This document shows, in pieces, positions 1 to 64,000 of a DNA stretch of 64,000 nt. The position numbers were made by a program, and so were the translations under genes. How positions within the stretch are numbered: the first letter of the stretch is position 1; every line of letters starts with the position of its first letter. The notes below the pieces were generated by a model. That model was not told the DNA's origin, made no database searches, and saw nothing but the letters and a program-made list of their open reading frames with translations. This stretch comes from Chryseobacterium sp. KACC 21268 (GTDB lineage Bacteria > Bacteroidota > Bacteroidia > Flavobacteriales > Weeksellaceae), in the NCBI GenBank assembly GCA_028736075.1, contig CP117875.1, positions 186,001 to 250,000 on the forward strand, given 5' to 3'.

Positions 1-1
1 G

Positions 2-118
2 TCGAAAGGCGCAATTCAGATTCCGTTGGATCAAGATGTTCCATTAGAATTAATTAAAAAAATCGTACAACACGGCAAGGAGCGAATTCTCAAAACCACA
101 AAAACCACTAATAAATAG
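2..118 (+). CDS. C-terminal fragment of a DUF1801 (YdhG-like) protein
   Basis: An open frame runs in from the left window edge and stops with TAG at 116-118, giving 38 residues. The stretch IPLDQDVPLELIKKIV resembles the last strand-helix unit of DUF1801/YdhG-like small proteins, whose C-termini usually read like FPLDKPIP-x-LI-x-x-IV. The start and most of the domain lie outside the window. The basic tail after it (KTTKTTNK) is unremarkable. Family assignment rests on this short match only. The gene converges on the DUF4252 gene that ends at 133. Confidence 0.5.
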   Translation, partial: SKGAIQIPLDQDVPLELIKKIVQHGKERILKTTKTTNK

Positions 119-132
119 TGGCTGTTGAAAAA

Positions 133-657
133 TTAATTTCTATTGATCTTGATTTGATTTTTCTCTGTGGCGTTGATGATCTTTGAAATATCATCCGCTG
201 TGAATTTCCCTGTCACATCCACGAAGATCGTTTCGTCTTTGTCATCTCTCACCGTGATGATCATTCGTTTGATGACGTCATTGGTTTGCTGTGCATTTAG
301 GCTGATGAGATTTCCTTCTTGTTTCAAAGACATCCATTCTTCATAATTATTATTGGTCAGATATTTCTGAAACTCAGCTTTGACAGGCGTTGTAGAGCTT
401 TCAACAATTAAAACCTTCACATCTTTGATCTTCTTTACCAGATCGATCACTTCTTGACTTTCACCATCTTCCTTCATCGCATTTTTCACGTAAGACCTTG
501 CGAGAAACGTCGGAACATTGACGCTGAGATAAGTCGAATTATTTTTGAATCCTGGATTGTCGAAGAAATCGGTGTGAACTTTTCTGTGAGAGACCATACA
601 CGACTGTAGAAAAAAACCGACAACCGCTAAAATGATAATGTATAAGAATCGTAACAT
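133..657 (-). CDS. DUF4252 lipoprotein
   Basis: A 174-residue lipoprotein: the N-terminus is a hydrophobic signal followed by a lipobox ending in Cys20 (FFLQSC). The rest fits the DUF4252 family, small Bacteroidota envelope proteins of unknown function with a conserved pattern of a repeat-like helix, an 'LIVESS' strand and a C-terminal TVRDDKDETIFVDVTG-type strand region. It is the last gene of a minus-strand operon (sigma factor, membrane protein, DUF4252-GIN protein, this gene) and starts 12 bp after the preceding stop. DUF4252 proteins commonly lie beside ECF sigma genes, so it is probably part of that regulon, but no biochemical role is known. Confidence 0.8.
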   Translation of the reverse strand: MLRFLYIIILAVVGFFLQSCMVSHRKVHTDFFDNPGFKNNSTYLSVNVPTFLARSYVKNAMKEDGESQEVIDLVKKIKDVKVLIVESSTTPVKAEFQKYLTNNNYEEWMSLKQEGNLISLNAQQTNDVIKRMIITVRDDKDETIFVDVTGKFTADDISKIINATEKNQIKINRN

Positions 658-669
658 AATTTTAAGTTT

Positions 670-1938
670 TTAATTGATGGAATTAATGCTTGCACCAGTC
701 ACTTCCTGAGCAGATTTGGTCACTTTCGACGGATTTCCTTTGTATTGGATGGACGCTGCAGAACTTGCGCTGGCTGTAATGCTTTCCGTGGTATTGATTT
801 TCACACTCGATCCTGACGATGCATCTACCACCGCAGACTTTGTCACAAAATCACCTGCAGAGACCGAACTTCCACTGCTTGCGCTGATGACGCTGGAGTT
901 TGCTGTTCCTGATAACTTCAAAGAACTTCCGCTGCTTGCATCGATGGCAATCGATTTTGTATCCAGATTGATCTTCGCATTGGATCCAGATTCTACTTCC
1001 AAAGCACTGTTTGTAGAGATCTTGAAAGTTCCTGAGATCAACGAGCCCGAATTACAGCTGATCGCAAGTGTCGATTCGTTGATTGGCGTTATGGCCTTGA
1101 ACGATGCTCCAGATTTGGTTACGAGTCTTGACAATTTCGGATTGGAAACCACCACTTTCAAATTATTGAAGTTCAAATTCTTCACACCTTTGTTTCTCAC
1201 AAAGATCTTCAAAACACCGTTTTCCACTTCCGTCACTACATATTGTTGCTTGTCAGCTTCTGTTTTTACCGTTACATTTCGCGTTGGATTTTGACTGAAT
1301 TCCACTTCTACACCTGACGACACTTCGATTCCATTAAATTCGGAAACCGTTCTCACACTTCCAACATTCGTATTGTTTGAAGTGATGGTTGAAACTGGAT
1401 TTACCGAAGTTACATTCTGCGTTTCCGCCATTAGATTGCTGACATCATCCATCGAGATCTTTCCGTCCAGCATCATCAGAACCGAACTATCTTCTGACAT
1501 AATATTGAGGATCAGATTGTCCATCACATTGGCCGAGATATCCTGCGCCATAAATTTGATCTTGTTGTCCCGGCTGTTCACAGTGACCAGTTCCTCATAT
1601 TTCATATTCTTGAGAGAGGCTGCAATTTCTTTTTCGATCTTGCCAGATTGGAGAAGCATTTTCTGATCATTAGAATCTCCAGTTGCTGATTTGTTAGGTT
1701 TTTCCAGGATCAGCATTTTCAGTCCGTTCACTTTTCCGAGAAGTGGTTGGATCTTGCCTAATTCTGCATCATCGATTTTCAGATTGTTCAGAAGTTTGAA
1801 CATCGGTTTCGCGATCTTGATCGAGGTCACACCTTCCGTATCCTGATAATGGTCGAAGAGTTCATTTAGTTTGTCCGACTGTCCAAAAATATTGGTTGAC
1901 AGTAGAAATAGTACGAATAATATTGATATTTTTTTCAT
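670..1938 (-). CDS. DUF4252 plus head-GIN (DUF2807) exported protein
   Basis: 422 residues with a Sec signal peptide (cleavage after about residue 19, ending IFGQ). The N-terminal half (about 20-170) is DUF4252-like. The C-terminal half (about 195-405) is a head-GIN/DUF2807 domain: it opens with TVSEFNGIEVSSGVEVEF and continues as a right-handed beta-helix-like series of Ser-rich turns with the recurring unit 'DASSGSSVK'. Such domains are predicted extracellular or periplasmic beta-solenoids thought to bind polymers or partner proteins. It sits between the predicted anti-sigma protein and another DUF4252 protein. The fusion of the two domains in one chain, next to a single-domain DUF4252 paralogue, supports a joint envelope role. 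Function is unknown. Confidence 0.78.
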   Translation of the reverse strand: MKKISILFVLFLLSTNIFGQSDKLNELFDHYQDTEGVTSIKIAKPMFKLLNNLKIDDAELGKIQPLLGKVNGLKMLILEKPNKSATGDSNDQKMLLQSGKIEKEIAASLKNMKYEELVTVNSRDNKIKFMAQDISANVMDNLILNIMSEDSSVLMMLDGKISMDDVSNLMAETQNVTSVNPVSTITSNNTNVGSVRTVSEFNGIEVSSGVEVEFSQNPTRNVTVKTEADKQQYVVTEVENGVLKIFVRNKGVKNLNFNNLKVVVSNPKLSRLVTKSGASFKAITPINESTLAISCNSGSLISGTFKISTNSALEVESGSNAKINLDTKSIAIDASSGSSLKLSGTANSSVISASSGSSVSAGDFVTKSAVVDASSGSSVKINTTESITASASSAASIQYKGNPSKVTKSAQEVTGASINSIN

Positions 1939-2031
1939 TTTGATATTTGTTTGCTTAAGGACAATGCAACGCCATTTTGATTAGATCTAGTTTGAAAACA
2001 TTTTCGTTGGCAATCACATTTGATTTTAAAA

Positions 2032-2772
2032 TTAATAATTAAGAATCCTATAAAAATCGACTTGATCTTTGGCAGATTCTGCGTGGTTTATGGTTTGGGT
2101 AACGTTACTTGCAAAATAATTAAAAGCATTCTCTGTAACCGCGATGGCTTCACCTTCATCATAAATTGGTTTTCCATTGATGATCACGTAGTTCGGGTTA
2201 TAATCTGAGATAGATTCTGTCGGAACCTGGATCTGCTTTTGTTCTTTATTTGATTGATTTTCCTGTTGCGCCATCAGTTTCTCAAATTCTTTTCTGACAA
2301 GTTCCTTTACTACTTTTTCATTCGCAGTTTTGTCAACTTTCTGACTTTCCTGATTCGCTAAAATTGGTTTCGGCGTTGAGTTTTCTTCGATTGTTTCTTC
2401 AACTGGTACCACTGGATCTACAATTTCTTTCTTAGGAACATCCGGATTTTTAGCAATCATAGGTTCAATTTTCTGAGGCTGATTGAACATCCAAAACGCG
2501 CTGATTCCCATCAATAAAACCAAACTCGCTGCCATCCAATACATTTTGTAAGAGGTTTTCTTGATTGGAAGTGCCACTATTTTAGGTTCTTCTGTTTTCT
2601 TCAAGAAATCCTCGAAGCTGATATCCAGTTTTTCCTCTTTCTCTTCTTTCAAGAATGAGAAATATGGGTTATCGCTTTCATTTTTCAGGAACAATTCCTC
2701 TTCTGGCGTCAGCTCTTCGCCTTCAAAGAATTTAGATTCCCAATCCTTGTATCTGTCGGTTTTCATACGCAT
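2032..2772 (-). CDS. Predicted single-pass membrane protein, candidate anti-sigma factor
   Basis: 246 residues: an acidic cytoplasmic N-terminus of about 75 residues, one transmembrane helix at roughly 78-96 (YWMAASLVLLMGISAFWMF) and a Pro/Glu-rich, coiled-coil-prone periplasmic part ending in a small conserved-looking module (YVIINGKPIYDEGEA). Its start lies about 40 bp inside the 3' end of the sigma gene, so the two are translationally coupled, as is usual for ECF sigma/anti-sigma pairs. I do not see a classical zinc-binding anti-sigma motif (H-x3-C-x2-C), so the anti-sigma role is inferred from position and topology. ATG at 2772 is used; ATG at 2766 is also possible. Confidence 0.7.
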   Translation of the reverse strand: MRMKTDRYKDWESKFFEGEELTPEEELFLKNESDNPYFSFLKEEKEEKLDISFEDFLKKTEEPKIVALPIKKTSYKMYWMAASLVLLMGISAFWMFNQPQKIEPMIAKNPDVPKKEIVDPVVPVEETIEENSTPKPILANQESQKVDKTANEKVVKELVRKEFEKLMAQQENQSNKEQKQIQVPTESISDYNPNYVIINGKPIYDEGEAIAVTENAFNYFASNVTQTINHAESAKDQVDFYRILNY

Positions 2773-3250
2773 AGAGTTTGTTAATTGATTCTTTCACTTT
2801 TTGTCTTGCTCTCATCAGGTTTACGCGGACTGCATTTTCTTCCATTTCCATAATGCCCGCGATCTCTGAGATCTCATATTCTTCCACATCTTTCAGGTGA
2901 ATGACCATCTTTTGTTTATCCGGCAGTTGGGAAATGAATCCCAAGATCTGCTCTTTCATATTATTGGTTTCGATCTGGTAAAGTTCCGAGGTGTGTTTTG
3001 TCTGGCTTGCAAATCCCAACTTCACTTCGTGGTGTTTCAGGCGGTTCAGACATTCATTTTTTACACTTCTCATCGCGAAACTTTTCAGATTCTCTACAAC
3101 CAGGAGTTCTTCTTTCTTTTGCCAGAACTTCATCATCAGGTCCATTACCACATCTTCGGCTTCATCTGCGCTCATCAGAAATTTTTTCGCAAAACGGAAC
3201 ATCTCATTCTTGAGACTGTAAACCGTTGATTGAAATATTTCTTGAGTCAT
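2732..3250 (-). CDS. ECF-type RNA polymerase sigma factor
   Basis: 172 residues with sigma region 2 near the N-terminus (the DEAEDVVMDLMMKFW helix that binds the -10 element and core polymerase) and region 4 at the C-terminus (LPDKQKMVIHLKDVEEYEISEIAGIM then ENAVRVNLMRARQKVK, the helix-turn-helix for the -35 element). There is no region 1 or 3, as in group 4 (ECF) factors. It heads the operon with the membrane protein and DUF4252 genes. A good TAnnTTTG promoter lies about 100 bp upstream, so expression of the operon can start from the housekeeping sigma. Confidence 0.9.
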   Translation of the reverse strand: MTQEIFQSTVYSLKNEMFRFAKKFLMSADEAEDVVMDLMMKFWQKKEELLVVENLKSFAMRSVKNECLNRLKHHEVKLGFASQTKHTSELYQIETNNMKEQILGFISQLPDKQKMVIHLKDVEEYEISEIAGIMEMEENAVRVNLMRARQKVKESINKLYAYENRQIQGLGI

Positions 3251-3353
3251 ATTGATTCTTTTGATGTTTGAAATTCAAAGTTTTAAGTTTTGAATCCTTC
3301 TGAGTTCTTGGTTGTTTAAAAGTAAGACATTTGTAATGTAACAATTATTACAT

Positions 3354-3383
3354 CAAATATAAAAAAAGAACGTTGATTATCAA
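3354..3383 (-). promoter_or_regulatory. Bacteroidota-type promoter of the ECF sigma operon
   Basis: Read on the minus strand, 3361-3354 is TATATTTG, an exact TAnnTTTG -7 box, and 3383-3381 is TTG, 19 bp upstream, where the -33 TTG is expected. Transcription would begin near 3347, leaving a leader of about 100 nt before the ATG at 3250. Match to the known Bacteroidota housekeeping promoter; not tested. Confidence 0.55.
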
Positions 3384-3444
3384 TAATGTATTGATAATCA
3401 ATTTATTAATTTTTATTTTATTTAATATTAGAAATATATAATGA

Positions 3445-3477
3445 AACCCCTTCAGAGTTTGAAACTCTGAACGGGTT
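3445..3477. terminator. Perfect 10-bp hairpin, probable terminator or repeat
   Basis: TTCAGAGTTT-G-AAACTCTGAA (3451-3471) is a perfect palindrome, extended by an outer AACCC/GGGTT pairing across one mismatch. It lies between the serine hydrolase 3' end and the sigma promoter. The U-tract on either side is weak. The hairpin closely resembles the CCCTTTCA...TGAAAGGG terminator after panB (33489-33517), so the two may belong to one dispersed family. Confidence 0.5.
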
Positions 3478-3552
3478 CTGAGAATCCAAACGCTAAAGAT
3501 TCATAATAGAAGCTCAATCTGATCTAAGATAAATGTTGACGACTTGCGAAGC

Positions 3553-3679
3553 GCGCCCCGACTTGAATGGAGCTCTTTTTCTGGCATTGCGACGACAGAA
3601 TTTCGATTGGAAGACTGAGCCTCAATCGCAATGACAGAAAAAAGCGGGAATGGAAGGCGGAAAAAGGCGCCCAAATAAT
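3553..3679 (+). repeat. Intergenic structured element, copy A (with nested inverted repeat)
   Basis: First of five related elements here. The left end GCGCCCCGACTTGAATGG and right end GGCGGAAAAAGGCGCCCAA match copy D (GCAGCCCGACTTGAGCGG / GGCGGAAAAGCTGCCCAA). The end stems pair GCGCC with GGCGC. The usual poly-T/poly-A loop arm is occupied by a second inverted repeat, CATTGCGA...TCGCAATG (about 3584-3646). The element begins directly after the stop of the minus-strand serine hydrolase gene. Confidence 0.7.
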
Positions 3680-3680
3680 T

Positions 3681-4940
3681 CTACAATTCTCCGTTGGCAG
3701 ATGCTGCTGTATCTTTCTCATTGCCTCCTGCGGGATTCATCGTCTTGTTGAATTTTTCCAATTCTAAAGGAAAATCTTCAAACAATCCAGAAAGCGCTAA
3801 AGCAGAGTAAACTTTCCCTGAATATTTGTTTCCAATCGCGATGATTGTAACCTTCGATTTCAAAAGATGGGCAAAAACCGAATTGGTTCCGTGCCACCAA
3901 CCATTATGATAAGTGAGTTTTTCGCCGTTGTCAAAATTTTTCATTCGGAAGCCTAAGCCGTAATTGTTGATTCCCTTCTTCTCGTTGCTGTAAGGTTCGA
4001 AGATTTTGGCTTCAAGTTCTGGTTTCAGGAAATCTTTGGAATATAAGGCTACGGAAAAATTAAGCAAATCTCTCGGCGTTGTGTAAACATTTTTATCACC
4101 ATAGATCAGGTCCAGTTTATCTAATGGATAAAGTCTGTAGCCACTGAAAAATGACTGGGAAGCAGTAGGAATATCTTTCTTCTGGAAAATGTACGTGTGA
4201 TTCATCTTCAAAGGTTTGAAGACGATCTCCTGCATTGCCTCTGGAAAAGGTGTTGCGGTGACTTTTTCAACGATCAAAGCGAGCAGCGCAAAGTTGGTGT
4301 TGCAGTACATAAATCCGGTATTGGAAATTCTTGCCAGATCTGGTTTATATTTGATCAGCATATCCAAGACATCCTGATTGGTAAGGAATTCTTTTTTAAG
4401 TTCTTCTGGCGCTGGTTTTATGCCCTGATCGAAATGTTCGTATTTTGGAAGTCCGCTTCTTTGTGACAAAAGACTGAAAACGGTAATATCAGTGTATGGG
4501 AATTTGGGGAAAAATTTGGTAAGGTTGTCTTCTAGTTTTAGTTTGCCAGCGTCGATCAGCTTCAGAACGGCCATTGCGGTCATCGTTTTGCTGACGGAAG
4601 CCACGTGAAGTGCTGTGTTCTCATCGATCGGCATTTGTTTGCCTTCTCTACCAAATCCTCGGTACTTTTCGAAGATGATCTTGTTTCCTTTTGCAACTAG
4701 GACGCCTCCACTCAGATCGCCTTGATCCCAAACTTTCTGATAATAATTATTGATCTGAGGAACGATTGAAGCCTGATCTGCTAAGGTTAACTCTTCTGGC
4801 GTGAACACTTTTTCTAGATCGACGTTCCCATAATTTGGAAATTTTGATTCCTCTACATTGTTTTCCTTCTCCGTTTTTTTGCTGCAAGAAACTATTGATA
4901 ATACAACTAAAACCGGGGCAATTACTTTTCTAAAATTCAT
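3681..4940 (-). CDS. Serine hydrolase, beta-lactamase/penicillin-binding-protein fold, lipoprotein
   Basis: About 419 residues. A short hydrophobic signal ends in a lipobox (LSIVSC), so it should be anchored as a lipoprotein. The class C beta-lactamase/DD-peptidase fold is shown by S-x-x-K (SVSK, about residues 115-118) and a Y-x-N motif (YCN in MYCNTNF); HNG (YHNGWWHG) stands in the place of the KTG-type triad. The family includes esterases and D-aminopeptidases, so the substrate cannot be read from sequence. ATG at 4940 is chosen because the upstream in-frame candidate is TTG. It is a single gene; its stop codon abuts structured element A. Confidence 0.85.
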   Translation of the reverse strand: MNFRKVIAPVLVVLSIVSCSKKTEKENNVEESKFPNYGNVDLEKVFTPEELTLADQASIVPQINNYYQKVWDQGDLSGGVLVAKGNKIIFEKYRGFGREGKQMPIDENTALHVASVSKTMTAMAVLKLIDAGKLKLEDNLTKFFPKFPYTDITVFSLLSQRSGLPKYEHFDQGIKPAPEELKKEFLTNQDVLDMLIKYKPDLARISNTGFMYCNTNFALLALIVEKVTATPFPEAMQEIVFKPLKMNHTYIFQKKDIPTASQSFFSGYRLYPLDKLDLIYGDKNVYTTPRDLLNFSVALYSKDFLKPELEAKIFEPYSNEKKGINNYGLGFRMKNFDNGEKLTYHNGWWHGTNSVFAHLLKSKVTIIAIGNKYSGKVYSALALSGLFEDFPLELEKFNKTMNPAGGNEKDTAASANGEL

Positions 4941-5054
4941 TATATCCAAACTTCTTTAAGTTTCGCAAGTTAACATAAAATGGAATTTTGACCGAGTAGA
5001 ATTCTCTTAAGAAATGTTAAATAAAGCGCTGTAACTTTAAATTAATTTAAGATA

Positions 5055-5987
5055 CTAGGCGGTAAAGTTTTCAATTATTTTATCTACAATCACCTGAGCC
5101 AATTTGATCTTGCTTTGATGTGTCCATCCGCCGATGTGTGGCGTAACAATCACTTTTTCAGAATCTAAAAGGAATTGCAAATCTTGATTTTCTACTTCGA
5201 GGTTTTCAAAAGAGGACTTTTCATATTCCAAAACGTCCAGACAAGCACCTAGAACTTTGCCAGCTTCAATCGCTTCTACTAAAGCTTTCGTTTTAAGATT
5301 TTTCCCACGGGCCGTATTGACAAAGTAGAAATTCTTTTCCATTTTTGAAATGAAGTTTTCATCGATCAAATAATTTGTTTCATTGGTCAAAGGAATGTGA
5401 AGGCTTAAAATATCGGCTCTTTTTTGAAGTTCCTCCAAGGAAACCTGCGTTGCAAATTCATCGGAAAGATTTGGCAAAATATCGTGGAAAATGACCTCAA
5501 CACCAAAACCAGACAGTCTCTTAGCAGTTGCCTTTCCCATATTTCCGTAACCAATGATCCCAAAAGTTTTGCCTAGCAGTTCATCGCCTCGGTTTTCTTC
5601 ACGTTTCCAAATCCCATTCTTCACCTCGTTGGAAGCGATGAATAGTCTGTTCATCAAGATCAACAACATCCCGACAACGTGTTCCGCCACAGAGTCGCGG
5701 TTGCCTTCCGGCGAATTGATCAGTTTTATGTTTAATTTTTCGGCAGTTTCGATATCAATATTTTCCATTCCTGCACCTACTCTAGCAATGAATTTGAGAT
5801 GAGAAGCTTTGGTTAAGAAATTCTTATCCAATGGAATTCTGCTTCTGATAATGATGCCTTCGTAATCCTGGATCTTTTCCAACACCTCATCGTAAGTTGA
5901 AATGTGGTCTTCTTCTACCACAAAACCTTTGGCAGTAAGTTGTTCAGAAATGAGAGGATGATTTTTATCGAGCTGAAGGATTTTCAT
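5055..5987 (-). CDS. D-2-hydroxyacid dehydrogenase (phosphoglycerate dehydrogenase-like)
   Basis: 310 residues. The Rossmann NAD-binding motif GIIGYGNMGKATAKRL lies near residues 142-157, and the family catalytic residues are visible: Arg in FVNTARGKNL, an acidic position in DVLEYEKSSF, and His in TPHIGGWTHQ. There is no C-terminal ACT domain, so this is the short form, and allosteric serine control is not expected. It may be 3-phosphoglycerate dehydrogenase (SerA) or another 2-ketoacid reductase; no serB/serC neighbours are present to decide. It starts about 27 bp downstream of the thioesterase terminator. Confidence 0.85.
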   Translation of the reverse strand: MKILQLDKNHPLISEQLTAKGFVVEEDHISTYDEVLEKIQDYEGIIIRSRIPLDKNFLTKASHLKFIARVGAGMENIDIETAEKLNIKLINSPEGNRDSVAEHVVGMLLILMNRLFIASNEVKNGIWKREENRGDELLGKTFGIIGYGNMGKATAKRLSGFGVEVIFHDILPNLSDEFATQVSLEELQKRADILSLHIPLTNETNYLIDENFISKMEKNFYFVNTARGKNLKTKALVEAIEAGKVLGACLDVLEYEKSSFENLEVENQDLQFLLDSEKVIVTPHIGGWTHQSKIKLAQVIVDKIIENFTA

Positions 5988-6013
5988 TGTATGTTGATAA
6001 AATTAGATGTAAA

Positions 6014-6037
6014 AAAAGGGCTAATGAAAGCCCGTTT
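6014..6037 (-). terminator. Rho-independent terminator after the thioesterase gene
   Basis: On the minus strand an AACGGGCT...AGCCC hairpin is followed by seven T. It lies 12 bp after the thioesterase stop. Confidence 0.75.
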
Positions 6038-6048
6038 ATATTTGATGA

Positions 6049-6567
6049 TTATTCTCCTAAGAACAATTTTTTGAGTTCTACAGAATCAGTCGGTTTCATT
6101 CTTCCGGAAAGGATCAGTGACAATTCTTTTCTTCTCAACGCTGCTTCATAGCGTTCTATTTCCAACTCTGTTTCCGGTTCTATGTGAGGAATTGGAATTG
6201 GTCTATTGAACTCATCAACTGCCACGAATGTGTAAATTCCTTCGTTCGTCTGAATTTTCGTCTGATTGATCGGATCATCCAACCAAACATCCACATAGAT
6301 CTCCATCGACGTAGAAAAAGCTCTGGAAACTTTAGATTCCAAAACTACAATCCCACCTTCTGGAATCGGGTGATTGAAAGAAACGTGGTTTACAGAAGCT
6401 GTTACAACGCGTCTTTCGCAATGTCTGGTCGCTGAGATCGAAGCTGCGCGGTCCATTCTTGACAACAGCTCGCCTCCGAAAAGATTTCTTAATGAATTGG
6501 TTTCGTTGGGCAGGACGATATTCGTCATTACCGTAAGGCTATCTATTGGTTTTTTGGATTTTTGCAT
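6049..6567 (-). CDS. Acyl-CoA thioesterase, hotdog fold (YciA/BACH-like)
   Basis: 172 residues with a single 4HBT hotdog domain. The N-terminal LPNETNSLRNLFGGELLSRM is the characteristic start of the YciA/BACH acyl-CoA hydrolases (Asn and the G-G-x-L-L helix), followed by the central helix residues and a VDVWLDDP strand. It would hydrolyse acyl-CoA to free acid and CoA in the cytosol. It overlaps the 3' end of the upstream HU-like gene by 29 bp, so the two form one transcript. Confidence 0.85.
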   Translation of the reverse strand: MQKSKKPIDSLTVMTNIVLPNETNSLRNLFGGELLSRMDRAASISATRHCERRVVTASVNHVSFNHPIPEGGIVVLESKVSRAFSTSMEIYVDVWLDDPINQTKIQTNEGIYTFVAVDEFNRPIPIPHIEPETELEIERYEAALRRKELSLILSGRMKPTDSVELKKLFLGE

Positions 6568-7219
6568 TCGTTGTTGGTTTTATACTATCTATTTTAGTTG
6601 AGTCTTGTTTGGCCACTGTCAGAACTTTCTTTGGTTCCGATTTCTTGACCACCTTTTGAGTCGGGATCTTTGATGATTTTCCAAATATTAATTGTTGATC
6701 TCCGAAAAAAAGCAGAGAAAAAATTCCTAATATCACAATCCCGAAGAATGTCCAAATGACATTTTTATTAAAGGCATAATGATCCGAAACAATGTTTTTC
6801 TTTGGAAAGGTCTTCTTCAAGGTTTGTAGGTTGATGGCTTCCAATCCGAACACATCATCTGCATCGTCCGTCATTTTAATGATCCTATTATCATTATCTA
6901 GTTTGAATTGACCTAGATTTTCCAGATAAAGATGATTGTCAGCCTGCAATTTTTGAAACCATTTCGCAATCTCATTCTTCAGATCCATCTGAACGATAAA
7001 TAGATTGGAATTGGTCTCTTCGGCAATATATTTGGCAAGTTGATTATTTAACACCGATGGTTGGTACTGGAACTTCACGACCTCTTTTGGTGGTGTGATG
7101 ATAGAATTTGCCGCATCGATCTTCGCAGATTCTTTGGTAAGTTCGAAAACGCCAAGATCTGGGACTTCTGCCTTGTGATGCTTCAGAAGATATTGATATA
7201 TATGATGTTCAAAATTCAT
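6539..7219 (-). CDS. HU-CCDC81-type membrane protein
   Basis: About 226 residues. The N-terminal ~115 residues carry two short DNA-binding-protein (HU/IHF)-like units, recognisable by 'IYQYLLKHHKAEVPDLGVFEL' style and 'YLENLGQFKLDNDN' segments; this architecture is the bacterial HU-CCDC81 family. A transmembrane helix follows near 153-172 (WTFFGIVILGIFSLLFF), then a Lys/Ser/Thr-rich periplasmic tail. Family members often end in a SPOR peptidoglycan-binding domain, which is absent here. The role is unknown, but topology suggests an envelope protein with an intracellular HU-like head. ATG at 7219 is used since the longer start is TTG. Confidence 0.75.
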   Translation of the reverse strand: MNFEHHIYQYLLKHHKAEVPDLGVFELTKESAKIDAANSIITPPKEVVKFQYQPSVLNNQLAKYIAEETNSNLFIVQMDLKNEIAKWFQKLQADNHLYLENLGQFKLDNDNRIIKMTDDADDVFGLEAINLQTLKKTFPKKNIVSDHYAFNKNVIWTFFGIVILGIFSLLFFGDQQLIFGKSSKIPTQKVVKKSEPKKVLTVAKQDSTKIDSIKPTTNAKIQKTNR

Positions 7220-7261
7220 TTGGCACAAAACTACATAATTTTTGAGGTTGTAGAAAATATA

Positions 7262-7287
7262 AAAGGCTGCTTTTTACGGCAGCCTTT
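7262..7287 (-). terminator. Terminator after the small T9SS protein gene
   Basis: AAAGGCTGC (7262-7270) pairs perfectly with GCAGCCTTT (7279-7287). It lies 26 bp beyond the stop at 7313 and before the HU-like gene. Confidence 0.75.
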
Positions 7288-7312
7288 AGAAATTGATATG
7301 AATAATTAAGGT

Positions 7313-7981
7313 CTAGTTTGCAAACTTTACAACTTCTGAAACATTGTTACCAGAAATCTGTACCAAGAATAATCCTTTTTGATTAAGATTAAGGTCAATC
7401 GGATTTCCGTTTGCGTTTGCTTTCATTGTTTTGATCACTTTTCCACCAAAGTCATAAACTGTAAGGTCTACGTTTCCTTTTGCTGATGTGAATAGTTTTC
7501 CAGCTGCAACTTGCGATTTTGCTTTGCCACCAACCTCAGAAACCGCTAGGCTTGTAAGTGTAGTTGGGCCTTCAAGATCTCTATCGGAAGATTGGAAATC
7601 TGCACCATTGGATTTATTCTTAAAAACAACACCAATTCTTTGAACAACAGTTCCAGCTGGCATAGTGTTGTTAGAATTTGTGAAAAGTTTTGTATTAAGG
7701 TTAATTGTCCCTACGTAAGCATTTTCTGCTGCATCCCAAGTCATCGTGGTTGTAGAGTTGGTCCAAGCATCATCAAAGTTTCCTTTGTCATTATCGCCAT
7801 CTGTCTGAGATGACCAAACGTGAACATAAAATGTTGGTGCGCTTTGTGGATTATAGAAGCTATAATCGCTGGTTTTACCGTAAGTTAATTTGTACTCACC
7901 GTTGTTTACAGTGTAAGTAAGTTGCCCGAAAGCTGTAGCACTCGCTAACAAAGCAAGTCCTAGAAAATAAAATTTTCTCAT
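7313..7981 (-). CDS. Small secreted protein with T9SS type A sorting domain
   Basis: 222 residues: Sec signal peptide (MRKFYFLGLALLASATAFGQ), a central ~120-residue beta-rich domain with several Asp/Asn-rich loops (YVHVWSSQTDGDNDKGNFDD), and a C-terminal ~70-residue Por secretion tail (VYDFGGKVIKTMKANANG ... GLFLVQISGNNVSEVVKF). The tail directs passage through the type IX secretion system and attachment or release at the surface. The central domain is not one I recognise; its Trp/Asp pattern could suit carbohydrate or calcium binding. It is monocistronic, with its own terminator. Confidence 0.8.
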   Translation of the reverse strand: MRKFYFLGLALLASATAFGQLTYTVNNGEYKLTYGKTSDYSFYNPQSAPTFYVHVWSSQTDGDNDKGNFDDAWTNSTTTMTWDAAENAYVGTINLNTKLFTNSNNTMPAGTVVQRIGVVFKNKSNGADFQSSDRDLEGPTTLTSLAVSEVGGKAKSQVAAGKLFTSAKGNVDLTVYDFGGKVIKTMKANANGNPIDLNLNQKGLFLVQISGNNVSEVVKFAN

Positions 7982-8141
7982 AATTGTTAATTTTTAAGGT
8001 CTATATAAATTATTCAAAATGCTCCTCACAATTGCACTATGAACGAAATGTAAAACTAACATTAATTTTAAATTAACAAATAAAAAAGTGATATTTTAAG
8101 AGCAAATCAACTTAATGCATTGAAAATCAAATACAATAATT

Positions 8142-10244
8142 TTAATTTAGCTTAATAGAAACCCCAAACATGAAGTTAATTCCTGCTTGCGCAAAGTAAT
8201 ACGGTCCACTAAAACCGTTGTTGACATACTTAGTATCCGTGAAATTATTTAATAAGAATCTTAAAACCACTTCATTTTTTGCAAGCGGCAGTTTATAAGA
8301 AACATTAAAATCTGGAACCAAATAATCCTCTAATTGATTGACTTTATCTCCGGAATTATCCAAGAATTGCTTACCAACATATTGCGCAGTCACTCCCACG
8401 TTGAAATCTTTAAATGGAGAATACGTGACATTTCCATTCGCAATCACATTGGGAGAAAAGGAAATATTCGTTTTCCCATAATTCACCAGACCTTCATCGG
8501 TCTCGGAGATGAATTCTTTATTTTTATTAGAACTCAAAGTCGTATTTGCAGACAGCTGTAATTTGTCCGAAAGTTTTGCTAAAACACCCAACTCAATTCC
8601 TGCTCTGTAACTTTTTCCGCTATTGGTTCTGATGAACTCGCCAACATTGTTGATCTGACCATTCAAAACCAATTGGTCTTCGTAATACATATAATAAGCA
8701 TTTGCCGTAAATGCCACTTTCCCCACTTGCTTCTCCAATCCAACTTCGAAGTCGTGAAGCGTTTCTGCCTTCGTATCAGGATTTGCGAAAAGATCATCAC
8801 GATTTGGTTCGCGGTGCGCATTGGCATAGGAAAGAAATATTTTTCCGTTTCCGATATTATAGTTAACACCAGCCTTTGGATTGAAGAACGTCCATTTTCT
8901 GTCCAGGTCTGCACCTTCAGAATCGCCAGCCAATTGGATCTTTGTATCATAATCGATATTCCTCACCTGAAGATCTCCGAAGATCTCAAATTGCCCCAAC
9001 TTATAGATCGCTTTTGCAAAACCCGAAACTTCATTTTTGATAGAGCGGTTTCTATAATATTCCGATTCCTGAATTTGTGGAAAAAAAACGCCCGTCACAT
9101 TTCCAAAGTGCTTTCCGTAATACTGATTGGCAACGGCACCGACATTCAGATCAAGGTTTCCTAGTTTACCATACAAAGTGGAGATCACACCGTAGAAATC
9201 ATTGTCCAGCCATTTTTTTCTGATAAAATCCGAATATTCTTCCTCCGTACCATTCACCACTTGGTTGGGCAAACTGTATCTGGCGAACGGATCACCTTGT
9301 TTGTAATTCTCATAGAACCCTTTTCCTTTGGTGTAATGTGCTGTGATCTCGAGTTTCCACTCCTCAGAAAAACGTTGGTTCCATAGGAATTGATAATGAT
9401 TTTGTCTGTAATTGTCGGTCTCATTATCATAATAACCTGTGATGTTTTCCCAATTTGCATCGTAGATGGCTCCGGAATAATTGAATCTCGGATTCGTTTC
9501 CCAAGTGGCCTTATCGATTCCATTCCACGCTTGATATGTCTTTTCTTTACCTCCGAAGGCTAAAAACCTTAACTCTGTATTTTTTTCTTGAAACAAAGCG
9601 GAAAAGTTATAGGAATGCAGATCGGAAAAAGCCCTGTCAATAAAACCATCAGAATGGATGTGCGTGTACCTTCCCATCACAGACAATCGGTTTTTCCAGA
9701 ACTTCCCGGAATTGACCTCAGCAGAATATTTGTAGGTATTGAACGAGCCATAAGAATCATCCGTTCTCACAGAAAATGTATCCGATGGATCTCTGGAAAT
9801 GACATTGACACTTGCTCCGAAAGCCGAAACACCGTTGGAAGAACTTCCCACACCACGCTGGATCACAATTTGTGAAGCCGAACTCGTCAAATCCGGAACA
9901 TTCACAAAAAAAGTACCCTGCGACTCGGAATCATTATAAGGAACGCCATTCAACATTACATTGATACTTGTTCCAGCCGTTCCTCTGATCCTTAAACCTG
10001 TGTAACCTACACCATTTCCCGCATCGGAAGTAGATATGACGGACATTTGGTTTTTCAAAAGTATCGGCAGATCTTGGCCGAGATTCTTATCCGCAAGTTC
10101 CTTATCAACATTGATAATGGATTTAGCGACCGGCGTTCGTTTGGTGAATTCTACAGCTTTAATGCTTGTAACTTGTACAGAATCTGTAGTTTGTGAAAAA
10201 TAGAATGGAGCAATGAACACTCCTAAAAAAAGTAAACCTTTCAT
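8142..10244 (-). CDS. TonB-dependent outer-membrane receptor, predicted thiamine-related uptake
   Basis: About 700 residues: signal peptide (MKGLLFLGVFIAPFYFSQ), plug domain (NVMLNGVPYNDSESQGTFF ... SQIVIQRGVGSSSNGVSAFG) and a 22-strand beta-barrel ending in FMFGVSIKLN. The ATG at 10244 is chosen because it begins the signal peptide; the open frame extends further upstream through the leader. A TPP riboswitch lies upstream of the coding region, so the receptor should be switched off by thiamine pyrophosphate. From this I infer that it imports thiamine, a phosphorylated form or a pyrimidine precursor across the outer membrane. TPP-controlled TonB receptors are known from comparative genomics of Bacteroidota. 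No thiamine synthesis gene is adjacent. Confidence 0.88.
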   Translation of the reverse strand: MKGLLFLGVFIAPFYFSQTTDSVQVTSIKAVEFTKRTPVAKSIINVDKELADKNLGQDLPILLKNQMSVISTSDAGNGVGYTGLRIRGTAGTSINVMLNGVPYNDSESQGTFFVNVPDLTSSASQIVIQRGVGSSSNGVSAFGASVNVISRDPSDTFSVRTDDSYGSFNTYKYSAEVNSGKFWKNRLSVMGRYTHIHSDGFIDRAFSDLHSYNFSALFQEKNTELRFLAFGGKEKTYQAWNGIDKATWETNPRFNYSGAIYDANWENITGYYDNETDNYRQNHYQFLWNQRFSEEWKLEITAHYTKGKGFYENYKQGDPFARYSLPNQVVNGTEEEYSDFIRKKWLDNDFYGVISTLYGKLGNLDLNVGAVANQYYGKHFGNVTGVFFPQIQESEYYRNRSIKNEVSGFAKAIYKLGQFEIFGDLQVRNIDYDTKIQLAGDSEGADLDRKWTFFNPKAGVNYNIGNGKIFLSYANAHREPNRDDLFANPDTKAETLHDFEVGLEKQVGKVAFTANAYYMYYEDQLVLNGQINNVGEFIRTNSGKSYRAGIELGVLAKLSDKLQLSANTTLSSNKNKEFISETDEGLVNYGKTNISFSPNVIANGNVTYSPFKDFNVGVTAQYVGKQFLDNSGDKVNQLEDYLVPDFNVSYKLPLAKNEVVLRFLLNNFTDTKYVNNGFSGPYYFAQAGINFMFGVSIKLN

Positions 10245-10300
10245 TCTTAAAAAAATTTTGTTTGTTAAAATTATTTTAGAATAAAAGGGGCGACTATAGA

Positions 10301-10375
10301 TATAAATGATGAATGATAGTTGATAAATGATTCTTCTGCAGATGATCAAGTATCGTTAATGCTTTATCATTTATA
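10301..10375. repeat. AT-rich 'ATGATAA' dispersed repeat, copy 1
   Basis: TATAAATGAT (10301-10310) is matched by ATCATTTATA (10366-10375), enclosing several further TGATAA-type units. Similar sequence occurs at 34373-34464 and 46797-46885. This copy lies in the leader of the TonB receptor gene, immediately 3' of the TPP aptamer. Confidence 0.5.
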
Positions 10376-10380
10376 ATGAT

Positions 10381-10450
10381 GTATCCCTAAACAGCATTAT
10401 CTGTTCCAGGTTCATTGGGTATAATCTCAGCTTCTTACAGCACCCCTTAA
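10381..10450 (-). promoter_or_regulatory. TPP (THI-box) riboswitch aptamer
   Basis: On the minus strand the conserved TPP aptamer blocks occur in order: AAGGGGTG, then CTGAGATTATACCC, then TGAACCTG, then GATAATGCTG, then TAGGGATAC. These match the pyrimidine-sensing (CUGAGA) and pyrophosphate-sensing arms of the thi-box. The coding start is 137 nt further on. Within that leader, CGCCCCTTTTATT (about 10277-10293) could pair with the aptamer's AAGGGG and may serve the expression platform; this part is a guess. Confidence 0.93.
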
Positions 10451-10483
10451 ATTTCTGACTGCGAAATTACAAATATTTTTGAA

Positions 10484-11152
10484 TTAATAGGCTTTATTGT
10501 TTTTATCCACGTAAAAATAATTCTTTCCGTCTTTTGAAACTTCAAAAAGATGAGCCGTTTTCCAGGAAAGATTCATTTTGATGTCAGCGTAAACAAAAGG
10601 AATAATGACTTTATTCTGCTTGTCAACAATCCCAAACTTATTATTCCGAACAGCGATCATCATTGGATTTTCCCTGTCACTTTCCAGAACATACAACATC
10701 TGGTATTGTGGGTAGATGTCAAAATCTTTGTAACCACCTAAGTCAATGCTGTCTTTGCTTACCAATCCGTACATTCCGTTCAGTGTGAAGGCTTTAAATC
10801 TGGACATTTCGTAAGGTTGGGAACATTTTCCGAGATCCGCTTTTTTATATTGATAAACTCGTTTTCCTTTTTTATTGATACGGTAAGAAATACTATTTTT
10901 CTCAACAGTCGCAAAATCAGCGGAGCCGAAAACTCTGGCGTTTTTATTTGGGGAATTCAGAAGGTTGCAATCTTCAGAAAAAAACATAGCAATGTGATAT
11001 TCTGGCGTGATCACCATCTTACCTTGCGGGCTCACATATCCGGATTTCCCATCGATTTTTTGAGGGATTAATGCAGGCAAATAATCTTCCTTCATCTGAG
11101 AAAAAGCTGCAAGGAAACAGCTCATTAATAGTAAGCTAAAGAATTTTTTCAT
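10484..11152 (-). CDS. Exported WG-repeat protein
   Basis: 222 residues with a Sec signal peptide (MKKFFSLLLMSCFLAAFSQ). At least two WG/KWG-type repeats are visible, one near the N-terminus (GKSGYVSPQGKMVITPEY) and one near the C-terminus (NNKFGIVDKQNKVIIPFVY), with degenerate copies between. Such beta-repeat proteins are frequent in Bacteroidota envelopes and have no assigned activity. It is followed at 10 bp distance, upstream in the same direction, by the DUF2752 gene, so the two are likely cotranscribed. Confidence 0.75.
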   Translation of the reverse strand: MKKFFSLLLMSCFLAAFSQMKEDYLPALIPQKIDGKSGYVSPQGKMVITPEYHIAMFFSEDCNLLNSPNKNARVFGSADFATVEKNSISYRINKKGKRVYQYKKADLGKCSQPYEMSRFKAFTLNGMYGLVSKDSIDLGGYKDFDIYPQYQMLYVLESDRENPMMIAVRNNKFGIVDKQNKVIIPFVYADIKMNLSWKTAHLFEVSKDGKNYFYVDKNNKAY

Positions 11153-11164
11153 CGGATCGCGTGT

Positions 11165-11590
11165 TTAGAGATTTAAAATAAAATCTTTGTAAAAGTCTGT
11201 GTTTTTCAGCAACGAAAATACAAAAACTATTATTAACGCAAGAAAAATGAAGATTCTACTCCCAAAAAAACGTTTTGAAATTTGCTTTAAAGTTTCATTT
11301 TTTGACAGGTTAGCGACCATAACTATAAGCATAATCGGAATTGAAATGACAAATAAGGGATTGAATTTAAAAGCCTCTAAAAACCTGAGATGCAGTAACT
11401 CGTGTAATGCTCTCTGGACGCCACAACCTGCGCATTCGTAGCCTGTAATTGTCTTCAATGGACATTTTAGGAAATATGAGCTTTTTGAAGGATTAATAAA
11501 AAAATAAACAGAAATCAAGCACAGAAAAAATACACAAAAAGCAATTTGTTTTTTATTCTTTTTAATTAATGTACTAATTTTCAGCATCAT
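11165..11590 (-). CDS. DUF2752 integral membrane protein
   Basis: About 141 residues with three hydrophobic segments. The motif CPLKTITGYECAGCGVQRAL, with a Cys-x2-Cys pair and a following Leu-rich helix, is diagnostic of DUF2752. The family is small, membrane-embedded and of unknown function. ATG at 11590 is used because the upstream in-frame start is TTG. It precedes the WG-repeat gene with a 12-bp gap. Confidence 0.85.
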   Translation of the reverse strand: MMLKISTLIKKNKKQIAFCVFFLCLISVYFFINPSKSSYFLKCPLKTITGYECAGCGVQRALHELLHLRFLEAFKFNPLFVISIPIMLIVMVANLSKNETLKQISKRFFGSRIFIFLALIIVFVFSLLKNTDFYKDFILNL

Positions 11591-11714
11591 AACAATAACC
11601 AACTTCGATTTGTAAAGTAAATATTAATTTTATAAAATTATATAATATAGATAAATTAAATCTAATTTATTTTGAATCTAAATTAATCCGATCGTTTAAA
11701 AGCGTATAATTTCG

Positions 11715-11722
11715 TAAATTTG
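11715..11722 (+). promoter_or_regulatory. Putative -7 box upstream of acnB
   Basis: TAAATTTG matches TAnnTTTG exactly, 150 bp before the acnB start. A -33 TTG is not clear (GTTTAA about 20 bp upstream). The 270-bp gap here otherwise shows no gene. Confidence 0.35.
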
Positions 11723-11871
11723 TGCGGTTTGAAAAGTATTAAAGCCCTTCTTAGACTAGACTTTAGTAAAAGTCAAACTGCAACAGATCAAAACAGTAGA
11801 ATTGTGATTACAAGATTGGTAACAACTTCATCTACAAATCTACCTTTAATTTTTAAAAAGAATTTCTATTT

Positions 11872-14652
11872 ATGAATATTTATCAGGATTACATCCAAGA
11901 GATCGAAGAGAGAAAAAGCCAAGGCCTTCATCCGAAGCCTATTGACGGTGCAGAATTACTAAGCGAAATCATCGCACAGATCAAAGATTCAGAACACGCA
12001 CACAGAGAAGACTCTCTCAACTTTTTTATCTACAACGTTTTACCAGGAACCACGAGTGCTGCTGGAGTCAAGGCGGAGTTTTTAAAAGAAATCATCCTTG
12101 GAGAATCCAAAATAACTGAAATTTCTCCGGCGTACGCCTTCGAATTGTTATCTCATATGAAAGGCGGTCCTTCAATCAAAGTATTGTTAGATCTTGCTTT
12201 GGGTAATGATAAAGACATTGCTAAAGAAGCTGCAAACGTTCTTAAAACTCAGGTTTTCCTTTACGAGGCAGATACAGACCGTTTGAAAGCGGCTTTCAAT
12301 GAAGGCAACGAAATTGCACAGGAACTTGTTGACAGCTACGCAAAAGCTGAATTCTTTACAAAACTTCCAGAAGCTCCGGAAGAAGTACAAGTAGTAACCT
12401 ATATTGCAGGTGAAGGTGATATCTCTACGGATTTATTATCTCCAGGAAATCAAGCGCACTCAAGATCCGATCGTGAACTTCACGGTTTGTGTATGATGAC
12501 GCCTGAAGCTCAGCAAGAAATCAAAGCTTTACAAGCACAACATCCTGACAAAAGCGTCATGCTAATCGCTGAAAAAGGAACAATGGGTGTTGGATCATCC
12601 AGGATGTCTGGTGTAAACAACGTGGCTCTTTGGACAGGAAAACAAGCAAGTCCATACATTCCATTTGTGAATATTGCACCAATTGTTGCCGGAACAAACG
12701 GAATCTCTCCGATTTTCTTGACAACTGTTGACGTAACTGGAGGAATCGGAATTGACCTTCAAAACTGGGTGAAAAAAGTAGATGCAGAAGGAAATGTAAT
12801 CCGTAACGAGAACAACGAACCAATCCTTGAAGAAGTTTACTCTGTAGCGACTGGAACTGTTCTTACTATTAATACGAAGACCAAAAAATTATATAACGGC
12901 GATCAGGAATTGAAAGATATTTCTAAATCTTTCACGCCACAAAAAATGGAATTCATCAAAGCTGGTGGTTCTTACGCAATTGTTTTTGGTAAAAAATTAC
13001 AGACTTGGGCATCAAACCTATTAGGAATTGAAATCCCGACTGTTTATGCGCCATCAAAAGAAATTACCAAAGAAGGCGTTGGTCTTACTGCGGTTGAGAA
13101 AATCTTCAACAAAAATGCTGTTGGTTTATCACCAGGAAAAGTTTTACACGCTGGATCTGACGTAAGAGTTGAAGTTAACATCGTTGGTTCTCAAGATACA
13201 ACCGGTTTGATGACTGCTCAGGAATTGGAATCTATGGCAGCAACTGTTATTTCTCCAATCGTTGACGGTGCTTACCAATCTGGATGCCACACAGCTTCGG
13301 TTTGGGATAAGAAAGCGCAGGCTAATATTCCTAGATTGATGAAATTTATGAATGATTTCGGATTAATCACAGCACGTGACCCGAAAGGTGAATACCACGC
13401 GATGACAGACGTGATTCACAAAGTTTTGAATGATATCACGATTGACGAATGGGCAATTATCATCGGAGGAGATTCTCACACAAGAATGTCTAAGGGTGTC
13501 GCTTTTGGAGCCGATTCTGGAACTGTGGCTTTGGCTTTGGCGACTGGAGAAGCTTCTATGCCGATCCCGGAATCTGTGAAAGTAACCTTTAAAGGCGATA
13601 TGAAAGCACATATGGATTTCCGTGATGTGGTTCACGCGACTCAATTGCAAATGCTTCAGCAATTTGGAGGAGAAAATGTTTTCCAAGGTAGAATCATCGA
13701 GGTTCACATCGGAACACTTCCAGCTGATCAGGCATTTACATTCACCGACTGGACTGCAGAGATGAAGGCAAAAGCTTCAATCTGTATTTCCGAGGATGAT
13801 ACTTTGATCGAATCTTTGGAAATTGCAAAAGGCAGGATCCAGATTATGATCGACAAAGGAATGGACAACCACCTTCAGGTTCTTCAAGGTTTAATTAATA
13901 AAGCAAACAAAAGAATTACTGAGATCAAGTCTGGTGAAAAACCAGCTTTGACTCCAGATTCTAACGCTAAATATTACGCAGAAGTTGTCGTAGACCTAGA
14001 TGTGATCGTTGAGCCAATGATTGCTGATCCAGACGTAAACAACGAAGACGTTTCTAAAAGATATACGCACGATACCATCAGAGATTTGACTTATTACGGA
14101 GGTGATAAAAAAGTGGATCTTGGTTTCGTAGGATCTTGTATGGTTCACAAAGGCGATTTGAAGATTGTTTCTCAAATGCTTAGAAACATCGAAAGACAAA
14201 ATGGTAAAGTAGAATTCAGCGCTCCATTGGTAGTTGCAGCTCCTACTTATAACATTATCGATGAATTGAAAGCGGAAGGCGATTGGGAATTATTAGAAAA
14301 ATACTCAGGTTTCGAGTTTAATGACAACGCTCCGAAAGGCGCTGCTCGTACTGAATATGAAAATATGATGTACCTAGAGCGTCCAGGTTGTAACCTTTGT
14401 ATGGGTAACCAAGAAAAAGCGGAAAAAGGAGATACAGTTTTGGCCACTTCTACCCGACTTTTCCAAGGAAGAGTTGTAGAAGATTCTGAACGTAAAAAAG
14501 GTGAATCTTTGTTGGCTTCTACTCCAGTTGTTGTTTTATCAGCAATCATCGGAAGAATTCCAAATATCGAGGAATACAAAGCAGCCGTTGAAGGTATTGA
14601 CTTGACAAAATTTGCTCCTCCAATCAAGGAATTAGTTGCTGTTGGTCATTAA
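11872..14652 (+). CDS. acnB: Aconitate hydratase B / 2-methylisocitrate dehydratase
   Basis: 926 residues, AcnB type: an N-terminal helical HEAT-like domain (about 1-160) precedes the swivel domain, and the three [4Fe-4S] ligands are Cys756 (GSCMVHKG), Cys840 and Cys843 (CNLCMGN). The catalytic GGDSHTRMSKGVAFGADSGT block is near residue 530. It isomerises citrate and isocitrate in the TCA cycle and can hydrate 2-methylaconitate. Slightly longer than the E. coli enzyme (865). It lies directly upstream of a second, AcnA-type aconitase, separated by a 311-bp gap with a terminator, so the two are probably transcribed separately. Confidence 0.93.
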   Translation: MNIYQDYIQEIEERKSQGLHPKPIDGAELLSEIIAQIKDSEHAHREDSLNFFIYNVLPGTTSAAGVKAEFLKEIILGESKITEISPAYAFELLSHMKGGPSIKVLLDLALGNDKDIAKEAANVLKTQVFLYEADTDRLKAAFNEGNEIAQELVDSYAKAEFFTKLPEAPEEVQVVTYIAGEGDISTDLLSPGNQAHSRSDRELHGLCMMTPEAQQEIKALQAQHPDKSVMLIAEKGTMGVGSSRMSGVNNVALWTGKQASPYIPFVNIAPIVAGTNGISPIFLTTVDVTGGIGIDLQNWVKKVDAEGNVIRNENNEPILEEVYSVATGTVLTINTKTKKLYNGDQELKDISKSFTPQKMEFIKAGGSYAIVFGKKLQTWASNLLGIEIPTVYAPSKEITKEGVGLTAVEKIFNKNAVGLSPGKVLHAGSDVRVEVNIVGSQDTTGLMTAQELESMAATVISPIVDGAYQSGCHTASVWDKKAQANIPRLMKFMNDFGLITARDPKGEYHAMTDVIHKVLNDITIDEWAIIIGGDSHTRMSKGVAFGADSGTVALALATGEASMPIPESVKVTFKGDMKAHMDFRDVVHATQLQMLQQFGGENVFQGRIIEVHIGTLPADQAFTFTDWTAEMKAKASICISEDDTLIESLEIAKGRIQIMIDKGMDNHLQVLQGLINKANKRITEIKSGEKPALTPDSNAKYYAEVVVDLDVIVEPMIADPDVNNEDVSKRYTHDTIRDLTYYGGDKKVDLGFVGSCMVHKGDLKIVSQMLRNIERQNGKVEFSAPLVVAAPTYNIIDELKAEGDWELLEKYSGFEFNDNAPKGAARTEYENMMYLERPGCNLCMGNQEKAEKGDTVLATSTRLFQGRVVEDSERKKGESLLASTPVVVLSAIIGRIPNIEEYKAAVEGIDLTKFAPPIKELVAVGH

Positions 14653-14695
14653 TAAAATGAATAGATAAGTCTCAGGACTTTTTTAAATAATAATT

Positions 14696-14737
14696 GAAAG
14701 ATCTTGGTCCTTTTGGATTCAGGATCTTTCTTTTTTT
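14696..14737 (+). terminator. Terminator after acnB
   Basis: GAAAGATC (14696-14703) pairs with GATCTTTC (14723-14730), followed by seven T. The remaining 226 bp up to the next gene are AT-rich with no recognised feature. Confidence 0.75.
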
Positions 14738-14963
14738 GTTTAGAACATTTCCATATTATTGGATTGAAGTTCAATTTAAATGAAATTTGAAGTTAGAGAC
14801 CTCAATTTTTATTAACTTGATAGTTGTAAAATATTGTGCTCATTCATCTTATTTATCATATTTTAAGGAATGTAGGAACAAAATTTGATTTAAAGAATAA
14901 GATAACTTTCTCCGATTAAATCGAGGAAAATTTGATTAATTAATAATAAAATAAAATCGAGAT

Positions 14964-17234
14964 ATGACTTTTGACTTGGATATGATAAAAAAGGTTTATT
15001 CTGATTTCGAAACCAGAGTGAACGATGCAAGAGCTTTTATGGGAAGACCTCTTACCTATTCCGAAAAAATCCTTTGCGCCCACTTGGACCCAAAACAGGT
15101 GAAAGAATCTTTCAAACGCGGAGAATCCTATGTAGATTTTGCACCAGACAGAGTAGCAATGCAGGATGCGACGGCACAAATGGCACTTTTGCAGTTTATG
15201 CAGGCAGGAAAGAAACAAGTTGCAGTTCCGTCCACGGTTCACGCAGATCACTTGATTCAGGCAAGAGTTGGGGCAGCTAAAGACCTTATTGAAGCAGAAA
15301 ATAAAAACAACGAAGTTTATCAATTTCTTCAATCTGTTTCTAATAAATACGGCATCGGATTTTGGAAAGCCGGCGCAGGAATTATTCACCAAGTGGTTTT
15401 AGAAAATTATGCTTTCCCAGGCGGACTGATGATTGGAACCGATTCTCATACCGTGAATGCGGGTGGACTTGGAATGGTAGCCATCGGTGTTGGTGGAGCT
15501 GATGCCGTTGATGTAATGGCCGGAATGGCGTGGGAACTTAAATTCCCTAAAATGATTGGTGTAAAATTGACCGGAAAATTAAATGGTTGGGCTGCCGCAA
15601 AAGATGTAATTCTTAAAGTAGCCGGAATCCTTACCGTAAAAGGTGGAACTGGAGCAATTGTAGAATATTTCGGAGAAGGTGCAGAGTCGCTTTCTTGTAC
15701 CGGAAAAGGAACGATTTGTAATATGGGCGCAGAAGTTGGAGCAACCACTTCAATCTTTGCTTATGACAACAATATGAGCAAATATCTCCGCTCAACAGAC
15801 CGAGTAGATCTTGCCGATGCAGCGGATGCCGTGGCTCACGTTTTAAAGGCAGATCCAGAAGTTTTAGCAGAACCTCAAAAATATTTTGACGAAGTCATTG
15901 AAATAAATCTCGATACTTTGGAACCTTATCTTAATGGCCCTTTCACACCAGATTTAGCAACGCCTATTTCTCAAATGAAGGAAATCGCTGAGAAAAATGG
16001 TTGGCCAACAAAAATCGAAGTTGGGTTGATTGGGTCTTGTACCAACTCTTCCTACGAAGATATTGCCAGAGCAGCTTCAGTCGCTAAACAAGCAAAAGAA
16101 AAAAATCTCGAAGTCAAAGCAGAATACACCATCACACCAGGATCGGAACAAGTGAGATTCACGGTAGAAAGAGATGGATTCCTGAAAACTTTTGACGAGA
16201 TTGGCGGTAAAGTTTTTGCTAATGCCTGCGGACCGTGTATCGGACAATGGGCGCGTGAAGGTGCTGAGAAACAGGAGAAAAACACCATCGTTCACTCGTT
16301 CAACAGAAACTTCTCCAAAAGAGCCGATGGAAACCCAAACACTTACGCTTTCGTAGGCTCGCCAGAATTGGTAACGGCTTTGGCAATCGCAGGTGATCTG
16401 ACTTTCAATCCATTGACTGATAAACTTAAAAACAAAAACGGCGAAATGGTTCTTCTTGATGAACCAAATGGCGACGAGCTTCCAAGACTTGGTTTTGATG
16501 TCGATGACCCAGGTTATATTGCGCCAGCGGAGGACGGTTCCAAAGTTGAAGTCGTGGTTTCTCCTACATCGGATAGATTGCAGTTGCTGGAACCTTTCAC
16601 ACCTTGGGACGGGAAGAATATTACAGGCGCAAAACTTCTGATTAAAGCGTACGGGAAATGTACTACCGATCATATTTCTATGGCTGGACCTTGGTTGAAA
16701 TACAGAGGACACCTTGATAATATTTCCAACAATATGTTGATTGGTGCAGTTAACGCTTTCAACATGGAAACCAATAATGTTAAGAATGAGGAAGACGGAC
16801 AATACAAACCAGTTCCGGATTCTGCGAGACAATACAAAGCAGATGGCGTTCCAACCATAGTTGTTGGGGACGAGAATTATGGTGAAGGTTCTTCCAGAGA
16901 ACACGCTGCAATGGAACCAAGACATCTTGGCGTAAGAGCGGTTTTGGTAAAATCTTTTGCGAGAATCCACGAAACCAATCTTAAAAAACAAGGAATGTTG
17001 GCGCTGACATTTGACAACAAAGAAGACTACGACAAGATCCAGGAAGACGATACGATCAACTTCTTAGACCTTGATCAGTTTGCGCCAGGTAAACAATTGT
17101 CTTTAGAATTTGTTCATGCTGATGGAACTAAAGATGTTATCGTTACAAACCATACCTATAATGCAGGGCAAATTGGTTGGTTCAAAGCCGGATCTGCGCT
17201 GAACCTTATTAAATTAATGGAAAAACAGAACTAA
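14964..17234 (+). CDS. Aconitate hydratase, AcnA/mitochondrial type
   Basis: 756 residues, close to the mitochondrial aconitase length. The cluster cysteines are Cys359 (GSCTNSS), Cys422 and Cys425 (ACGPCIGQW); other active-site blocks are [12 protein letters not shown] near residue 155 and [18 protein letters not shown] near 640. It catalyses citrate-isocitrate interconversion in the TCA cycle. Together with the upstream AcnB-type gene it forms a tandem of two unrelated-order aconitases. Which one is the main TCA enzyme cannot be told from sequence. Confidence 0.93.
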
Positions 17235-17256
17235 GAAGTCTTAGTTTTCAAATAAA

Positions 17257-17288
17257 AAAAATGCCTCGCTAATCTGTGAGGCATTTTT
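17257..17288. terminator. Bidirectional terminator between convergent genes
   Basis: AAAAATGCCTC / GAGGCATTTTT with an A-tract on one side and a T-tract on the other; serves the aconitase (+) and the small membrane protein (-). Confidence 0.8.
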
Positions 17289-17297
17289 ATTTTTCTA

Positions 17298-17675
17298 TTA
17301 AATTTTATTCTCGTTTGTTTCCGGTTCTTGTCTGCAAAACTTAGATTCGAATCTCTGTTTCCACATTTGCTTCATTTTTTCGCGTTCTTCTTCGGTGCCG
17401 CAAAATCTGGATTCCAATTTCTGTTTCCACATTTCCCGGTCATCATTTCCAAAACCATTTCGATTTTTGAATTTCTCTTTTGCATTAGCCAATCCCCCAA
17501 ATAGGATCTTTGAAATCAGCAAAATACCAAGAGATTGCCAATACGTGATTGCTTTCACGCCCAAAACATCAGGCAAAACCATATTCCAAAGCCATTGGAA
17601 AAACCAAATAAACAATCCGATTGCGACAATCACACAAGGGAATGCTAACCAAAATTTCTTTTTATGCTTGTTCAT
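17298..17675 (-). CDS. Small membrane protein in an ECF sigma operon
   Basis: 125 residues with two predicted transmembrane helices (about 8-30 and 43-60) and a charged cytoplasmic C-terminus. The tail contains an internal duplication: MWKQKLESRFC and MWKQRFESKFC about 20 residues apart, each ending in Cys. It starts 10 bp after the sigma gene, so it is probably its membrane regulator, although no known anti-sigma domain is recognised. The paired Cys repeats could bind a metal or sense redox; that is speculation. Confidence 0.65.
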   Translation of the reverse strand: MNKHKKKFWLAFPCVIVAIGLFIWFFQWLWNMVLPDVLGVKAITYWQSLGILLISKILFGGLANAKEKFKNRNGFGNDDREMWKQKLESRFCGTEEEREKMKQMWKQRFESKFCRQEPETNENKI

Positions 17676-17685
17676 TTTCTTAAAA

Positions 17686-18261
17686 TTAATTTTTCAGATC
17701 ATTATAAAGTCGCTGCATCCTTTTTCGCAAATGTTTCACCGCATATGACTTTCTACTGATAATTGTTTTGATGTTTTCGCCCTCTGCATCTGCAATTTCC
17801 TGCAAGGTTTTATCTTCCAGCTCGTTTTGAACGTACACTCTTTTTTGCTTTTCCGGAAGTTCATCCAGAGCTTTCATCAGCTCATCCCAGAACAGATCTT
17901 TGAACATCCCAACTTCTGGATTGTTGCTGTCATCTGCCAAGAGAATATCTTTCACATTCAGCTCGCCGTCTTCGTCCTGATAGACAAAATCTTCGAGTGA
18001 TTCTGTTTTCTTCTTGCGATAACTGTCAATAATCTTGTTTCGTGTCACCGAATATAACCAGGCACCGACGTTTTCCAACTCATTGAGATTGGTGAGTCGA
18101 CTGGTCTGAAACCAAACTTCTTGTAGAATATCTTCTGCATCCTCCGTCTTTGCCACTTTAGAATTGATAAAGCGCAAGAGTTGAGAGCCGTAATTTTTTA
18201 CGACCTCAGTAATCGATGCAGATCTAGTTTCGGTCATTTGCTGTAAAGATAGCGAGTCCAT
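17686..18261 (-). CDS. ECF-type RNA polymerase sigma factor
   Basis: 191 residues with region 2 (KTEDAEDILQEVWFQT and VGAWLYSVTRNKIIDSYRKKK) and region 4 (LPEKQKRVYVQNELEDKTLQEIADAEG, ISRKSYAVKHLRKRM). The intervening linker is acidic (YQDEDGELNVKDILL). It is the first gene of a two-gene unit with the small membrane protein at 17298-17675. This is the second ECF factor in the window and is not closely similar to the one at 2732-3250. Confidence 0.9.
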   Translation of the reverse strand: MDSLSLQQMTETRSASITEVVKNYGSQLLRFINSKVAKTEDAEDILQEVWFQTSRLTNLNELENVGAWLYSVTRNKIIDSYRKKKTESLEDFVYQDEDGELNVKDILLADDSNNPEVGMFKDLFWDELMKALDELPEKQKRVYVQNELEDKTLQEIADAEGENIKTIISRKSYAVKHLRKRMQRLYNDLKN

Positions 18262-18342
18262 ATGAATATGACGACACGACTTTTTTTTTACTTTAAAGTT
18301 TTTTAAAATAATTCTGAAAACATATTAAAATAAACAATCTTC

Positions 18343-18480
18343 GCAGCCTGACCATCTGAATTTATCATTTATTTGAATGGATGGCCAATTCGGTAGGTTT
18401 GGGTGGAAGTCATTGTAACAAGCGGGAAAGCAATAGCAAAAAGCGGGAACAGTTATCGGATAAAGCTGCTCAAAGTAATT
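18343..18480 (+). repeat. Intergenic structured element, copy B (diverged)
   Basis: Ends are GCAGCCTGAC (18343-18352) and AAAGCTGCTCAAAGTAATT (18462-18480), with GCAGC pairing GCTGC as in copy D. The interior is diverged. The right end abuts, and its TTA contributes to, the stop codon of the minus-strand acyltransferase gene. Confidence 0.55.
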
Positions 18481-19055
18481 TACATCAAAGGCAACCTCAT
18501 CAACTCGTGTTTGCCGAATATAATGGAATTCGCAGGAACGTTCCGTGAGATTACACAATTTGCTCCGATGATGCAGTTATCACCGATTGTTACACCTTTG
18601 AGAATGGTAACATTGCTGTAGATTTTTACATTTTTGCCTATGATGATTGGCGCTGTATTGAACTCATTTTTATGCCAGATGTATTCGGGCTTTGTATCAA
18701 AAGCGTGATCGTGATCATAAAATTTGCAACCTTCCGCAATGCAAGTATCATCACCCAATTCAATTTTATCCAAACAATTAATGGAAATATAATGGCTGAG
18801 ATCAACATTATTACCAAAAATTAAATGTCCACCTTTTCTGATTCGAATTGCCGTATGATCTCTCCAGATTACATTTTTACCCATTTCAAACTTCGCATCA
18901 TCGTCCAATTCAAAAGTCGTTGCTTTTCCAATGCGGAGATCAGAATGAAGTTTCACGCCAGAATGAGAATTGAGAATACTGTAAGAATATAGCTTCTCAA
19001 TTTTGAATATTGTTTTAGGAATGATATTAAGTGTTTTGTAAATTAGATTGATCAT
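18480..19055 (-). CDS. Left-handed beta-helix (hexapeptide) acyltransferase
   Basis: About 191 residues. The second half shows hexapeptide repeats (IELGDDTCIAEGCKFYDHDHAF ... IIIGKNVKIYSNVTILKGV TIGDNCIIGANCVI) typical of the WbbJ/maltose O-acetyltransferase group; the His in the DHDH segment is the likely catalytic base. Such enzymes move an acyl group from CoA or ACP to a sugar hydroxyl or amine. ATG at 19055 is used; a longer frame overlaps the upstream SDR gene. It is the last gene of the ACP cassette, 13 bp after the SDR stop. The C-terminus (FGKHELMRLPLM) departs from the usual NPAKxI ending and abuts repeat copy B, so the tail may have been changed by the repeat. Confidence 0.75.
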   Translation of the reverse strand: MINLIYKTLNIIPKTIFKIEKLYSYSILNSHSGVKLHSDLRIGKATTFELDDDAKFEMGKNVIWRDHTAIRIRKGGHLIFGNNVDLSHYISINCLDKIELGDDTCIAEGCKFYDHDHAFDTKPEYIWHKNEFNTAPIIIGKNVKIYSNVTILKGVTIGDNCIIGANCVISRNVPANSIIFGKHELMRLPLM

Positions 19056-19068
19056 AGTTTTTGTTTTT

Positions 19069-19791
19069 TTATAATGTACCAGAATCAACAAAAATCTCTT
19101 GGCCGGTAATGGATTTTGATCGTTCGTCTGACAAGAACATAACAGTTTCTGCAACAGATCTCATATCGGTTTCCTTTTTCAGAGCAGTTCTTTTGAAAAT
19201 TCTGTTTTTGTGTTCGGGAGTCAGTTTTTCGTTCATTGCAGTTTCCATGTAACCTGGAACTACGATATTGGAACGGATGCCACGCTCACCCCACTCTCTG
19301 GAAATATTTTTTGAAAATGACTGCAATGCACCTTTGGAAGCTGCATACATAGCCAAGCCTTTGTATCCAGTGTGTGCACTAATCGAAGAAATATGAATAA
19401 TACTGCCTGCCACTCGATTATAAATCATATTCCTGATTGCATATTTTGTCAGGAACATTGGCGAATATAGATTGACATCGAACATTGTTTTCAAATCGTC
19501 ATATTTGAGGTTCGTCACAATATCATCGTAAGCCATTGCCGCATTGTTGATTAAAACATGAATCGGGATTTTATTAGTGACGAAATCCCTGAAAACCGCT
19601 TGCTTGATGTCTTCCGGATTGGATAAGTCAAAAATTTTGAAGAAAAGATTTTCCGGATACTCTCTTTCAAGTGCCTGTAATTCCTCGGATTCTGTTCTGC
19701 TGATGCCATAAACTGTATGTCCGTTTTCCAGAAACAGTTTACTTATTTCTAGTCCAACGCCTCTGGAAACTCCCGTAATTAGTATATTCAT
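19069..19791 (-). CDS. Short-chain dehydrogenase/reductase (3-oxoacyl-ACP reductase-like)
   Basis: 240 residues with all classical SDR motifs: TGVSRGVGLEI (NADP(H)-binding), NNAA, HISSIS (catalytic Ser) and YAASK (Tyr and Lys). The fold and length fit FabG-like reductases. Its start overlaps the stop of the AMP-ligase gene by 4 bp (ATGA), so they are translationally coupled. In this operon it would most simply reduce a 3-oxoacyl group held on the small acyl carrier protein, giving a hydroxyacyl-ACP; that is inferred from neighbours. A sugar or other keto substrate is also possible. Confidence 0.82.
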   Translation of the reverse strand: MNILITGVSRGVGLEISKLFLENGHTVYGISRTESEELQALEREYPENLFFKIFDLSNPEDIKQAVFRDFVTNKIPIHVLINNAAMAYDDIVTNLKYDDLKTMFDVNLYSPMFLTKYAIRNMIYNRVAGSIIHISSISAHTGYKGLAMYAASKGALQSFSKNISREWGERGIRSNIVVPGYMETAMNEKLTPEHKNRIFKRTALKKETDMRSVAETVMFLSDERSKSITGQEIFVDSGTL

Positions 19792-21002
19792 ACGATTTTC
19801 TTTTTTCCGGTTCTTGTTAATTCTATTTTCTCAACGAAACTGATTTTCCTTGGGATTTTGAAATTCTGAATCTTTCCATTAAGATAAAATCTAACGTCTT
19901 CTTCCTTTAATTCTGTATGAGCAAGCAATTCTACTTCGCAACAGATGATGTTTCCGAGAACTGCATTTGGCTTTCCAAAAACCCTCACGTTCCGGATTTT
20001 CGGATGTTGCGTCAGCTCATCTTCCACTTCGTACGGATTCACTTTGTAACCGCCAACGTTGATGAGTTCATTTTTTCTGGATGTAAATCTGAATCGTCTT
20101 TGCTCATCGTCAATCCATTCGATTAGATCTCCGGTTGCGTAGAAGTCATCAATCAAATTGAGCTGAGATGTTTTCCCGAAAAGATTTTTATGAATGTACA
20201 ATTCGTCGTCAACGACTTTTACCAAACCGATATGTTTGTCGTGAACAACGAATTCGTCATTCTGAGAGGAAAACAAAGGTCCGGTTTCCGTGGAACCATA
20301 CACGTTATTGATTCTTGCATTCGGAAAATATTTTTCGACTTGAGAAATCAAATAATTATCTGACTTTTCGCCTCCAATCGTAATTTTTTTTACGGAATCA
20401 AAGGATTCTGACAATGGCAAAAGCAATCTGTAAAACGTTGGCGTTGAGGAAAGATTGGTGATTTTATATTCGTTAATTGCATTAATGACAAAATCTTTCG
20501 ATTCCATAAAAACGTTGACCAAAAGATTTTGATTCAAGATAGCCTGAAAAAAAACCTGAACGCCAGCAACGTGCGTCGGATTGAAGGCAAATCCCCAAAC
20601 GTCATTTTTCCGTTCGTCAGAAACATTGATTTTTCTAATGAGATTTTTCAGCGGATGCGTGAATTTTCTTGTAAAACCAGTCGTTCCAGAAGTGAAAAGT
20701 GTGATTTCTGAATTAGAATTTCTAATCAACTCGACAAGTTCATCTACTGAATTTACTTTCTTTGGATGGTCAATTTTGACTAGTTGGTTGACATCGAGAT
20801 CATTCGCAATAATTTCCCTTTCAGATAAATCAGAATCCATCAACGCGATGTTTTTCTCATTAACCAAAGCAAAAATCCAATTCAGAAAAAAGGATTTCAA
20901 ATCTGGATAAATGTAACAATCTGTGTACGAATCGGAGACACTCAGATATTGCAAAATTTCCCTGTAGGATAAGGAAACACTGCGGTCAACAAGGAAAGAC
21001 AT
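19788..21002 (-). CDS. AMP-forming acyl-ACP/acyl-CoA ligase (ANL superfamily)
   Basis: 404 residues, shorter than typical acyl-CoA synthetases (about 500), mainly through a reduced N-terminal part. Diagnostic motifs: FTSGTTG (P-loop) near 104, YGSTETGP near 234, TGDLIEW near 293, GGYKVNPYEVE near 318, and the C-terminal catalytic lysine in TRTGKKKIV. It should activate a carboxylic acid as the acyl-adenylate and load it on a thiol. The ACP gene directly upstream, with overlapping stop and start, points to ACP rather than CoA as acceptor. Confidence 0.82.
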   Translation of the reverse strand: MSFLVDRSVSLSYREILQYLSVSDSYTDCYIYPDLKSFFLNWIFALVNEKNIALMDSDLSEREIIANDLDVNQLVKIDHPKKVNSVDELVELIRNSNSEITLFTSGTTGFTRKFTHPLKNLIRKINVSDERKNDVWGFAFNPTHVAGVQVFFQAILNQNLLVNVFMESKDFVINAINEYKITNLSSTPTFYRLLLPLSESFDSVKKITIGGEKSDNYLISQVEKYFPNARINNVYGSTETGPLFSSQNDEFVVHDKHIGLVKVVDDELYIHKNLFGKTSQLNLIDDFYATGDLIEWIDDEQRRFRFTSRKNELINVGGYKVNPYEVEDELTQHPKIRNVRVFGKPNAVLGNIICCEVELLAHTELKEEDVRFYLNGKIQNFKIPRKISFVEKIELTRTGKKKIV

Positions 21003-21220
21003 TAAAGTTTAGTGTAGATTTCGTGAACCGAATTTACCAATCCGTTTTCAAAAATATCGACCCCAAATTCCTCTTCGATTTTCACTGTAAGTTCAGCCAA
21101 ATCGAATGAATCAAAATTGAGATCTTCTCGTAATTGCTGTTCTGGTTTAAGTTCCAAAACTTCGTCCTCGAATTTATTCTTCTTAATAGAATTTACTATT
21201 TGAAGCAGTTTTTCTTGCAT
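21002..21220 (-). CDS. Acyl carrier protein, dedicated (not housekeeping AcpP)
   Basis: 72 residues. The phosphopantetheine-attachment motif DSFDL places the modified serine at about Ser38, followed by helix II (ELTVKIEEEFGV). The sequence differs from housekeeping AcpP, which has DSLDTVEL. The ATG at 21220 gives a standard ACP length; a longer frame only adds an unlikely extension. It is the first gene of the cassette ACP, ligase, SDR, acyltransferase. A holo-ACP synthase is not nearby. Confidence 0.83.
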   Translation of the reverse strand: MQEKLLQIVNSIKKNKFEDEVLELKPEQQLREDLNFDSFDLAELTVKIEEEFGVDIFENGLVNSVHEIYTKL

Positions 21221-21306
21221 CGTTTGTGTTTGTTGCAAAATTAACATAAATTTTTCGTAAAAACACAATACTGCAATTACAAGTTATAATTTTATATCTG
21301 TAATTT

Positions 21307-21993
21307 TTATTTTTTGATTCTGAGAAAGAATTCGGATTTGTAGGTTTCGCCGATCGGGATTTCTTTTCCGGAATTAAGGAAGACATTTCGAACGTCGATT
21401 TTTTCGATTTTGTCCAGATTGAGAATGAAAGATTTATGAACTCTGGCAAAGTTTTCTGGTAGTTGACTTTCCAAAGATTTCAAAGTGTCAAGGACGATAT
21501 ATTCCTGATTTTCGGTTTTGATGTTTACGTAATCTTTGATGCTTTCGACGTAAAGGATTTCATCAAAATTGATCTTATGCTGTTGTCCGGAAGACTTTAC
21601 AAAGAAATAAGAATTTGCTGAAGTTTCGTTGGTTTGAAATCTCTCCTGCGCCTTCAAAGCACTTTTCTCGAAGCGATCGAACGAAATTGGTTTGAGAAGA
21701 TAATCGATGACATTGTGCTCGTAGCCCTCCAAAGCGTATTCTGAATAAGCGGTCGTCAAAATATATTTCAATTTGTCGCCAACGATTTTCATAAAATTGA
21801 TTCCCGAAAGTTCCGGCATTTGAATGTCAAGGAAAATCAAATCTGCTTCGTTATCTTGAATATATTCTAAAGCTTCAATGGGATTTTCGGAAGAGAAAAC
21901 CAGTTCCAGAAAAGGAATTTTCGTCACGTAATTTTCCAGAAGCTGGATAGCCAAAGGTTCGTCATCTACAACAATACATTTTATCTTTTTCAT
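21307..21993 (-). CDS. LytTR-family response regulator
   Basis: 228 residues: receiver domain (about 1-120) with the acid pocket VVDDE, phosphoacceptor Asp in LIFLDIQMPELSG and the TTAYSEYALEGYEHNVIDYLLKPI switch region, then a LytTR DNA-binding domain (about 130-226). It is preceded directly (0 bp) by its histidine kinase gene. Targets are unknown; the divergent outer-membrane barrel genes are the nearest candidates. Confidence 0.9.
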   Translation of the reverse strand: MKKIKCIVVDDEPLAIQLLENYVTKIPFLELVFSSENPIEALEYIQDNEADLIFLDIQMPELSGINFMKIVGDKLKYILTTAYSEYALEGYEHNVIDYLLKPISFDRFEKSALKAQERFQTNETSANSYFFVKSSGQQHKINFDEILYVESIKDYVNIKTENQEYIVLDTLKSLESQLPENFARVHKSFILNLDKIEKIDVRNVFLNSGKEIPIGETYKSEFFLRIKK

Positions 21994-23010
21994 TTATTTC
22001 AAATCGATTTTCAAATCTACAGAAAATTCGGTTTCGGTTTCTGTGATGTTCAGTTCGTGTTTTTTCGGATACAGGATTTCCAATCGTTTTTTCACATTGT
22101 TGATTCCAATCCCGGAAAGTGAATCTTTTGACCTTTGCTTTTTGAAGTTTTGAATGTGGAAATTCAAAGCTTGATTATCATCCGAAATCTTCATCGTAAA
22201 ACCTTTGCCACTGAAATCGCCGTGTTTGAAAGCATTTTCAACAAACGGAACCAAAAGCATTGGCGAAATATTAAGGTTGGGATGATTGATTTTTTTTTCA
22301 ATCATTAATAGTTCGGGACTTTTCAATCTAAGCTTTTCCAGTTCTATCAGGCTTTCCAGATAACCGATTTCCTTTTCCAATGGAATGAAATTTTTCTCCA
22401 AATCCTTCGTGATGTATCTTAACAATTGACTCAATTCCTCAATCGCAGGCAAAGCTTTTTCTGAATTCTGATAAACCAAGGAATAGATATTATTTAAAGT
22501 ATTAAAGATGAAATGAGGATTGATTTGAGTTTTTAATGCCTGAATTTTCGCCTCGTTTCTTTCCTGTTCCAGTTTTTGTCTTTCGGTTTCAATCACGCCA
22601 AATTTTTCCAGCAACCACATTATTCCGGCAATAAAAACATTGATGCAGCCGTAATAAATGTTATCAAAAAAGTAATAAAGCAATCCTGTTTCCTGATTGT
22701 AATTTCTAAATCCAAAAGTGACAGGCAATAAAACCTCCTCCATCAAATATCTGACTGTCGCAAAACAAAGAATCGAAAGGAAAAACGAAAGAATAACGGT
22801 ATAAACTTTCTCCTGTCTGAAAACTTTTGGAATGATGACCAGATAACAAATATAAAACGTGATAATCCCTGCGAGGAAAAAGGTAATTCTCAAAACCGTA
22901 CTCTGCAAATCGTTCTCTCTGTCGAAGAAATACAAAGGCGTAATCACAGTTCCAAAAAAGTTGAGACTCCAATAGATGATTTGAAGCCAGATGATTTGTT
23001 TCTTTTTCAT
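21994..23010 (-). CDS. LytS/YehU-type sensor histidine kinase
   Basis: 338 residues. Four hydrophobic helices in the first ~145 residues form the sensor; a short coiled coil (ETERQKLEQERNEAKIQALK) leads to the His_kinase domain with QINPHFIFNTLN (phospho-His) and an HATPase_c domain (LVPFVENAFKHG ... GIGINNVKKRLE). No periplasmic sensor domain is present, so the signal is likely sensed within the membrane. The start overlaps the stop of the small lipoprotein gene by 4 bp. Confidence 0.9.
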   Translation of the reverse strand: MKKKQIIWLQIIYWSLNFFGTVITPLYFFDRENDLQSTVLRITFFLAGIITFYICYLVIIPKVFRQEKVYTVILSFFLSILCFATVRYLMEEVLLPVTFGFRNYNQETGLLYYFFDNIYYGCINVFIAGIMWLLEKFGVIETERQKLEQERNEAKIQALKTQINPHFIFNTLNNIYSLVYQNSEKALPAIEELSQLLRYITKDLEKNFIPLEKEIGYLESLIELEKLRLKSPELLMIEKKINHPNLNISPMLLVPFVENAFKHGDFSGKGFTMKISDDNQALNFHIQNFKKQRSKDSLSGIGINNVKKRLEILYPKKHELNITETETEFSVDLKIDLK

Positions 23011-23354
23011 CGCAGTTCTTTGTTATTAATTAAAATTGGTCTTGACGAAGAATAATGCAAATGTATAGAAACGGAATCTGAATTTGGATTCTCCATTATC
23101 AATCTGCTTTTTTTTGGCAATCTGTAATTGAGTTGAGAATTTGCGATGATGGTTTTCGGCATATTCAGTTCCGAAACTAGATTTACCGTTTCATTCGAAA
23201 GATTTTTAATTTCTAAAGTGGCAGGCGCTTTCAGCTTTTGTAGGACGATGCTGTCTCCAGGCGCAATTGCCATCGTTTTCCAAACATCTACGCGATGTGC
23301 TCCGATGCAGGACGCCATAGATGCTAAAATCAGGATTAGAGTTACTTTTTTCAT
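23007..23354 (-). CDS. Small lipoprotein coupled to the two-component system
   Basis: 115 residues, lipobox ASMASC near the N-terminus, then a beta-rich domain without a family I recognise. Its stop overlaps the kinase start (ATGA), making it the first gene of the three-gene operon lipoprotein, kinase, regulator. It could be an accessory sensor that modulates the kinase, which itself lacks a periplasmic domain; this follows only from gene order. Confidence 0.65.
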   Translation of the reverse strand: MKKVTLILILASMASCIGAHRVDVWKTMAIAPGDSIVLQKLKAPATLEIKNLSNETVNLVSELNMPKTIIANSQLNYRLPKKSRLIMENPNSDSVSIHLHYSSSRPILINNKELR

Positions 23355-23532
23355 ATTCCAAAAATAGGAACAGCAAAGACATCCAGAACACCAAATTCTA
23401 TGAACGCCTGTTTTTTACCGATGAAAATAGTTTGGTCGGATTAAAACCTCATCAAATCTAAACGCTATTTCAGAGGAAAGACTTTGAAAATACATTTGCA
23501 TCAGGATTTTACAACTATCTAATAAACTATTT

Positions 23533-25632
23533 ATGAAACTGAAATATCTATTCATCACGACAATCTTCTCAACTTTAACTTTTGCTCAAACTCAAAAAGA
23601 CAGCTTGAAGGAACTTGAACAAGTCAATATATTGGTCAAGAAAAAATTGCTGGAAAGAAAGGCGGACCGACTCATCTTCAATGTCGATGCATCTATCGCT
23701 TCTCAAGGAATGGATGCGGGCGAAACTTTGGCCAATGTTCCGATGCTGAAAGTGGATGAAAATCTGGGAACGATTTCTATTATCGGAAAAAGTTCGGTAA
23801 ATGTGATGATTAATGGCAGAATGCTGAATCTTTCCGGAACTGCATTATTAAATTATCTAAAATCCATCCGTTCCGAAAACATATCGAAAATCGAAGTCAT
23901 TACGACGCCTCCTGCAAAGTATGAAGCGCAAGGAAATAGTGGACTCATCAATATTATTTTAAAGAAAAATCCAAATCTTGGTTTCAGTGGCAATATCAGT
24001 ACTGGTTTGACCCAAAGAACTTATTTCAACGGAAGCACGAATGGAACTTTGAATTATCAAACCGAAAAATTAAGTTTAAGCTTAAAGACAAGCTACATCG
24101 AAGGTGCAAAACGTGCGGATGAGAGATTCACGATTCTTGGCGCGTCGCAGAATTACAACCGCTCTGTCCGAAAAGATATGTGGCAGATTTTGACACCGAA
24201 CTTGAGCGGTTCCTATAAAATCAACAAAAACTCCGAAGTTGGGATGGAATATATTTTTGATAATGGAAAAAACGGAATGGACATCGTGAACACGACGAGA
24301 AATATCAGTCCAAAACTGGATGAAAAAAACTTTCTGACCAACACATTTCACAGAGAAAAATCGCCGACACACACTTTCAGTACCTATTATGATTTGAAGT
24401 TGGATTCTCTTGGAAAAAAGTTGAGTTTTGCGGGGAATTTCTATCAAAACAACAATGAGACGGAAGTTAATTTTTCGACTTTGACCTTACCTGAAAATAC
24501 AATTCAGGATGTGAAAACTTTGTCGATGATCAAGCCTCAGATTTTCTCGGTTCAGGGTGATTTGGAATTGCCTTTTTCGTTTGGGACGATTGAAACTGGC
24601 GTGAAATTCAATCAATTCAGAAATTCCGCAGATTTGCAATATCTGGATTGGAAAAATAATCAGTTTGTCATTGATGATGAGAAAAGCAGCACGTTCAATT
24701 ACCGAGAAGAAAATTATGCGGCTTACGCAAGTTTCGGTAAAAGTTTCGGCGAACATTGGGAAACGAAAGCTGGATTGCGATATGAAAATACATTTGTGAA
24801 AAGCGCTGTGAATAATTTCAGCTATGGAAAATGGTTTCCGTCGGCTTTTGTTTCTTATAAGGAAGATAAAAATGTGTTCAGCTTGTCCTATTCCAGAAGA
24901 ATTAACCGACCAAGTATGAGCAATTTGAATCCTTTCAGATGGTACGAAAATCCACAGTCCTACTCCACAGGAAATCCCTTGCTGACGCCATCGTACATTA
25001 ATAATTACGAGTTGGGTTACACTTACAACAACAAGTTTTCGACCAGCATTTATTATTTAAGATTGAAGAATGCGTTTGGGCAAGTGGCTTATCTAGACGG
25101 GATTTCTCAAACTGGAACTTATCTGAATCACTACAACAATGATTTTTATGGAATGAATGCCTCGTACACAGACACTTTCTTCAAATTCTGGGAATCGAAT
25201 ATTACTGTCAACGCATCGTATCAGACCTCGGAAGTTTTCAATATCAATGCGCCAACTTTGAAAGGTTATTCATTAAGTTATTCTATTAATAATACTTTCA
25301 CATTGAACAAAACAAAAACGATTGCACTTTTCTTAAACTACGACCAAAGTTTGCCTTACAAAAATGTGAATACCCGTTTTGAGAACTTCTCCAATTTGAA
25401 TTCTGGACTTAAGATTTCATTAATGGAGAAACAGCTTCAAATCAATGCGACAGTTACCAATATTTTTGGACAGCGATTCAAAGGTCAAATGTATTTTGAT
25501 GACAGCACACAGTTGATGAACAACTATTGGGACGGCAGAAGTTTCAGATTAAGTGTCAATTACACCTTCGGAAACAAAAAGAAGATCAGCAAAAAGCATA
25601 TTAATTTTGAGGAAAAAGACAGAGCAAATTAA
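23533..25632 (+). CDS. Outer-membrane beta-barrel protein (TonB-receptor-like), paralogue 1
   Basis: 699 residues: signal peptide (ending TFAQ), plug-like domain (VNVMINGRMLNLSG ... SENISKIEVITTPPAKYEAQGNSGLINI) and a long barrel of the OMP_b-brl_3 type ending in SFRLSVNYTFGN. The C-terminus carries a basic tail (KKKISKKHINFEEK) beyond the last strand. No N-terminal carboxypeptidase-like domain is present. Substrate unknown. The gene is divergent from the LytS/LytTR operon; TACATTTG at 23491-23498 is a plausible -7 box. A paralogue follows 55 bp downstream. Confidence 0.83.
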   Translation: MKLKYLFITTIFSTLTFAQTQKDSLKELEQVNILVKKKLLERKADRLIFNVDASIASQGMDAGETLANVPMLKVDENLGTISIIGKSSVNVMINGRMLNLSGTALLNYLKSIRSENISKIEVITTPPAKYEAQGNSGLINIILKKNPNLGFSGNISTGLTQRTYFNGSTNGTLNYQTEKLSLSLKTSYIEGAKRADERFTILGASQNYNRSVRKDMWQILTPNLSGSYKINKNSEVGMEYIFDNGKNGMDIVNTTRNISPKLDEKNFLTNTFHREKSPTHTFSTYYDLKLDSLGKKLSFAGNFYQNNNETEVNFSTLTLPENTIQDVKTLSMIKPQIFSVQGDLELPFSFGTIETGVKFNQFRNSADLQYLDWKNNQFVIDDEKSSTFNYREENYAAYASFGKSFGEHWETKAGLRYENTFVKSAVNNFSYGKWFPSAFVSYKEDKNVFSLSYSRRINRPSMSNLNPFRWYENPQSYSTGNPLLTPSYINNYELGYTYNNKFSTSIYYLRLKNAFGQVAYLDGISQTGTYLNHYNNDFYGMNASYTDTFFKFWESNITVNASYQTSEVFNINAPTLKGYSLSYSINNTFTLNKTKTIALFLNYDQSLPYKNVNTRFENFSNLNSGLKISLMEKQLQINATVTNIFGQRFKGQMYFDDSTQLMNNYWDGRSFRLSVNYTFGNKKKISKKHINFEEKDRAN

Positions 25633-25687
25633 TTTATTAATGTAACAAAAAAGCAGATTCTGAGTCTAATAAATCACAAACAAAACT

Positions 25688-27844
25688 ATGAGAATCAAAT
25701 CTATCATTCCGATCGCTGGATTATTTCTAAGTCAAATCTACTTTGCGCAGGAAACTCCGAAAAAGGAAAATGACAAAGAAAAACAAATCGAAGCGGTAAC
25801 CATTACCAAAACTAAAAAGGCGGTTGAACAAAAAGCAGATAGAACGATTTTTGATTTCTCGGAACAACCAAACCTTAATTCCGGAACTTTGATGGACGGT
25901 TTGAAGAAACTTCCAGGTCTGGTTTCTACGGATATTGCCGGAATGATGTACCAAGGAAAAATGCTGGAAGTCTATATGGACGGGCGACCTCTCAATATTT
26001 CCAGTAACGAACTAACCGCTTTTCTGGAAGGAATGCCTGCCAATTCTGTAGAAAAAATCGAAATCGTGACTCAGCCTGGCGCAGAATTCCCGGCAACTTC
26101 TGGCGGCGCGATTCTCAATATCATCACGAGTAAAAATGCTAAAAGTTATCTTTCTGCAACTTATAGCGGAAGTTATGCCTTCAGCAATTATGACAAGGCC
26201 AGACATAAAACCGTCAACAGCCTTAGCCTAAACGCACGAAATAAATATTTTGGATGGCAAGTTAACTTCGGTCAAAACTATCGTGAAAATGCCCAATGGA
26301 GTGAGATTTCTGACCTTTCAAAAAATTTCACCGATAAAATAGGGAGAGGTTATTTTGGAAATGCGGCAATGACTTTTGATTTGGGAAAAGACCGATTGAT
26401 TCTGAATTACGAACTTAATAAAAACAACAATGACAATGCGGTTGCCAGCAGCGGTTTTGGATTGATTAATAATATCATTACGCCTGTTAATTCTGAGGAT
26501 TTTGGAAAAACATTTACGAATAGGAATGATGCAACGATAACTTATCAAAAGAGGTTTGATGATAAAAATAAAAAGCTCGATTTCCAGCTGAATTACAACA
26601 ATTACAATACGGATTTTGCGCAGAACAGTTTCATCAATCCGTCCAATAATACGGCGAATGCTTCCAACCAGAATGTTTACAGCTTCAAGGTCGATTTTTC
26701 TCAGCCTTTGAAAATTCTAGATGAAGGGAAAATCAATGTCGGCGGTTTGTATGAAAAACTGAATTTTGATACGGACAACAAAGTGATTACCAATCTGGAT
26801 TACCAAAGACAAACGTCTTCTATGTACGCTGAATTGCAGGCAAAGTTGAAGAAATTTGATTTTATCGTGGGAGCGAGAGCTGAGAATTATGACATCAGCG
26901 GCGTTACCAGAATGATGGAAAACAATGCAGTTGTTGCAAAAGATTTGACGCCGTTTAATCAATTCAGAGTTTTCCCGAACGCCAGTGCGCAGTACAACAT
27001 TATGCAGAATGTTTATTTCAGCTTTAATTATAACAAAAAAATAAGCCTGCCGAATATTTCATTCTTAAATCCGAACAATACGGTTTTCAACAATCAGAAT
27101 ATCAATTATGGCGGAAATCCTTATTTGCAGCCTACAATTTTTGATAATTTTGAAGTTAAGATTTCGGCTTTTGATTATGCTTTCTTTAGTTACAGCATCA
27201 GTTACGCGGATAATAATATTGCCCAACAGGTTGGAAGGAAAGACATTTTGGTGACCAATACGAACATCAATATTCCAACGATGCGAATACACAGCTTCAA
27301 TGCTGGATTACCGGTTCCGTTTATGATTTTCACAAAAAGCTTGAAGGAGATGATGAAGTTTGATTTCAATCCGGACAAAATCAATTTCCTTTATTTATTT
27401 ACAAGTTATCAAAGACACGAGATTCCTACGCTTGACAACAAAGGATTTTGGGTTTTTGGCGGAATGGCGCAGATTATTTTGCCGAAGGATATAAAATTTA
27501 CTGCAAATTATCGTCATATTACGAAAGGAAATTATTTCTATTTCGATGCGATAAAGCCATTCAACCAATCAATTGACCTTAATCTTACCAAAAAATTGAT
27601 GAATGACCGTTTGACAATCACACTTTATGCAGACGACATTTTCAATATGAACAAGAATACTTTCAATTCTGTGCCGCCAAATGATTTCAACCCAGTTCTT
27701 TTGACGAATAAAAATGATACGAGAAAGTTCGGAATTTCTTTTAATTATAAGATTCCGACAAAAAATAAATTGGCAAAGGTTGACCCGAACTTAATAAAAA
27801 ATACCAATACCGATTCTAGTGGTGGATTGCTGAACAGTAATTAA
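25688..27844 (+). CDS. Outer-membrane beta-barrel protein (TonB-receptor-like), paralogue 2
   Basis: 718 residues with the same layout as the preceding gene: signal peptide (SQIYFAQ), plug-like segment (LEVYMDGRPLNISSNEL ... SVEKIEIVTQPGAEFPATSGGAILNI), barrel of OMP_b-brl_3 type and a short tail after the terminal strand. The order AQ-E/T-x-T... of motifs is conserved with paralogue 1, but overall identity is low, so this is an old duplication. The two likely form one transcript. Confidence 0.83.
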   Translation: MRIKSIIPIAGLFLSQIYFAQETPKKENDKEKQIEAVTITKTKKAVEQKADRTIFDFSEQPNLNSGTLMDGLKKLPGLVSTDIAGMMYQGKMLEVYMDGRPLNISSNELTAFLEGMPANSVEKIEIVTQPGAEFPATSGGAILNIITSKNAKSYLSATYSGSYAFSNYDKARHKTVNSLSLNARNKYFGWQVNFGQNYRENAQWSEISDLSKNFTDKIGRGYFGNAAMTFDLGKDRLILNYELNKNNNDNAVASSGFGLINNIITPVNSEDFGKTFTNRNDATITYQKRFDDKNKKLDFQLNYNNYNTDFAQNSFINPSNNTANASNQNVYSFKVDFSQPLKILDEGKINVGGLYEKLNFDTDNKVITNLDYQRQTSSMYAELQAKLKKFDFIVGARAENYDISGVTRMMENNAVVAKDLTPFNQFRVFPNASAQYNIMQNVYFSFNYNKKISLPNISFLNPNNTVFNNQNINYGGNPYLQPTIFDNFEVKISAFDYAFFSYSISYADNNIAQQVGRKDILVTNTNINIPTMRIHSFNAGLPVPFMIFTKSLKEMMKFDFNPDKINFLYLFTSYQRHEIPTLDNKGFWVFGGMAQIILPKDIKFTANYRHITKGNYFYFDAIKPFNQSIDLNLTKKLMNDRLTITLYADDIFNMNKNTFNSVPPNDFNPVLLTNKNDTRKFGISFNYKIPTKNKLAKVDPNLIKNTNTDSSGGLLNSN

Positions 27845-27968
27845 TTATTTTTAAATAATAACTTGAAATCTATCTTAATATAAAGTATATCTATCAAAAA
27901 TAAGGAATTTGTATGTTTGTATTTTATTTTCAAAATGAATACTTACAATGATATAATTTGGCCTCGAT

Positions 27969-29531
27969 ATGAGAAGCTTTAAATCAAAACTTTATTTTCT
28001 GATAGGTTTCTTTTTTTGTTTTGCTTTTGTATATCCTCAGAACGAAAAGACTTTGGATAGTTTGGAAAACCGCCTGAATATTCTGAGAAATAAGAATCCG
28101 GACGAAACGATAAAAATCGGAACGTACATTTTAAAGAATTCTACGTCTGACAAACAGAAATCCAACACATTGGCGCTGATGTCTTTTGCTTATTTCGCTA
28201 AAGAAAACACCAAGAAATCCACAGAGTTGCTCTTTCAGGCGAAGGAATATGCCGAGAAAACAAACGACCCGGAAATCATCACGAAAATCTACGGTACAAT
28301 TGCCCAGATGTACCTCAATATTGATTTTAAGGACAAGGCTGTCTATTACCTTCATCTGACCATTGATGAGATAAAGAAGCTGCCGGAAGGTAATGACAAA
28401 TACCGACTGAAAGGACTGTCTTACATCGAATTAGGAAAAATCAATATGGACGATAAAAAGTATGGTGCTGCCAATTCGTACTTTAAAAATTCGTTATCAG
28501 AGTTCAGCAAGATGAAGATTGATGCGCCTTACTACATCAAGCGTTCTTACTACAATCTGGGAGATTCATTTTATTATCTCAAAAAACTTGATTCCGCGAG
28601 TTTCTACATTGAAAAGACTTTGGAAATCAAGGAAAATCCGACTGTGAATGACTACGCTGTTTTCACACTTTCTGACATTTACACCGCTGAGAAAAAACAC
28701 CAACTGGCTATTGATACTTTAAAATCGATTCTTAAAAACAAGGAATTGAATGATGATATCTTGAAGTCAAAAATATATCTGTCCATCTCAAAGAATTATA
28801 AAATGCTGGAAGATTATAAAAACTTTGACCTTTATAATGAAAAGCATCTGGAGATCAACAAAGAAATCGCCAAGCATAATATTGCGACCATCAAAAACGC
28901 TGTAAATCTTGAAGAGAAAAAACTGACCAACGAGATCTCATCAGCGAATAAACAAAATACGACACTCATCATTATTCTATTTCTGATTTCCGCAATCAGC
29001 ATCGTTGTGTTTCTCTATATCGGAAAGAAAAGACAAAAGCAAAAACGACAGTACGAAGCAATCATCAGAGCTCTGGAGAAAAAATCAGACTTAAATAATA
29101 ATTTTAAAATTGAAGATGCTCCAAAAGGTGCGGAAAGCCAACTGATTCCATCAGAAGTGGAACAGGAGATTCTGGAGAAACTGAATAAATTTGAAAAGTC
29201 TGACAGATTCACCAACCAAAAATTAAACATTTCCACTTTAGCAGTACAGTTGAAAACCAATACAACTTATCTGTCTCAAATCATCAACAAATACAAAGGC
29301 AAAAATTTTAATACTTACATCAATGAGTTGCGCATCAACTACATTTGCGAGAAAATCCACAACAATCCCGAGTATCTGAATTACAAGATCAGCTACCTGG
29401 GAGAGATTTCCGGCTTTGCGACACACAGTGCATTTGCAAAGGTTTTCAAAAGTGTGACAGGTATTTCGCCATCTATTTTCCTCACCGAAAGCGCGAGAAA
29501 AAACCAAACCAAATACAATTTAAACAACTGA
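27969..29531 (+). CDS. Membrane-anchored TPR/AraC transcriptional regulator
   Basis: 520 residues: signal-like N-terminus, about 280 residues of TPR helices in the periplasm, a transmembrane helix near 330-350 (TTLIIILFLISAISIVVFLYIG), then a cytoplasmic linker and an AraC-type double helix-turn-helix (LNISTLAVQLKTNTTYLSQIINKYKG ... ISYLGEISGFATHSAFAKVF). This architecture is frequent in Chryseobacterium and relatives and suggests direct sensing of a periplasmic cue coupled to transcription. Likely targets are the flanking barrel genes or the T9SS gene, by position only. Confidence 0.85.
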   Translation: MRSFKSKLYFLIGFFFCFAFVYPQNEKTLDSLENRLNILRNKNPDETIKIGTYILKNSTSDKQKSNTLALMSFAYFAKENTKKSTELLFQAKEYAEKTNDPEIITKIYGTIAQMYLNIDFKDKAVYYLHLTIDEIKKLPEGNDKYRLKGLSYIELGKINMDDKKYGAANSYFKNSLSEFSKMKIDAPYYIKRSYYNLGDSFYYLKKLDSASFYIEKTLEIKENPTVNDYAVFTLSDIYTAEKKHQLAIDTLKSILKNKELNDDILKSKIYLSISKNYKMLEDYKNFDLYNEKHLEINKEIAKHNIATIKNAVNLEEKKLTNEISSANKQNTTLIIILFLISAISIVVFLYIGKKRQKQKRQYEAIIRALEKKSDLNNNFKIEDAPKGAESQLIPSEVEQEILEKLNKFEKSDRFTNQKLNISTLAVQLKTNTTYLSQIINKYKGKNFNTYINELRINYICEKIHNNPEYLNYKISYLGEISGFATHSAFAKVFKSVTGISPSIFLTESARKNQTKYNLNN

Positions 29532-29637
29532 TATTAAATAACTTATAACAAAATTAATTCTATCAAAATCAATGATATTGACAGACACATAGAATGAAAT
29601 ACGTCTTTGTATCCATATTTTTGGTCAAATTATCAAT

Positions 29638-31512
29638 ATGAAGAACATTCTACTTTATGCTTTTGTTTGCATCTCCTACTTTGCAAATGCCCAAGGCGGA
29701 TGCCTTACTGCAGTCAACGGACAGCAACCTTACGGAACCGCTGACATCTATTGCAACAACCAGTTTCAAAATATCACGACCGTTGCAAGAGCTGGGACAT
29801 TCTCTACGGTACAAGTACATTCTGGCAGAACCTATACTTTTAAAAGTTCCATTGCAACAGATTTCATCACCTTATCTGATGAAGCGGGCACAACTGTAAT
29901 ATCATTTGGAACCAGTGAGTTAGAATACAAACCTACTTCTGATCAGATTATTAGATTCTATGTTCATTCTGATAATCAATGTGGAAGCCAAACGACCTTA
30001 AGAAGAAAAACCGCAAAATGCGACCCAGGTCCAGACCCAAATGACCCCACAGAGCCGGTGGAGGCTTGTATCGAATCTCCATTTGGAAGTATGGGGATAG
30101 ATTATACGCCATTCTGTAGCGGTTTTGAAGAAGTCATCAGTGATTTTGCATATCCAGGAAGCTATAACAACGTTCAGGTGACTGCAGGAATAACTTACAC
30201 TTTTAAAAGTTCAGAATCCACTGACTTTCTTACAATCGGAAATTATTTAGGAACCAAAGCTATTGCAAAAGGAACCGGACAAGTACAATGGACAGCAGTA
30301 GCAGATGGTTATGTACGCATATACATACATTTAGATGAAAATTGTGGCGCTGCCGACTTTGAAACAGAACCAAGAATTGTGACAATAAAATGTGGCGACC
30401 CAACTCCACCAACACAAGGATGCTTGGAAGCTCCAAGAGGACAATATCCTGTAAGCGCAGTGATACCAGCTTGTAACACAACTGTTGAAGGTATTGCTCC
30501 GGCAGGACAGGCAGGAGAATATTCCTTGATCCAGGTAACTCAAAATACAAACTACACTTTTTCCAGTTCAATCAGTACAGATCTGGTCACCATTGGTAAT
30601 GAAGAAGGGACACAAATTCTATCTTATGGAACAGGGACTGTGACTTGGAAAGCTGATGCAAATAAAATAGTAAGATTTTATACCCACGCTAATAACAGCT
30701 GCTCGCTGGACGCAAACACTAGAGTTAGGACTATAAAATGTGGTGAGCCTTATGTGGCAACAGAACCTAATTTTCCATGCTTCCAAGGTGATGGTTTACA
30801 TAGCAATAACTATGAACAAGCATATAATATTTCCGAAGGTTCTTCCTCTGTAGCTGACGATTTTGTACTGTCGGGCGACTTTACGATTAAACAATTGAGG
30901 ATGAACATCATCGCAAGTGACGAAACTCCACGATTCTCAATTAACATTTTAAAAGACCAAAGTAATTCTCCTGGTGCAATCTTGCAGACCATAGAAAATA
31001 TCATTCCTACAGAACAGCTGATCATCGGTGAAAAAGACGGTCGTTTTGTATATCAGGTTACGATAGACCTTGCACAATCTATTACCTTATCTTCTGGAAA
31101 ATACTGGTTGCAACCTGTTGCCAAAGACAACTATTTTGGGGCGTTTTGGGAAGTCACTTCTACAGGAACTAATTTTTCAAAGGCGTACCTCAAAGTTCCC
31201 GATGAAAATAGCTGGCAAGCTTTAGATTATCAAACGGTATTCTTCATTGCAGGAGAATGTGCGACTTTATCAAATGAAGATATTTCCAAATCTAACTTTT
31301 CATTTTCACCAAATCCGGTAAAAGATATTTTAACTTTCTCTTCTTCTGACATAGAAAACATCAGCATTTATAATACTGCAGGTCAATTGATAAAAGAACA
31401 AAAACCAAGTAATGGAAAATTGAATGTTTCCTTCTTAAAAAATGGAGTTTATTTGTTTAAAGTTCAATTGAATTCTGGAAAAACAGAAACAATTAAAATC
31501 ATCAAAGAATAA
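29638..31512 (+). CDS. Secreted T9SS protein with three ~115-residue tandem repeats
   Basis: 624 residues: signal peptide (ending FANAQ), three tandem repeats at about 22-127, 142-250 and 258-364, each opening with Cys, containing a G-x-Y/F-x-x-V-x-V core followed by YTF-S-S-x-x-TDF-x-TI, and closing with a Lys-Cys. Repeats are joined by Pro-rich linkers (DPGPDPNDPTEP). Then comes a ~175-residue beta domain and a C-terminal Por sorting tail (FSFSPNPVKDILTF ... NGVYLFKVQLNSGKTETIKI). The paired terminal cysteines suggest one disulphide per repeat. It looks like a surface adhesin or binding protein; I do not recognise the repeat family. Confidence 0.8.
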   Translation: MKNILLYAFVCISYFANAQGGCLTAVNGQQPYGTADIYCNNQFQNITTVARAGTFSTVQVHSGRTYTFKSSIATDFITLSDEAGTTVISFGTSELEYKPTSDQIIRFYVHSDNQCGSQTTLRRKTAKCDPGPDPNDPTEPVEACIESPFGSMGIDYTPFCSGFEEVISDFAYPGSYNNVQVTAGITYTFKSSESTDFLTIGNYLGTKAIAKGTGQVQWTAVADGYVRIYIHLDENCGAADFETEPRIVTIKCGDPTPPTQGCLEAPRGQYPVSAVIPACNTTVEGIAPAGQAGEYSLIQVTQNTNYTFSSSISTDLVTIGNEEGTQILSYGTGTVTWKADANKIVRFYTHANNSCSLDANTRVRTIKCGEPYVATEPNFPCFQGDGLHSNNYEQAYNISEGSSSVADDFVLSGDFTIKQLRMNIIASDETPRFSINILKDQSNSPGAILQTIENIIPTEQLIIGEKDGRFVYQVTIDLAQSITLSSGKYWLQPVAKDNYFGAFWEVTSTGTNFSKAYLKVPDENSWQALDYQTVFFIAGECATLSNEDISKSNFSFSPNPVKDILTFSSSDIENISIYNTAGQLIKEQKPSNGKLNVSFLKNGVYLFKVQLNSGKTETIKIIKE

Positions 31513-31536
31513 ATTGATCAACAAAATAATTGTAAT

Positions 31537-31569
31537 AAAAAACGCCTCACGAATTGTAAGGCGTTTTTT
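31537..31569. terminator. Bidirectional terminator between convergent genes
   Basis: AAAAAACGCCT (31537-31547) pairs perfectly with AGGCGTTTTTT (31559-31569); it serves the T9SS gene (+) and the pseudouridine synthase gene (-), which ends two bases later. Confidence 0.85.
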
Positions 31570-31570
31570 A

Positions 31571-32269
31571 TTATTCGAAAGATTCACATGCCTTCCAAAC
31601 CGCATCATTCTGCGGAACTGGCGCTATGATTTCAACTTCTTCTTTAGTCACTGGATGAATGAACTGAAGTTTTCTTGCGTGGAGAGAAATCCCGCCATCC
31701 GGATTTGAACGCGGCGCGCCATATTTCAAATCACCTTTGATTGGAACACCTATTTTTGATAATTGCGCTCTGATCTGATGATGACGACCTGTTTCCAAAT
31801 CAATTTCCAACAATTGATAATTGTCCAAAGTTTTGATGACCGTGTAAGTCAGAATCGATTCTTTCGCACCATCGGTCGGCTTTACAAAAACGGTGGCTTT
31901 GTTGGTCTTCTCATTTTTCTGTAGGTAATGAACAAGCCTTTGGGATTTTGGGATCATTTCTTTTGCTGTGATCGCCCAATATGTTTTTTTCACCTCCCGA
32001 TTTTTCACCATCACTGTCAATCGTGTCAAAGCTTTCGAAGTTTTGGCGTAAATCACCAAGCCTAAAGTTGGTCTGTCAATCCTATGAACCAAACCTAGGA
32101 AAACATTACCTGGTTTATCGTCTCTTTTTTTGATGAACTCTTTGATCAATTCCAACAATGACAGGTCACCAGTCTTGTCGCCCTGAACGAGTTGTCCGGC
32201 TTTTTTGTTGATGATTATCATATGATTGTCTTCGAAGATGATCTGGTCTTCAGAAAAATGCTGATTCAT
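31571..32269 (-). CDS. RluA-family pseudouridine synthase
   Basis: 232 residues without an N-terminal S4 domain. The catalytic motif VHRIDRPTLGLVIYAK carries the essential Asp, and the later LLEIDLETGRHHQIRAQLSKIG block is also typical. It would isomerise uridine in rRNA or tRNA; the exact site cannot be assigned. It is the last gene of the operon esterase, small membrane protein, synthase. Confidence 0.88.
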   Translation of the reverse strand: MNQHFSEDQIIFEDNHMIIINKKAGQLVQGDKTGDLSLLELIKEFIKKRDDKPGNVFLGLVHRIDRPTLGLVIYAKTSKALTRLTVMVKNREVKKTYWAITAKEMIPKSQRLVHYLQKNEKTNKATVFVKPTDGAKESILTYTVIKTLDNYQLLEIDLETGRHHQIRAQLSKIGVPIKGDLKYGAPRSNPDGGISLHARKLQFIHPVTKEEVEIIAPVPQNDAVWKACESFE

Positions 32270-32278
32270 AACTATAAC

Positions 32279-32605
32279 TTAACCTCTAGAAATTCTTTGT
32301 CTGTTGAATACCGAAACAATCACGCCCGTAAAAAGCCCAATCGTCTTGATCCTTGCAAATTGAGAATCGAAAGGTAAGAATGCACCGACAATACACAATC
32401 CAGCAGCGATGTACATTAGATAAACAAATTTTTGATTAAGAAAAGTTTGCGCCTGAAAGATGAAACTTAATCCTATCAAAATGTAGAAGAACCTTTGATA
32501 CAGCAAGTCTGTGATCTCCGGAGAAAATAAATTGAACCAGCCTACCGCGAGGCAGATCAATGCCAGAATAGATAAAACACCTTGTATTGTTTGAGAATTT
32601 TTCAT
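32279..32605 (-). CDS. Small integral membrane protein, unknown function
   Basis: 108 residues with three to four hydrophobic helices and a basic C-terminus (NRQRISRG). No family recognised. Its start overlaps the esterase stop by 4 bp and its stop is 9 bp from the pseudouridine synthase start, so it is the middle gene of a three-gene operon. Confidence 0.7.
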   Translation of the reverse strand: MKNSQTIQGVLSILALICLAVGWFNLFSPEITDLLYQRFFYILIGLSFIFQAQTFLNQKFVYLMYIAAGLCIVGAFLPFDSQFARIKTIGLFTGVIVSVFNRQRISRG

Positions 32606-33465
32606 TTGTAAATTTTATTTTTAGTTTGCTTAAAAAGCCATTTCGGAATCTCATCCACCAACTCGGCAGAGAGAATATTGTTGTGGTATTTGTCTTTATA
32701 TTCCCAAAGGAAAACGTTCCCTTTGGATTTTATCTCGTCAAAAAACTTAAAATTGCTTTGAGGAAAATTGTCCGTATCCAAACTTCCGTGCACAATCCAA
32801 ATTGGCATTTTCGTCAGTTCATCTATTTTATCAAACTGAGAAATCCCTGAAACGTTGATCGCCGCTGCAAACAGATCAGGTCTTTTGGAGATTGCGTTCG
32901 AAGTTGTTGCGCCACCCATCGAGAATCCCATAACATAGATTCTTTTCGGGTCGATATTTTCTTTTGTAATTAATGAATCAATGGACTTTAAAACCAGATC
33001 CAAATGTTCATTCGACTCCGAAACTTTCACATTTCGGGTTTCATCCAAATGATAATTGGAAGATCGGATCGGAAACTGAGGTGACAAAATATAAGCCTGA
33101 TATTTCTCCCGATTTTCTGGAGTCAACCACATTTTCGACAAAACACCCATTTGAGAAGTATTGTTCGTCCCGACTGCACCAGAACCGTGGAAGACTAATA
33201 TCAAAGGATATTTCTTGTCCTGTTCGATTTTCGAAGGTTTCAAAAAACGATAATTTACAGATACTTTTCCATTATCAAATTTCCCAGCTTTGAAATCAGA
33301 ATAATCAAGATTTTTGATTGCCTTGATTCTTGCTAAAGATCTCAACGAATCTTTTTTGTCGTAGATCTCTGTTCTCGTTCCAAATTTGGTTTGATGACAA
33401 ACGCACGAAACAATTAAAGATAAGATCACGACAAAAGATAATAATTTAGAGATTTTCCGGATCAT
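32602..33465 (-). CDS. Alpha/beta-hydrolase lipoprotein (esterase/peptidase S9-like)
   Basis: 287 residues. A hydrophobic signal ends in a lipobox (LSLIVSC). The alpha/beta-hydrolase features are LVFHGSGAVGTNN (oxyanion region), the nucleophile elbow GFSMGGAT, the acid region WIVHGSLDTDNFP and a C-terminal His in KYHNNI. Overall it resembles the secreted phospholipase/carboxylesterase and PHB-depolymerase-like group. Substrate unknown. Promoter is not evident. Confidence 0.8.
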   Translation of the reverse strand: MIRKISKLLSFVVILSLIVSCVCHQTKFGTRTEIYDKKDSLRSLARIKAIKNLDYSDFKAGKFDNGKVSVNYRFLKPSKIEQDKKYPLILVFHGSGAVGTNNTSQMGVLSKMWLTPENREKYQAYILSPQFPIRSSNYHLDETRNVKVSESNEHLDLVLKSIDSLITKENIDPKRIYVMGFSMGGATTSNAISKRPDLFAAAINVSGISQFDKIDELTKMPIWIVHGSLDTDNFPQSNFKFFDEIKSKGNVFLWEYKDKYHNNILSAELVDEIPKWLFKQTKNKIYK

Positions 33466-33488
33466 TCTTATTTAATTATAATTAAAAA

Positions 33489-33517
33489 CCCTTTCAAAGT
33501 TTTGAGGTCTGAAAGGG
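33489..33517 (-). terminator. Terminator after panB
   Basis: On the minus strand TGCCCTTTCA...TGAAAGGGTTTTT: eight perfect base pairs followed by a U-run, 22 bp beyond the panB stop. Confidence 0.8.
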
Positions 33518-33538
33518 CATTATCTATTTTTATCTTTA

Positions 33539-34354
33539 TTAATAACTTTCCTTATCGCTCGGGAAGTCAGCACTTTTTACATCTTTCACATATTGCGAAA
33601 CTGCACCAGTGATCTCGCTATAAAGATCCAAATATCTTCTAAGGAACTTCGGTGAAAACCCTTGATTCATCCCGACCATATCTTGGTAGACCAAAACTTG
33701 ACCATCACAATCCGGTCCAGCACCAATCCCGATCGTAGGAATCGAAATACTTTCGGAAGCTCTCTTTGCAAGTGCAGCAGGAATCTTTTCTAAAACGATT
33801 GCGAAACATCCAAGTTCTTCCAAAAGTTTACAATCAGCAATCAGTTTTTCAGCTTCCGCATCTTCTTTCGCTCGTACTTTATAGGTTCCGAATTGATAAA
33901 TACTTTGAGGCGTCAAACCAAGATGTCCGCAAACCGGAATTCCCGCATTGATGATTCTTCTGATCGATTCTTCGATTTCTTTTCCACCTTCGATCTTAAC
34001 AGCGTGAGCGCCACCTTCTTTCATCATTCTTACTGCAGATTCCAAAGCTTTCTCCGGATTGCTTTGATAAGTTCCGAACGGAAGATCTGCTACGACCAAA
34101 GCTCTTTCTACACCACGAACTACGCATTGTGTGTGATAGATCATTTGGTCGAGCGTAATAGGCAAAGTTGTTTCAAAACCAGCCATTACGTTCGCTGCAG
34201 AATCACCTATCAAAATAGAATCTACGCCGCCAGCATCCACCATTTTCGCTGTTGTGAAATCGTAAGCTGTTAGCATTGTGATCTTTTCCTTATCGAATTT
34301 CATTTTTCGCAAGGTCTCGGTAGTGATCTTTTTTATTTCTGAATGTACAGACAT
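33539..34354 (-). CDS. panB: 3-methyl-2-oxobutanoate hydroxymethyltransferase
   Basis: 271 residues, the usual PanB length. It has the family blocks MLTAYDFTTAKMVDAGGVDSILIGDSAANV (Mg-binding Asp/Ser region), YHTQCVVRG, GAHAVKIEGG and GIGAGPDCDGQVLV. It transfers a hydroxymethyl group from 5,10-methylene-THF to 2-oxoisovalerate in pantothenate synthesis. No panC/panD/panE beside it. Single-gene unit with own terminator; the upstream gap contains an AT-rich repeat. Confidence 0.95.
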   Translation of the reverse strand: MSVHSEIKKITTETLRKMKFDKEKITMLTAYDFTTAKMVDAGGVDSILIGDSAANVMAGFETTLPITLDQMIYHTQCVVRGVERALVVADLPFGTYQSNPEKALESAVRMMKEGGAHAVKIEGGKEIEESIRRIINAGIPVCGHLGLTPQSIYQFGTYKVRAKEDAEAEKLIADCKLLEELGCFAIVLEKIPAALAKRASESISIPTIGIGAGPDCDGQVLVYQDMVGMNQGFSPKFLRRYLDLYSEITGAVSQYVKDVKSADFPSDKESY

Positions 34355-34372
34355 AATTATGAATGATAAATT

Positions 34373-34464
34373 ATAAGTGATAATTGATTAAAAAATGAAA
34401 TGATTGATAATAAATTCAGAACGATGAATTGCAAATCATTGATCGCTCATCGATTATCATTTAT
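34373..34464. repeat. AT-rich 'ATGATAA' dispersed repeat, copy 2
   Basis: ATAAGTGATAATTGAT (34373-34388) is matched by ATCGATTATCATTTAT (34449-34464) at 14 of 16 positions. The right arm runs into the stop codon of the Crp/Fnr gene. The sequence GATGAGCGATCA (minus strand) is shared with copy 3. Confidence 0.6.
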
Positions 34465-35174
34465 ATAACAACGTGACCAAGTTTGATCAGTTTGTCGCGA
34501 TTTAGGATCTTGATGTTTCGTCCTTCCACAGAGATCAGGTCATCTTGTTTGAATTCTGAGATCAGTCGGATCGCACTTTCTGTAGCGGTTCCGATTAGAT
34601 TGGCGATTTCCTCTCTCGTCAAAGAAATTTTGATGAATCCTTCTGGATCAGTTCCCAGTTTTTGTTCCAACAAAATAAGGATCTCTGCTAATCTTTCTCT
34701 CACTGTTTTCTGTGCAAGGAAGGTCACAGTGTTCGCAGATTCGCCTAATTCGTAAGCGATTTTTTGAAGCATTGCGTAGGACAATTTGGAATCGACCTCC
34801 AACAAATGCAAGAATACATCGGAAGGTAAAAACTGAACTTTCATAGGTGTCATTGCTTCTGCTTTTGCCTGGAAATTTTCCCCACAAAGCAAAGAGCGGT
34901 AACCGATCAAATCATTTTCTTTGCAGAATCTCAAAATTTGATCTTTCCCATAAACACCTGACTTGGATAATTTTGCAGTTCCTTTTTCGATAAAATAGAC
35001 ACCTTTCGGCGACTCGCCATCGTCGAAAACCACATCACCTTTTGAGAATTCCAAAACTTTTAACGCTTTTTCATATACTTCAAAATCTGTAGAATTAAGA
35101 CTTTCGCGCAAAGAATCTTTATGGAAAGCTTTCGAGAAATTTTCTTCTATAACCAATTGTTGTTCAAGAGACAT
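34461..35174 (-). CDS. Crp/Fnr-family transcriptional regulator of the cbb3 locus
   Basis: About 237 residues: cyclic-nucleotide-binding-like beta-roll (about 45-125), long dimer helix and a winged helix-turn-helix (SLTREEIANLIGTATESAIRLI). The recognition helix keeps the Glu-x3-Arg pair that reads TGA-type half sites in Crp/Fnr proteins. Only two cysteines exist and there is no N-terminal cysteine cluster, so it does not carry an Fnr-type [4Fe-4S] centre; it may sense haem/NO or another signal. It is divergent from the cbb3 assembly gene ccoI with a TGAC-N4-GTCA palindrome between. ATG at 35174 is chosen; a TTG 21 bp upstream is less likely. Confidence 0.88.
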   Translation of the reverse strand: MSLEQQLVIEENFSKAFHKDSLRESLNSTDFEVYEKALKVLEFSKGDVVFDDGESPKGVYFIEKGTAKLSKSGVYGKDQILRFCKENDLIGYRSLLCGENFQAKAEAMTPMKVQFLPSDVFLHLLEVDSKLSYAMLQKIAYELGESANTVTFLAQKTVRERLAEILILLEQKLGTDPEGFIKISLTREEIANLIGTATESAIRLISEFKQDDLISVEGRNIKILNRDKLIKLGHVVI

Positions 35175-35178
35175 ACCT

Positions 35179-35192
35179 ATGACATTTGTCAG
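35179..35192. promoter_or_regulatory. Putative Fnr/Dnr-type operator between crp/fnr and ccoI
   Basis: ATGACATTTGTCAG contains a perfect TGAC-N4-GTCA palindrome, 8 of 10 matches to TTGAC-N4-GTCAA. It ends five bases before the regulator's ATG and lies about 64 bp before the predicted ccoI start of transcription, fitting autorepression plus activation of ccoI. Confidence 0.5.
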
Positions 35193-35235
35193 CAAAAATA
35201 AGACTTTTTAACGCTACATACCAATATTTTTGCCG

Positions 35236-35243
35236 TAATTTTG
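35236..35243 (+). promoter_or_regulatory. Putative -7 box of ccoI
   Basis: TAATTTTG matches TAnnTTTG, 27 bp before the ATG. No good -33 TTG is present, consistent with activator dependence. Confidence 0.4.
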
Positions 35244-35269
35244 CAATCCAAATATCTGAGTAATTTTTA

Positions 35270-37648
35270 ATGGCAGAACAATGTTTTCACTGCGGGCAAA
35301 ATATCGATAAGGAACAAATTCTTTTTGATGAAAAATTATTTTGCTGCAACGGTTGCCAATCGGTTTATGAAATTCTGAACGTTCATAATCTTGACAATTT
35401 TTACAATATCAACAAGCGTTCTGGGATAAGACCTAGCAACGAAAACAATTCACAATTCGACTATCTCGACACGCCCGAAATCTTCAACAAAGTGATAGAT
35501 TTCTCCGAAGGCGGCACGACGCTTGTGACCTTCAAAATTCCGGTAATCCACTGTTCTTCTTGTATTTGGCTTTTGGAAAGTCTTCACACCATCAACAAGA
35601 AAATCAAATATTCTCAGGTCAATTTCACCAGAAAAACACTTCAGGTTTCCTTCAAAGAAGAGGAATTGAAATTAAGTGAACTGGCAAAATTCCTGACCAA
35701 TCTTGGATACAAACCCATCATCAACCTCGAAACGGCTGAGAAAAAACACGATAAACTAGACAAAAGTCTTCTTATCAAATTGGCGGTTGCCGGATTTGCT
35801 TTCGGAAACGGAATGTTTTTTAGCTTCCCAGAATATGTTTCGGGAGAGGACGTTTGGTTCCATTCTTACAAACATCTGTTCCGGGTTCTTTTGTTTTTGT
35901 TTGCTACAGCAGTTGTATTTTATTCAGCTTCAGATTATTACAAATCCGCTTGGTACGGTTTGAAGAATAAGATCATAAACATTGATGTTCCAATTGTGTT
36001 GGGAATCTTCGTGCTTTACGGCAGAAGCATCTATGAGGTCGTAACCGATTATGGCCCAGGTTATTTCGATACACTTTGTGGATTATTGTTCTTTATGCTG
36101 CTTGGGAAAACCTTTCAGAAAAGAACTTACAACACGCTTTCTTACGACAGAGATTACAAATCTTTCTACCCTATCGCAGTGACCAAAGTCGATTTTGATG
36201 GAAAACAGGAAAATATCTTGCTTTCCGAATTGGCTGTTGGCGATAGAATTATGGTCAGAAATCAGGAAATCATTCCTGTAGATTCTATTTTGATAAAAGG
36301 CGAAGGTAATATCGACAATAGTTTTATCACAGGAGAATCTGCGCATATTTCCAAAAAACCTGGCGACAAGATTTTTGCCGGTGGAAAACAGTCGGGTTCA
36401 ATTCTGGAACTTGAAGTTATCAAGAGTGTTGACCAAAGTTACCTGACTCAACTTTGGAATAAGGAAGCCTTCAAAAAATTTGAAACTGGACTTGATACTT
36501 TAACGAACACCATTAGTAAATACTTCACATTCATTATTTTAGGCATCACACTTCTTGCTGGAATCTATTGGGCCAGAATTGATATGGAGAAAATGTTCCA
36601 GGTGGTTTCTGCGATTTTAATTGTAGCTTGTCCGTGTGCTTTGGCTTTATCGGCACCATTTACTTTTGGTCACATTATGAGGATTTTAGGTCGGAATAAT
36701 TTCTACGTAAAAGACACTTTGACGATTGAAAGACTGGCGAAAATCGACACTTTGGTTTTTGACAAGACGGGAACCATTACCGAAAGTAAAAAATCGAACA
36801 TCAATTATTTCGGAACTGAGATTGAAGATTTTGATTTGAAGAATATCAAGTCTTTACTTAAAAACTCAAATCATCCACTTTCTAAATCACTTTACAATTT
36901 CATTGAGGTGAATGATGATTATTTTGAAGTCGAAGATTTTGTTGAGATTTCGGGAAAAGGTTATCAGGGGAAAGTTCGTGGTGCGACCTACAAAATTGGT
37001 TCAGCGACTTTTACAGGTGAAAAATCCCAAGATTTAGAAACAGCGGTTTACCTTAAAAAAGATGAACATATCATTGGAAAATTCACTTTCAAAAATGAAT
37101 ACCGAAGCAATCTTTCTACACTTTTCAGCCATTTAAAAAATTATAAGATCAATATTCTGAGTGGCGACAATCCTTCAGAAAAATCGATTTTGGAAAAACT
37201 CATTCCAAATGTTTCGGAGATGAAATTCAATCAAAATCCGGAAAACAAACTGGACTTCATCAAGGAACTTCAGGACAAAGGACAAAAAGTGGCGATGCTC
37301 GGCGACGGATTGAATGACGCCGGCGCTTTAAAACAGAGCAACGTCGGAATTGCGATTTCGGACGACAGCAATTCTTTCACGCCATCATCCGACGTGATCA
37401 TGAATGGTGAAAAAATCCCAGATCTGGATAAATTCCTAGCACTCGCGAAGGATGCGATTACGATTGTAAAAATCACATTCATAATTAGTTTGTGTTACAA
37501 TGTTGTGGGTGTCAGCTTTGCGGTTTCCGGACATATGCATCCACTTTTTGCCGCGATTTTTATGCCGTTGAGTTCTGTCACCGTCGTTACATTCACGACA
37601 CTTTCAACCTGGCTTCGAAGTTCCAAATACTTCAGGATAAACATTTAG
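35270..37648 (+). CDS. ccoI: Copper-transporting P1B-type ATPase CcoI
   Basis: 792 residues. An N-terminal Cys-rich region (Cys5-x2-Cys8, then CCNGC) precedes an HMA-like domain with IHCSSCIW near residue 98. The P-type ATPase core has the CPC metal-channel motif at about 453-455, DKTGT phosphorylation motif near 498 and GDGLNDAGA near 678. This architecture is that of CcoI/FixI, which exports Cu(I) to load the CuB site of cbb3 oxidase. It opens the cco locus and is divergent from the Crp/Fnr gene. Confidence 0.93.
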   Translation: MAEQCFHCGQNIDKEQILFDEKLFCCNGCQSVYEILNVHNLDNFYNINKRSGIRPSNENNSQFDYLDTPEIFNKVIDFSEGGTTLVTFKIPVIHCSSCIWLLESLHTINKKIKYSQVNFTRKTLQVSFKEEELKLSELAKFLTNLGYKPIINLETAEKKHDKLDKSLLIKLAVAGFAFGNGMFFSFPEYVSGEDVWFHSYKHLFRVLLFLFATAVVFYSASDYYKSAWYGLKNKIINIDVPIVLGIFVLYGRSIYEVVTDYGPGYFDTLCGLLFFMLLGKTFQKRTYNTLSYDRDYKSFYPIAVTKVDFDGKQENILLSELAVGDRIMVRNQEIIPVDSILIKGEGNIDNSFITGESAHISKKPGDKIFAGGKQSGSILELEVIKSVDQSYLTQLWNKEAFKKFETGLDTLTNTISKYFTFIILGITLLAGIYWARIDMEKMFQVVSAILIVACPCALALSAPFTFGHIMRILGRNNFYVKDTLTIERLAKIDTLVFDKTGTITESKKSNINYFGTEIEDFDLKNIKSLLKNSNHPLSKSLYNFIEVNDDYFEVEDFVEISGKGYQGKVRGATYKIGSATFTGEKSQDLETAVYLKKDEHIIGKFTFKNEYRSNLSTLFSHLKNYKINILSGDNPSEKSILEKLIPNVSEMKFNQNPENKLDFIKELQDKGQKVAMLGDGLNDAGALKQSNVGIAISDDSNSFTPSSDVIMNGEKIPDLDKFLALAKDAITIVKITFIISLCYNVVGVSFAVSGHMHPLFAAIFMPLSSVTVVTFTTLSTWLRSSKYFRINI

Positions 37649-37694
37649 AACGCCCTTATTTAGAGCGATTATAAATTATCCATATTTGCACCAT

Positions 37695-37710
37695 TCTGAC
37701 CAAAGTCAGT
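37695..37710. promoter_or_regulatory. Putative second Fnr/Dnr-type operator upstream of ccoS
   Basis: TCTGACCAAAGTCAGT contains CTGAC-CAAA-GTCAG, a perfect palindrome sharing TGAC-N4-GTCA with the site at 35180-35191. It lies 50 bp upstream of the ccoS ATG, in the 111-bp gap after ccoI. Confidence 0.5.
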
Positions 37711-37719
37711 AATTTTCAC

Positions 37720-37751
37720 TAAATTTGACGACTGTTTTTACCTTAAATTTG
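37720..37751 (+). promoter_or_regulatory. Two putative -7 boxes upstream of ccoS
   Basis: TAAATTTG occurs twice (37720-37727 and 37744-37751), each an exact TAnnTTTG. The first has no TTG at -33; instead the palindrome occupies that region. Confidence 0.4.
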
Positions 37752-37759
37752 TCGCAGTT

Positions 37760-37948
37760 ATGGAGATTCTCTATTTGATGATTATCTGCAGCGTTTCTTT
37801 AGCTGTTATTTTCCTAGTAATTTTTATTATTGGTGCTAAAAAAGGACAGTTTGAAGACGATGAATCGCCTGCCGTCAGAATCTTATTTGATGACGAGGTG
37901 AAGACAGAAGAGGAGACAGAAACTCCTGACAAAAATGATAAAGAATAA
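37760..37948 (+). CDS. ccoS: cbb3 oxidase assembly protein CcoS
   Basis: 62 residues: one N-terminal transmembrane helix (about 3-25) followed by GAKKGQFEDDESPAVRILFDD, the signature of CcoS, and an acidic tail. CcoS is needed for cofactor insertion in cbb3 oxidase. The stop is 15 bp before the ccoNO ATG. Confidence 0.92.
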   Translation: MEILYLMIICSVSLAVIFLVIFIIGAKKGQFEDDESPAVRILFDDEVKTEEETETPDKNDKE

Positions 37949-37963
37949 TTGCTATTTGTAGAT

Positions 37964-40249
37964 ATGGAAACACAAAAATTTAGTTATGACAACGGTATTG
38001 TTCGCGCTTTTCTTATCGCGACGGTCGTTTTCGGTTTATTAGGTTTTTTATTAGGACTGACGGCTGCGTTGTTGCTATTTTACCCTGAATTACCAGAATT
38101 TTTCCTGGGAACTGATGACCCGACAATCCAATCGCTAAGAACCGGTGGAATGCAGGGACTTATTGATTCTCAAGGTGCTTTCGGATTTGGGCGTATTAGA
38201 ATGATGCATACGAGCACCGTAATTTTCGCATTTGTGGGGAACAGCTTCTTTGCAGGATTTTACTATTCTATGCAGAGATTGTTGAAAACCAGAATGTGGA
38301 GCGACACTCTATCTTGGGTTCATTTCTGGGGATGGCAGTTGATGTTGGTAACGACACTGATCACTTTCTTAATGGGAATCAACACTTCCAAAGAATACGC
38401 AGAGCACGAGTGGCCAATCGATATTTTGATCACGGTTGTTTGGTTGATCTTTGGTTTCAATATGTTTGCTACAGTAGCAACAAGAAGAGTAAGGCATTTG
38501 TATGTGGCGATCTGGTTCTACATCGGAACTTGGGTTGCAGTAGCTATGCTTCACATCTTCAATAACTTAGAAGTTCCTTTATCCTTCACAGGATGGAAAT
38601 CCTATTCTGCTTACGCAGGTGTGAAAGATGCCTTGGTACAATGGTGGTATGGTCACAATGCGGTAGCATTTTTCTTAACGACGCCAGTTCTTGGGATGAT
38701 GTACTACTTCGTTCCTAAGGCGGCAGACAGACCAGTTTTCTCCTACAAACTATCGATTATTCACTTCTGGTCGTTGATTTTCGTCTATATCTGGGCAGGT
38801 CCTCACCACTTACAATATACTTCTCTACCAGCTTGGGCTCAGGCTGTAGGAACAGGTTTCTCTATTATGCTTATCGCACCATCTTGGGGAGGTATGCTAA
38901 ATGGTCTATTGACTTTGAGAGGAGCTTGGGATAAAGTAAGAGAAAATCCGGTTCTTAAATTCTTTGTCGTAGCTGTAACTTGTTACGGTATGGCTACTTT
39001 TGAAGGACCACTTTTGGCAACCAAAACCGTAAACAAAGTAGGTCACTTTACAGACTGGGTAATCGGTCACGTTCACTTAGGTGCACTTGGCTGGAACGGA
39101 TTTATGGCCTTTGGAGTTATCTATTATTTAGTTCCAATTATGTGGAGAACCAAACTTTGGTCTGTAAAACTAGCTAACTGGCATTTCTGGTTAGGAACAT
39201 TCGGGATCATTTTCTACGCAGTTCCTTTGTATATCGCTGGATTCACACAAGGTTTGATGTGGAAACAGTTCAACCCAGACGGTACTTTGATGTACAAAAA
39301 CTGGTTGGATACCGTAACTGCGATCTTGCCATTCTTTAAACTGAGATTCCTAGGTGGATTCCTATATTTTTCTGGAGCAGTACTTATGGTTGTAAACTTA
39401 ATTGCAACCGCTAGAAAAGGATCTTTCCAAAAAGAAGTTCCGGTAGAAGTTCCTGCATTGGCAAAAATCAACAAAGGAAGAAAAGAAGGCGAAACCTTCC
39501 ACCTTTGGTTGGAGAGAACGCCATTATACTTATCAATATTATCATTCGTTGCAGTTGCAATTGGTGGATCATTAGAGATCTTGCCGACCATATTCGTAAA
39601 AGACAACGTCCCTACAATTTCAGCCGTGAAGCCTTATTCACCATTGGAATTAGAAGGTAGAGATCTTTATATCAGAGAAGGTTGTAACTCTTGCCACTCG
39701 CAGATGATCCGCCCTTTCCGAGATGAAGTTGTAAGATTCAATGGTAAAAACGGACAGTATTCCAAAGCTGGTGAATATATCTATGACAGGCCATTCCTTT
39801 GGGGATCTAAAAGAACAGGTCCGGATTTACAGAGAGAAGGTGGCGCAAGACCAGATTCTTGGCACTTCAAACATATGTACAATCCAAGATCGACCTCTGC
39901 AGGTTCCATCATGCCAAGATTCCCTTGGTTGATAGAAAATACACTCGACAGAAGCAAGACGAAAGCTAAATTGGAATTGATGAAGAACACTTACGATGTT
40001 CCATATACAAAAGCTCAAATCGACTCTATGGATACTTGGATGAACAATCAAGCGAGTGTCATCGTTAAAAATGTATTCTCTGAAGCAGCTGACGTGAAAA
40101 CATCATTTGCAGAAGCGAAAGCGAACAAAGCGAAAGATGGCGAGCAATTTGTTCCACTTGAAAAAAGAGAGATCGTTGCCTTGATCGCATACTTGCAGAG
40201 ATTAGGAACTGATATCAAAACGACAGAAGTAAAAACAGCTAGTAATTAA
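37964..40249 (+). CDS. ccoNO: Fused cbb3 cytochrome c oxidase subunits I and II (CcoN-CcoO)
   Basis: About 761 residues. The first ~490 are CcoN: 12-14 transmembrane helices with the haem/CuB histidines in IRMMHTS, YGHNAV, AGPHHLQYT and IGHVHLGALGW. After a linker and one more helix, the C-terminal ~200 residues are CcoO with a single c-type haem motif CNSCH at 574-578 and the downstream Met of SIMPRFPWL. CcoN and CcoO are separate genes in Proteobacteria; the fusion is typical of Bacteroidota. It is the catalytic core of the high-affinity terminal oxidase. ATG at 37964 is chosen over an upstream TTG. Confidence 0.94.
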   Translation: METQKFSYDNGIVRAFLIATVVFGLLGFLLGLTAALLLFYPELPEFFLGTDDPTIQSLRTGGMQGLIDSQGAFGFGRIRMMHTSTVIFAFVGNSFFAGFYYSMQRLLKTRMWSDTLSWVHFWGWQLMLVTTLITFLMGINTSKEYAEHEWPIDILITVVWLIFGFNMFATVATRRVRHLYVAIWFYIGTWVAVAMLHIFNNLEVPLSFTGWKSYSAYAGVKDALVQWWYGHNAVAFFLTTPVLGMMYYFVPKAADRPVFSYKLSIIHFWSLIFVYIWAGPHHLQYTSLPAWAQAVGTGFSIMLIAPSWGGMLNGLLTLRGAWDKVRENPVLKFFVVAVTCYGMATFEGPLLATKTVNKVGHFTDWVIGHVHLGALGWNGFMAFGVIYYLVPIMWRTKLWSVKLANWHFWLGTFGIIFYAVPLYIAGFTQGLMWKQFNPDGTLMYKNWLDTVTAILPFFKLRFLGGFLYFSGAVLMVVNLIATARKGSFQKEVPVEVPALAKINKGRKEGETFHLWLERTPLYLSILSFVAVAIGGSLEILPTIFVKDNVPTISAVKPYSPLELEGRDLYIREGCNSCHSQMIRPFRDEVVRFNGKNGQYSKAGEYIYDRPFLWGSKRTGPDLQREGGARPDSWHFKHMYNPRSTSAGSIMPRFPWLIENTLDRSKTKAKLELMKNTYDVPYTKAQIDSMDTWMNNQASVIVKNVFSEAADVKTSFAEAKANKAKDGEQFVPLEKREIVALIAYLQRLGTDIKTTEVKTASN

Positions 40250-40261
40250 ATTTAAAATAAA

Positions 40262-40459
40262 ATGATTCCGCAAAGTTTTAAAGACATCGTCTCCAATGTG
40301 GAAAATGCAGGTTTGTTTCAGACCATTGCAATGCTCATCTTTATTTTGTTCTTCGTGGTAATGGTTTATGTTGTGATCAACAGACCAAAAAAATATTACA
40401 AAGAAGAAGAAAATGCACCTTTGGAAAAAGATGATGAGGACGATAGATTTACTTTGTAA
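40262..40459 (+). CDS. ccoQ: Small cbb3 oxidase subunit, CcoQ-like
   Basis: 65 residues with one transmembrane helix (about 18-39) followed by NRPKKYYKEEENAPLEKDDEDD. Length, topology and position between ccoNO and ccoP fit CcoQ/FixQ, which stabilises the complex. Similarity is mostly positional because the family is poorly conserved. Confidence 0.8.
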   Translation: MIPQSFKDIVSNVENAGLFQTIAMLIFILFFVVMVYVVINRPKKYYKEEENAPLEKDDEDDRFTL

Positions 40460-40478
40460 TTAAAAAAGATAATTAATC

Positions 40479-41363
40479 ATGAAAAGAAGAACACCTGCTT
40501 ATATTAATATTCCGATCGTTTTAGGATTACTAATTATAGTTTTTTACATGTTTACCCAAACATCAGATTTCCTGTCCACAAAGTTTTTCCTTGGAACAGC
40601 GTTGATCAGTATTGTGGTGGTATTCATCCAAGGTGCAATTGGGGACCTGATAGAAAATGAAAAATTCAAAAAGCTAACAGATACTGAGAAAGCAACATAT
40701 CTTGCGGAGAAAAAAGTTCCTTATTTCCAATATCTTTGGAATGGTGCTTTCAAAAGCCAATCAGAAAAAGAAGAGAAAGATATCCTTATCGATCACGGAT
40801 TTGATGGCATTATGGAACTTGACAATCAGCTTCCTAAATGGTGGTTAGGTCTTTTCTATTTTGGTGTAGCTTACTGTATCCTTTATGTTTCATCTTATTT
40901 CTTGACAGATTTTGCTCATCCTTACAAAGAATATGAGCAGGAATACAGAGAGCAGACTGCTGCTATCAACGAATATATGGCAACTGTAACTCAGCCAACT
41001 ATCGAAACTGCAGTATTCTCTGAGGATAATGTAGAAGCTGGAAAAGCTGTTTTCGAAACCAACTGTGTGTCTTGTCACGGAGAAGGTGGAAAAGGTGGTA
41101 TTGGACCTAACTTGACAGATAATTTCTGGATCAACCAACCAGAGAAAACATTATTCAAAAATGTGTTCTATATGGTTGAGAATGGAAGTACAAATAACCC
41201 TACAATGCAGGCTTGGGGTAAGAATGGTGTAGTATCTGGATTTGAGATCCAGCAAGTGGCAGCATATGTTTACCACATCAACCAAGAGCAGGCTCCTATT
41301 ACACCTGCACAAGGTGGCGCAGCTCCACAAGGAACTGAGGCCAACTGGGAAAAAGCTAAATAA
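40479..41363 (+). CDS. ccoP: cbb3 oxidase subunit III, monohaem CcoP
   Basis: 294 residues: two N-terminal hydrophobic helices (about 7-55), a cytoplasmic/linker part, another helix near 125-150 and a C-terminal cytochrome c domain. Only one CxxCH exists (CVSCH, 196-200; axial Met likely in PTMQAW). Canonical proteobacterial CcoP carries two haems. The tail is Ala/Gly/Gln-rich. Followed by a large structured hairpin before ccoG. Confidence 0.9.
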   Translation: MKRRTPAYINIPIVLGLLIIVFYMFTQTSDFLSTKFFLGTALISIVVVFIQGAIGDLIENEKFKKLTDTEKATYLAEKKVPYFQYLWNGAFKSQSEKEEKDILIDHGFDGIMELDNQLPKWWLGLFYFGVAYCILYVSSYFLTDFAHPYKEYEQEYREQTAAINEYMATVTQPTIETAVFSEDNVEAGKAVFETNCVSCHGEGGKGGIGPNLTDNFWINQPEKTLFKNVFYMVENGSTNNPTMQAWGKNGVVSGFEIQQVAAYVYHINQEQAPITPAQGGAAPQGTEANWEKAK

Positions 41364-41371
41364 TATCATAC

Positions 41372-41458
41372 AAAAGAGATTGTCAAAGAATATCATCCGC
41401 TTCGGAATGGTATTTGAAAATGAATAGTACACTGTTCATTCTCAGGACAATCTCTTTT
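41372..41458 (+). ncRNA. Three-way-junction RNA structure between ccoP and ccoG
   Basis: A perfect 13-bp outer stem (AAAAGAGATTGTC 41372-41384 with GACAATCTCTTTT 41446-41458) encloses two hairpins: 41389-41414 (AATATCATCCG...CGG-A-ATGGTATT, 11 bp with one bulge) and 41419-41440 (AATGAATAG-TACA-CTGTTCATT, 9 bp with one G-U). The run of T continues to 41462. It lies 8 bp after the ccoP stop and 15 bp before the ccoG ATG. It may act as a partial terminator or mRNA-stability element setting the ratio of oxidase subunits to CcoG/CcoH; the fold is read directly, the function is inferred. Confidence 0.6.
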
Positions 41459-41473
41459 TTTTATCTAAATATT

Positions 41474-42925
41474 ATGAGTACTACAGAAAAAAAATACAAC
41501 GAGGCGGAAAGCTGGGTCGTAGAAGCTGAAACATTCAGAGACTCTGTAGGGACAATGGATAATACCGGTAAAAGAAAATGGGTATTTCCACGAAAACCTA
41601 AAGGAAAATTTACCAATTACAGAGTTCTGGTAAGTATCTTACTATTAGCAATTTACTTTGCTGTTCCATTTTTGAAGATCAATGGAAATCCAGTTCTATT
41701 ATTCAACATCATAGAACGTCAATTCTTTATTCTTGGGCAACCATTTTATCCTCAGGACTTCTTTATCCTGGCATTGGGCGCTATTGTTTCATTAATATTT
41801 ATCATCATCTTTACCGTGGTTTTCGGAAGGATATTTTGTGGATGGATTTGTCCTCAAACTATCTTTTTAGAAATGATATTCCGTAAAATAGAATATGCGA
41901 TAGAAGGTGACCGAAACAAACAAATGAGACTCGACAACCAGGAATGGAATACAGAGAAGATCTGGAAGCGTTCTTTGAAGTGGTTTATTTTTCTTCTGAT
42001 TTCCGTTATCATTACCCACATTATGTTTATGTACATCGTCGGATATGAGGAAGTTCTAAAAATAATGCAACAAGGTCCTTTTGAAAAACCAACCAATTTC
42101 TTGGTAATGATTCTTTTCACGGCGGCATTCTATTTTGTGTTTGCTTGGTTCAGAGAGCAGGTTTGTACAATGGTTTGTCCATACGGAAGACTTCAAGGTG
42201 TTTTGATCGATAAAGAGACCATCAACGTTTTTTACGATTATAAAAGAGGAGAAAACCGCGCTAAATGGAAAAAAGGCGAAGACAGAAGAGCTGAAGGAAA
42301 GGGCGACTGTATCGACTGTAAACAGTGCGTTGTCGTTTGTCCAACTGGAATCGATATCCGTGATGGTCTACAAATGGAATGCGTGAACTGTACCGCTTGT
42401 ATCGATGCTTGTGATGAAGTGATGGTAAAAGTTGGCCTTCCACCTGGATTGATCCGTTACGCCTCCGAAAAAGAAATCGAGGCACAACAGAACTTCAAAT
42501 TCTCTGGAAAAATGAAAGCTTACAGCGTTGTATTGCTGGTTCTGATTGGTTTCTTAGGTGGATTGCTCTACAACAGAGGCGAGATGGAAGCGAAATTCCT
42601 GAAACCTCCTGGATCCACTTTCTTCGTGAGAGACGGAAAAATTACGAACACTTACAATTATACGTTCCTTAATAAATCCAACGAGAACAGAACAGTTATC
42701 ATCAAGATCATTGAACCGAAAAATGGTGAGATCTCATCTGGAACTTCTAACAGGATCATTATGAAAAGAGATGCGATGATCAAAGGAACCATCAATGTGA
42801 GTTTCCCGGAAAGTCAGATCAAACTGTCAAAACAAAATCTGGAACTGGGCGTTTATGATATGAATGGAGAACTGTTGGATTCTTACAGCACTTATTTTGA
42901 AGGGCCGTTCAAATTTCAATTTTAA
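41474..42925 (+). CDS. ccoG: cbb3 oxidase accessory ferredoxin-like protein CcoG
   Basis: About 483 residues. Five to six transmembrane helices, CPQTIFLEMIFRK and CTMVCPYGR motifs, and two ferredoxin-type [4Fe-4S] clusters near 279-290 (CIDCKQCVVVCP) and 303-313 (CVNCTACIDAC), then an immunoglobulin-like C-terminal domain. CcoG reduces Cu(II) for cbb3 assembly in other bacteria. ATG at 41474 is chosen because the longer frame would begin inside the structured RNA upstream. Confidence 0.92.
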   Translation: MSTTEKKYNEAESWVVEAETFRDSVGTMDNTGKRKWVFPRKPKGKFTNYRVLVSILLLAIYFAVPFLKINGNPVLLFNIIERQFFILGQPFYPQDFFILALGAIVSLIFIIIFTVVFGRIFCGWICPQTIFLEMIFRKIEYAIEGDRNKQMRLDNQEWNTEKIWKRSLKWFIFLLISVIITHIMFMYIVGYEEVLKIMQQGPFEKPTNFLVMILFTAAFYFVFAWFREQVCTMVCPYGRLQGVLIDKETINVFYDYKRGENRAKWKKGEDRRAEGKGDCIDCKQCVVVCPTGIDIRDGLQMECVNCTACIDACDEVMVKVGLPPGLIRYASEKEIEAQQNFKFSGKMKAYSVVLLVLIGFLGGLLYNRGEMEAKFLKPPGSTFFVRDGKITNTYNYTFLNKSNENRTVIIKIIEPKNGEISSGTSNRIIMKRDAMIKGTINVSFPESQIKLSKQNLELGVYDMNGELLDSYSTYFEGPFKFQF

Positions 42926-42935
42926 TTAATAAAAA

Positions 42936-43385
42936 ATGAAAAATCTAAATTGGGGACACGGATTGGCCATTGCACTTGGTTGTTTCATCCTTTTCATCCT
43001 CTTTCTGATATTTATATTTCCGATGGGAAAACAGAATGCGGAAATGATTTCCAATAATTACTACGAAGAAGAACTTCAGTATCAGGATATCATCGATGCG
43101 AAAAATAATGCAGCAAAACTCGAGCAGACACCGACATACAAATCTACCGCAGAAGGCATATTGATTACATTTCCTCAAACGATAAAAGTGGATGAGAACA
43201 CTGTCAACTTCGTTTTGTTCAGAACCGAAGATTCCAATCTGGATGTAAAAAAAGAAGTGACCTTGCAACACAATCTTTTCTTGATTCCTGCCAAAGTCAT
43301 CTCGAAAGGTTCTTACACTTTAAAGCTAAAATGGACAGAAAATAAGAAACCTTATCAGGTGGATTATGACATCTTATGGAAGTAG
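42936..43385 (+). CDS. ccoH: FixH/CcoH family protein
   Basis: 149 residues: one N-terminal transmembrane helix (about 10-31) and a periplasmic beta domain (MISNNYYEEELQYQDIIDAKNNA near residue 37 is the FixH signature). CcoH/FixH assists maturation of cbb3 oxidase. The start is 10 bp after ccoG, and its 3' end overlaps the next gene by 10 bp. Confidence 0.88.
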   Translation: MKNLNWGHGLAIALGCFILFILFLIFIFPMGKQNAEMISNNYYEEELQYQDIIDAKNNAAKLEQTPTYKSTAEGILITFPQTIKVDENTVNFVLFRTEDSNLDVKKEVTLQHNLFLIPAKVISKGSYTLKLKWTENKKPYQVDYDILWK

Positions 43386-44113
43386 CACTCATCATATCGG
43401 CCATTGGTTTGGGATTCGCATCCGGATTCCATTGCATCGGTATGTGCGGACCAATTGCACTTTCAATGGGATTGACGAAGAACCAGAAGGCCAACTTCTA
43501 TCTTCAAAATCTCACCTATCAATTTGGAAGGATTCTCACCTACTCTATTCTTGGCGGAATCCTGGGCATCATCGGTCAAAGTTTTGAGTTGGCTGGATTT
43601 CAAAAATATCTAACTGTTTTGGTCGGAGTTTTATTGATTGTAATGGCGATTTTCTCATTCGGAGGAAAAGACTTCGCCGCCAAAATCCCATTTGTTTCAA
43701 GAGCTTTACTGAATGTCAAAATGAAACTTGGGAAAATCCTACAGCGTCCCGATTACAAATCACGTTTCGCAACAGGAATCCTGAATGGACTTCTACCTTG
43801 CGGAATGGTCTATATGGCTTTGACGGCTTCTCTCGCAGCCGGCGGAATCTGGCAAAGTTCGCTCTTTATGTTCCTTTTTGGATTGGGCACTTTTCCGTTT
43901 ATGTTTGCCGTTGTTTACTTGGGGAATTTCATCACCACAGCTTTCCGAGTAAGAATATTGAAAGTCATTCCAGTGATGATGATAATCCTGGGTGGATTGT
44001 TTGTTTTAAGAGGCTTGGAACTAGGAATTCCGTACGTTTCCCCACATTCCGAATCTTTGCACGTCAATCACTCTACAGATGGTTTTCATACGGACCATAC
44101 AAATTGTCATTAA
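43376..44113 (+). CDS. DsbD_2/TauE-SafE-like membrane protein of the cbb3 locus
   Basis: 245 residues with six to seven transmembrane helices. The motif SGFHCIGMCGPIALSM near residue 19 (Cys-x3-Cys in the first helix) is typical of the DsbD_2/'sulfite exporter' family found at the end of cco operons and of copper-handling loci. The C-terminus is a hydrophilic His-rich tail (about seven His plus Cys in the last 24 residues), which could bind copper. It overlaps ccoH by 10 bp, so it is the last cotranscribed gene. A role in copper or thiol delivery is inferred. Confidence 0.82.
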   Translation: MEVALIISAIGLGFASGFHCIGMCGPIALSMGLTKNQKANFYLQNLTYQFGRILTYSILGGILGIIGQSFELAGFQKYLTVLVGVLLIVMAIFSFGGKDFAAKIPFVSRALLNVKMKLGKILQRPDYKSRFATGILNGLLPCGMVYMALTASLAAGGIWQSSLFMFLFGLGTFPFMFAVVYLGNFITTAFRVRILKVIPVMMIILGGLFVLRGLELGIPYVSPHSESLHVNHSTDGFHTDHTNCH

Positions 44114-44213
44114 TTAAATTTTACTGTAAGATTTAAATAGTCATAAATCACAATTGTTCAGCAAATATTTGTTTCCTTATTGGGAAACACCTACCTTTGA
44201 GAAAAACAAATGA

Positions 44214-44473
44214 ATGAAACCAAAATTCGATATCGAGTTGTTACCTGAGGCTGTGCAGTTTTTAGATGATTTGGATGAAAAAGCACGAGAAAAAATTTAT
44301 TATAATTTGAGAAAAGCACAAATAGTCACAGACAATCCTTTTGGGACAAATTAAATGGAAAGGATACGTTGGTCGTAGCAACGCACGGAATTTTGAAAAA
44401 GACTCAAAAGACACCAGCGAAAGAAATCAAAAAAGCAGAAGAAATAAGAAAGCAATACTTAAAATACAAATAG
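44214..44473 (+). pseudogene. Broken RelE/HigB-family (Gp49-like) toxin gene
   Basis: ATG at 44214 starts MKPKFDIELLPEAVQFLDDLDEKA..., the N-terminal half of a phage-derived Gp49/HigB-like toxin, but the frame stops at 44352-44354. From about 44339 the +2-shifted frame reads FWDKLNGKDTLVVATHGILK followed by KKTQKTP-AKEI-KKAEEIRKQY and stops at 44471-44473: the conserved C-terminal part of the same family. The middle (the usual WEFR...YR strand, about 25 residues) is missing. A deletion of non-multiple-of-three length therefore removed the core and shifted the frame. The antitoxin directly downstream is intact. Confidence 0.85.
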
Positions 44474-44475
44474 TT

Positions 44476-44799
44476 ATGTCGGACAAAAAATATAAAACAG
44501 TTTCTTTAGATAGCTTGATAGATAAGCACATTGGAACTAAGGGAACAGAGAAACGCGAAGTATTCGAAAATGAATTAAAAATAGATTTATTAGGACAAGC
44601 CATCAAACAAGCAAGACAAGAGCGTAATCTGACACAAGAGCAACTGGGGAATTTGGTTGGCGTTCAGAAAGCTCAAATTTCAAAAATTGAAAACAGCGTC
44701 AAAAATGCGAGGTTTGAAACCATTTTAAAAGTATTTGATGCACTAGGAGCAAAAGTTAATTTCAATGTAGAATTGAATGACAAGAAATTAGCTTATTAA
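44476..44799 (+). CDS. XRE-family antitoxin (HigA-like)
   Basis: 107 residues. The C-terminal half is a helix-turn-helix XRE domain (LGQAIKQARQERNLTQEQLG, then VQKAQISKIENSVKNARFETILKVFDALG). The N-terminus (VSLDSLIDKHIGTKGTEKREVFENEL) is the usual antitoxin lead. It begins 2 bp after the toxin remnant. Without a functional toxin it is now an orphan antitoxin and may act as a plain repressor. Confidence 0.88.
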   Translation: MSDKKYKTVSLDSLIDKHIGTKGTEKREVFENELKIDLLGQAIKQARQERNLTQEQLGNLVGVQKAQISKIENSVKNARFETILKVFDALGAKVNFNVELNDKKLAY

Positions 44800-44813
44800 A
44801 TCTAAACATAAAA

Positions 44814-44837
44814 AAAATCGGCCATTCGACCGATTTT
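44814..44837. terminator. Bidirectional terminator
   Basis: AAAATCGG / CCGATTTT, A-tract before and T-tract after; between the antitoxin (+) and the exported protein (-). Confidence 0.75.
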
Positions 44838-44843
44838 AATTTT

Positions 44844-45317
44844 TTAGAAAGTGACTTCCGAAGTTTCTTTTCCTTTCTGGAAATTGAGTGTCTTCAAAGC
44901 ACCTTTATAAGTGATATTCACAATGTTGACCTGTTTCGGAAATTGTCCAATCAAAATACTGTTCTTGATTTTCAAACTTGAAATATCAGAAACGCCACTC
45001 GCTTCATAGTAAACCCAAACAGATTCGCCGTTGACCTGACTTCCTGTGAAAGTCAATTGTTTCGCAGTACCGTTGATGGCAACATCCACATTATTGTTCA
45101 CATACTTTTTCACTTCAGCTTCAAATCCTGCTGTTGCCGGGTCAATTTTCACGGCTTGAGAGATGTGACCAGTGTTTAGCTTCGTTGTGAACTTCAAAGT
45201 TTTGGTTCCGTCGATGTAATCCACTTTGGTCATTGATGAAAAGAAATCCAATGCTGTAAAGCTAAAAAGCCCAACCAGCAAGATTCCTAGAGACAATATG
45301 AGTATTGATTTTTTCAT
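44844..45317 (-). CDS. Exported protein of unknown function (DUF6702-like)
   Basis: 157 residues with a hydrophobic N-terminal helix (about 5-20) and a beta-rich domain containing MTKVDYIDGTKTLKFTTKLNTGH and NGTAKQLTFTGSQVNGESVWVYYEA. This resembles the DUF6702-type periplasmic proteins of flavobacteria. Family assignment is uncertain. Monocistronic between two terminators. Confidence 0.6.
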   Translation of the reverse strand: MKKSILILSLGILLVGLFSFTALDFFSSMTKVDYIDGTKTLKFTTKLNTGHISQAVKIDPATAGFEAEVKKYVNNNVDVAINGTAKQLTFTGSQVNGESVWVYYEASGVSDISSLKIKNSILIGQFPKQVNIVNITYKGALKTLNFQKGKETSEVTF

Positions 45318-45375
45318 TTTATTGTAATATTTAATAACTTTTACTATTGATTATGGTCAAATTATATGCCACGTC

Positions 45376-46086
45376 CTAGAAATTCACACTTACTGAGTAT
45401 TTGTCATAGAACGCTTTGATATGCGCCACCGCATCTTCCGCAGTATCTACAACTCGGAAAAGCTCGAGGTCTTTCTCGGCAATCAAACCTTCTTTCAACA
45501 ATGTGCCTTTGAACCAATCCAGCAATCCGCTCCAGAACTCACTTCCAACCAAAACGATTGGGAACTTCCCTATTTTATTGGTCTGAATTAAGGTCAAAGC
45601 TTCCGACAATTCGTCCAAGGTTCCAAATCCGCCAGGCATCACCACGAAACCTTGGGAATATTTGACAAACATTACTTTCCTAACGAAAAAATAATCAAAA
45701 TTGATATTATAACCTTTGTCAACGTACGGATTAAAGTGTTGCTCAAAAGGTAATTCGATATTCAAACCTATGGATTTTCCGTGTCCGTTCGCACCTCTGT
45801 TTCCGGCTTCCATTATTCCAGGTCCTCCTCCAGTGATGACACCAAAACCGATTTCCGTGATTTTCTTCGCAATGTCAACCGCCATTTTGTAGTAGTAATT
45901 ATCTTCCTTCAATCTAGCAGAACCGAAGATGGAAACACAAGGTCCAATTCTAGCCATTTTCTCGTATCCGTCCACAAATTCGGACATCACGCGGAAAACC
46001 ATCCAGCTGTCCTTAGTAATGGTCTCGTCCCAGGTTTTCTGACGCAGACTTTCCTGCAATCTTTTGTCGTCGTCCTGTTCTATCAT
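45376..46086 (-). CDS. LOG-family protein (lysine decarboxylase-like nucleotide hydrolase)
   Basis: 236 residues, Rossmann fold. The diagnostic motifs are GGGPGIMEAGNRGA near 75 and PGGFGTLDEL near 165. LOG proteins cleave the N-glycosidic bond of AMP or cytokinin-like nucleotides; the bacterial role is mostly unknown. It overlaps the upstream nucleotidyltransferase gene by 4 bp (ATGA). Confidence 0.87.
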   Translation of the reverse strand: MIEQDDDKRLQESLRQKTWDETITKDSWMVFRVMSEFVDGYEKMARIGPCVSIFGSARLKEDNYYYKMAVDIAKKITEIGFGVITGGGPGIMEAGNRGANGHGKSIGLNIELPFEQHFNPYVDKGYNINFDYFFVRKVMFVKYSQGFVVMPGGFGTLDELSEALTLIQTNKIGKFPIVLVGSEFWSGLLDWFKGTLLKEGLIAEKDLELFRVVDTAEDAVAHIKAFYDKYSVSVNF

Positions 46087-46796
46087 CTGAAAATTCTTTC
46101 TGCTTCTACAATAGATTCTGGTCTTCCAACATCGACTAAGTTTGAAGTGTGCTGATAACCAACAATGATATCTTCTTTCATCAATTCCATATATTCATCC
46201 ATAATGGAGAATTTTCCGGTTCTTGTGAATTTATCAAAAATCTCAGAATTCACGCAATGAACGCCGCTGAAAGCCAATTCTCTCAATTTGAAAATCCCGC
46301 CAACGACTGTCTTTTTATTGGTTTGAAGATTTCTCCAACCTTTCAAAAACATTTTATCATTGAACATCAGTTTTCTGGAACTGTCTCTGTCAGAAACGGC
46401 CAAAGTAATCATTGCACCTTTGGTCTCGTGTAATCTGATGAAGTTGCTGATATTGAGGTCTGTTAGGATATCGACATTCATTATCAAAAATGACTTCTCA
46501 TTCTCAAGGAATCTCTTTGCGAAAAGTAATCCGCCACCAGTTTCCAAAAGTTCTTCGTGCTCGTTTGAGATTTCGATGTTCGCGCCGAAGTTGTCATTCT
46601 CAGCCAGGAAAGCCAGAATCTGTCCTCCGAAATGGTGAATATTGATGACAAAATCATTGATTCCGAAACCTTGAAGGTATTTGATATTTCTTTCTAGAAG
46701 TGGAACGCCGTTGACTTTTGCCAAAGCTTTCGGATGTTCGTCAGTGAAAGGTTTCAGTCGAGTTCCCTTTCCTGCAGCAAATATTAATGCTTTCAT
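46083..46796 (-). CDS. Sugar-1-phosphate nucleotidyltransferase (MurU/RmlA-like)
   Basis: 237 residues. N-terminal signature AAGKGTRLKPFTDEHPKAL (nucleotide binding), IMNVDILTD (metal-binding Asp) and SIMDEYMEL near the C-terminus. The compact length matches MurNAc-1-phosphate uridylyltransferase MurU-like enzymes more than full GlmU. It is followed by the LOG gene and preceded by the RapZ-C gene, which suggests an amino-sugar salvage role. The AmgK-type kinase usually paired with MurU is not in this window. Confidence 0.82.
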   Translation of the reverse strand: MKALIFAAGKGTRLKPFTDEHPKALAKVNGVPLLERNIKYLQGFGINDFVINIHHFGGQILAFLAENDNFGANIEISNEHEELLETGGGLLFAKRFLENEKSFLIMNVDILTDLNISNFIRLHETKGAMITLAVSDRDSSRKLMFNDKMFLKGWRNLQTNKKTVVGGIFKLRELAFSGVHCVNSEIFDKFTRTGKFSIMDEYMELMKEDIIVGYQHTSNLVDVGRPESIVEAERIFR

Positions 46797-46885
46797 ATTT
46801 TATAAATGATAAATAATAATTTGATAAATGATTGAATAATTGGAGATAAAAAATCAAATATCAATTATCGCTTATCGATGATAAA
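46797..46885. repeat. AT-rich 'ATGATAA' dispersed repeat, copy 3
   Basis: A TATAAATGATAAATAATAA arm faces GATGATAAATT sequence, with GATAAGCGATAATTGAT (minus strand) shared with copy 2. The right arm encodes the last seven residues and stop of the RapZ-C gene. Confidence 0.55.
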
Positions 46886-47292
46886 TTAAGGTGTAATTGT
46901 TCGTCGTGATGAACTGAAACTTCCGCCTCAGGATATTTTTCTTTAATAAATTGAGCCGTTTTGATTGCTGAATAAACCGAGCGATGTTGTCCGCCTGTGC
47001 AACCAAAATTGATTTGAAGATGTTCAAAATTTCGGCTTAAATAATTGTCAATGCTGATTGATATTAATGATTGAATGGAATTTAAGAAATTTGGCATTTC
47101 AGTTTTAGTTTCCAAAAACTCCTGAACACCACTGTCATTTCCTGTTTGTATTTTGTACTCTTCTATTCTTCCAGGATTCAAAATTCCTCGGCAATCGAAG
47201 ACGAAACCACCGCCGTTTTCGGTGTTATCTTTTGGGATGCCGCCTTTTTTATAAGAAAAACTATGAATCTCTATATGGAGTTTGTTCTGCAT
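46861..47292 (-). CDS. Stand-alone RapZ C-terminal domain protein
   Basis: 143 residues matching only the C-terminal, sugar/RNA-binding half of RapZ: IEIHSFSYKKGGIP, GFVFDCRGILNPGR and the GCTGGQHRSVYSA loop. The N-terminal P-loop kinase half found in Proteobacteria is absent. In Enterobacteria this half binds GlcN-6-P and small RNAs. Here its neighbours are a MurU-like nucleotidyltransferase and a LOG gene. The last residues (LSSISDN) come from an inserted-looking AT-rich repeat. Confidence 0.8.
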   Translation of the reverse strand: MQNKLHIEIHSFSYKKGGIPKDNTENGGGFVFDCRGILNPGRIEEYKIQTGNDSGVQEFLETKTEMPNFLNSIQSLISISIDNYLSRNFEHLQINFGCTGGQHRSVYSAIKTAQFIKEKYPEAEVSVHHDEQLHLNLSSISDN

Positions 47293-47442
47293 TAAATCTA
47301 ATTTTTCCGTAAAGTTACTTTTTTTAATTTTCTTTCAAAAATCTGAGTATTATGAATTTAAAATTTAATTTTGCATATTAATTGATGTGAGGACGGAAAA
47401 ATCAAACTAATTTCTTACTTTTAAAAATAAATCACAATTAAA

Positions 47443-48606
47443 ATGAAATTCATAAAATACTGTCTATTAATAAGTTTATTGATTTTCACAGTCAGCTGCA
47501 AAAAAACAAAAGTGGACGGCAGCAACAGAATGAGCTTTCAGGAAAGTATCAACGATATGGCTTCCAGCTTACCGACTTTGAAACAGGTGAAATTCAATGA
47601 AGCACTTTATATCCTAAAAACTTTTGGTGTAGAAGCTGACGGCGACATTGCTGAGATTACTGCACTTGGAAAACTTCTAAATGGTAAAAAAACAGAAGAC
47701 ATCTTCAAAATGGCCGATGAAGTGGCTCAAAAAAATAATATCACCTGGAGCAGTACAGCGCCACCAAGTCTTGGAGAAATGAATATCTTCGGCAATGTCA
47801 CCGCATCAGAAAAAGACCCTAATGACATCGACGCAGCTGCTTTGAACGTCGTGGTAAGAAATATCGCCGGCGACAGTTTGACAGGTTCAAAAGGCTTAAT
47901 CATCATTCCTCAACTTCTTGACAACAACGGTAGAAAAGTGGAATTTGAAGGCGCAGCATTGGAGACCATTATGGAAATTTCCAGCGGCGGAACTAAAATC
48001 TCAAAGTCTAAAAACCTAATGCAAGACCCAGCTTTCCGAGGTTTCACCATCAAGTATTCATCACTTCCGAGAGAAAAAATCTTCGAAGATAAAATCGATA
48101 TCAAACTATCTGTAAAAACAACCAAGAAGCTTTTGCAGATGATAAAAATGGGTGTTCCAGTCAATGGTCAAGCACTTTACACACCGCCAGCTCCGGTTGT
48201 CTCAGATTCGATTCAGGCGCCGCCACCACAAATTGACCCTCAAACTGGAGAAACTGTGGTTCCACCGCCAGCGCCTGTGAAAAATACAGCTGACCCAAAA
48301 GCCACAGTGACCAAATTTTTGAATAACCTTTCTACTCAGAACTTCAAAGCGGCCTTTGATGCTGCGGATAATCCAAATTGGGGTTCTTACGACAAATTCT
48401 CAAATCCAAATTCCGGTTTCGGTTCTGTGAAGAATATCAATGTGAAAAATATTGCAGTTCCATATAACAAAGACAATTCAGCCAATGTAAACGTCACCTA
48501 CGACGTGACAGACAAAAATGGAAAAGTTTCTTCCCTGAATGTCACTTACGGTTTGAAAGCGGTCAACAACACCTGGAAAATCACAACCTACAAAATCAAC
48601 AATTAA
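47443..48606 (+). CDS. Lipoprotein with two domains and Pro-rich linker, unknown function
   Basis: 387 residues, lipobox ending VSC near residue 19. An alpha/beta N-terminal part (about 30-245) is followed by a Pro/Gln linker (TPPAPVVSDSIQAPPPQIDP) and a C-terminal ~105-residue domain (KATVTKFLNNLSTQNFKAAF ... LKAVNNTWKITTYKI) that looks NTF2/DUF4878-like. No function recognised. It is followed by apt 9 bp later. Confidence 0.65.
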   Translation: MKFIKYCLLISLLIFTVSCKKTKVDGSNRMSFQESINDMASSLPTLKQVKFNEALYILKTFGVEADGDIAEITALGKLLNGKKTEDIFKMADEVAQKNNITWSSTAPPSLGEMNIFGNVTASEKDPNDIDAAALNVVVRNIAGDSLTGSKGLIIIPQLLDNNGRKVEFEGAALETIMEISSGGTKISKSKNLMQDPAFRGFTIKYSSLPREKIFEDKIDIKLSVKTTKKLLQMIKMGVPVNGQALYTPPAPVVSDSIQAPPPQIDPQTGETVVPPPAPVKNTADPKATVTKFLNNLSTQNFKAAFDAADNPNWGSYDKFSNPNSGFGSVKNINVKNIAVPYNKDNSANVNVTYDVTDKNGKVSSLNVTYGLKAVNNTWKITTYKINN

Positions 48607-48615
48607 AAATAAATA

Positions 48616-49152
48616 ATGGCGTCAGCAGAACTCATCCACAAACTAGAACAAACCATAGAAAACATCCCAGATTTTCCAATTCCGGGAATCCAATTCAAAG
48701 ATATCTGTCCCATTTTCCTTCAGCCAAAACTATATGAAGAAGTGATTGCAGACCTTGCAGAGTTCAGCCGTGGAAAAATTGACGTCGTTTGCGGAATCGA
48801 AAGCCGCGGCTACCTTTTCGGAATTGCAATCGCTGTCGCTTTGGATGTTCCTTTTGTACTCATCAGAAAAGCAGGAAAATTGCCGCCGCCATTCATCAGT
48901 GAAAAATATGACCTCGAATATGGCTCAGCAGAAATCGAGATGAAAACGGGACATCTTAAAGAAGGTCAACGCGTTTTGATTCACGACGACCTTTTGGCAA
49001 CAGGCGGAACGACGGAAGCTGCTGCGAAATTAGTTGCAAAACAAGGTGCAATCCCAACACAATTCAGTTTTTTGATTGATTTAAAAGAATTGAACGGCGA
49101 AGAAAGATTATCAAAATTTGGGGCAGAAGTCTATTCTATCCTCAATTATTAA
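48616..49152 (+). CDS. apt: Adenine phosphoribosyltransferase
   Basis: 178 residues. The PRPP-binding motif is VLIHDDLLATGGTTEAAAKL near 118-137, and the N-terminal IPDFPIPGIQFKDICPI and SRGYLFG blocks are typical of Apt. It salvages adenine to AMP. The gene follows the lipoprotein gene with a 9-bp gap. Confidence 0.95.
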   Translation: MASAELIHKLEQTIENIPDFPIPGIQFKDICPIFLQPKLYEEVIADLAEFSRGKIDVVCGIESRGYLFGIAIAVALDVPFVLIRKAGKLPPPFISEKYDLEYGSAEIEMKTGHLKEGQRVLIHDDLLATGGTTEAAAKLVAKQGAIPTQFSFLIDLKELNGEERLSKFGAEVYSILNY

Positions 49153-49230
49153 AGAATTTTCGTACTAAAAAAAGAATTTTTGCAAATCAAAACTAAAACA
49201 TTAAATTTGCACTTCATTTACTAAAAAATT

Positions 49231-49935
49231 ATGGCAGATCTACATAACAAAAAAAACGAACAAGAAGGAAAAGAAACTGTAGAATTCTTTAGAGACCTTG
49301 ATAAAGAAGCACTTAACATCGAAGGCTTTTTAGAAAAAAATGCCAAAGTGTTGAGCATTGGTTTCGGTATTTTGATCGTTGCAGTTTTAGGCTGGTTCGG
49401 TTATCAGCAGTTCATTCTTGGTCCTAAAAACGAAGAAGCTACTAAAAGCTACCTCTCTGCTCAGAAGAATTTGGCAGAAGGAAAAGAAGACCTTGCTCTT
49501 GGTGGAAAATCTGTTGCAAACCCAGGATTCTTGGGAACGTTTGACCAATACGGAAGTACAAAAGCTGGTAAATTGGCAGCTTACAACGCTGGATTGATCG
49601 AGTTCAAAAAAGGAAACTATCAGAAAGCTTACGATCTATTGGACAAATTCAGCTCTGGAAACAAAGTTTTGGTGGCGCTTAAATATGGTGCAATGGCAGA
49701 CTGTCTTTCTAACCTGAACAAAAGCGACGATGCGCTGGCAATGGCAGACAAAGCTTCTTCTGCTTCAGACGACGCTTACACCTCTTACTATTTCACAAAG
49801 AAAGCAGGAATGTTGGCTTTGGCACTTAAGAAAAATGCAGATGCTAAAAAATATTTCGCAGCGATCGACGAGAAATATCAGGATTATGACAACGGTCAAT
49901 CCGATGCATTTATCGAAATGACAAAATATTATTAA
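49231..49935 (+). CDS. Membrane-anchored TPR protein (YfgM-like)
   Basis: 234 residues: a charged N-terminus, a transmembrane helix (about 42-62, VLSIGFGILIVAVLGWFGYQQF) and TPR repeats in the periplasm (about 70-230). This layout matches YfgM, which works with the Sec translocon chaperones PpiD/SurA in E. coli. Upstream of ribH by 13 bp, so probably cotranscribed. Confidence 0.78.
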   Translation: MADLHNKKNEQEGKETVEFFRDLDKEALNIEGFLEKNAKVLSIGFGILIVAVLGWFGYQQFILGPKNEEATKSYLSAQKNLAEGKEDLALGGKSVANPGFLGTFDQYGSTKAGKLAAYNAGLIEFKKGNYQKAYDLLDKFSSGNKVLVALKYGAMADCLSNLNKSDDALAMADKASSASDDAYTSYYFTKKAGMLALALKKNADAKKYFAAIDEKYQDYDNGQSDAFIEMTKYY

Positions 49936-49948
49936 AATATAAAAAAAT

Positions 49949-50434
49949 ATGGCTACTGTAAATCTTTCAGATTACAAACCGCTCAACATTTCCAATGCCG
50001 ATGAATATTCAATCGGCATTGTTGTTTCTGAGTGGAACGACTTCATCACCTACAACCTTCGAAACGGCGCTTTGGAAACCCTGAAAGCCGAAGGCATCAA
50101 GGAAGAGAACATTCACATCCACTACGTTCCCGGCGCGTTCGAATTGAGTTTTGCGACAATGAAACTTTGCCGCTCTGGCAGATTTGCTGCCGTGATAGCG
50201 ATTGGAAACGTCATCCGCGGCGAAACACCTCACTTCGAGTTCGTATGTTCCGGCGTGACGCAAGGCATCAAGGACTGTAACATTCTGACCGACACACCAG
50301 CTATTTTCTGCGTTTTGACAGATGATAACAAAGAACAATCCATCGCGAGAAGCGGCGGAAGTCTCGGAAACAAAGGTGTAGAAGCAGCCGTGACCGCTTT
50401 GAAAATGATAGACTTCAACAAGAATTCGAATTAG
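49949..50434 (+). CDS. ribH: 6,7-dimethyl-8-ribityllumazine synthase
   Basis: 161 residues. VSEWNDFIT (substrate loop), YVPGAFELSF, AIGNVIRGETPHFEFVC with the catalytic His, and the C-terminal helix GNKGVEAAVTALKM define lumazine synthase of riboflavin synthesis. It condenses the pyrimidine with dihydroxybutanone phosphate. No FMN riboswitch seen. A structured repeat (copy C) begins 16 bp after its stop. Confidence 0.96.
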   Translation: MATVNLSDYKPLNISNADEYSIGIVVSEWNDFITYNLRNGALETLKAEGIKEENIHIHYVPGAFELSFATMKLCRSGRFAAVIAIGNVIRGETPHFEFVCSGVTQGIKDCNILTDTPAIFCVLTDDNKEQSIARSGGSLGNKGVEAAVTALKMIDFNKNSN

Positions 50435-50450
50435 AATTGATGTCTTAAAA

Positions 50451-50553
50451 TTTTTAGGAGCTATTTCCTGCTGTCCACTGTATCTTTTTTTTCCAAAGCT
50501 AAATTCCAGCCGCAAAAAAAGGATGCCGTTTCCATCAGGGCTATTAATAATTG
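50451..50553 (-). repeat. Intergenic structured element, copy C
   Basis: On the minus strand: AATAGCCCTGATGGAAACGG ... GGACAGCAGGAAATAGCTCC, with the central CATCCTTTTTTTGCGGCTGG facing TTTGGAAAAAAAAG. The end closest to ribH is the CTCC/TTAGGAG end, so in the sense of ribH transcription it reads in the same orientation as copies A, B and E do behind their genes. Confidence 0.7.
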
Positions 50554-50620
50554 AGATTCAAAAAAATTTGCATAGATATCAAAAAGAAAGTATTAATTTT
50601 AAAACACAAAATATTACAAG

Positions 50621-51469
50621 ATGAAATGGACAAACGACAGAAGTGGCAACTTCGATGACAGACGTGGCTCAGGTGGCGGAGGCGGAATGCTGGTCGGCGG
50701 AGGATTGGGCACGATCATCATTGCGGCAATTGTCTTCTTTTTAGGAGGAGATCCGTCAGCTATTTTAAACAACGGCGCATCTTCATCACAACAGACCGAG
50801 CAAAGACAACTCTCCAAAGAAGAACTTAGCATAGGAGAATTTGTAAATATGACCACTGCTCTTAATGAAGAAACCTGGAATAAAATCTTTCAGGAAAATG
50901 GTATGCAATTCAAACCGGCCAAAGTTGTTCTTTTTGAAAATGGAACACAATCCGGTTGTGGAGCTGCCCAATCAGAAATGGGACCTTTCTATTGTCCGGC
51001 GGACCAAACCATCTATATGGATATGAGTTTCTTCAACGAGCTTCAGCAGAAGTTTGGAGCCAAGGTGGGACAATTCACGGTAGCTTACGTTTTAGGTCAC
51101 GAATATGGACATCACATTCAAACCTTATTAGGAACCACTCAAAAAGTAAATCAACTAAGAGGACGATATTCTGAATCTGAAATGAACAAGGTTTCCGTCG
51201 CTACAGAACTTCAAGCGGATTTCTACGCCGGATTGTGGGCAAAACAAACCGACAACCGCGAGAAAATATTAGAACCTGGCGACATCCAACAAGCGATGAG
51301 CGCTGCAGCGGCCGTTGGCGATGATAACATTCAGAAGAGAGCGCAAGGTTATGTGAACCAAGAAAGCTTTACACACGGTTCTTCTGCACAGAGAGAAGAA
51401 TGGTTTATGAAAGGTTACAATTCTGGCGACATCAGACAAGGTGATACCTTCGATGCGCTTTTGAGATAA
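50621..51469 (+). CDS. YpfJ/KPN_02809-family neutral zinc metallopeptidase
   Basis: 282 residues: Gly-rich N-terminus (RRGSGGGGGMLVGGGLG), one transmembrane helix (about 25-45) and a peptidase domain with the zinc motif HEYGHHIQ near residue 163 and the third ligand region TELQADFYAGLW. Typical of the YpfJ (PF04228) family; envelope-located with unknown substrate. Convergent with the MFS gene. Confidence 0.9.
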   Translation: MKWTNDRSGNFDDRRGSGGGGGMLVGGGLGTIIIAAIVFFLGGDPSAILNNGASSSQQTEQRQLSKEELSIGEFVNMTTALNEETWNKIFQENGMQFKPAKVVLFENGTQSGCGAAQSEMGPFYCPADQTIYMDMSFFNELQQKFGAKVGQFTVAYVLGHEYGHHIQTLLGTTQKVNQLRGRYSESEMNKVSVATELQADFYAGLWAKQTDNREKILEPGDIQQAMSAAAAVGDDNIQKRAQGYVNQESFTHGSSAQREEWFMKGYNSGDIRQGDTFDALLR

Positions 51470-51503
51470 ATTTTTATATTCATTAAATTATTTTAGAGAT
51501 ATC

Positions 51504-51532
51504 AAAAAACCACTGTCATTCAGTGGTTTTTT
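51504..51532. terminator. Bidirectional terminator
   Basis: AAAAAACCACTG / CAGTGGTTTTTT, a perfect 12-bp stem with A- and T-tracts, between the metallopeptidase (+) and the MFS gene (-). Confidence 0.85.
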
Positions 51533-51555
51533 CATTTAAATTAAATGCCTAACTT

Positions 51556-52977
51556 TTATTTCTCCCAAACCTTTTCAATCTCCTCAAGAGATTTTCCTTT
51601 GGTCTCAGGAACCCATTTCCATACGAAGAATAGGGACAGAACACTCATCACACCATAAAATCCATAGGTAAATGCACCACTGAATTCCATCATAAAAGGA
51701 TAAGTAGATGAAATTAAATAATTTGCGGCCCATTGTGCAGCAACAGCAATTGCAATGGCACTCCCTCTGATTTTATTAGGGAAAATTTCAGAGATCAAAA
51801 CCCAGCAAATTGGTCCCCAAGACATCATAAATGAAGCCGTATAAACGATGATAAAGACCAAAGTGGCAATTCCAATAATCTGATAATAAGATAAAATTGC
51901 AATGGCAAACATTCCAATCGCCATCCCTATAGATCCTACTATTAACAATGGTTTTCTTCCCCACTTATCTACCGTGAAAATGGCGATAACAGTAAATATA
52001 ACATTCACCAATCCCATCACAACAGTTTGTAACATCGATGAATCTTTGTGAACACCCATACTTTCGAAAATCCTTGGTGCGTAATATAATGCCACATTAA
52101 TACCCACAAATTGTTGGAAAACTGAAAGTAAGATCCCGATAATGATCACGGTCTTACCGAAGGCAAAAATTACACTTTTATGTTCAACAACAGTACTTTT
52201 TATTTCCGAGAAAATTTCTCTTCCGCGGGCTTCACCATTAATTTTAGTTAAAATTTTAAGCGCCTCTCCATCTCTATTAATAAAAGTCAGATAACGTGGC
52301 GTTTCAGGGACGAAGAACAATAGAATTCCGAAGAGCGCAGACGGAATTGTCAGTGATAAAAACATATATCTCCATCCTACTTCGTTGATCCATTCTACGG
52401 TTTGCCCACTTGCGATTCCCCAGTTAACGAAGTAAACCACAAGCATCCCGAATATGATGGCAAATTGATTAAGAGACACTAATTTTCCACGTATTTCTGC
52501 AGGCGCAATCTCACCAATGTACATCGGACAGACCGCCGAAGCCAATCCTACACCGATTCCACCAATGATCCTGTAAAAATTAAATGCCAACAAAACACCC
52601 ATCGAATGTTCGCCATGTTTGAAGAATAAAAATTCAGGATACGCGGCTCCTAAAGCACTGATGAAGAACAAAAATGCAGAAAGCATCAATGATTTTTTTC
52701 TCCCCAGCTTTGTAGAGATCATTCCGGAAACAGCGCCACCGATGATGCATCCAATCAACGCACTCGAAATGGTCGCTCCGTGTGCCAGTGCACTCAAGCC
52801 TAATGGAATGATCAGATAGTCTTGAATCGATTTCTCGGCTCCGGAAATCACGGCGGTGTCATAACCAAACAAAAGTCCTCCCAAAGTGGCAACCAACGTG
52901 AGTACAGTAACGTACAGCATATTGATCTGCGCCTTTGTCCCGGAAGAGTATTTTGGACCAGAATCTATTATTTGCAT
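51556..52977 (-). CDS. Sugar porter of the major facilitator superfamily (XylE-like)
   Basis: 473 residues with twelve hydrophobic helices and all sugar-porter motifs: GRKKSL and WGRKPLL in the two cytoplasmic loops, PETPRYL after helix 6 and PETKGKSLEEIE at the C-terminus, and the QQFVGINVALYYAP segment in helix 7. Sugar:H+ symport is expected; substrate unknown. No sugar-catabolic gene is adjacent. The leader upstream contains no obvious riboswitch. Confidence 0.9.
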   Translation of the reverse strand: MQIIDSGPKYSSGTKAQINMLYVTVLTLVATLGGLLFGYDTAVISGAEKSIQDYLIIPLGLSALAHGATISSALIGCIIGGAVSGMISTKLGRKKSLMLSAFLFFISALGAAYPEFLFFKHGEHSMGVLLAFNFYRIIGGIGVGLASAVCPMYIGEIAPAEIRGKLVSLNQFAIIFGMLVVYFVNWGIASGQTVEWINEVGWRYMFLSLTIPSALFGILLFFVPETPRYLTFINRDGEALKILTKINGEARGREIFSEIKSTVVEHKSVIFAFGKTVIIIGILLSVFQQFVGINVALYYAPRIFESMGVHKDSSMLQTVVMGLVNVIFTVIAIFTVDKWGRKPLLIVGSIGMAIGMFAIAILSYYQIIGIATLVFIIVYTASFMMSWGPICWVLISEIFPNKIRGSAIAIAVAAQWAANYLISSTYPFMMEFSGAFTYGFYGVMSVLSLFFVWKWVPETKGKSLEEIEKVWEK

Positions 52978-53467
52978 AGTCGTATTTGATAAATTTAAAA
53001 TGAAATTACCGAAATATTACAATAGACACTTGATTAATTATTAGATTGATGAAAATCAGTCAGAAACTTTATTACTCTAATACAATTAATAGTATTCTTA
53101 TGTAAAAAACAATGGCTTTAAGATAGAAATATTATCAATTAATAATGTTCTTCAGTGAAATTAATTTAAATTTAATGTTAAGGTCTTGTAATAAAAATCT
53201 AGCATCTCACTCATTTTTATTACTTAAGGAATAATATATAACTTGTAGAAAAGACTTCCTTAAATATGATAAGACCTATAATTTCGGGGATTATTGGGCA
53301 TTTTTCAAATTTACATTTCTACAAATTTCACTTGCAACAGGCCGATTATACTATTTAATCGAATAATATCTCCTCCTCCACATTTGTATTTTTCAACAAC
53401 TGTAGATAAATATAAAAGAAATATACTTAGATTAAGTACTAGAATTGAGAAGTAATAAAACAAAAAA
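52978..53467. other. Non-coding gap, nothing recognised
   Basis: About 490 bp, very AT-rich, between the MFS gene start and the tRNA terminator. No ORF of convincing codon usage, structured element or riboswitch seen. Confidence 0.5.
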
Positions 53468-53493
53468 CCTTGACAATCATTCGATTATCAAGG
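53468..53493 (-). terminator. Terminator of the tRNA operon
   Basis: CCTTGA-C-AATC pairs with GATT-A-TCAAGG around loop ATTC; on the minus strand a six-T run follows. Confidence 0.75.
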
Positions 53494-53501
53494 CTATTTT
53501 G

Positions 53502-53585
53502 TACCCCAGACGGGACTTGAACCCGTACGTCCTTACGGACACAGGATTTTAAGTCCTGCGTGTCTACCAGTTCCACCACCAGGGC
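53502..53585 (-). tRNA. tRNA-Leu (anticodon UAA)
   Basis: 84 nt with a long variable arm. On the minus strand the anticodon loop reads CTTAAAA (anticodon TAA); T-arm GGGTTCAAGTCCC. The acceptor stem has three G-U pairs. CCA is not encoded. Confidence 0.93.
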
Positions 53586-53593
53586 GAGGGTGG

Positions 53594-53666
<73 letters not shown>

Positions 53667-53706
53667 ATAAAAAAAATTCCTAATTGCTTAGAAATTTTTA
53701 GCATTG

Positions 53707-53788
53707 TGCGGATGAAGGGACTCGAACCCCCACGCGGTGAAGCACCAGATCCTAAGTCTGGCATGGCTACCAATTACATCACATCCGC
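53707..53788 (-). tRNA. tRNA-Leu (anticodon UAG)
   Basis: 82 nt with a long variable arm; anticodon loop CTTAGGA (anticodon TAG); acceptor GCGGATG/CATCCGC perfect. First of three tRNAs in the operon (Leu-UAG, Gly-GCC, Leu-UAA). CCA is not encoded. Confidence 0.93.
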
Positions 53789-53828
53789 ATTATTTTGAAG
53801 AACTTCTTTTCTTTTGTTTTGGTGAGTG

Positions 53829-53860
53829 CAAATATAGAGACTTTTCATATTACCTCCAAA
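53829..53860 (-). promoter_or_regulatory. Promoter of the tRNA operon
   Basis: Minus strand: TTTG (53860-53857), 20-bp spacer, TATATTTG (53836-53829), an exact TAnnTTTG box, about 35 bp upstream of the first tRNA. One of the best Bacteroidota promoter matches in the window. Confidence 0.65.
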
Positions 53861-53957
53861 ATTATTTCTATATTTTTTTAAAGTTTTTTCAACGGTTGCT
53901 TTTGGACTACATCGATAGTTTTTTATTACCTTTACACTCTTAAAACATTTACGAGAC

Positions 53958-54338
53958 ATGGAATTAACAGGAACAATCAAGAAGATTTCTGATTTACAAA
54001 CATTTGCAAGCGGATTTCAAAAAAAAGAACTCGTTCTTTTGACTGAAGAACAGTATCCACAACCAATCAATATCGAATTTACCCAAGATAAAGTTGATTT
54101 GCTGAACGCATACAAAGTTGGAGATAGCGTAAAAGTTCATATCAATATCAGAGGAAGAGAATGGACAAGTCCTCAAGGTGAAGTAAAGTATTTCAACTCT
54201 ATCGTAGGATGGAGAATGGAAAAAGGTGGTGCTTCCGATTTCAACGAGCCTACTCAAGCAACTCCAAGTCAAGGTCAACCGGCTGCTGAGAACAAGAACG
54301 TTTTCGCAGAGGACGAAGATGACGATTTGCCATTCTAA
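53958..54338 (+). CDS. DUF3127 protein with SSB-like acidic tail
   Basis: 126 residues. The N-terminal ~90 residues are the DUF3127 OB-fold-like domain (MELTGTIKKISDLQTFASGF ... YKVGDSVKVHINIRGREW). After a Gln/Pro-rich linker the C-terminus is EDEDDDLPF, nearly identical to the acidic tip of single-stranded-DNA-binding protein (DDDIPF). This suggests it could dock SSB-tail partners at replication or repair sites; that is inferred. It is divergent from the tRNA operon and has its own terminator. Confidence 0.85.
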   Translation: MELTGTIKKISDLQTFASGFQKKELVLLTEEQYPQPINIEFTQDKVDLLNAYKVGDSVKVHINIRGREWTSPQGEVKYFNSIVGWRMEKGGASDFNEPTQATPSQGQPAAENKNVFAEDEDDDLPF

Positions 54339-54362
54339 GATTTTTAGAATCAATCTATAATA

Positions 54363-54396
54363 AATCCCTGCATTTTTGATAAAAGATGCAGGGATT
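54363..54396 (+). terminator. Terminator after the DUF3127 gene
   Basis: AATCCCTGCAT / ATGCAGGGATT, perfect 11-bp stem followed by CTTTTT. Confidence 0.82.
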
Positions 54397-54425
54397 CTTT
54401 TTATATTTCAACTTTGAAATCGTCT

Positions 54426-55229
54426 ATGGAAATCTTTAAAATCATTGAACCCAAAACTTCAAAAGTTCCCATAATCATTAGTGTTCCTCACGCAGGCACT
54501 TTCATTCCAGAAGATATTAAATTTAAAATGAATCCCGAATTGTCTGATAAATTGGACGACACAGACTGGTTCATCGATAAGCTTTATGGTTTTGCAACTG
54601 ACTTGGGAATTACAATTATTAAAGCCAATTACAGCAGATGGGTTGTCGACCTTAATAGAAATCCAGAAAACCAACCACTTTACAATGACGGAAGAGTGAT
54701 TACGGATGTTGTGACCGTGACGGATTTTAATGGAAATCAGATTTATAAAAATAATTACATTCCGGATTCTCAGGAAGTTGCAAGACGCATTGAATTGTAT
54801 CACAAACCTTATCACGAGAAATTGGAAGAACTTTTACAACAGACAAAAGCTGAATTCGGGAAAGTTTTGTTGTTTGATGCGCATTCGATAAGGAAGTCTG
54901 TTCCGGGAATTCGTTCTGAGGATTTTCCGGATTTGATTCTTGGCGATAACGATGAAACTTCTGCAAGTTCTGAATTAATAAGCACAACAATCTATTCTCT
55001 AAAAAGCACAGGTTACGAGTTTTCTCACAATCATCCTTTCAAAGGTGGTTACATCACGAGAAGTTTTGGAAAACCTACAGAAAACATTCACGCTTTGCAA
55101 CTGGAAATGTGCAAGACGAATTATATGGATGCTTCGGAAATGAGTTATGACGAGACTAATGCGGAGAGAATTCAGGTGGTTTTGAAAGAGACTTTGGTAA
55201 ATCTTATCGAGCAAATGAAATTTATTTGA
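54426..55229 (+). CDS. hutG: N-formylglutamate amidohydrolase
   Basis: About 267 residues. ISVPHAGTFIPEDI, DDTDWFIDKLY, NYSRWVVDLNRNPEN and LFDAHSIRKSVPGI are family blocks; metal-binding Asp/His residues are in SVPHAG and FDAHS. It hydrolyses N-formylglutamate to glutamate and formate, the last step of the HutF branch of histidine breakdown. ATG at 54426 is chosen over an upstream TTG. Next gene is hutF. Confidence 0.9.
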   Translation: MEIFKIIEPKTSKVPIIISVPHAGTFIPEDIKFKMNPELSDKLDDTDWFIDKLYGFATDLGITIIKANYSRWVVDLNRNPENQPLYNDGRVITDVVTVTDFNGNQIYKNNYIPDSQEVARRIELYHKPYHEKLEELLQQTKAEFGKVLLFDAHSIRKSVPGIRSEDFPDLILGDNDETSASSELISTTIYSLKSTGYEFSHNHPFKGGYITRSFGKPTENIHALQLEMCKTNYMDASEMSYDETNAERIQVVLKETLVNLIEQMKFI

Positions 55230-55252
55230 CTTTGATAATATTACCATATAGT

Positions 55253-55330
55253 TTGTCATTCAGCAGGAAACCTAGCGAAGTGGTTCGACGAAGTAAATCA
55301 AGATTGTTTAGAGTCCTACGGAATGACAAA
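55253..55330. repeat. Inverted repeat of the TTTGTCATTC type
   Basis: TTTGTCATTC (55253-55262) and GAATGACAAA (55321-55330) are perfect inverted ends of a 78-bp element containing CGAAGTGG/TCGACGAAG and AGAGTCCTACG. The form is a common flavobacterial intergenic repeat. Confidence 0.65.
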
Positions 55331-55370
55331 ATAATGTTTTTATCGCAAAATTTGAATTTATGTTGAATCT

Positions 55371-55462
55371 GCAGCCCGACTTGAGCGGAAATCCTTTTTT
55401 GCGGCTGGTAAAGCTTAGGCAAAAAGATTGGGAGCGGAAGGCGGAAAAGCTGCCCAAATAAT
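55371..55462 (+). repeat. Intergenic structured element, copy D
   Basis: Clearest copy: GCAGCCCGACTTGAGCGGAA ... GGCGGAAAAGCTGCCCAAAT, ends pairing GCAGC/GCTGC; inner TCCTTTTTTGCGGCTGG facing TTAGGCAAAAAGAT. It lies between hutG and hutF, 41 bp after the TTTGTCATTC repeat, and is the one copy that does not directly follow a gene end. Confidence 0.75.
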
Positions 55463-55522
55463 AAAAAATGGCTTCGAGAGCCTCAGCCTGACAAATTAAA
55501 TACAAATACTATTACTTATAAA

Positions 55523-56887
55523 ATGTACACATTCAAAGGATTACTGACCGAAAACGGATGGATGGAAAATGCTTTTGTAAAGCTGGACAATGCCGGAAAT
55601 ATCACTGAACTGAAAACCGTGGAAAAACCCGAAGGCGAATACGTTGACGGCTATGTTTTGCCGGGATTTCAGAATGCGCATTCACACGCTTTTCAGTATG
55701 CGATGTGCGGCTTGGCGGAATATTTTGAAGGCTCGGAAGTTCCCGATGATTTCTGGAGCTGGCGCGATGCGATGTACCGAATTGCGTTATCTCTTTCGCC
55801 GGAGCAAATGGAAGATGTGGCGGCGATGTTGTACGCAGAAATGCTGCGAAACGGTTATACATCGGTGGCAGAATTCCATTATGTGCATCACGATAAAGAC
55901 GGAAAAGCTTATCAAAATCTCTCCGAAATGGGTGAAAGATTGGTTGCTGCCGCGAAAAGAGTTGGGATTAGAATCACGTTGATTCCGATGTTTTATCAGA
56001 AAGGGAATTTTGGGACGGAACCTTACGATTTGCAAAGGCGTTTTATTTCTAAAAACATTGAGGATTATTATCAATTGCTGGAAGCTTCGAAACAGTCGAC
56101 AAAGTTTTATGATAAAGCTAATCTGGCGGTTGGGTCGCATTCTTTGAGAGCGGTCCAGAAAGAGGATTTGATTGAGTCTTCGTTGCTTGCGAAAGATTAT
56201 CCGTTTCATATTCACATTGCGGAGCAGTTGAAGGAAATCAAAGATTCTGTGGATTTCTACGGGAAAAGACCGGCGGAATGGCTTTTGGAAAATTGTGAGG
56301 TGAATGAGAATTTCAATTTGATTCATTGCACACATTTGGAGGATAATGAGGTTGAAGGCATTGCGAAATCTGGTGCGAACATCGTGCTTTGTCCATCAAC
56401 GGAAGGGAATTTGGGTGATGGAAGATTTAGATTTAAAGATTATCAGAAGTTTGGTGGCAATTGGTCGATTGGAACGGACAGTCAGATTTGCGTAAACCCT
56501 TTGGAAGATTTGAGGATTTTGGATTACGGACAGCGAATCTACACGCACAGACGCGATACTTTTTTCCAGCCAAATCTTGGTGACAGTGGATTCAATGCTT
56601 TGAAGACGGCCTGGAAATCCGGAAGGAAGTCGATGGCTTTTGAGAATGAGAATTTCTTCAAGGTCGGACAAAGTTTTGATGCAGTTGTGATTGATGCGAA
56701 AGCGCCTTTGATTGCGACTTCTTCTCTTAAAAATCTTTGCAATACGATTGTTTATTCTTCTGATTCATCGCATTTGCTTGGAACCGTCGTTGCCGGAAAA
56801 TGGGTGGTTAGAAATGGGAAACACGAGCATTGTGAAGAGGTGCGACAAGGTTTTGTGAATTCTATTAATCAAATTAAAATTAGATAA
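55523..56887 (+). CDS. hutF: Formimidoylglutamate deiminase
   Basis: 454 residues of the amidohydrolase superfamily. Metal-binding motif GFQNAHSHAFQ near 55, then FHIHIAEQLKEI, NLIHCTHLEDNEV and SIGTDSQICVNPLEDLRIL with the metal-binding Asp. It converts N-formimidoyl-L-glutamate to N-formyl-L-glutamate and ammonia. Together with HutG this shows the five-step (Pseudomonas-type) histidine degradation; hutH, hutU and hutI are not in this window. The region's codon third positions look richer in G/C than the neighbours. Confidence 0.92.
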   Translation: MYTFKGLLTENGWMENAFVKLDNAGNITELKTVEKPEGEYVDGYVLPGFQNAHSHAFQYAMCGLAEYFEGSEVPDDFWSWRDAMYRIALSLSPEQMEDVAAMLYAEMLRNGYTSVAEFHYVHHDKDGKAYQNLSEMGERLVAAAKRVGIRITLIPMFYQKGNFGTEPYDLQRRFISKNIEDYYQLLEASKQSTKFYDKANLAVGSHSLRAVQKEDLIESSLLAKDYPFHIHIAEQLKEIKDSVDFYGKRPAEWLLENCEVNENFNLIHCTHLEDNEVEGIAKSGANIVLCPSTEGNLGDGRFRFKDYQKFGGNWSIGTDSQICVNPLEDLRILDYGQRIYTHRRDTFFQPNLGDSGFNALKTAWKSGRKSMAFENENFFKVGQSFDAVVIDAKAPLIATSSLKNLCNTIVYSSDSSHLLGTVVAGKWVVRNGKHEHCEEVRQGFVNSINQIKIR

Positions 56888-56891
56888 AATA

Positions 56892-56954
56892 TTTTCTCGC
56901 AGATTTAGCAGATAAGAGTCAAAAAATCTGACCGATTAGCCAAATCTGCGAGAA
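56892..56954. repeat. CTCGCAGATTT inverted repeat
   Basis: TTTCTCGCAGATTTAGC (56892-56908) and GCCAAATCTGCGAGAAA (56938-56954) pair at 16 of 17 positions. It fills most of the hutF-aat gap and may act as terminator or as a dispersed repeat; similar CGCAGATTT repeats are frequent in related genomes. Confidence 0.6.
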
Positions 56955-56976
56955 ACACAATTAAATATATTCTAAA

Positions 56977-57624
56977 ATGTTTCGCTTAGACCCAGAAGAT
57001 ATTTCTTTTCCAGACCCGGAACTTTACGACCCAGATGGCGGACTAATGGCCATTGGTGGCGATTTGAAACCGGAAAGACTTTGGTTTGCCTATCAATTGG
57101 GTCTTTTTCCTTGGTACAACGAAGGCGAAGAAATCCTTTGGTGGTGTTCGGACCCGAGATTTGTGTTGTTCCCGAATGATATCAAAATCTCAAAATCGAT
57201 GAAGAAAATCTTGCGAGACGATGTTTTTCAATTTACGGAAAACCAATGTTTCGAAGATGTGATGAGAAATTGTAAAATGGCGGAACGAAAAGACCAAGAT
57301 GGAACGTGGATTAACGAAGAACTCATACAATCATTTGTGAAACTTCACAAATTTGGGAAAGCGAAAAGTTTTGAAGTTTGGCAGAATGGCGAATTGGTTG
57401 GTGGTTTCTACGGCATCCAGGTCGGGAATGTCTTTTGTGGCGAAAGTATGTTTTCCAAAGTTTCCAACGCCTCCAAAGCTGGATTTATACATTTCACAAC
57501 AAAATATCAAAATGAATGGGAACTTATTGATTGCCAAATCCATTCTGAACATTTGGAAAGTCTGGGCGCGAAAATGATTCCTAAAATCGATTATTTAAAA
57601 ATCTTAAAACAACAAATCTCTTGA
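56977..57624 (+). CDS. aat: Leucyl/phenylalanyl-tRNA-protein transferase
   Basis: 215 residues, slightly short for the family. Markers are FPDPELYDPDGGLMAIGGDL (N-terminal region), AYQLGLFPWYNEGEEILWWCSDPRFVL and the GGFYGIQVGNVFCGESMFS catalytic block. It adds Leu/Phe to proteins with N-terminal Arg/Lys for ClpAP degradation. The stop overlaps the DMT gene start by 4 bp. Confidence 0.95.
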   Translation: MFRLDPEDISFPDPELYDPDGGLMAIGGDLKPERLWFAYQLGLFPWYNEGEEILWWCSDPRFVLFPNDIKISKSMKKILRDDVFQFTENQCFEDVMRNCKMAERKDQDGTWINEELIQSFVKLHKFGKAKSFEVWQNGELVGGFYGIQVGNVFCGESMFSKVSNASKAGFIHFTTKYQNEWELIDCQIHSEHLESLGAKMIPKIDYLKILKQQIS

Positions 57625-58502
57625 CAGCAGAAAAACAAAAATGGGTTCTCCTGATTGCACTATCACTAATCTGGGGCTCATCTTTTATATTGATAAAAAA
57701 ATCACTGGAACATTTCAATCCTTATGAAGTCGGTGCTTTGCGGGTTTTGATTTCGGGAATCGTTCTGATGCCTTACGCCATTTCAAAAATTAAATTGTTT
57801 CCAAAACGACATTTGAAATGGTTGATTATTGCCGCATTCACAGGAAGTTTCATTCCAATGTTTCTCTTCCCGATGGCGGAAACCGAAATCAGCAGCAGTA
57901 TTGCGGGAATCATCAATTCTATGATGCCGATATTTGTAATTATTGTAGGTTCTTTGGTTTGGAAATTCTCGACGACAAAGCGGCAATTGTTGGGTGTTTT
58001 GATAAGTTTTGTTGGGGCTTGCATCTTGGCTTTGGGAAGTGGCGAAAGTGGTGAAATCAAAATCTATCCAATCCTGTTATTGATTCTTGCGGTCCTACTC
58101 TACGCCATTTGCACAACCACTATCAAATCGAAACTGCACGAAGTTCCAGCGATTCTGATGTCAGCTTATGTCTTTTCGTTTGTCTTGTTCTTGCCATCAT
58201 TGATTGCTTTGATTTTTGCGGGCTTTTTCAAAGACTTGACGTTGAATCAAAGTACATTGGAAGGATTGGGTTTTGTGGCGATATTATCGATTTTCGGGAC
58301 GGGATTGGCGATGATGATGAATTACAAATTACTGAGTATTTCAACACCTTTATTCGCTTCTACGGTGACTTTGCTGATGCCAATCGTTGCGATTATCTGG
58401 GGAATTTTGGATGGTGAGAAATTGACGACGCAGCAATCTTTTGGAGCTTTGGTCATTTTGGCCGGGTTGATATTTTTGAGGAGTAAGCCGAAGGTGGTTT
58501 GA
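57621..58502 (+). CDS. DMT-superfamily (EamA) transporter
   Basis: 293 residues with ten transmembrane helices in two EamA halves (ALSLIWGSSFILIKKSLEHF at the N-terminus; FASTVTLLMPIVAIIWGILDGE near the C-terminus). Substrate unknown, possibly amino acids or metabolites for export. The start is TTG overlapping the aat stop (TTGA). No ATG exists in frame until far into the first helix, so TTG is well supported. Confidence 0.88.
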   Translation: MTAEKQKWVLLIALSLIWGSSFILIKKSLEHFNPYEVGALRVLISGIVLMPYAISKIKLFPKRHLKWLIIAAFTGSFIPMFLFPMAETEISSSIAGIINSMMPIFVIIVGSLVWKFSTTKRQLLGVLISFVGACILALGSGESGEIKIYPILLLILAVLLYAICTTTIKSKLHEVPAILMSAYVFSFVLFLPSLIALIFAGFFKDLTLNQSTLEGLGFVAILSIFGTGLAMMMNYKLLSISTPLFASTVTLLMPIVAIIWGILDGEKLTTQQSFGALVILAGLIFLRSKPKVV

Positions 58503-58677
58503 TGGTTGTTTGATAGGTTTTAAGGTAAGAGGAAATGAATTCATTCTCTGAAAATCGCAGGTCGCTCCTCTGGAGCTTAATTTATCTTGTGTCTGTTTTC
58601 TATAAACAGGTCTTCGCTCCGCGACTTTTATGTAAAAGGTTTCTTTTAATACTGAAATGTGAATAAAATACTGAAAC

Positions 58678-58770
58678 CCATAGCCCTGATTGCAGTGGAA
58701 ATCCCACAGCAAGCGATGGGAAAGCAAGGTGCGAGGAATTGCAACGGAAAGCAGGTTCCCGGCTCCTAAA
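58678..58770 (+). repeat. Intergenic structured element, copy E
   Basis: ATAGCCCTGATTGCAGTGGA (58680-58699) aligns to copies C and D; right end GGCTCCTAAAAA. The end pair AGCC/GGCT is maintained although bases differ. The interior lacks the long T/A arm. It lies in the 305-bp gap between the DMT gene (+) and the TPR gene (-), right end toward the latter. The rest of the gap (58503-58677) shows no gene. Confidence 0.65.
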
Positions 58771-58775
58771 AATAA

Positions 58776-58804
58776 AAAAGCCCAGACGACGAATCTGAGC
58801 TTTT
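58776..58804 (-). terminator. Terminator after the TPR gene
   Basis: AAAAGC-C-CAGA / TCTG-A-GCTTTT, one mismatch; on the minus strand it is followed by a T-rich tract. Confidence 0.65.
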
Positions 58805-58807
58805 GGT

Positions 58808-60178
58808 TTATTTCTTTTTGGCCTTTATTTTTTTGACCTGTTCTTTGATGAACGGATATTTTAGCTGCATATCTTTGCTGAGCGTGGAATCGAGTTCCAG
58901 CGCTTTTTCCAACATTGCAATGCCTTCTGCTTCGCTTTTCAAATGCAGGTAGCAATTGCTGAGTTGATAGTACAATTCGGCGCGTGGATGCGCTTTCAGA
59001 GCTTTTTCGAGAATGGTGATTGCTTCCTCATATTCGCCAAGCAACATCAAAACTTCTGAATACGCGTACCAATTGTAAAATCTAGTTGGCTCGGATTCTA
59101 TGAGTTTTTTAAGGCAAATCAAGCTTTCCTCATAATCGCCATTGGTGATGTAAAGGAAGGCCAAACGCTTTTGGTACTCGACGTTTCCTTCGCTAAGATT
59201 AGCAGCTTCCTGAGCGAAATGCAGTGATTCTTTGATGTTCCCCAACTCTTCGTAGATAAAGGATTGCTCCATCATCGCCAAGTAAAACTGCGGGTCTTCT
59301 CTCAAAGATTTTTGGAAAGACGTCAATGCCGGAACCAACTTTTTGGCTTCTTTGTGGCACAATCCAATCTTGTAGAACGTGAACGCTTTGGTATACTCCA
59401 AATCGAGCATTTCCTCGTAGACGGTAATCGCCTTGTCCCACTCTCCCATCGCTTCATAGCAAGCGGCTTTGTTGGCGTAAACACCGACAGCCTGGGAATT
59501 GATAGCTAACAAATAATCGAAACCGTTGATGGCTTCTTCGTAATTCTTTTTGTTGAAATGGAATTGTCCATACTCATACCAAGCCGTTTCCGAAAAAGAA
59601 AACTTGTCAAGATATTGATTCAGGAAATCCAAAGCTTCTTGTGAACGATTCAGTTTGCTGTAACAAACCATCACGTTTTCCAAAGAGTAATCATCGTACG
59701 GGTCGTGCTCCAAAGCTGAAGTGTAATGTTTCAGGGCATTGAAAGGGTCGTCCAGATTAACATATTCGTCTGCGATGAAATTGTGAAGGAAATTCTCTTC
59801 CTCTTCCAATTGCAAAGCTTTCTGGCAGTATTCGATTGATTTTTTCGGGTTCCCGAGATTTGAGTAATATTTTGCGCAACAAACCAAAAAGTCTGTATCT
59901 TCCAAAGATGACTGATGCAATTCATCAATCAGTTCTTTAGCTTTTGTGTAACGCTCCAGTTCCAGGAAGACCTCCAATTGCTTGGTTTTGATTTCCAGGG
60001 AATTGGGATGTATTTTCAGAGCGTGATTTACAGCCATTTCTGCGTAGCTATAATCTCCCAGCTCCAGATAATAGATGATTATTTCAATATACTCTTCGGT
60101 ATCGAAATAGAATTCATCATTATTCTCTATCATTTCTTCGAACTTTTTAGCAAGTTCGTTTTCAAAAAATTCTTCCAA
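58808..60178 (-). CDS. Large TPR-repeat protein, cytoplasmic
   Basis: 456 residues built almost wholly of tetratricopeptide repeats (about twelve units). No signal peptide or membrane helix. The start is TTG at 60178: it begins the conserved EEFFENELAKKFEEMIENN segment, an in-frame stop lies close upstream, and the first in-frame ATG (60130) would remove it. Likely a protein-interaction scaffold; partners unknown. Confidence 0.82.
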   Translation of the reverse strand: MEEFFENELAKKFEEMIENNDEFYFDTEEYIEIIIYYLELGDYSYAEMAVNHALKIHPNSLEIKTKQLEVFLELERYTKAKELIDELHQSSLEDTDFLVCCAKYYSNLGNPKKSIEYCQKALQLEEEENFLHNFIADEYVNLDDPFNALKHYTSALEHDPYDDYSLENVMVCYSKLNRSQEALDFLNQYLDKFSFSETAWYEYGQFHFNKKNYEEAINGFDYLLAINSQAVGVYANKAACYEAMGEWDKAITVYEEMLDLEYTKAFTFYKIGLCHKEAKKLVPALTSFQKSLREDPQFYLAMMEQSFIYEELGNIKESLHFAQEAANLSEGNVEYQKRLAFLYITNGDYEESLICLKKLIESEPTRFYNWYAYSEVLMLLGEYEEAITILEKALKAHPRAELYYQLSNCYLHLKSEAEGIAMLEKALELDSTLSKDMQLKYPFIKEQVKKIKAKKK

Positions 60179-60339
60179 TATATTTGATTTAGATTCGAGA
60201 TTCAGCTCCGCTCAGATTGGTTTTATCCGATGTGAGATTTGTAAATCAATTACAATTGCCCGGTCTAAAATCTTCATTTAATAAAGTTACTCAATTTTAT
60301 TCTGAAAATAAGCTATGTAACTCTGACAACTTATTAACA

Positions 60340-61020
60340 TTAATCCTTTTTCTGTTCTGAGTAGATTGTAGTCAAAAACATACCAAACGACTTTTCCAAT
60401 CCGGTAATATCACCCGACTTGAGGTTCACACCGCCGTAAAGGCTGTCGTTGCTACGAATCTTGAAATTGGTCAAAGAAAGGTACAAAGATGGCTGTCCGG
60501 ATTTTGCTGACAATTTTACCGTTGAACCGAGTAATTTCCTGGTGGAGACTGACATAACTTCATTCCCGTTCAAATCCAGTCTGATGAAACTCCTTGGTTC
60601 CAGCTCTGTGGTTTTGTTGTTGATACTGATTTTCTGCTTCTTTTCTGAAGATGAAACCAAGTAGGCCACGTTCTCTTCTGCAGGAATATCATCGATTTTT
60701 GTGTAATACAAATTCAGAATATAATAAGCCGAATTGAATTTTTGAATCGTTCCGTCGATATTCTCAATTGGTTTCAGACTGAATGAATTGGCACCAACTT
60801 GTTTTGCTTTTTTATAAATATCTCCGAAAATCTCCACATCATTGTCTGAATAAGAATTCACGAGGATTTCGCCTAAGAATTCTGATTTGGAAGGCTCATT
60901 GATTTTATAAAAAAACTTGTCCTTATTGTCATTCGTCTTCTCTACTTTATTCAAAGTAACTACCTGAAGATAAAAGAACTGACAACAAAAAACACTTATT
61001 AAAAATAATAGTTTACGCAT
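60340..61020 (-). CDS. Exported protein of unknown function
   Basis: 226 residues with a Sec signal peptide (MRKLLFLISVFCCQFFYLQ). No recognised domain; beta-rich with the pattern EPRSFIRLDLNGNEVMSVSTRKLLGS. Its start overlaps the 3' end of the rfbD-like gene by 8 bp, so it is the downstream partner in that operon. Confidence 0.65.
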   Translation of the reverse strand: MRKLLFLISVFCCQFFYLQVVTLNKVEKTNDNKDKFFYKINEPSKSEFLGEILVNSYSDNDVEIFGDIYKKAKQVGANSFSLKPIENIDGTIQKFNSAYYILNLYYTKIDDIPAEENVAYLVSSSEKKQKISINNKTTELEPRSFIRLDLNGNEVMSVSTRKLLGSTVKLSAKSGQPSLYLSLTNFKIRSNDSLYGGVNLKSGDITGLEKSFGMFLTTIYSEQKKD

Positions 61021-61882
61021 TCGTTATTTTTAGGATTTCTACACAATCCTGAAGGCTGTTTTCCCAATGTTTTGGTTCGATGTTGTAATCTTTCTCGATT
61101 TTGTCCAAAGACATTGTACTCCTTTTTGGGCGTTTTGCCGGTGTTGGGAATTCCTCGGTGGTGATTGATTTTAATACAACGTTGGAATCTGAAAATTCTT
61201 TTATTTTATTAGCAAAATCAAACCAAGTGGTTTCCGGATAATTTGAGAAATGGTAGATTCCGAACTTTTTGTTTTCAGCTTCGATGATATCCATAATCGC
61301 CTGTGCCAAGTCATTTGCATTGGTTGGTTGTCCGTGTTGGTCACCTACGATTCCCAATTCGTCTTTCACATTGAACAAATGCAACATTGTCTTCACAAAG
61401 TTTTTGTTAAATTCTGAATACAACCAAGATGTTCTAAGAATCACAGTTTCAGGATTATTTTCCAAAGCCAATTCTTCGCCTTTTCGTTTTGAAGCGCCAT
61501 AAACACCAATTGGGTCTGTGAAATCATCTTCGGAATAGCTCAAATTGGTCTCGCCATCAAAAACATAATCAGTAGAAACGTGAATCAAAATAGCGTTGTG
61601 TTCCTTTGAAACTTCGGCCAAATTACCCACACCAATGGCGTTGACAGCAAAAGCTTTTTCTTCCTCCTTCTCGGCCAAATCTACAGCCGTGTATGCAGAA
61701 GCGTTGATGACAAAATCAGGTTGATATTCTTCGAATTCTTTTTCAATCTGCGCTTTATCTGTGATATTAAGTGCATCCGACCCTGTAAAATTGAAATCGA
61801 ATATATCGTGGTATTTTGGTGCTAATTTTTGTAGGCAATGTCCCAATTGGCCGTTTCCGCCAACAACTAAGATTCTTTTCAT
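61013..61882 (-). CDS. rfbD: dTDP-4-dehydrorhamnose reductase
   Basis: 289 residues of the extended SDR fold: VVGGNGQLGHCLQ (NADPH binding), HVSTDYVFDG, the catalytic YGASKRKGE (Tyr and Lys) and LRTSWLYSEF. It completes dTDP-L-rhamnose synthesis by reducing the 4-keto sugar. Other rml genes are not in the window, so a related NDP-sugar reductase is possible. Confidence 0.9.
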   Translation of the reverse strand: MKRILVVGGNGQLGHCLQKLAPKYHDIFDFNFTGSDALNITDKAQIEKEFEEYQPDFVINASAYTAVDLAEKEEEKAFAVNAIGVGNLAEVSKEHNAILIHVSTDYVFDGETNLSYSEDDFTDPIGVYGASKRKGEELALENNPETVILRTSWLYSEFNKNFVKTMLHLFNVKDELGIVGDQHGQPTNANDLAQAIMDIIEAENKKFGIYHFSNYPETTWFDFANKIKEFSDSNVVLKSITTEEFPTPAKRPKRSTMSLDKIEKDYNIEPKHWENSLQDCVEILKITNA

Positions 61883-61927
61883 ATGTAGTTTTAATTTTTA
61901 ATGGTCACCTGCAATCCAAATAGGATT

Positions 61928-62413
61928 TCATAATGATTTTGTTTTATTTTGAGCTCTAAAGTGAGCCACTCGTTCTTTGAATGTTTTATGGTCAATTTCG
62001 ACTAGAAAATGGGCAAATTTTTCCAATGTTGCATCTGGCATTTTTTCTGCTCTTCTGGTTTTCATATTGAAGTAGATGACAGTCAGCCAAAAAACAGCGT
62101 TTACACGGCCATTTTCGTCTTTCATCAGCAATTCCACAACCGCAGTGATATCGTCCACAAAAACGGTCTTGCTGGTGATGTCAACGGTCGAATTGTATCT
62201 AACTTCTTTCAGGTAAGCAATTTCGTTTTGTATCGTGACCCAAGTGCAGCCAGTTTCCCTTGTGTATTGCTCGTAGGTGAAGCCGTAGTTTTGTTCCACG
62301 TGGTCTTCTCTCGCATTGAGCATATACTCAAGATATTTTACATTGTTGAGATGCCCAATCGGGTCGCAGTCTGCAAAACGGATCTTTACCGTGGATGAAA
62401 ATTCTTTTTCCAT
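61928..62413 (-). CDS. 4HBT-family acyl-CoA thioesterase
   Basis: 161 residues, one hotdog domain. The catalytic Asp lies in the FADCDPIGHLNN motif near residue 16. It hydrolyses acyl-CoA; substrate unknown. It is followed by rfbD and preceded by the OmpH terminator. Confidence 0.85.
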   Translation of the reverse strand: MEKEFSSTVKIRFADCDPIGHLNNVKYLEYMLNAREDHVEQNYGFTYEQYTRETGCTWVTIQNEIAYLKEVRYNSTVDITSKTVFVDDITAVVELLMKDENGRVNAVFWLTVIYFNMKTRRAEKMPDATLEKFAHFLVEIDHKTFKERVAHFRAQNKTKSL

Positions 62414-62428
62414 AATACAAAAATAAAA

Positions 62429-62454
62429 AAACCGCTCCGTAAAAAGAGCGGTTT
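62429..62454 (-). terminator. Terminator after the second OmpH gene
   Basis: AAACCGCTC / GAGCGGTTT, perfect 9-bp stem; on the minus strand followed by a seven-T tract. Confidence 0.85.
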
Positions 62455-62475
62455 CGAATATTTTCTTGTCTTAAA

Positions 62476-62976
62476 TTAAAGACCTAATTCTTTTTTAACA
62501 GCAGCTGTTGCATCTGCACCTGCTTTGTAAACTAAAGCTGGGCTAGAAGCATCGAAAGTGAATTCGTAACCTGCAGCTTTTGAAACTTTTGCGATAGCAG
62601 CGTTGATTTTTTTCTCGATTGGATCCAATCCTGCATCTCTTTTCTCAGCGATATCTTTTTGAGCAGCAGCATAAAGTTGCTGAAGGTTGTCCTGAAGTTT
62701 TTGAACTTCCTGGCTTCTTTGCTCGTTGATAGCCTGAGTTTGTTTAGGCGCTTCGTCCTGATATTTTTTCATCAAGTCCTGAAGAGATTTCCCTTGCTTC
62801 TCCAACTCACCTTGTTTTGAAGTCTGCAAAGCTTGTAATTGAGCATCAAGTGCCTTCATTTCCGGCATTGATGTAAAGATCGAATTGATATCAACAGAAG
62901 CTATTTTTTGAGCTTGTGCAAATCCAGTTGCAAAAACCATTACAACGGCTACTAATAATACATTTAATTTGTTCAT
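62476..62976 (-). CDS. OmpH/Skp-family periplasmic chaperone, copy 2
   Basis: 166 residues: signal peptide (ending FAQAQ), then IASVDINSIFTSMPEMK and a long coiled coil (about 45-110) typical of Skp/OmpH. It holds unfolded outer-membrane proteins. Lies 34 bp after a longer paralogue and downstream of bamA. Confidence 0.88.
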   Translation of the reverse strand: MNKLNVLLVAVVMVFATGFAQAQKIASVDINSIFTSMPEMKALDAQLQALQTSKQGELEKQGKSLQDLMKKYQDEAPKQTQAINEQRSQEVQKLQDNLQQLYAAAQKDIAEKRDAGLDPIEKKINAAIAKVSKAAGYEFTFDASSPALVYKAGADATAAVKKELGL

Positions 62977-63010
62977 TTTAAAAAGTTATGTTTATAATTT
63001 ATATTTAATT

Positions 63011-63658
63011 TTAAAGTCCCTGAGCTTCTGCAGCTTTTAATTTTCTCTGTTGCAAAGCGCCCGATTTTCCTTTGGTATTCGATTTTGATTCCCCTCTGGA
63101 ATTGGAGCCAGGTCTCAAATTATTAGTTTTAGTTTCCTCACCTTTTGGAAGACTTTTACCCAATAAATTCAAGACAGCCTCTGTGTAGTCATATTTTTTA
63201 TCTAGAAAAATGACACTAATGTTGTTGCTTTTATCAAGAACTATGCCCAGATTATTTTTCGTAGAAACCGTCTTTATCGCATTCCAGATCTGATCCTGAA
63301 AAGGTTTTGTAAGATTGGATCTCAATTGGTTTATTTCGCCGTTTGATCCAAATCTACCACCGATTGTATTACGAATATTGGTTTCCATATCTACCACTTC
63401 TTTCTCTCTCAACTTTAATTGATCGCCTAAAAGTAGTACTTTTTCGTTTTCAAAAGCTTCTCTTTTTCTTTCATATTCTGACTGTAATCTCTGAAGATCT
63501 GCCTGCCATTGTTCCACTTGAGCATTAAGCCTGTTTTCAGCATCTTTGTACTGAGGCAGCTTACTCAACACATAATTGGTATCTACAACGCCAATCTTTT
63601 GTGCATAGATTTGTGTCGCGGTAAAAAGAATTGTTACAATTAAAGCTATTTTTTTCAT
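63011..63658 (-). CDS. OmpH/Skp-family periplasmic chaperone, copy 1
   Basis: 215 residues: signal peptide (ending QIYAQ), IGVVDTNYVLSKLPQYKDAE, coiled coil (about 45-100) and a basic, Ser/Lys-rich C-terminal tail not found in copy 2. Directly downstream of bamA by 22 bp, the usual bamA-skp order. Confidence 0.88.
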   Translation of the reverse strand: MKKIALIVTILFTATQIYAQKIGVVDTNYVLSKLPQYKDAENRLNAQVEQWQADLQRLQSEYERKREAFENEKVLLLGDQLKLREKEVVDMETNIRNTIGGRFGSNGEINQLRSNLTKPFQDQIWNAIKTVSTKNNLGIVLDKSNNISVIFLDKKYDYTEAVLNLLGKSLPKGEETKTNNLRPGSNSRGESKSNTKGKSGALQQRKLKAAEAQGL

Positions 63659-63680
63659 CGTATAAAAATAAAAAATTATT

Positions 63681-64000
63681 TTATAATGGTTGATTCATCA
63701 AGAAATGTTGTTGCCATCCAGATGGATCTGAACTACCTAAAGTTCTGTCGAATCCATACGCAAAGTCAAATCCAATCAATCCAAATGCTGACATTGATAC
63801 TCTGATACCAAGTCCAGCTGATCTCTTCAATTTAAACGGATTGTAAGTTCCAAAACTATTCCAAGCATTTCCGGCCTCTACAAAACTCAAGACAAAGATT
63901 TTTGCCGTCTGATTCATAGAAATTGGATATCTAAGTTCTGCCGAGAATCTGTTGTAGATGGTTGCACCTCCGTATGGCGTAATATCATAAGAAGATGATG
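63681..64000 (-). CDS. bamA: C-terminal part of BamA (outer-membrane assembly barrel)
   Basis: Partial; 106 residues before the window edge cut it. The last barrel strands are visible (NRFSAELRYPISMN, KIFVLSFVEAGNAW, RSAGLGIRVSMSAFGLIGFDFAYGF). It ends HFLMNQPL, that is with Leu and not the Phe that normally closes the terminal strand. The gene sits directly upstream of two OmpH genes, as expected. Confidence 0.87.
   Translation of the reverse strand, partial: SSSYDITPYGGATIYNRFSAELRYPISMNQTAKIFVLSFVEAGNAWNSFGTYNPFKLKRSAGLGIRVSMSAFGLIGFDFAYGFDRTLGSSDPSGWQQHFLMNQPL

What the first reader, a model, noticed from the sequence alone, without database searches (positions are those of the whole stretch)
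3553..58770. Five copies of a structured intergenic element with co-varying end stems
Copies at 3553-3679, 18343-18480, 50451-50553, 55371-55462 and 58678-58770 share a left block (GC(A/G)(G/C)CC-GA ... GGAA) and a right block (GGCGGAA-AGCTGCCCAA or AGCTCCTAAA). The outermost stem is kept by paired changes: GCGCC/GGCGC in A, GCAGC/GCTGC in B and D, AGCC/GGCT in E. This is the pattern expected of a conserved RNA (or of a hairpin-type mobile repeat). Four of five sit with the same end toward a gene's 3' end, which suggests that they are transcribed as 3' UTR structures. Rfam holds a Bacteroidota motif called Flavo-1; I cannot decide whether this is the same.
Basis: partly seen in the sequence, partly recalled or inferred. 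Interest (0 to 1): 0.75.

Follow-up and report, generated by a model that had tools for sequence, protein, structure and literature searches.

The report
Replication-oriented Flavo-1 hairpin repeats
The look-alike stretches belong to Flavo-1, a listed but unexplained RNA family that here proves to be a set of well over a hundred dispersed hairpin repeats, which mostly keep their places between species, tend to point against the direction of DNA replication and trade hairpins with one another.

Summary
C and E match Rfam Flavo-1 (RF01705) above the gathering score. D is below it. A is found only by a model built here. B is a decayed copy; relative G026 has an intact one at that place.

The genome (an Epilithonimonas relative) carries at least 163 copies with one core: short helices, an almost invariant A.G mismatch and purine-rich internal loops. 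Paired changes abound, wobble intermediates are rare.

The 3'-UTR reading does not hold as a general rule. Orientation follows chromosome arms set by GC skew alone: the better-folding strand lies opposite the G-rich strand (110 of 163 copies, p=5e-5; second genome 87 of 121, p=3e-6).

Places are old (14 of 16 kept between G000 and G003), although element-free sites exist (D in G002 and G014, B in G028). The element at a kept place can change type as a block with both arms matched. One 51-nt tip sits exactly at two non-orthologous places.

Best reading: a dispersed, mostly vertically inherited hairpin repeat, spread by a replication-coupled single-strand process, homogenised by hairpin exchange and kept foldable by selection. 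The partner enzyme is unknown; a Pfam Y1_Tnp transposase is not required. Function remains inferred.

The parts
3549..3675 (+). Copy A, type III (GACTTG core, GCGCC/GGCGC outer stem, long apical hairpin GCATTGCGA...TCGCAATGACA)
   Evidence: own model R1 37.9 bits, E 1.1e-9, not in training set; descriptor hit; no Rfam hit at E<=1
18343..18480 (+). Copy B, decayed type III copy: outer GCAGC/GCTGC stem and 3' block kept, core lost
   Evidence: no R1 hit at E<=5; orthologous place in G026 carries a regular type III copy
50453..50547 (-). Copy C, type Ia, 18 nt behind the ribH stop, antisense to ribH and to the zinc-peptidase gene after it
   Evidence: Rfam Flavo-1 68.1 bits; R1 77.2 bits, in training set; context; Pfam names of neighbours
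55367..55459 (+). Copy D, type III, between an N-formylglutamate amidohydrolase and an amidohydrolase gene, sense to both
   Evidence: Rfam Flavo-1 35.6 bits, below the gathering score; R1 74.1 bits, in training set; Pfam
58677..58769 (+). Copy E, type Ic (CCACAG apical module), between convergent EamA and TPR genes
   Evidence: Rfam Flavo-1 43.1 bits; R1 77.4 bits, in training set; Pfam

Best explanation
The copies are members of the Flavo-1 family, which in this genome is a dispersed non-coding hairpin repeat, mostly about 75-125 nt, with at least 163 copies. Each copy folds, on one strand, into an outer stem, two short helices around a nearly invariant A.G mismatch and purine-rich internal loops, an inner helix of five interchangeable types, and a variable tip. 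Shown here: family identity, fold, mostly fixed orthologous positions, presence of the same inner hairpin at different loci and of different hairpins at one locus, and orientation against the replication direction. Inferred: the copies were placed by a replication-coupled process that acts on single strands (which would set orientation by arm). They are now mostly inherited vertically and homogenised by ectopic gene conversion that moves hairpins with both arms. They stay foldable because something (a protein or the fold itself) recognises the single strand with its conserved G.A loops. The transposition step and the recognising factor are not seen.
For: Identity. Copy number: 123 Rfam-model matches and 150 R1 matches of 150 scored candidates; 163 distinct after merging, two partial R1 matches left out. 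Fold; A.G mismatch in 95 of 98 copies, 2 swapped to G.A, 1 G.G; five inner helix types, arms agreeing in 98 of 99 copies, the odd one a wrong parse. Places: R1 finds an element at the C site in 16 genomes clearly plus 2 weakly of 22, at D in 9 of 11, at E in 14 of 21; at E the other seven are one decayed copy (G031), five with another downstream gene and one cut by a contig end; 14 of 16 mapped G000 copies kept in G003. Exchange: at C the element differs in type between relatives while both flanks align; at E and at 180049 inner helix and tip differ in type between G000 and G003, with outer arms and 3' flank kept; at 67571 the tip; the 51-nt E-site tip of G003, G028, G032 and G005 is found exactly at the non-orthologous G000 position 3523945 in another outer context. 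Orientation: arcs chosen by GC skew alone give G000 27+/69- vs 41+/26- (p 4.6e-5) and G032 19+/50- vs 37+/15- (p 2.9e-6); G004 agrees by a shuffle test with arcs fitted to the copies (11 of 2000). Arm effect persists with gene direction fixed (p 0.019, 0.037); the gene effect is not significant with arm fixed (0.12, 0.40). Patchy sampled distribution with many copies in some carriers: 15 of 148 genomes, 8 of 83 genera.
Against: No insertion junction or target duplication was read. The D site is element-free in G002 and G014 with both neighbouring genes kept, but the flanks are too diverged to show a junction or to tell gain from loss. In all three G000-G003 swaps the 5' flank has diverged too, so the replaced block may begin upstream of the element. 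No partner enzyme was found. Stable positions over much of a genus also fit a host function. The sense strand folds better under both RNA and DNA parameters (70 and 85 of 97), so RNA and single-stranded DNA are not separated. One inner position alternates G.U with G-C, which leans to RNA. Arm and gene direction are correlated, the regression rests on 71 copies with arms fitted to the copies, and in the split test held-out copies agreed only moderately.
Confidence: 0.5

Rival explanations
1. Functional RNA element: the sense-strand RNA (free or in UTRs) binds a protein and each locus is kept for it. Apical variation is neutral and gene conversion is a by-product.
For: Invariant loop residues and paired changes; positions kept in much of the genus; G.U/G-C at one inner position; G.U-type deviations 9 against A.C-type 3 over; several F. 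psychrophilum 5' transcribed regions coincide with Flavo-1 hits (PMC9723704).
Against: Co-directional neighbours run antisense to the folding strand about twice as often as sense (47 vs 24). Orientation follows the arm. Wobble pairs are 9 of 1,099 cells at the seven pairs counted, and 9 vs 3 is not significant. The same RNA-seq paper saw no consistent strand and many hits outside transcripts.
Confidence: 0.25
2. Chromosome-organising or replication DNA site: a host protein binds the folded or double-stranded element, and orientation by arm is the function (as for other polar chromosome motifs).
For: Arm polarity in three genomes; positions kept in much of the genus; intergenic placement.
Against: Polarity is only about 67-72 percent. 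In the sample the family is absent from most of the phylum and has 0 to 4 strong matches in some relatives of carriers. No density gradient toward origin or terminus was tested.
Confidence: 0.17
3. REP/REPIN-type element mobilised by a RAYT (IS200-like Y1 transposase).
For: Hairpin, intergenic, high copy, arm polarity; 16 of 25 genomes examined hold a Y1_Tnp.
Against: G005 (99% complete) has 32 strong Flavo-1 matches and no Y1_Tnp match. The only Y1_Tnp match of this genome is flanked by a different hairpin repeat, CAGCTCCGTAGGAGCGACCTGTTAATA. No GTAG or CGTC tag at an end.
Confidence: 0.04
4. Covariation without selection: intrastrand template switching at quasi-palindromes copies mutations from one arm to the other.
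For: Near absence of single-arm intermediates.
Against: Such correction would erase mismatches, yet the A.G, G.A and loop positions are almost invariant. The swaps seen replace whole inner modules, not single bases.
Confidence: 0.04

Closest known systems
Flavo-1 RNA motif, Rfam RF01705 (Weinberg et al. 2010, PMC2864571, table row and passages seen; listed there as probable RNA, not cis-regulatory, Bacteroidetes)
   Same: Core sequence and structure; C and E above gathering score; 72 of the 123 listed matches of this genome at or above the cut-off
   Different: Type III copies (A, D) mostly score below the gathering score (27 of 32 in my set; all 15 of type II are above it). Outer-arm types, hairpin exchange, kept places and replication polarity were not in the passages I saw. 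The behaviour is that of a dispersed repeat rather than of an sRNA gene
REP / REPIN elements (PMC3116915, PMC3733652; abstracts and passages seen)
   Same: High-copy intergenic hairpins, often downstream of genes, dispersed, patchy among species
   Different: Mostly 75-125 nt with a conserved multi-loop core instead of 20-40 bp palindromes; no GTAG/CGTC tag; Y1_Tnp not required; orthologous places kept in much of a genus
MITEs (recalled class)
   Same: Short, non-coding, many copies, no enzyme of their own
   Different: No long terminal inverted repeats; element-free sites exist but no target-site duplication could be read
IS608-type single-strand transposons that target the lagging-strand template (PMC6006769, start of abstract seen in a search listing)
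   Same: Orientation tied to replication; hairpins
   Different: No transposase gene in the element and no left/right end signature seen

Membership tests
Flavo-1 (RF01705) | Score at or above Rfam's gathering threshold (42 bits) | tested here: met
   C 68.1, E 43.1; not met by D (35.6), A, B; 72 of 123 listed genome matches meet it
Flavo-1 (RF01705) | Consensus core with two short helices and purine internal loops | tested here: met
   alignments; descriptor finds A, C, D, E, not B; R1 model
Flavo-1 (RF01705) | Expressed as an RNA | not testable with these tools
   no transcriptome of this organism on hand; published data in F. psychrophilum are inconclusive
REP/REPIN | 20-40 bp palindrome with GTAG or CGTC tag at one end | tested here: not met
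   element ends read TAGCCC.../...GCTCC(T)AAA or GCAGCCC.../...GCTGCCCAAA
REP/REPIN | Associated RAYT transposase (Y1_Tnp) | tested here: not met
   G005: 32 strong Flavo-1 matches, 0 Y1_Tnp; the Y1_Tnp gene of G000 is flanked by another repeat
MITE | Terminal inverted repeats | tested here: not met
   only a short outer stem of 3-5 bp that varies in sequence
MITE | Target-site duplication and empty sites in relatives | tested here: inconclusive
   element-free D site in G002 and G014, junction not readable; B absent in G028 with another repeat in place; 14 of 16 G000 places occupied in G003, 2 in stretches replaced as a whole
Single-strand transposon (IS200/IS605 like) | Orientation follows replication arm | tested here: met
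Single-strand transposon (IS200/IS605 like) | Y1 transposase acts on the element | tested here: not met
   no Y1_Tnp match in G005; activity itself not testable

The most novel reading that the evidence does not exclude
Flavo-1 sites are docking places whose hairpins are exchanged in trans by a dedicated, still unknown system at the replication fork. The foldable strand, with its conserved G.A loops, is the substrate. Selection acts on exchangeability and folding, not on any gene next door. This would be a hairpin-cassette shuffling system unlike transposons, integrons or REPs.
Probability: 0.13. Interest if true: 0.85.

Novelty: new variant of a known kind. Interest (0 to 1): 0.57.

Why it matters
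Flavo-1 has been listed as an unexplained RNA since 2010 and appears without a function in a table of abundant small RNAs (PMC9029176, passages seen). If it is a replication-polarised repeat whose hairpins move as blocks, then part of its covariation comes from swapping pre-matched hairpins. Covariation in high-copy families would then need a check for block exchange before it is read as RNA function. The polarity gives a concrete, quickly testable hypothesis on how it spread. Many Flavo-1 annotations in Bacteroidota genomes may need another label.

Tried and rejected
RAYT mobilisation: rejected on G005 and on the different repeat around the Y1_Tnp gene of this genome.

A 3'-UTR terminator role: among 24 antisense copies within 35 nt of a stop, no terminator precedes the element, 5 hits fall inside it, 1 at its edge, 6 after it and 12 have none. 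Among 41 farther antisense copies 23 have a terminator before it, 2 inside, 2 after, 14 none. Among 42 sense cases 13 before, 1 inside, 3 after, 25 none. Baseline: 36 of 73 gene ends with a terminator, 8 of 73 after shuffling. The home-made rule is crude. In outgroups the place behind ribH carries no element: R1 hits 15 of 80 loci, all among the 18 closest (L252-L269), none of the other 62. By eye 6 of 11 outgroup sequences viewed show a hairpin plus T-run there, but the next gene is not the one found in Epilithonimonas.

Deciding the strand by wobble type: G.U-type 9, A.C-type 3 over; not significant, and the copies were found with sense-trained models. The outermost position (o4, C.A in 30 type III copies) was not counted as a pair. 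Rows dropped: 5 of 103; 4 of 103; 7 of 66.

Locating the origin by dnaA: it lies at 1.72 Mb, away from both GC-skew switches, so it was not used. GC skew over the copy loci alone was too noisy. In the split test, arms fitted to the first 103 copies gave an odd arc (67571-3320308), and held-out copies agreed only moderately (15+/31- inside, 9+/5- outside). The skew-defined arcs are the cleaner test.

Counts are lower bounds: one search scored 150 candidates of 1823 and all 150 matched; copy A is missing from that list.

Slips found on checking: the copy compared with 365421 was the wrong one (its G003 partner is L176:10103-10216), so that row is not used; the offset printed for L110 was wrong, that element lies 51 nt behind ribH and is counted. 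One search stopped on a missing file after printing part of its output. In one search the alignment for 67571 was sliced in the wrong orientation; the copy is present in G003 (L165:7372-7476). One search left out 1766580, whose flanks fell on different pieces.
Full report
What was checked. Copies C and E match Rfam Flavo-1 (RF01705) over its gathering score, D below it at E 7.5e-4, A and B not at E<=1. A descriptor that asks only for the conserved loop letters and four pairing rules finds A, C, D and E in the window and on average 0.1 hits in 30 Markov surrogates. A covariance model R1 from 35 copies of this genome gives A, which was not in its training set, 37.9 bits, E 1.1e-9. B has no match to either model. 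Its outer stem and right block are intact, its core is not, and relative G026 has a regular type III copy at that very place. B is best read as a decayed copy.

Where it comes from. The nearest named relative found is Epilithonimonas lactis (ribH protein 100 percent identical; its contig of 931,563 bp has the length of G003:C6). So the window is a Weeksellaceae chromosome, most likely Epilithonimonas.

Number and anatomy. The Rfam model lists 123 matches in the 4.07 Mb genome, 72 over the cut-off. R1 lists 150 of 150 scored candidates. Merging gives 163 distinct copies, a lower bound. I pulled 103 with flanks. By a rough rule they sort into Ia 24, Ib 8 (GTTGGA extension), Ic 18 (CCACAG tip), II 15 (GACCCG, an extra 3' hairpin and an outer stem such as GCGTA/TACGC or CAAT/ATTG), III 32 (GACTTG; D, and by its sequence A) and 6 others. 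All 103 score on the Flavo-1 model. In 98 parsed copies the pair x-x' is TA 48, AT 28, GC 20 and unpaired 2; the next two pairs are GC/GC 31, AC/GT 32, GT/AC 27, the rest 8; the A.G mismatch is kept in 95, swapped to G.A in 2 and G.G in 1. The inner helix has five versions whose arms agree in 98 of 99 copies. On the 35-row alignment the covariation score and the cells changed on both sides exceed all 500 shuffles, while the number of such pairs and of pair types does not.

Kept places, exchanged hairpins. At the C site (behind ribH) R1 finds the element clearly in 16 and weakly in 2 of 22 genus genomes; at D in 9 of 11; at E in 14 of 21. Of the four misses at C, G005, G007 and G006 show altered sequence with element-like pieces and G014 has other sequence. 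At E one miss is a decayed copy (G031), five have another gene downstream and G026 is cut by its contig end. At D the two misses, G002 and G014, keep both neighbouring genes with 83-84 nt between them and no element: an element-free site, whose flanks are too diverged to read a junction or to tell gain from loss. Of 16 G000 copies whose flanks could be mapped on the fetched part of G003, 14 are in place, and 2 lie in stretches replaced as a whole. Other repeats in the same gaps (a GTCATTC...GGAATGAC palindrome near D, an IS200-type hairpin near E) come and go.

What changes at kept places is the hairpin. At C, G000, G003 and G026 carry one type, G013, G030 and G008 another, with both flanks alignable. 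At E and at 180049 the inner helix and tip differ in type between G000 and G003, at 67571 the tip; outer arms and 3' flank are kept, but in all three the 5' flank has diverged, so the replaced block may start upstream. A 51-nt tip that G003, G028, G032 and G005 carry at E (G001 with one change) is found letter for letter in G000 at 3523945, where the outer pairs on both sides differ. Within G000, 1555672 (type Ib) and 1766580 (type I outer) share a 74-nt tip at 96 percent. So hairpins move between loci with both arms. Part of the covariation is therefore exchange of ready-made hairpins.

Orientation. Of 103 copies, 47 lie antisense and 24 sense to two co-directional neighbours, 18 are convergent and 14 divergent, by simple ORF calls. 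A first shuffle test, with arcs fitted to the copies in data and shuffles alike, showed that strand depends on the chromosome half in G000 (1 of 2000), G032 (2 of 2000) and G004 (11 of 2000). To avoid choosing the halves by the copies, I sampled 20 pieces each of G032 and G000 (plus three window pieces), set the arcs by GC skew alone, and counted again: G032 19+/50- in the arc with G-rich plus strand against 37+/15- outside (p 2.9e-6); G000 27+/69- against 41+/26- (p 4.6e-5). Fisher's test takes copies as independent. The strand that folds better (sense, in 70 of 97 by RNA and 85 of 97 by DNA parameters) thus tends to lie opposite the G-rich, presumably leading, strand. With gene direction held fixed the arm effect remains (p 0.019 and 0.037); with the arm held fixed the gene effect does not reach significance (0.12 and 0.40) (71 copies, arms there set by the copies themselves).

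Distribution. Strong matches occur in 15 of 148 sampled genomes of the phylum, 8 of 83 genera (at most 29 candidates were scored per genome). In the genus 14 of 14 relatives searched have 8 to 38 matches at E<=1e-12. The Y1_Tnp family is missing from G005, which has 32.

Reading. Shown: family, fold, copy number, mostly kept places, hairpin exchange, polarity. Inferred: a replication-coupled single-strand origin, ectopic conversion as the exchange mechanism, selection for a foldable strand. Not decided: RNA or DNA as the selected molecule, the factor that binds it, and any benefit to the host. In the library searched I found three papers that name Flavo-1 and four that hold RF01705. I read only the passages on it in PMC9723704, PMC2864571 and PMC9029176; none of these passages describes copy number, exchange or polarity.

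Noticed in passing
window 55256-55332: Palindrome-type repeat GTCATTC...GGAATGAC just upstream of copy D; present in G000, G003 and G013, absent at the same place in G028, G026 and G008.
   Followed up: partly
window about 58558-58620; L009:1104-2000: Hairpin repeat of the kind GGTCGCTCC...GGAGC / GACCTGTTAATA near copy E; the same kind flanks the genome's only Y1_Tnp match (L009), so it looks like that enzyme's REP.
   Followed up: partly
window 10367-10457, minus strand: TPP riboswitch-like match, 50.1 bits, just below the gathering score of 54.3.
   Followed up: no
L101, L106, L108, L099, L111, behind ribH: Altered Flavo-1 copies at the C site carry an insert resembling TAGTTTATCCTGAGCTTGTCGAAG in the same arm.
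   Followed up: no
copies throughout G000, about 25 nt 5' of the core and in many tips: A loosely conserved box TTTTGAnGACAAA lies upstream of the core in many copies of this genome and recurs inside many hairpin tips; by eye it is not evident in the 19 copies of other genera shown.
   Followed up: partly
G000:C1:1724019-1724219: dnaA lies at 1.72 Mb, far from both switches of GC skew (near 0.2 and 2.4 Mb).
   Followed up: no
L118 and L119, between the two genes that flank copy D: Element-free D site in G002 and G014, which would be the place to look for an insertion or loss junction in closer strains.
   Followed up: partly
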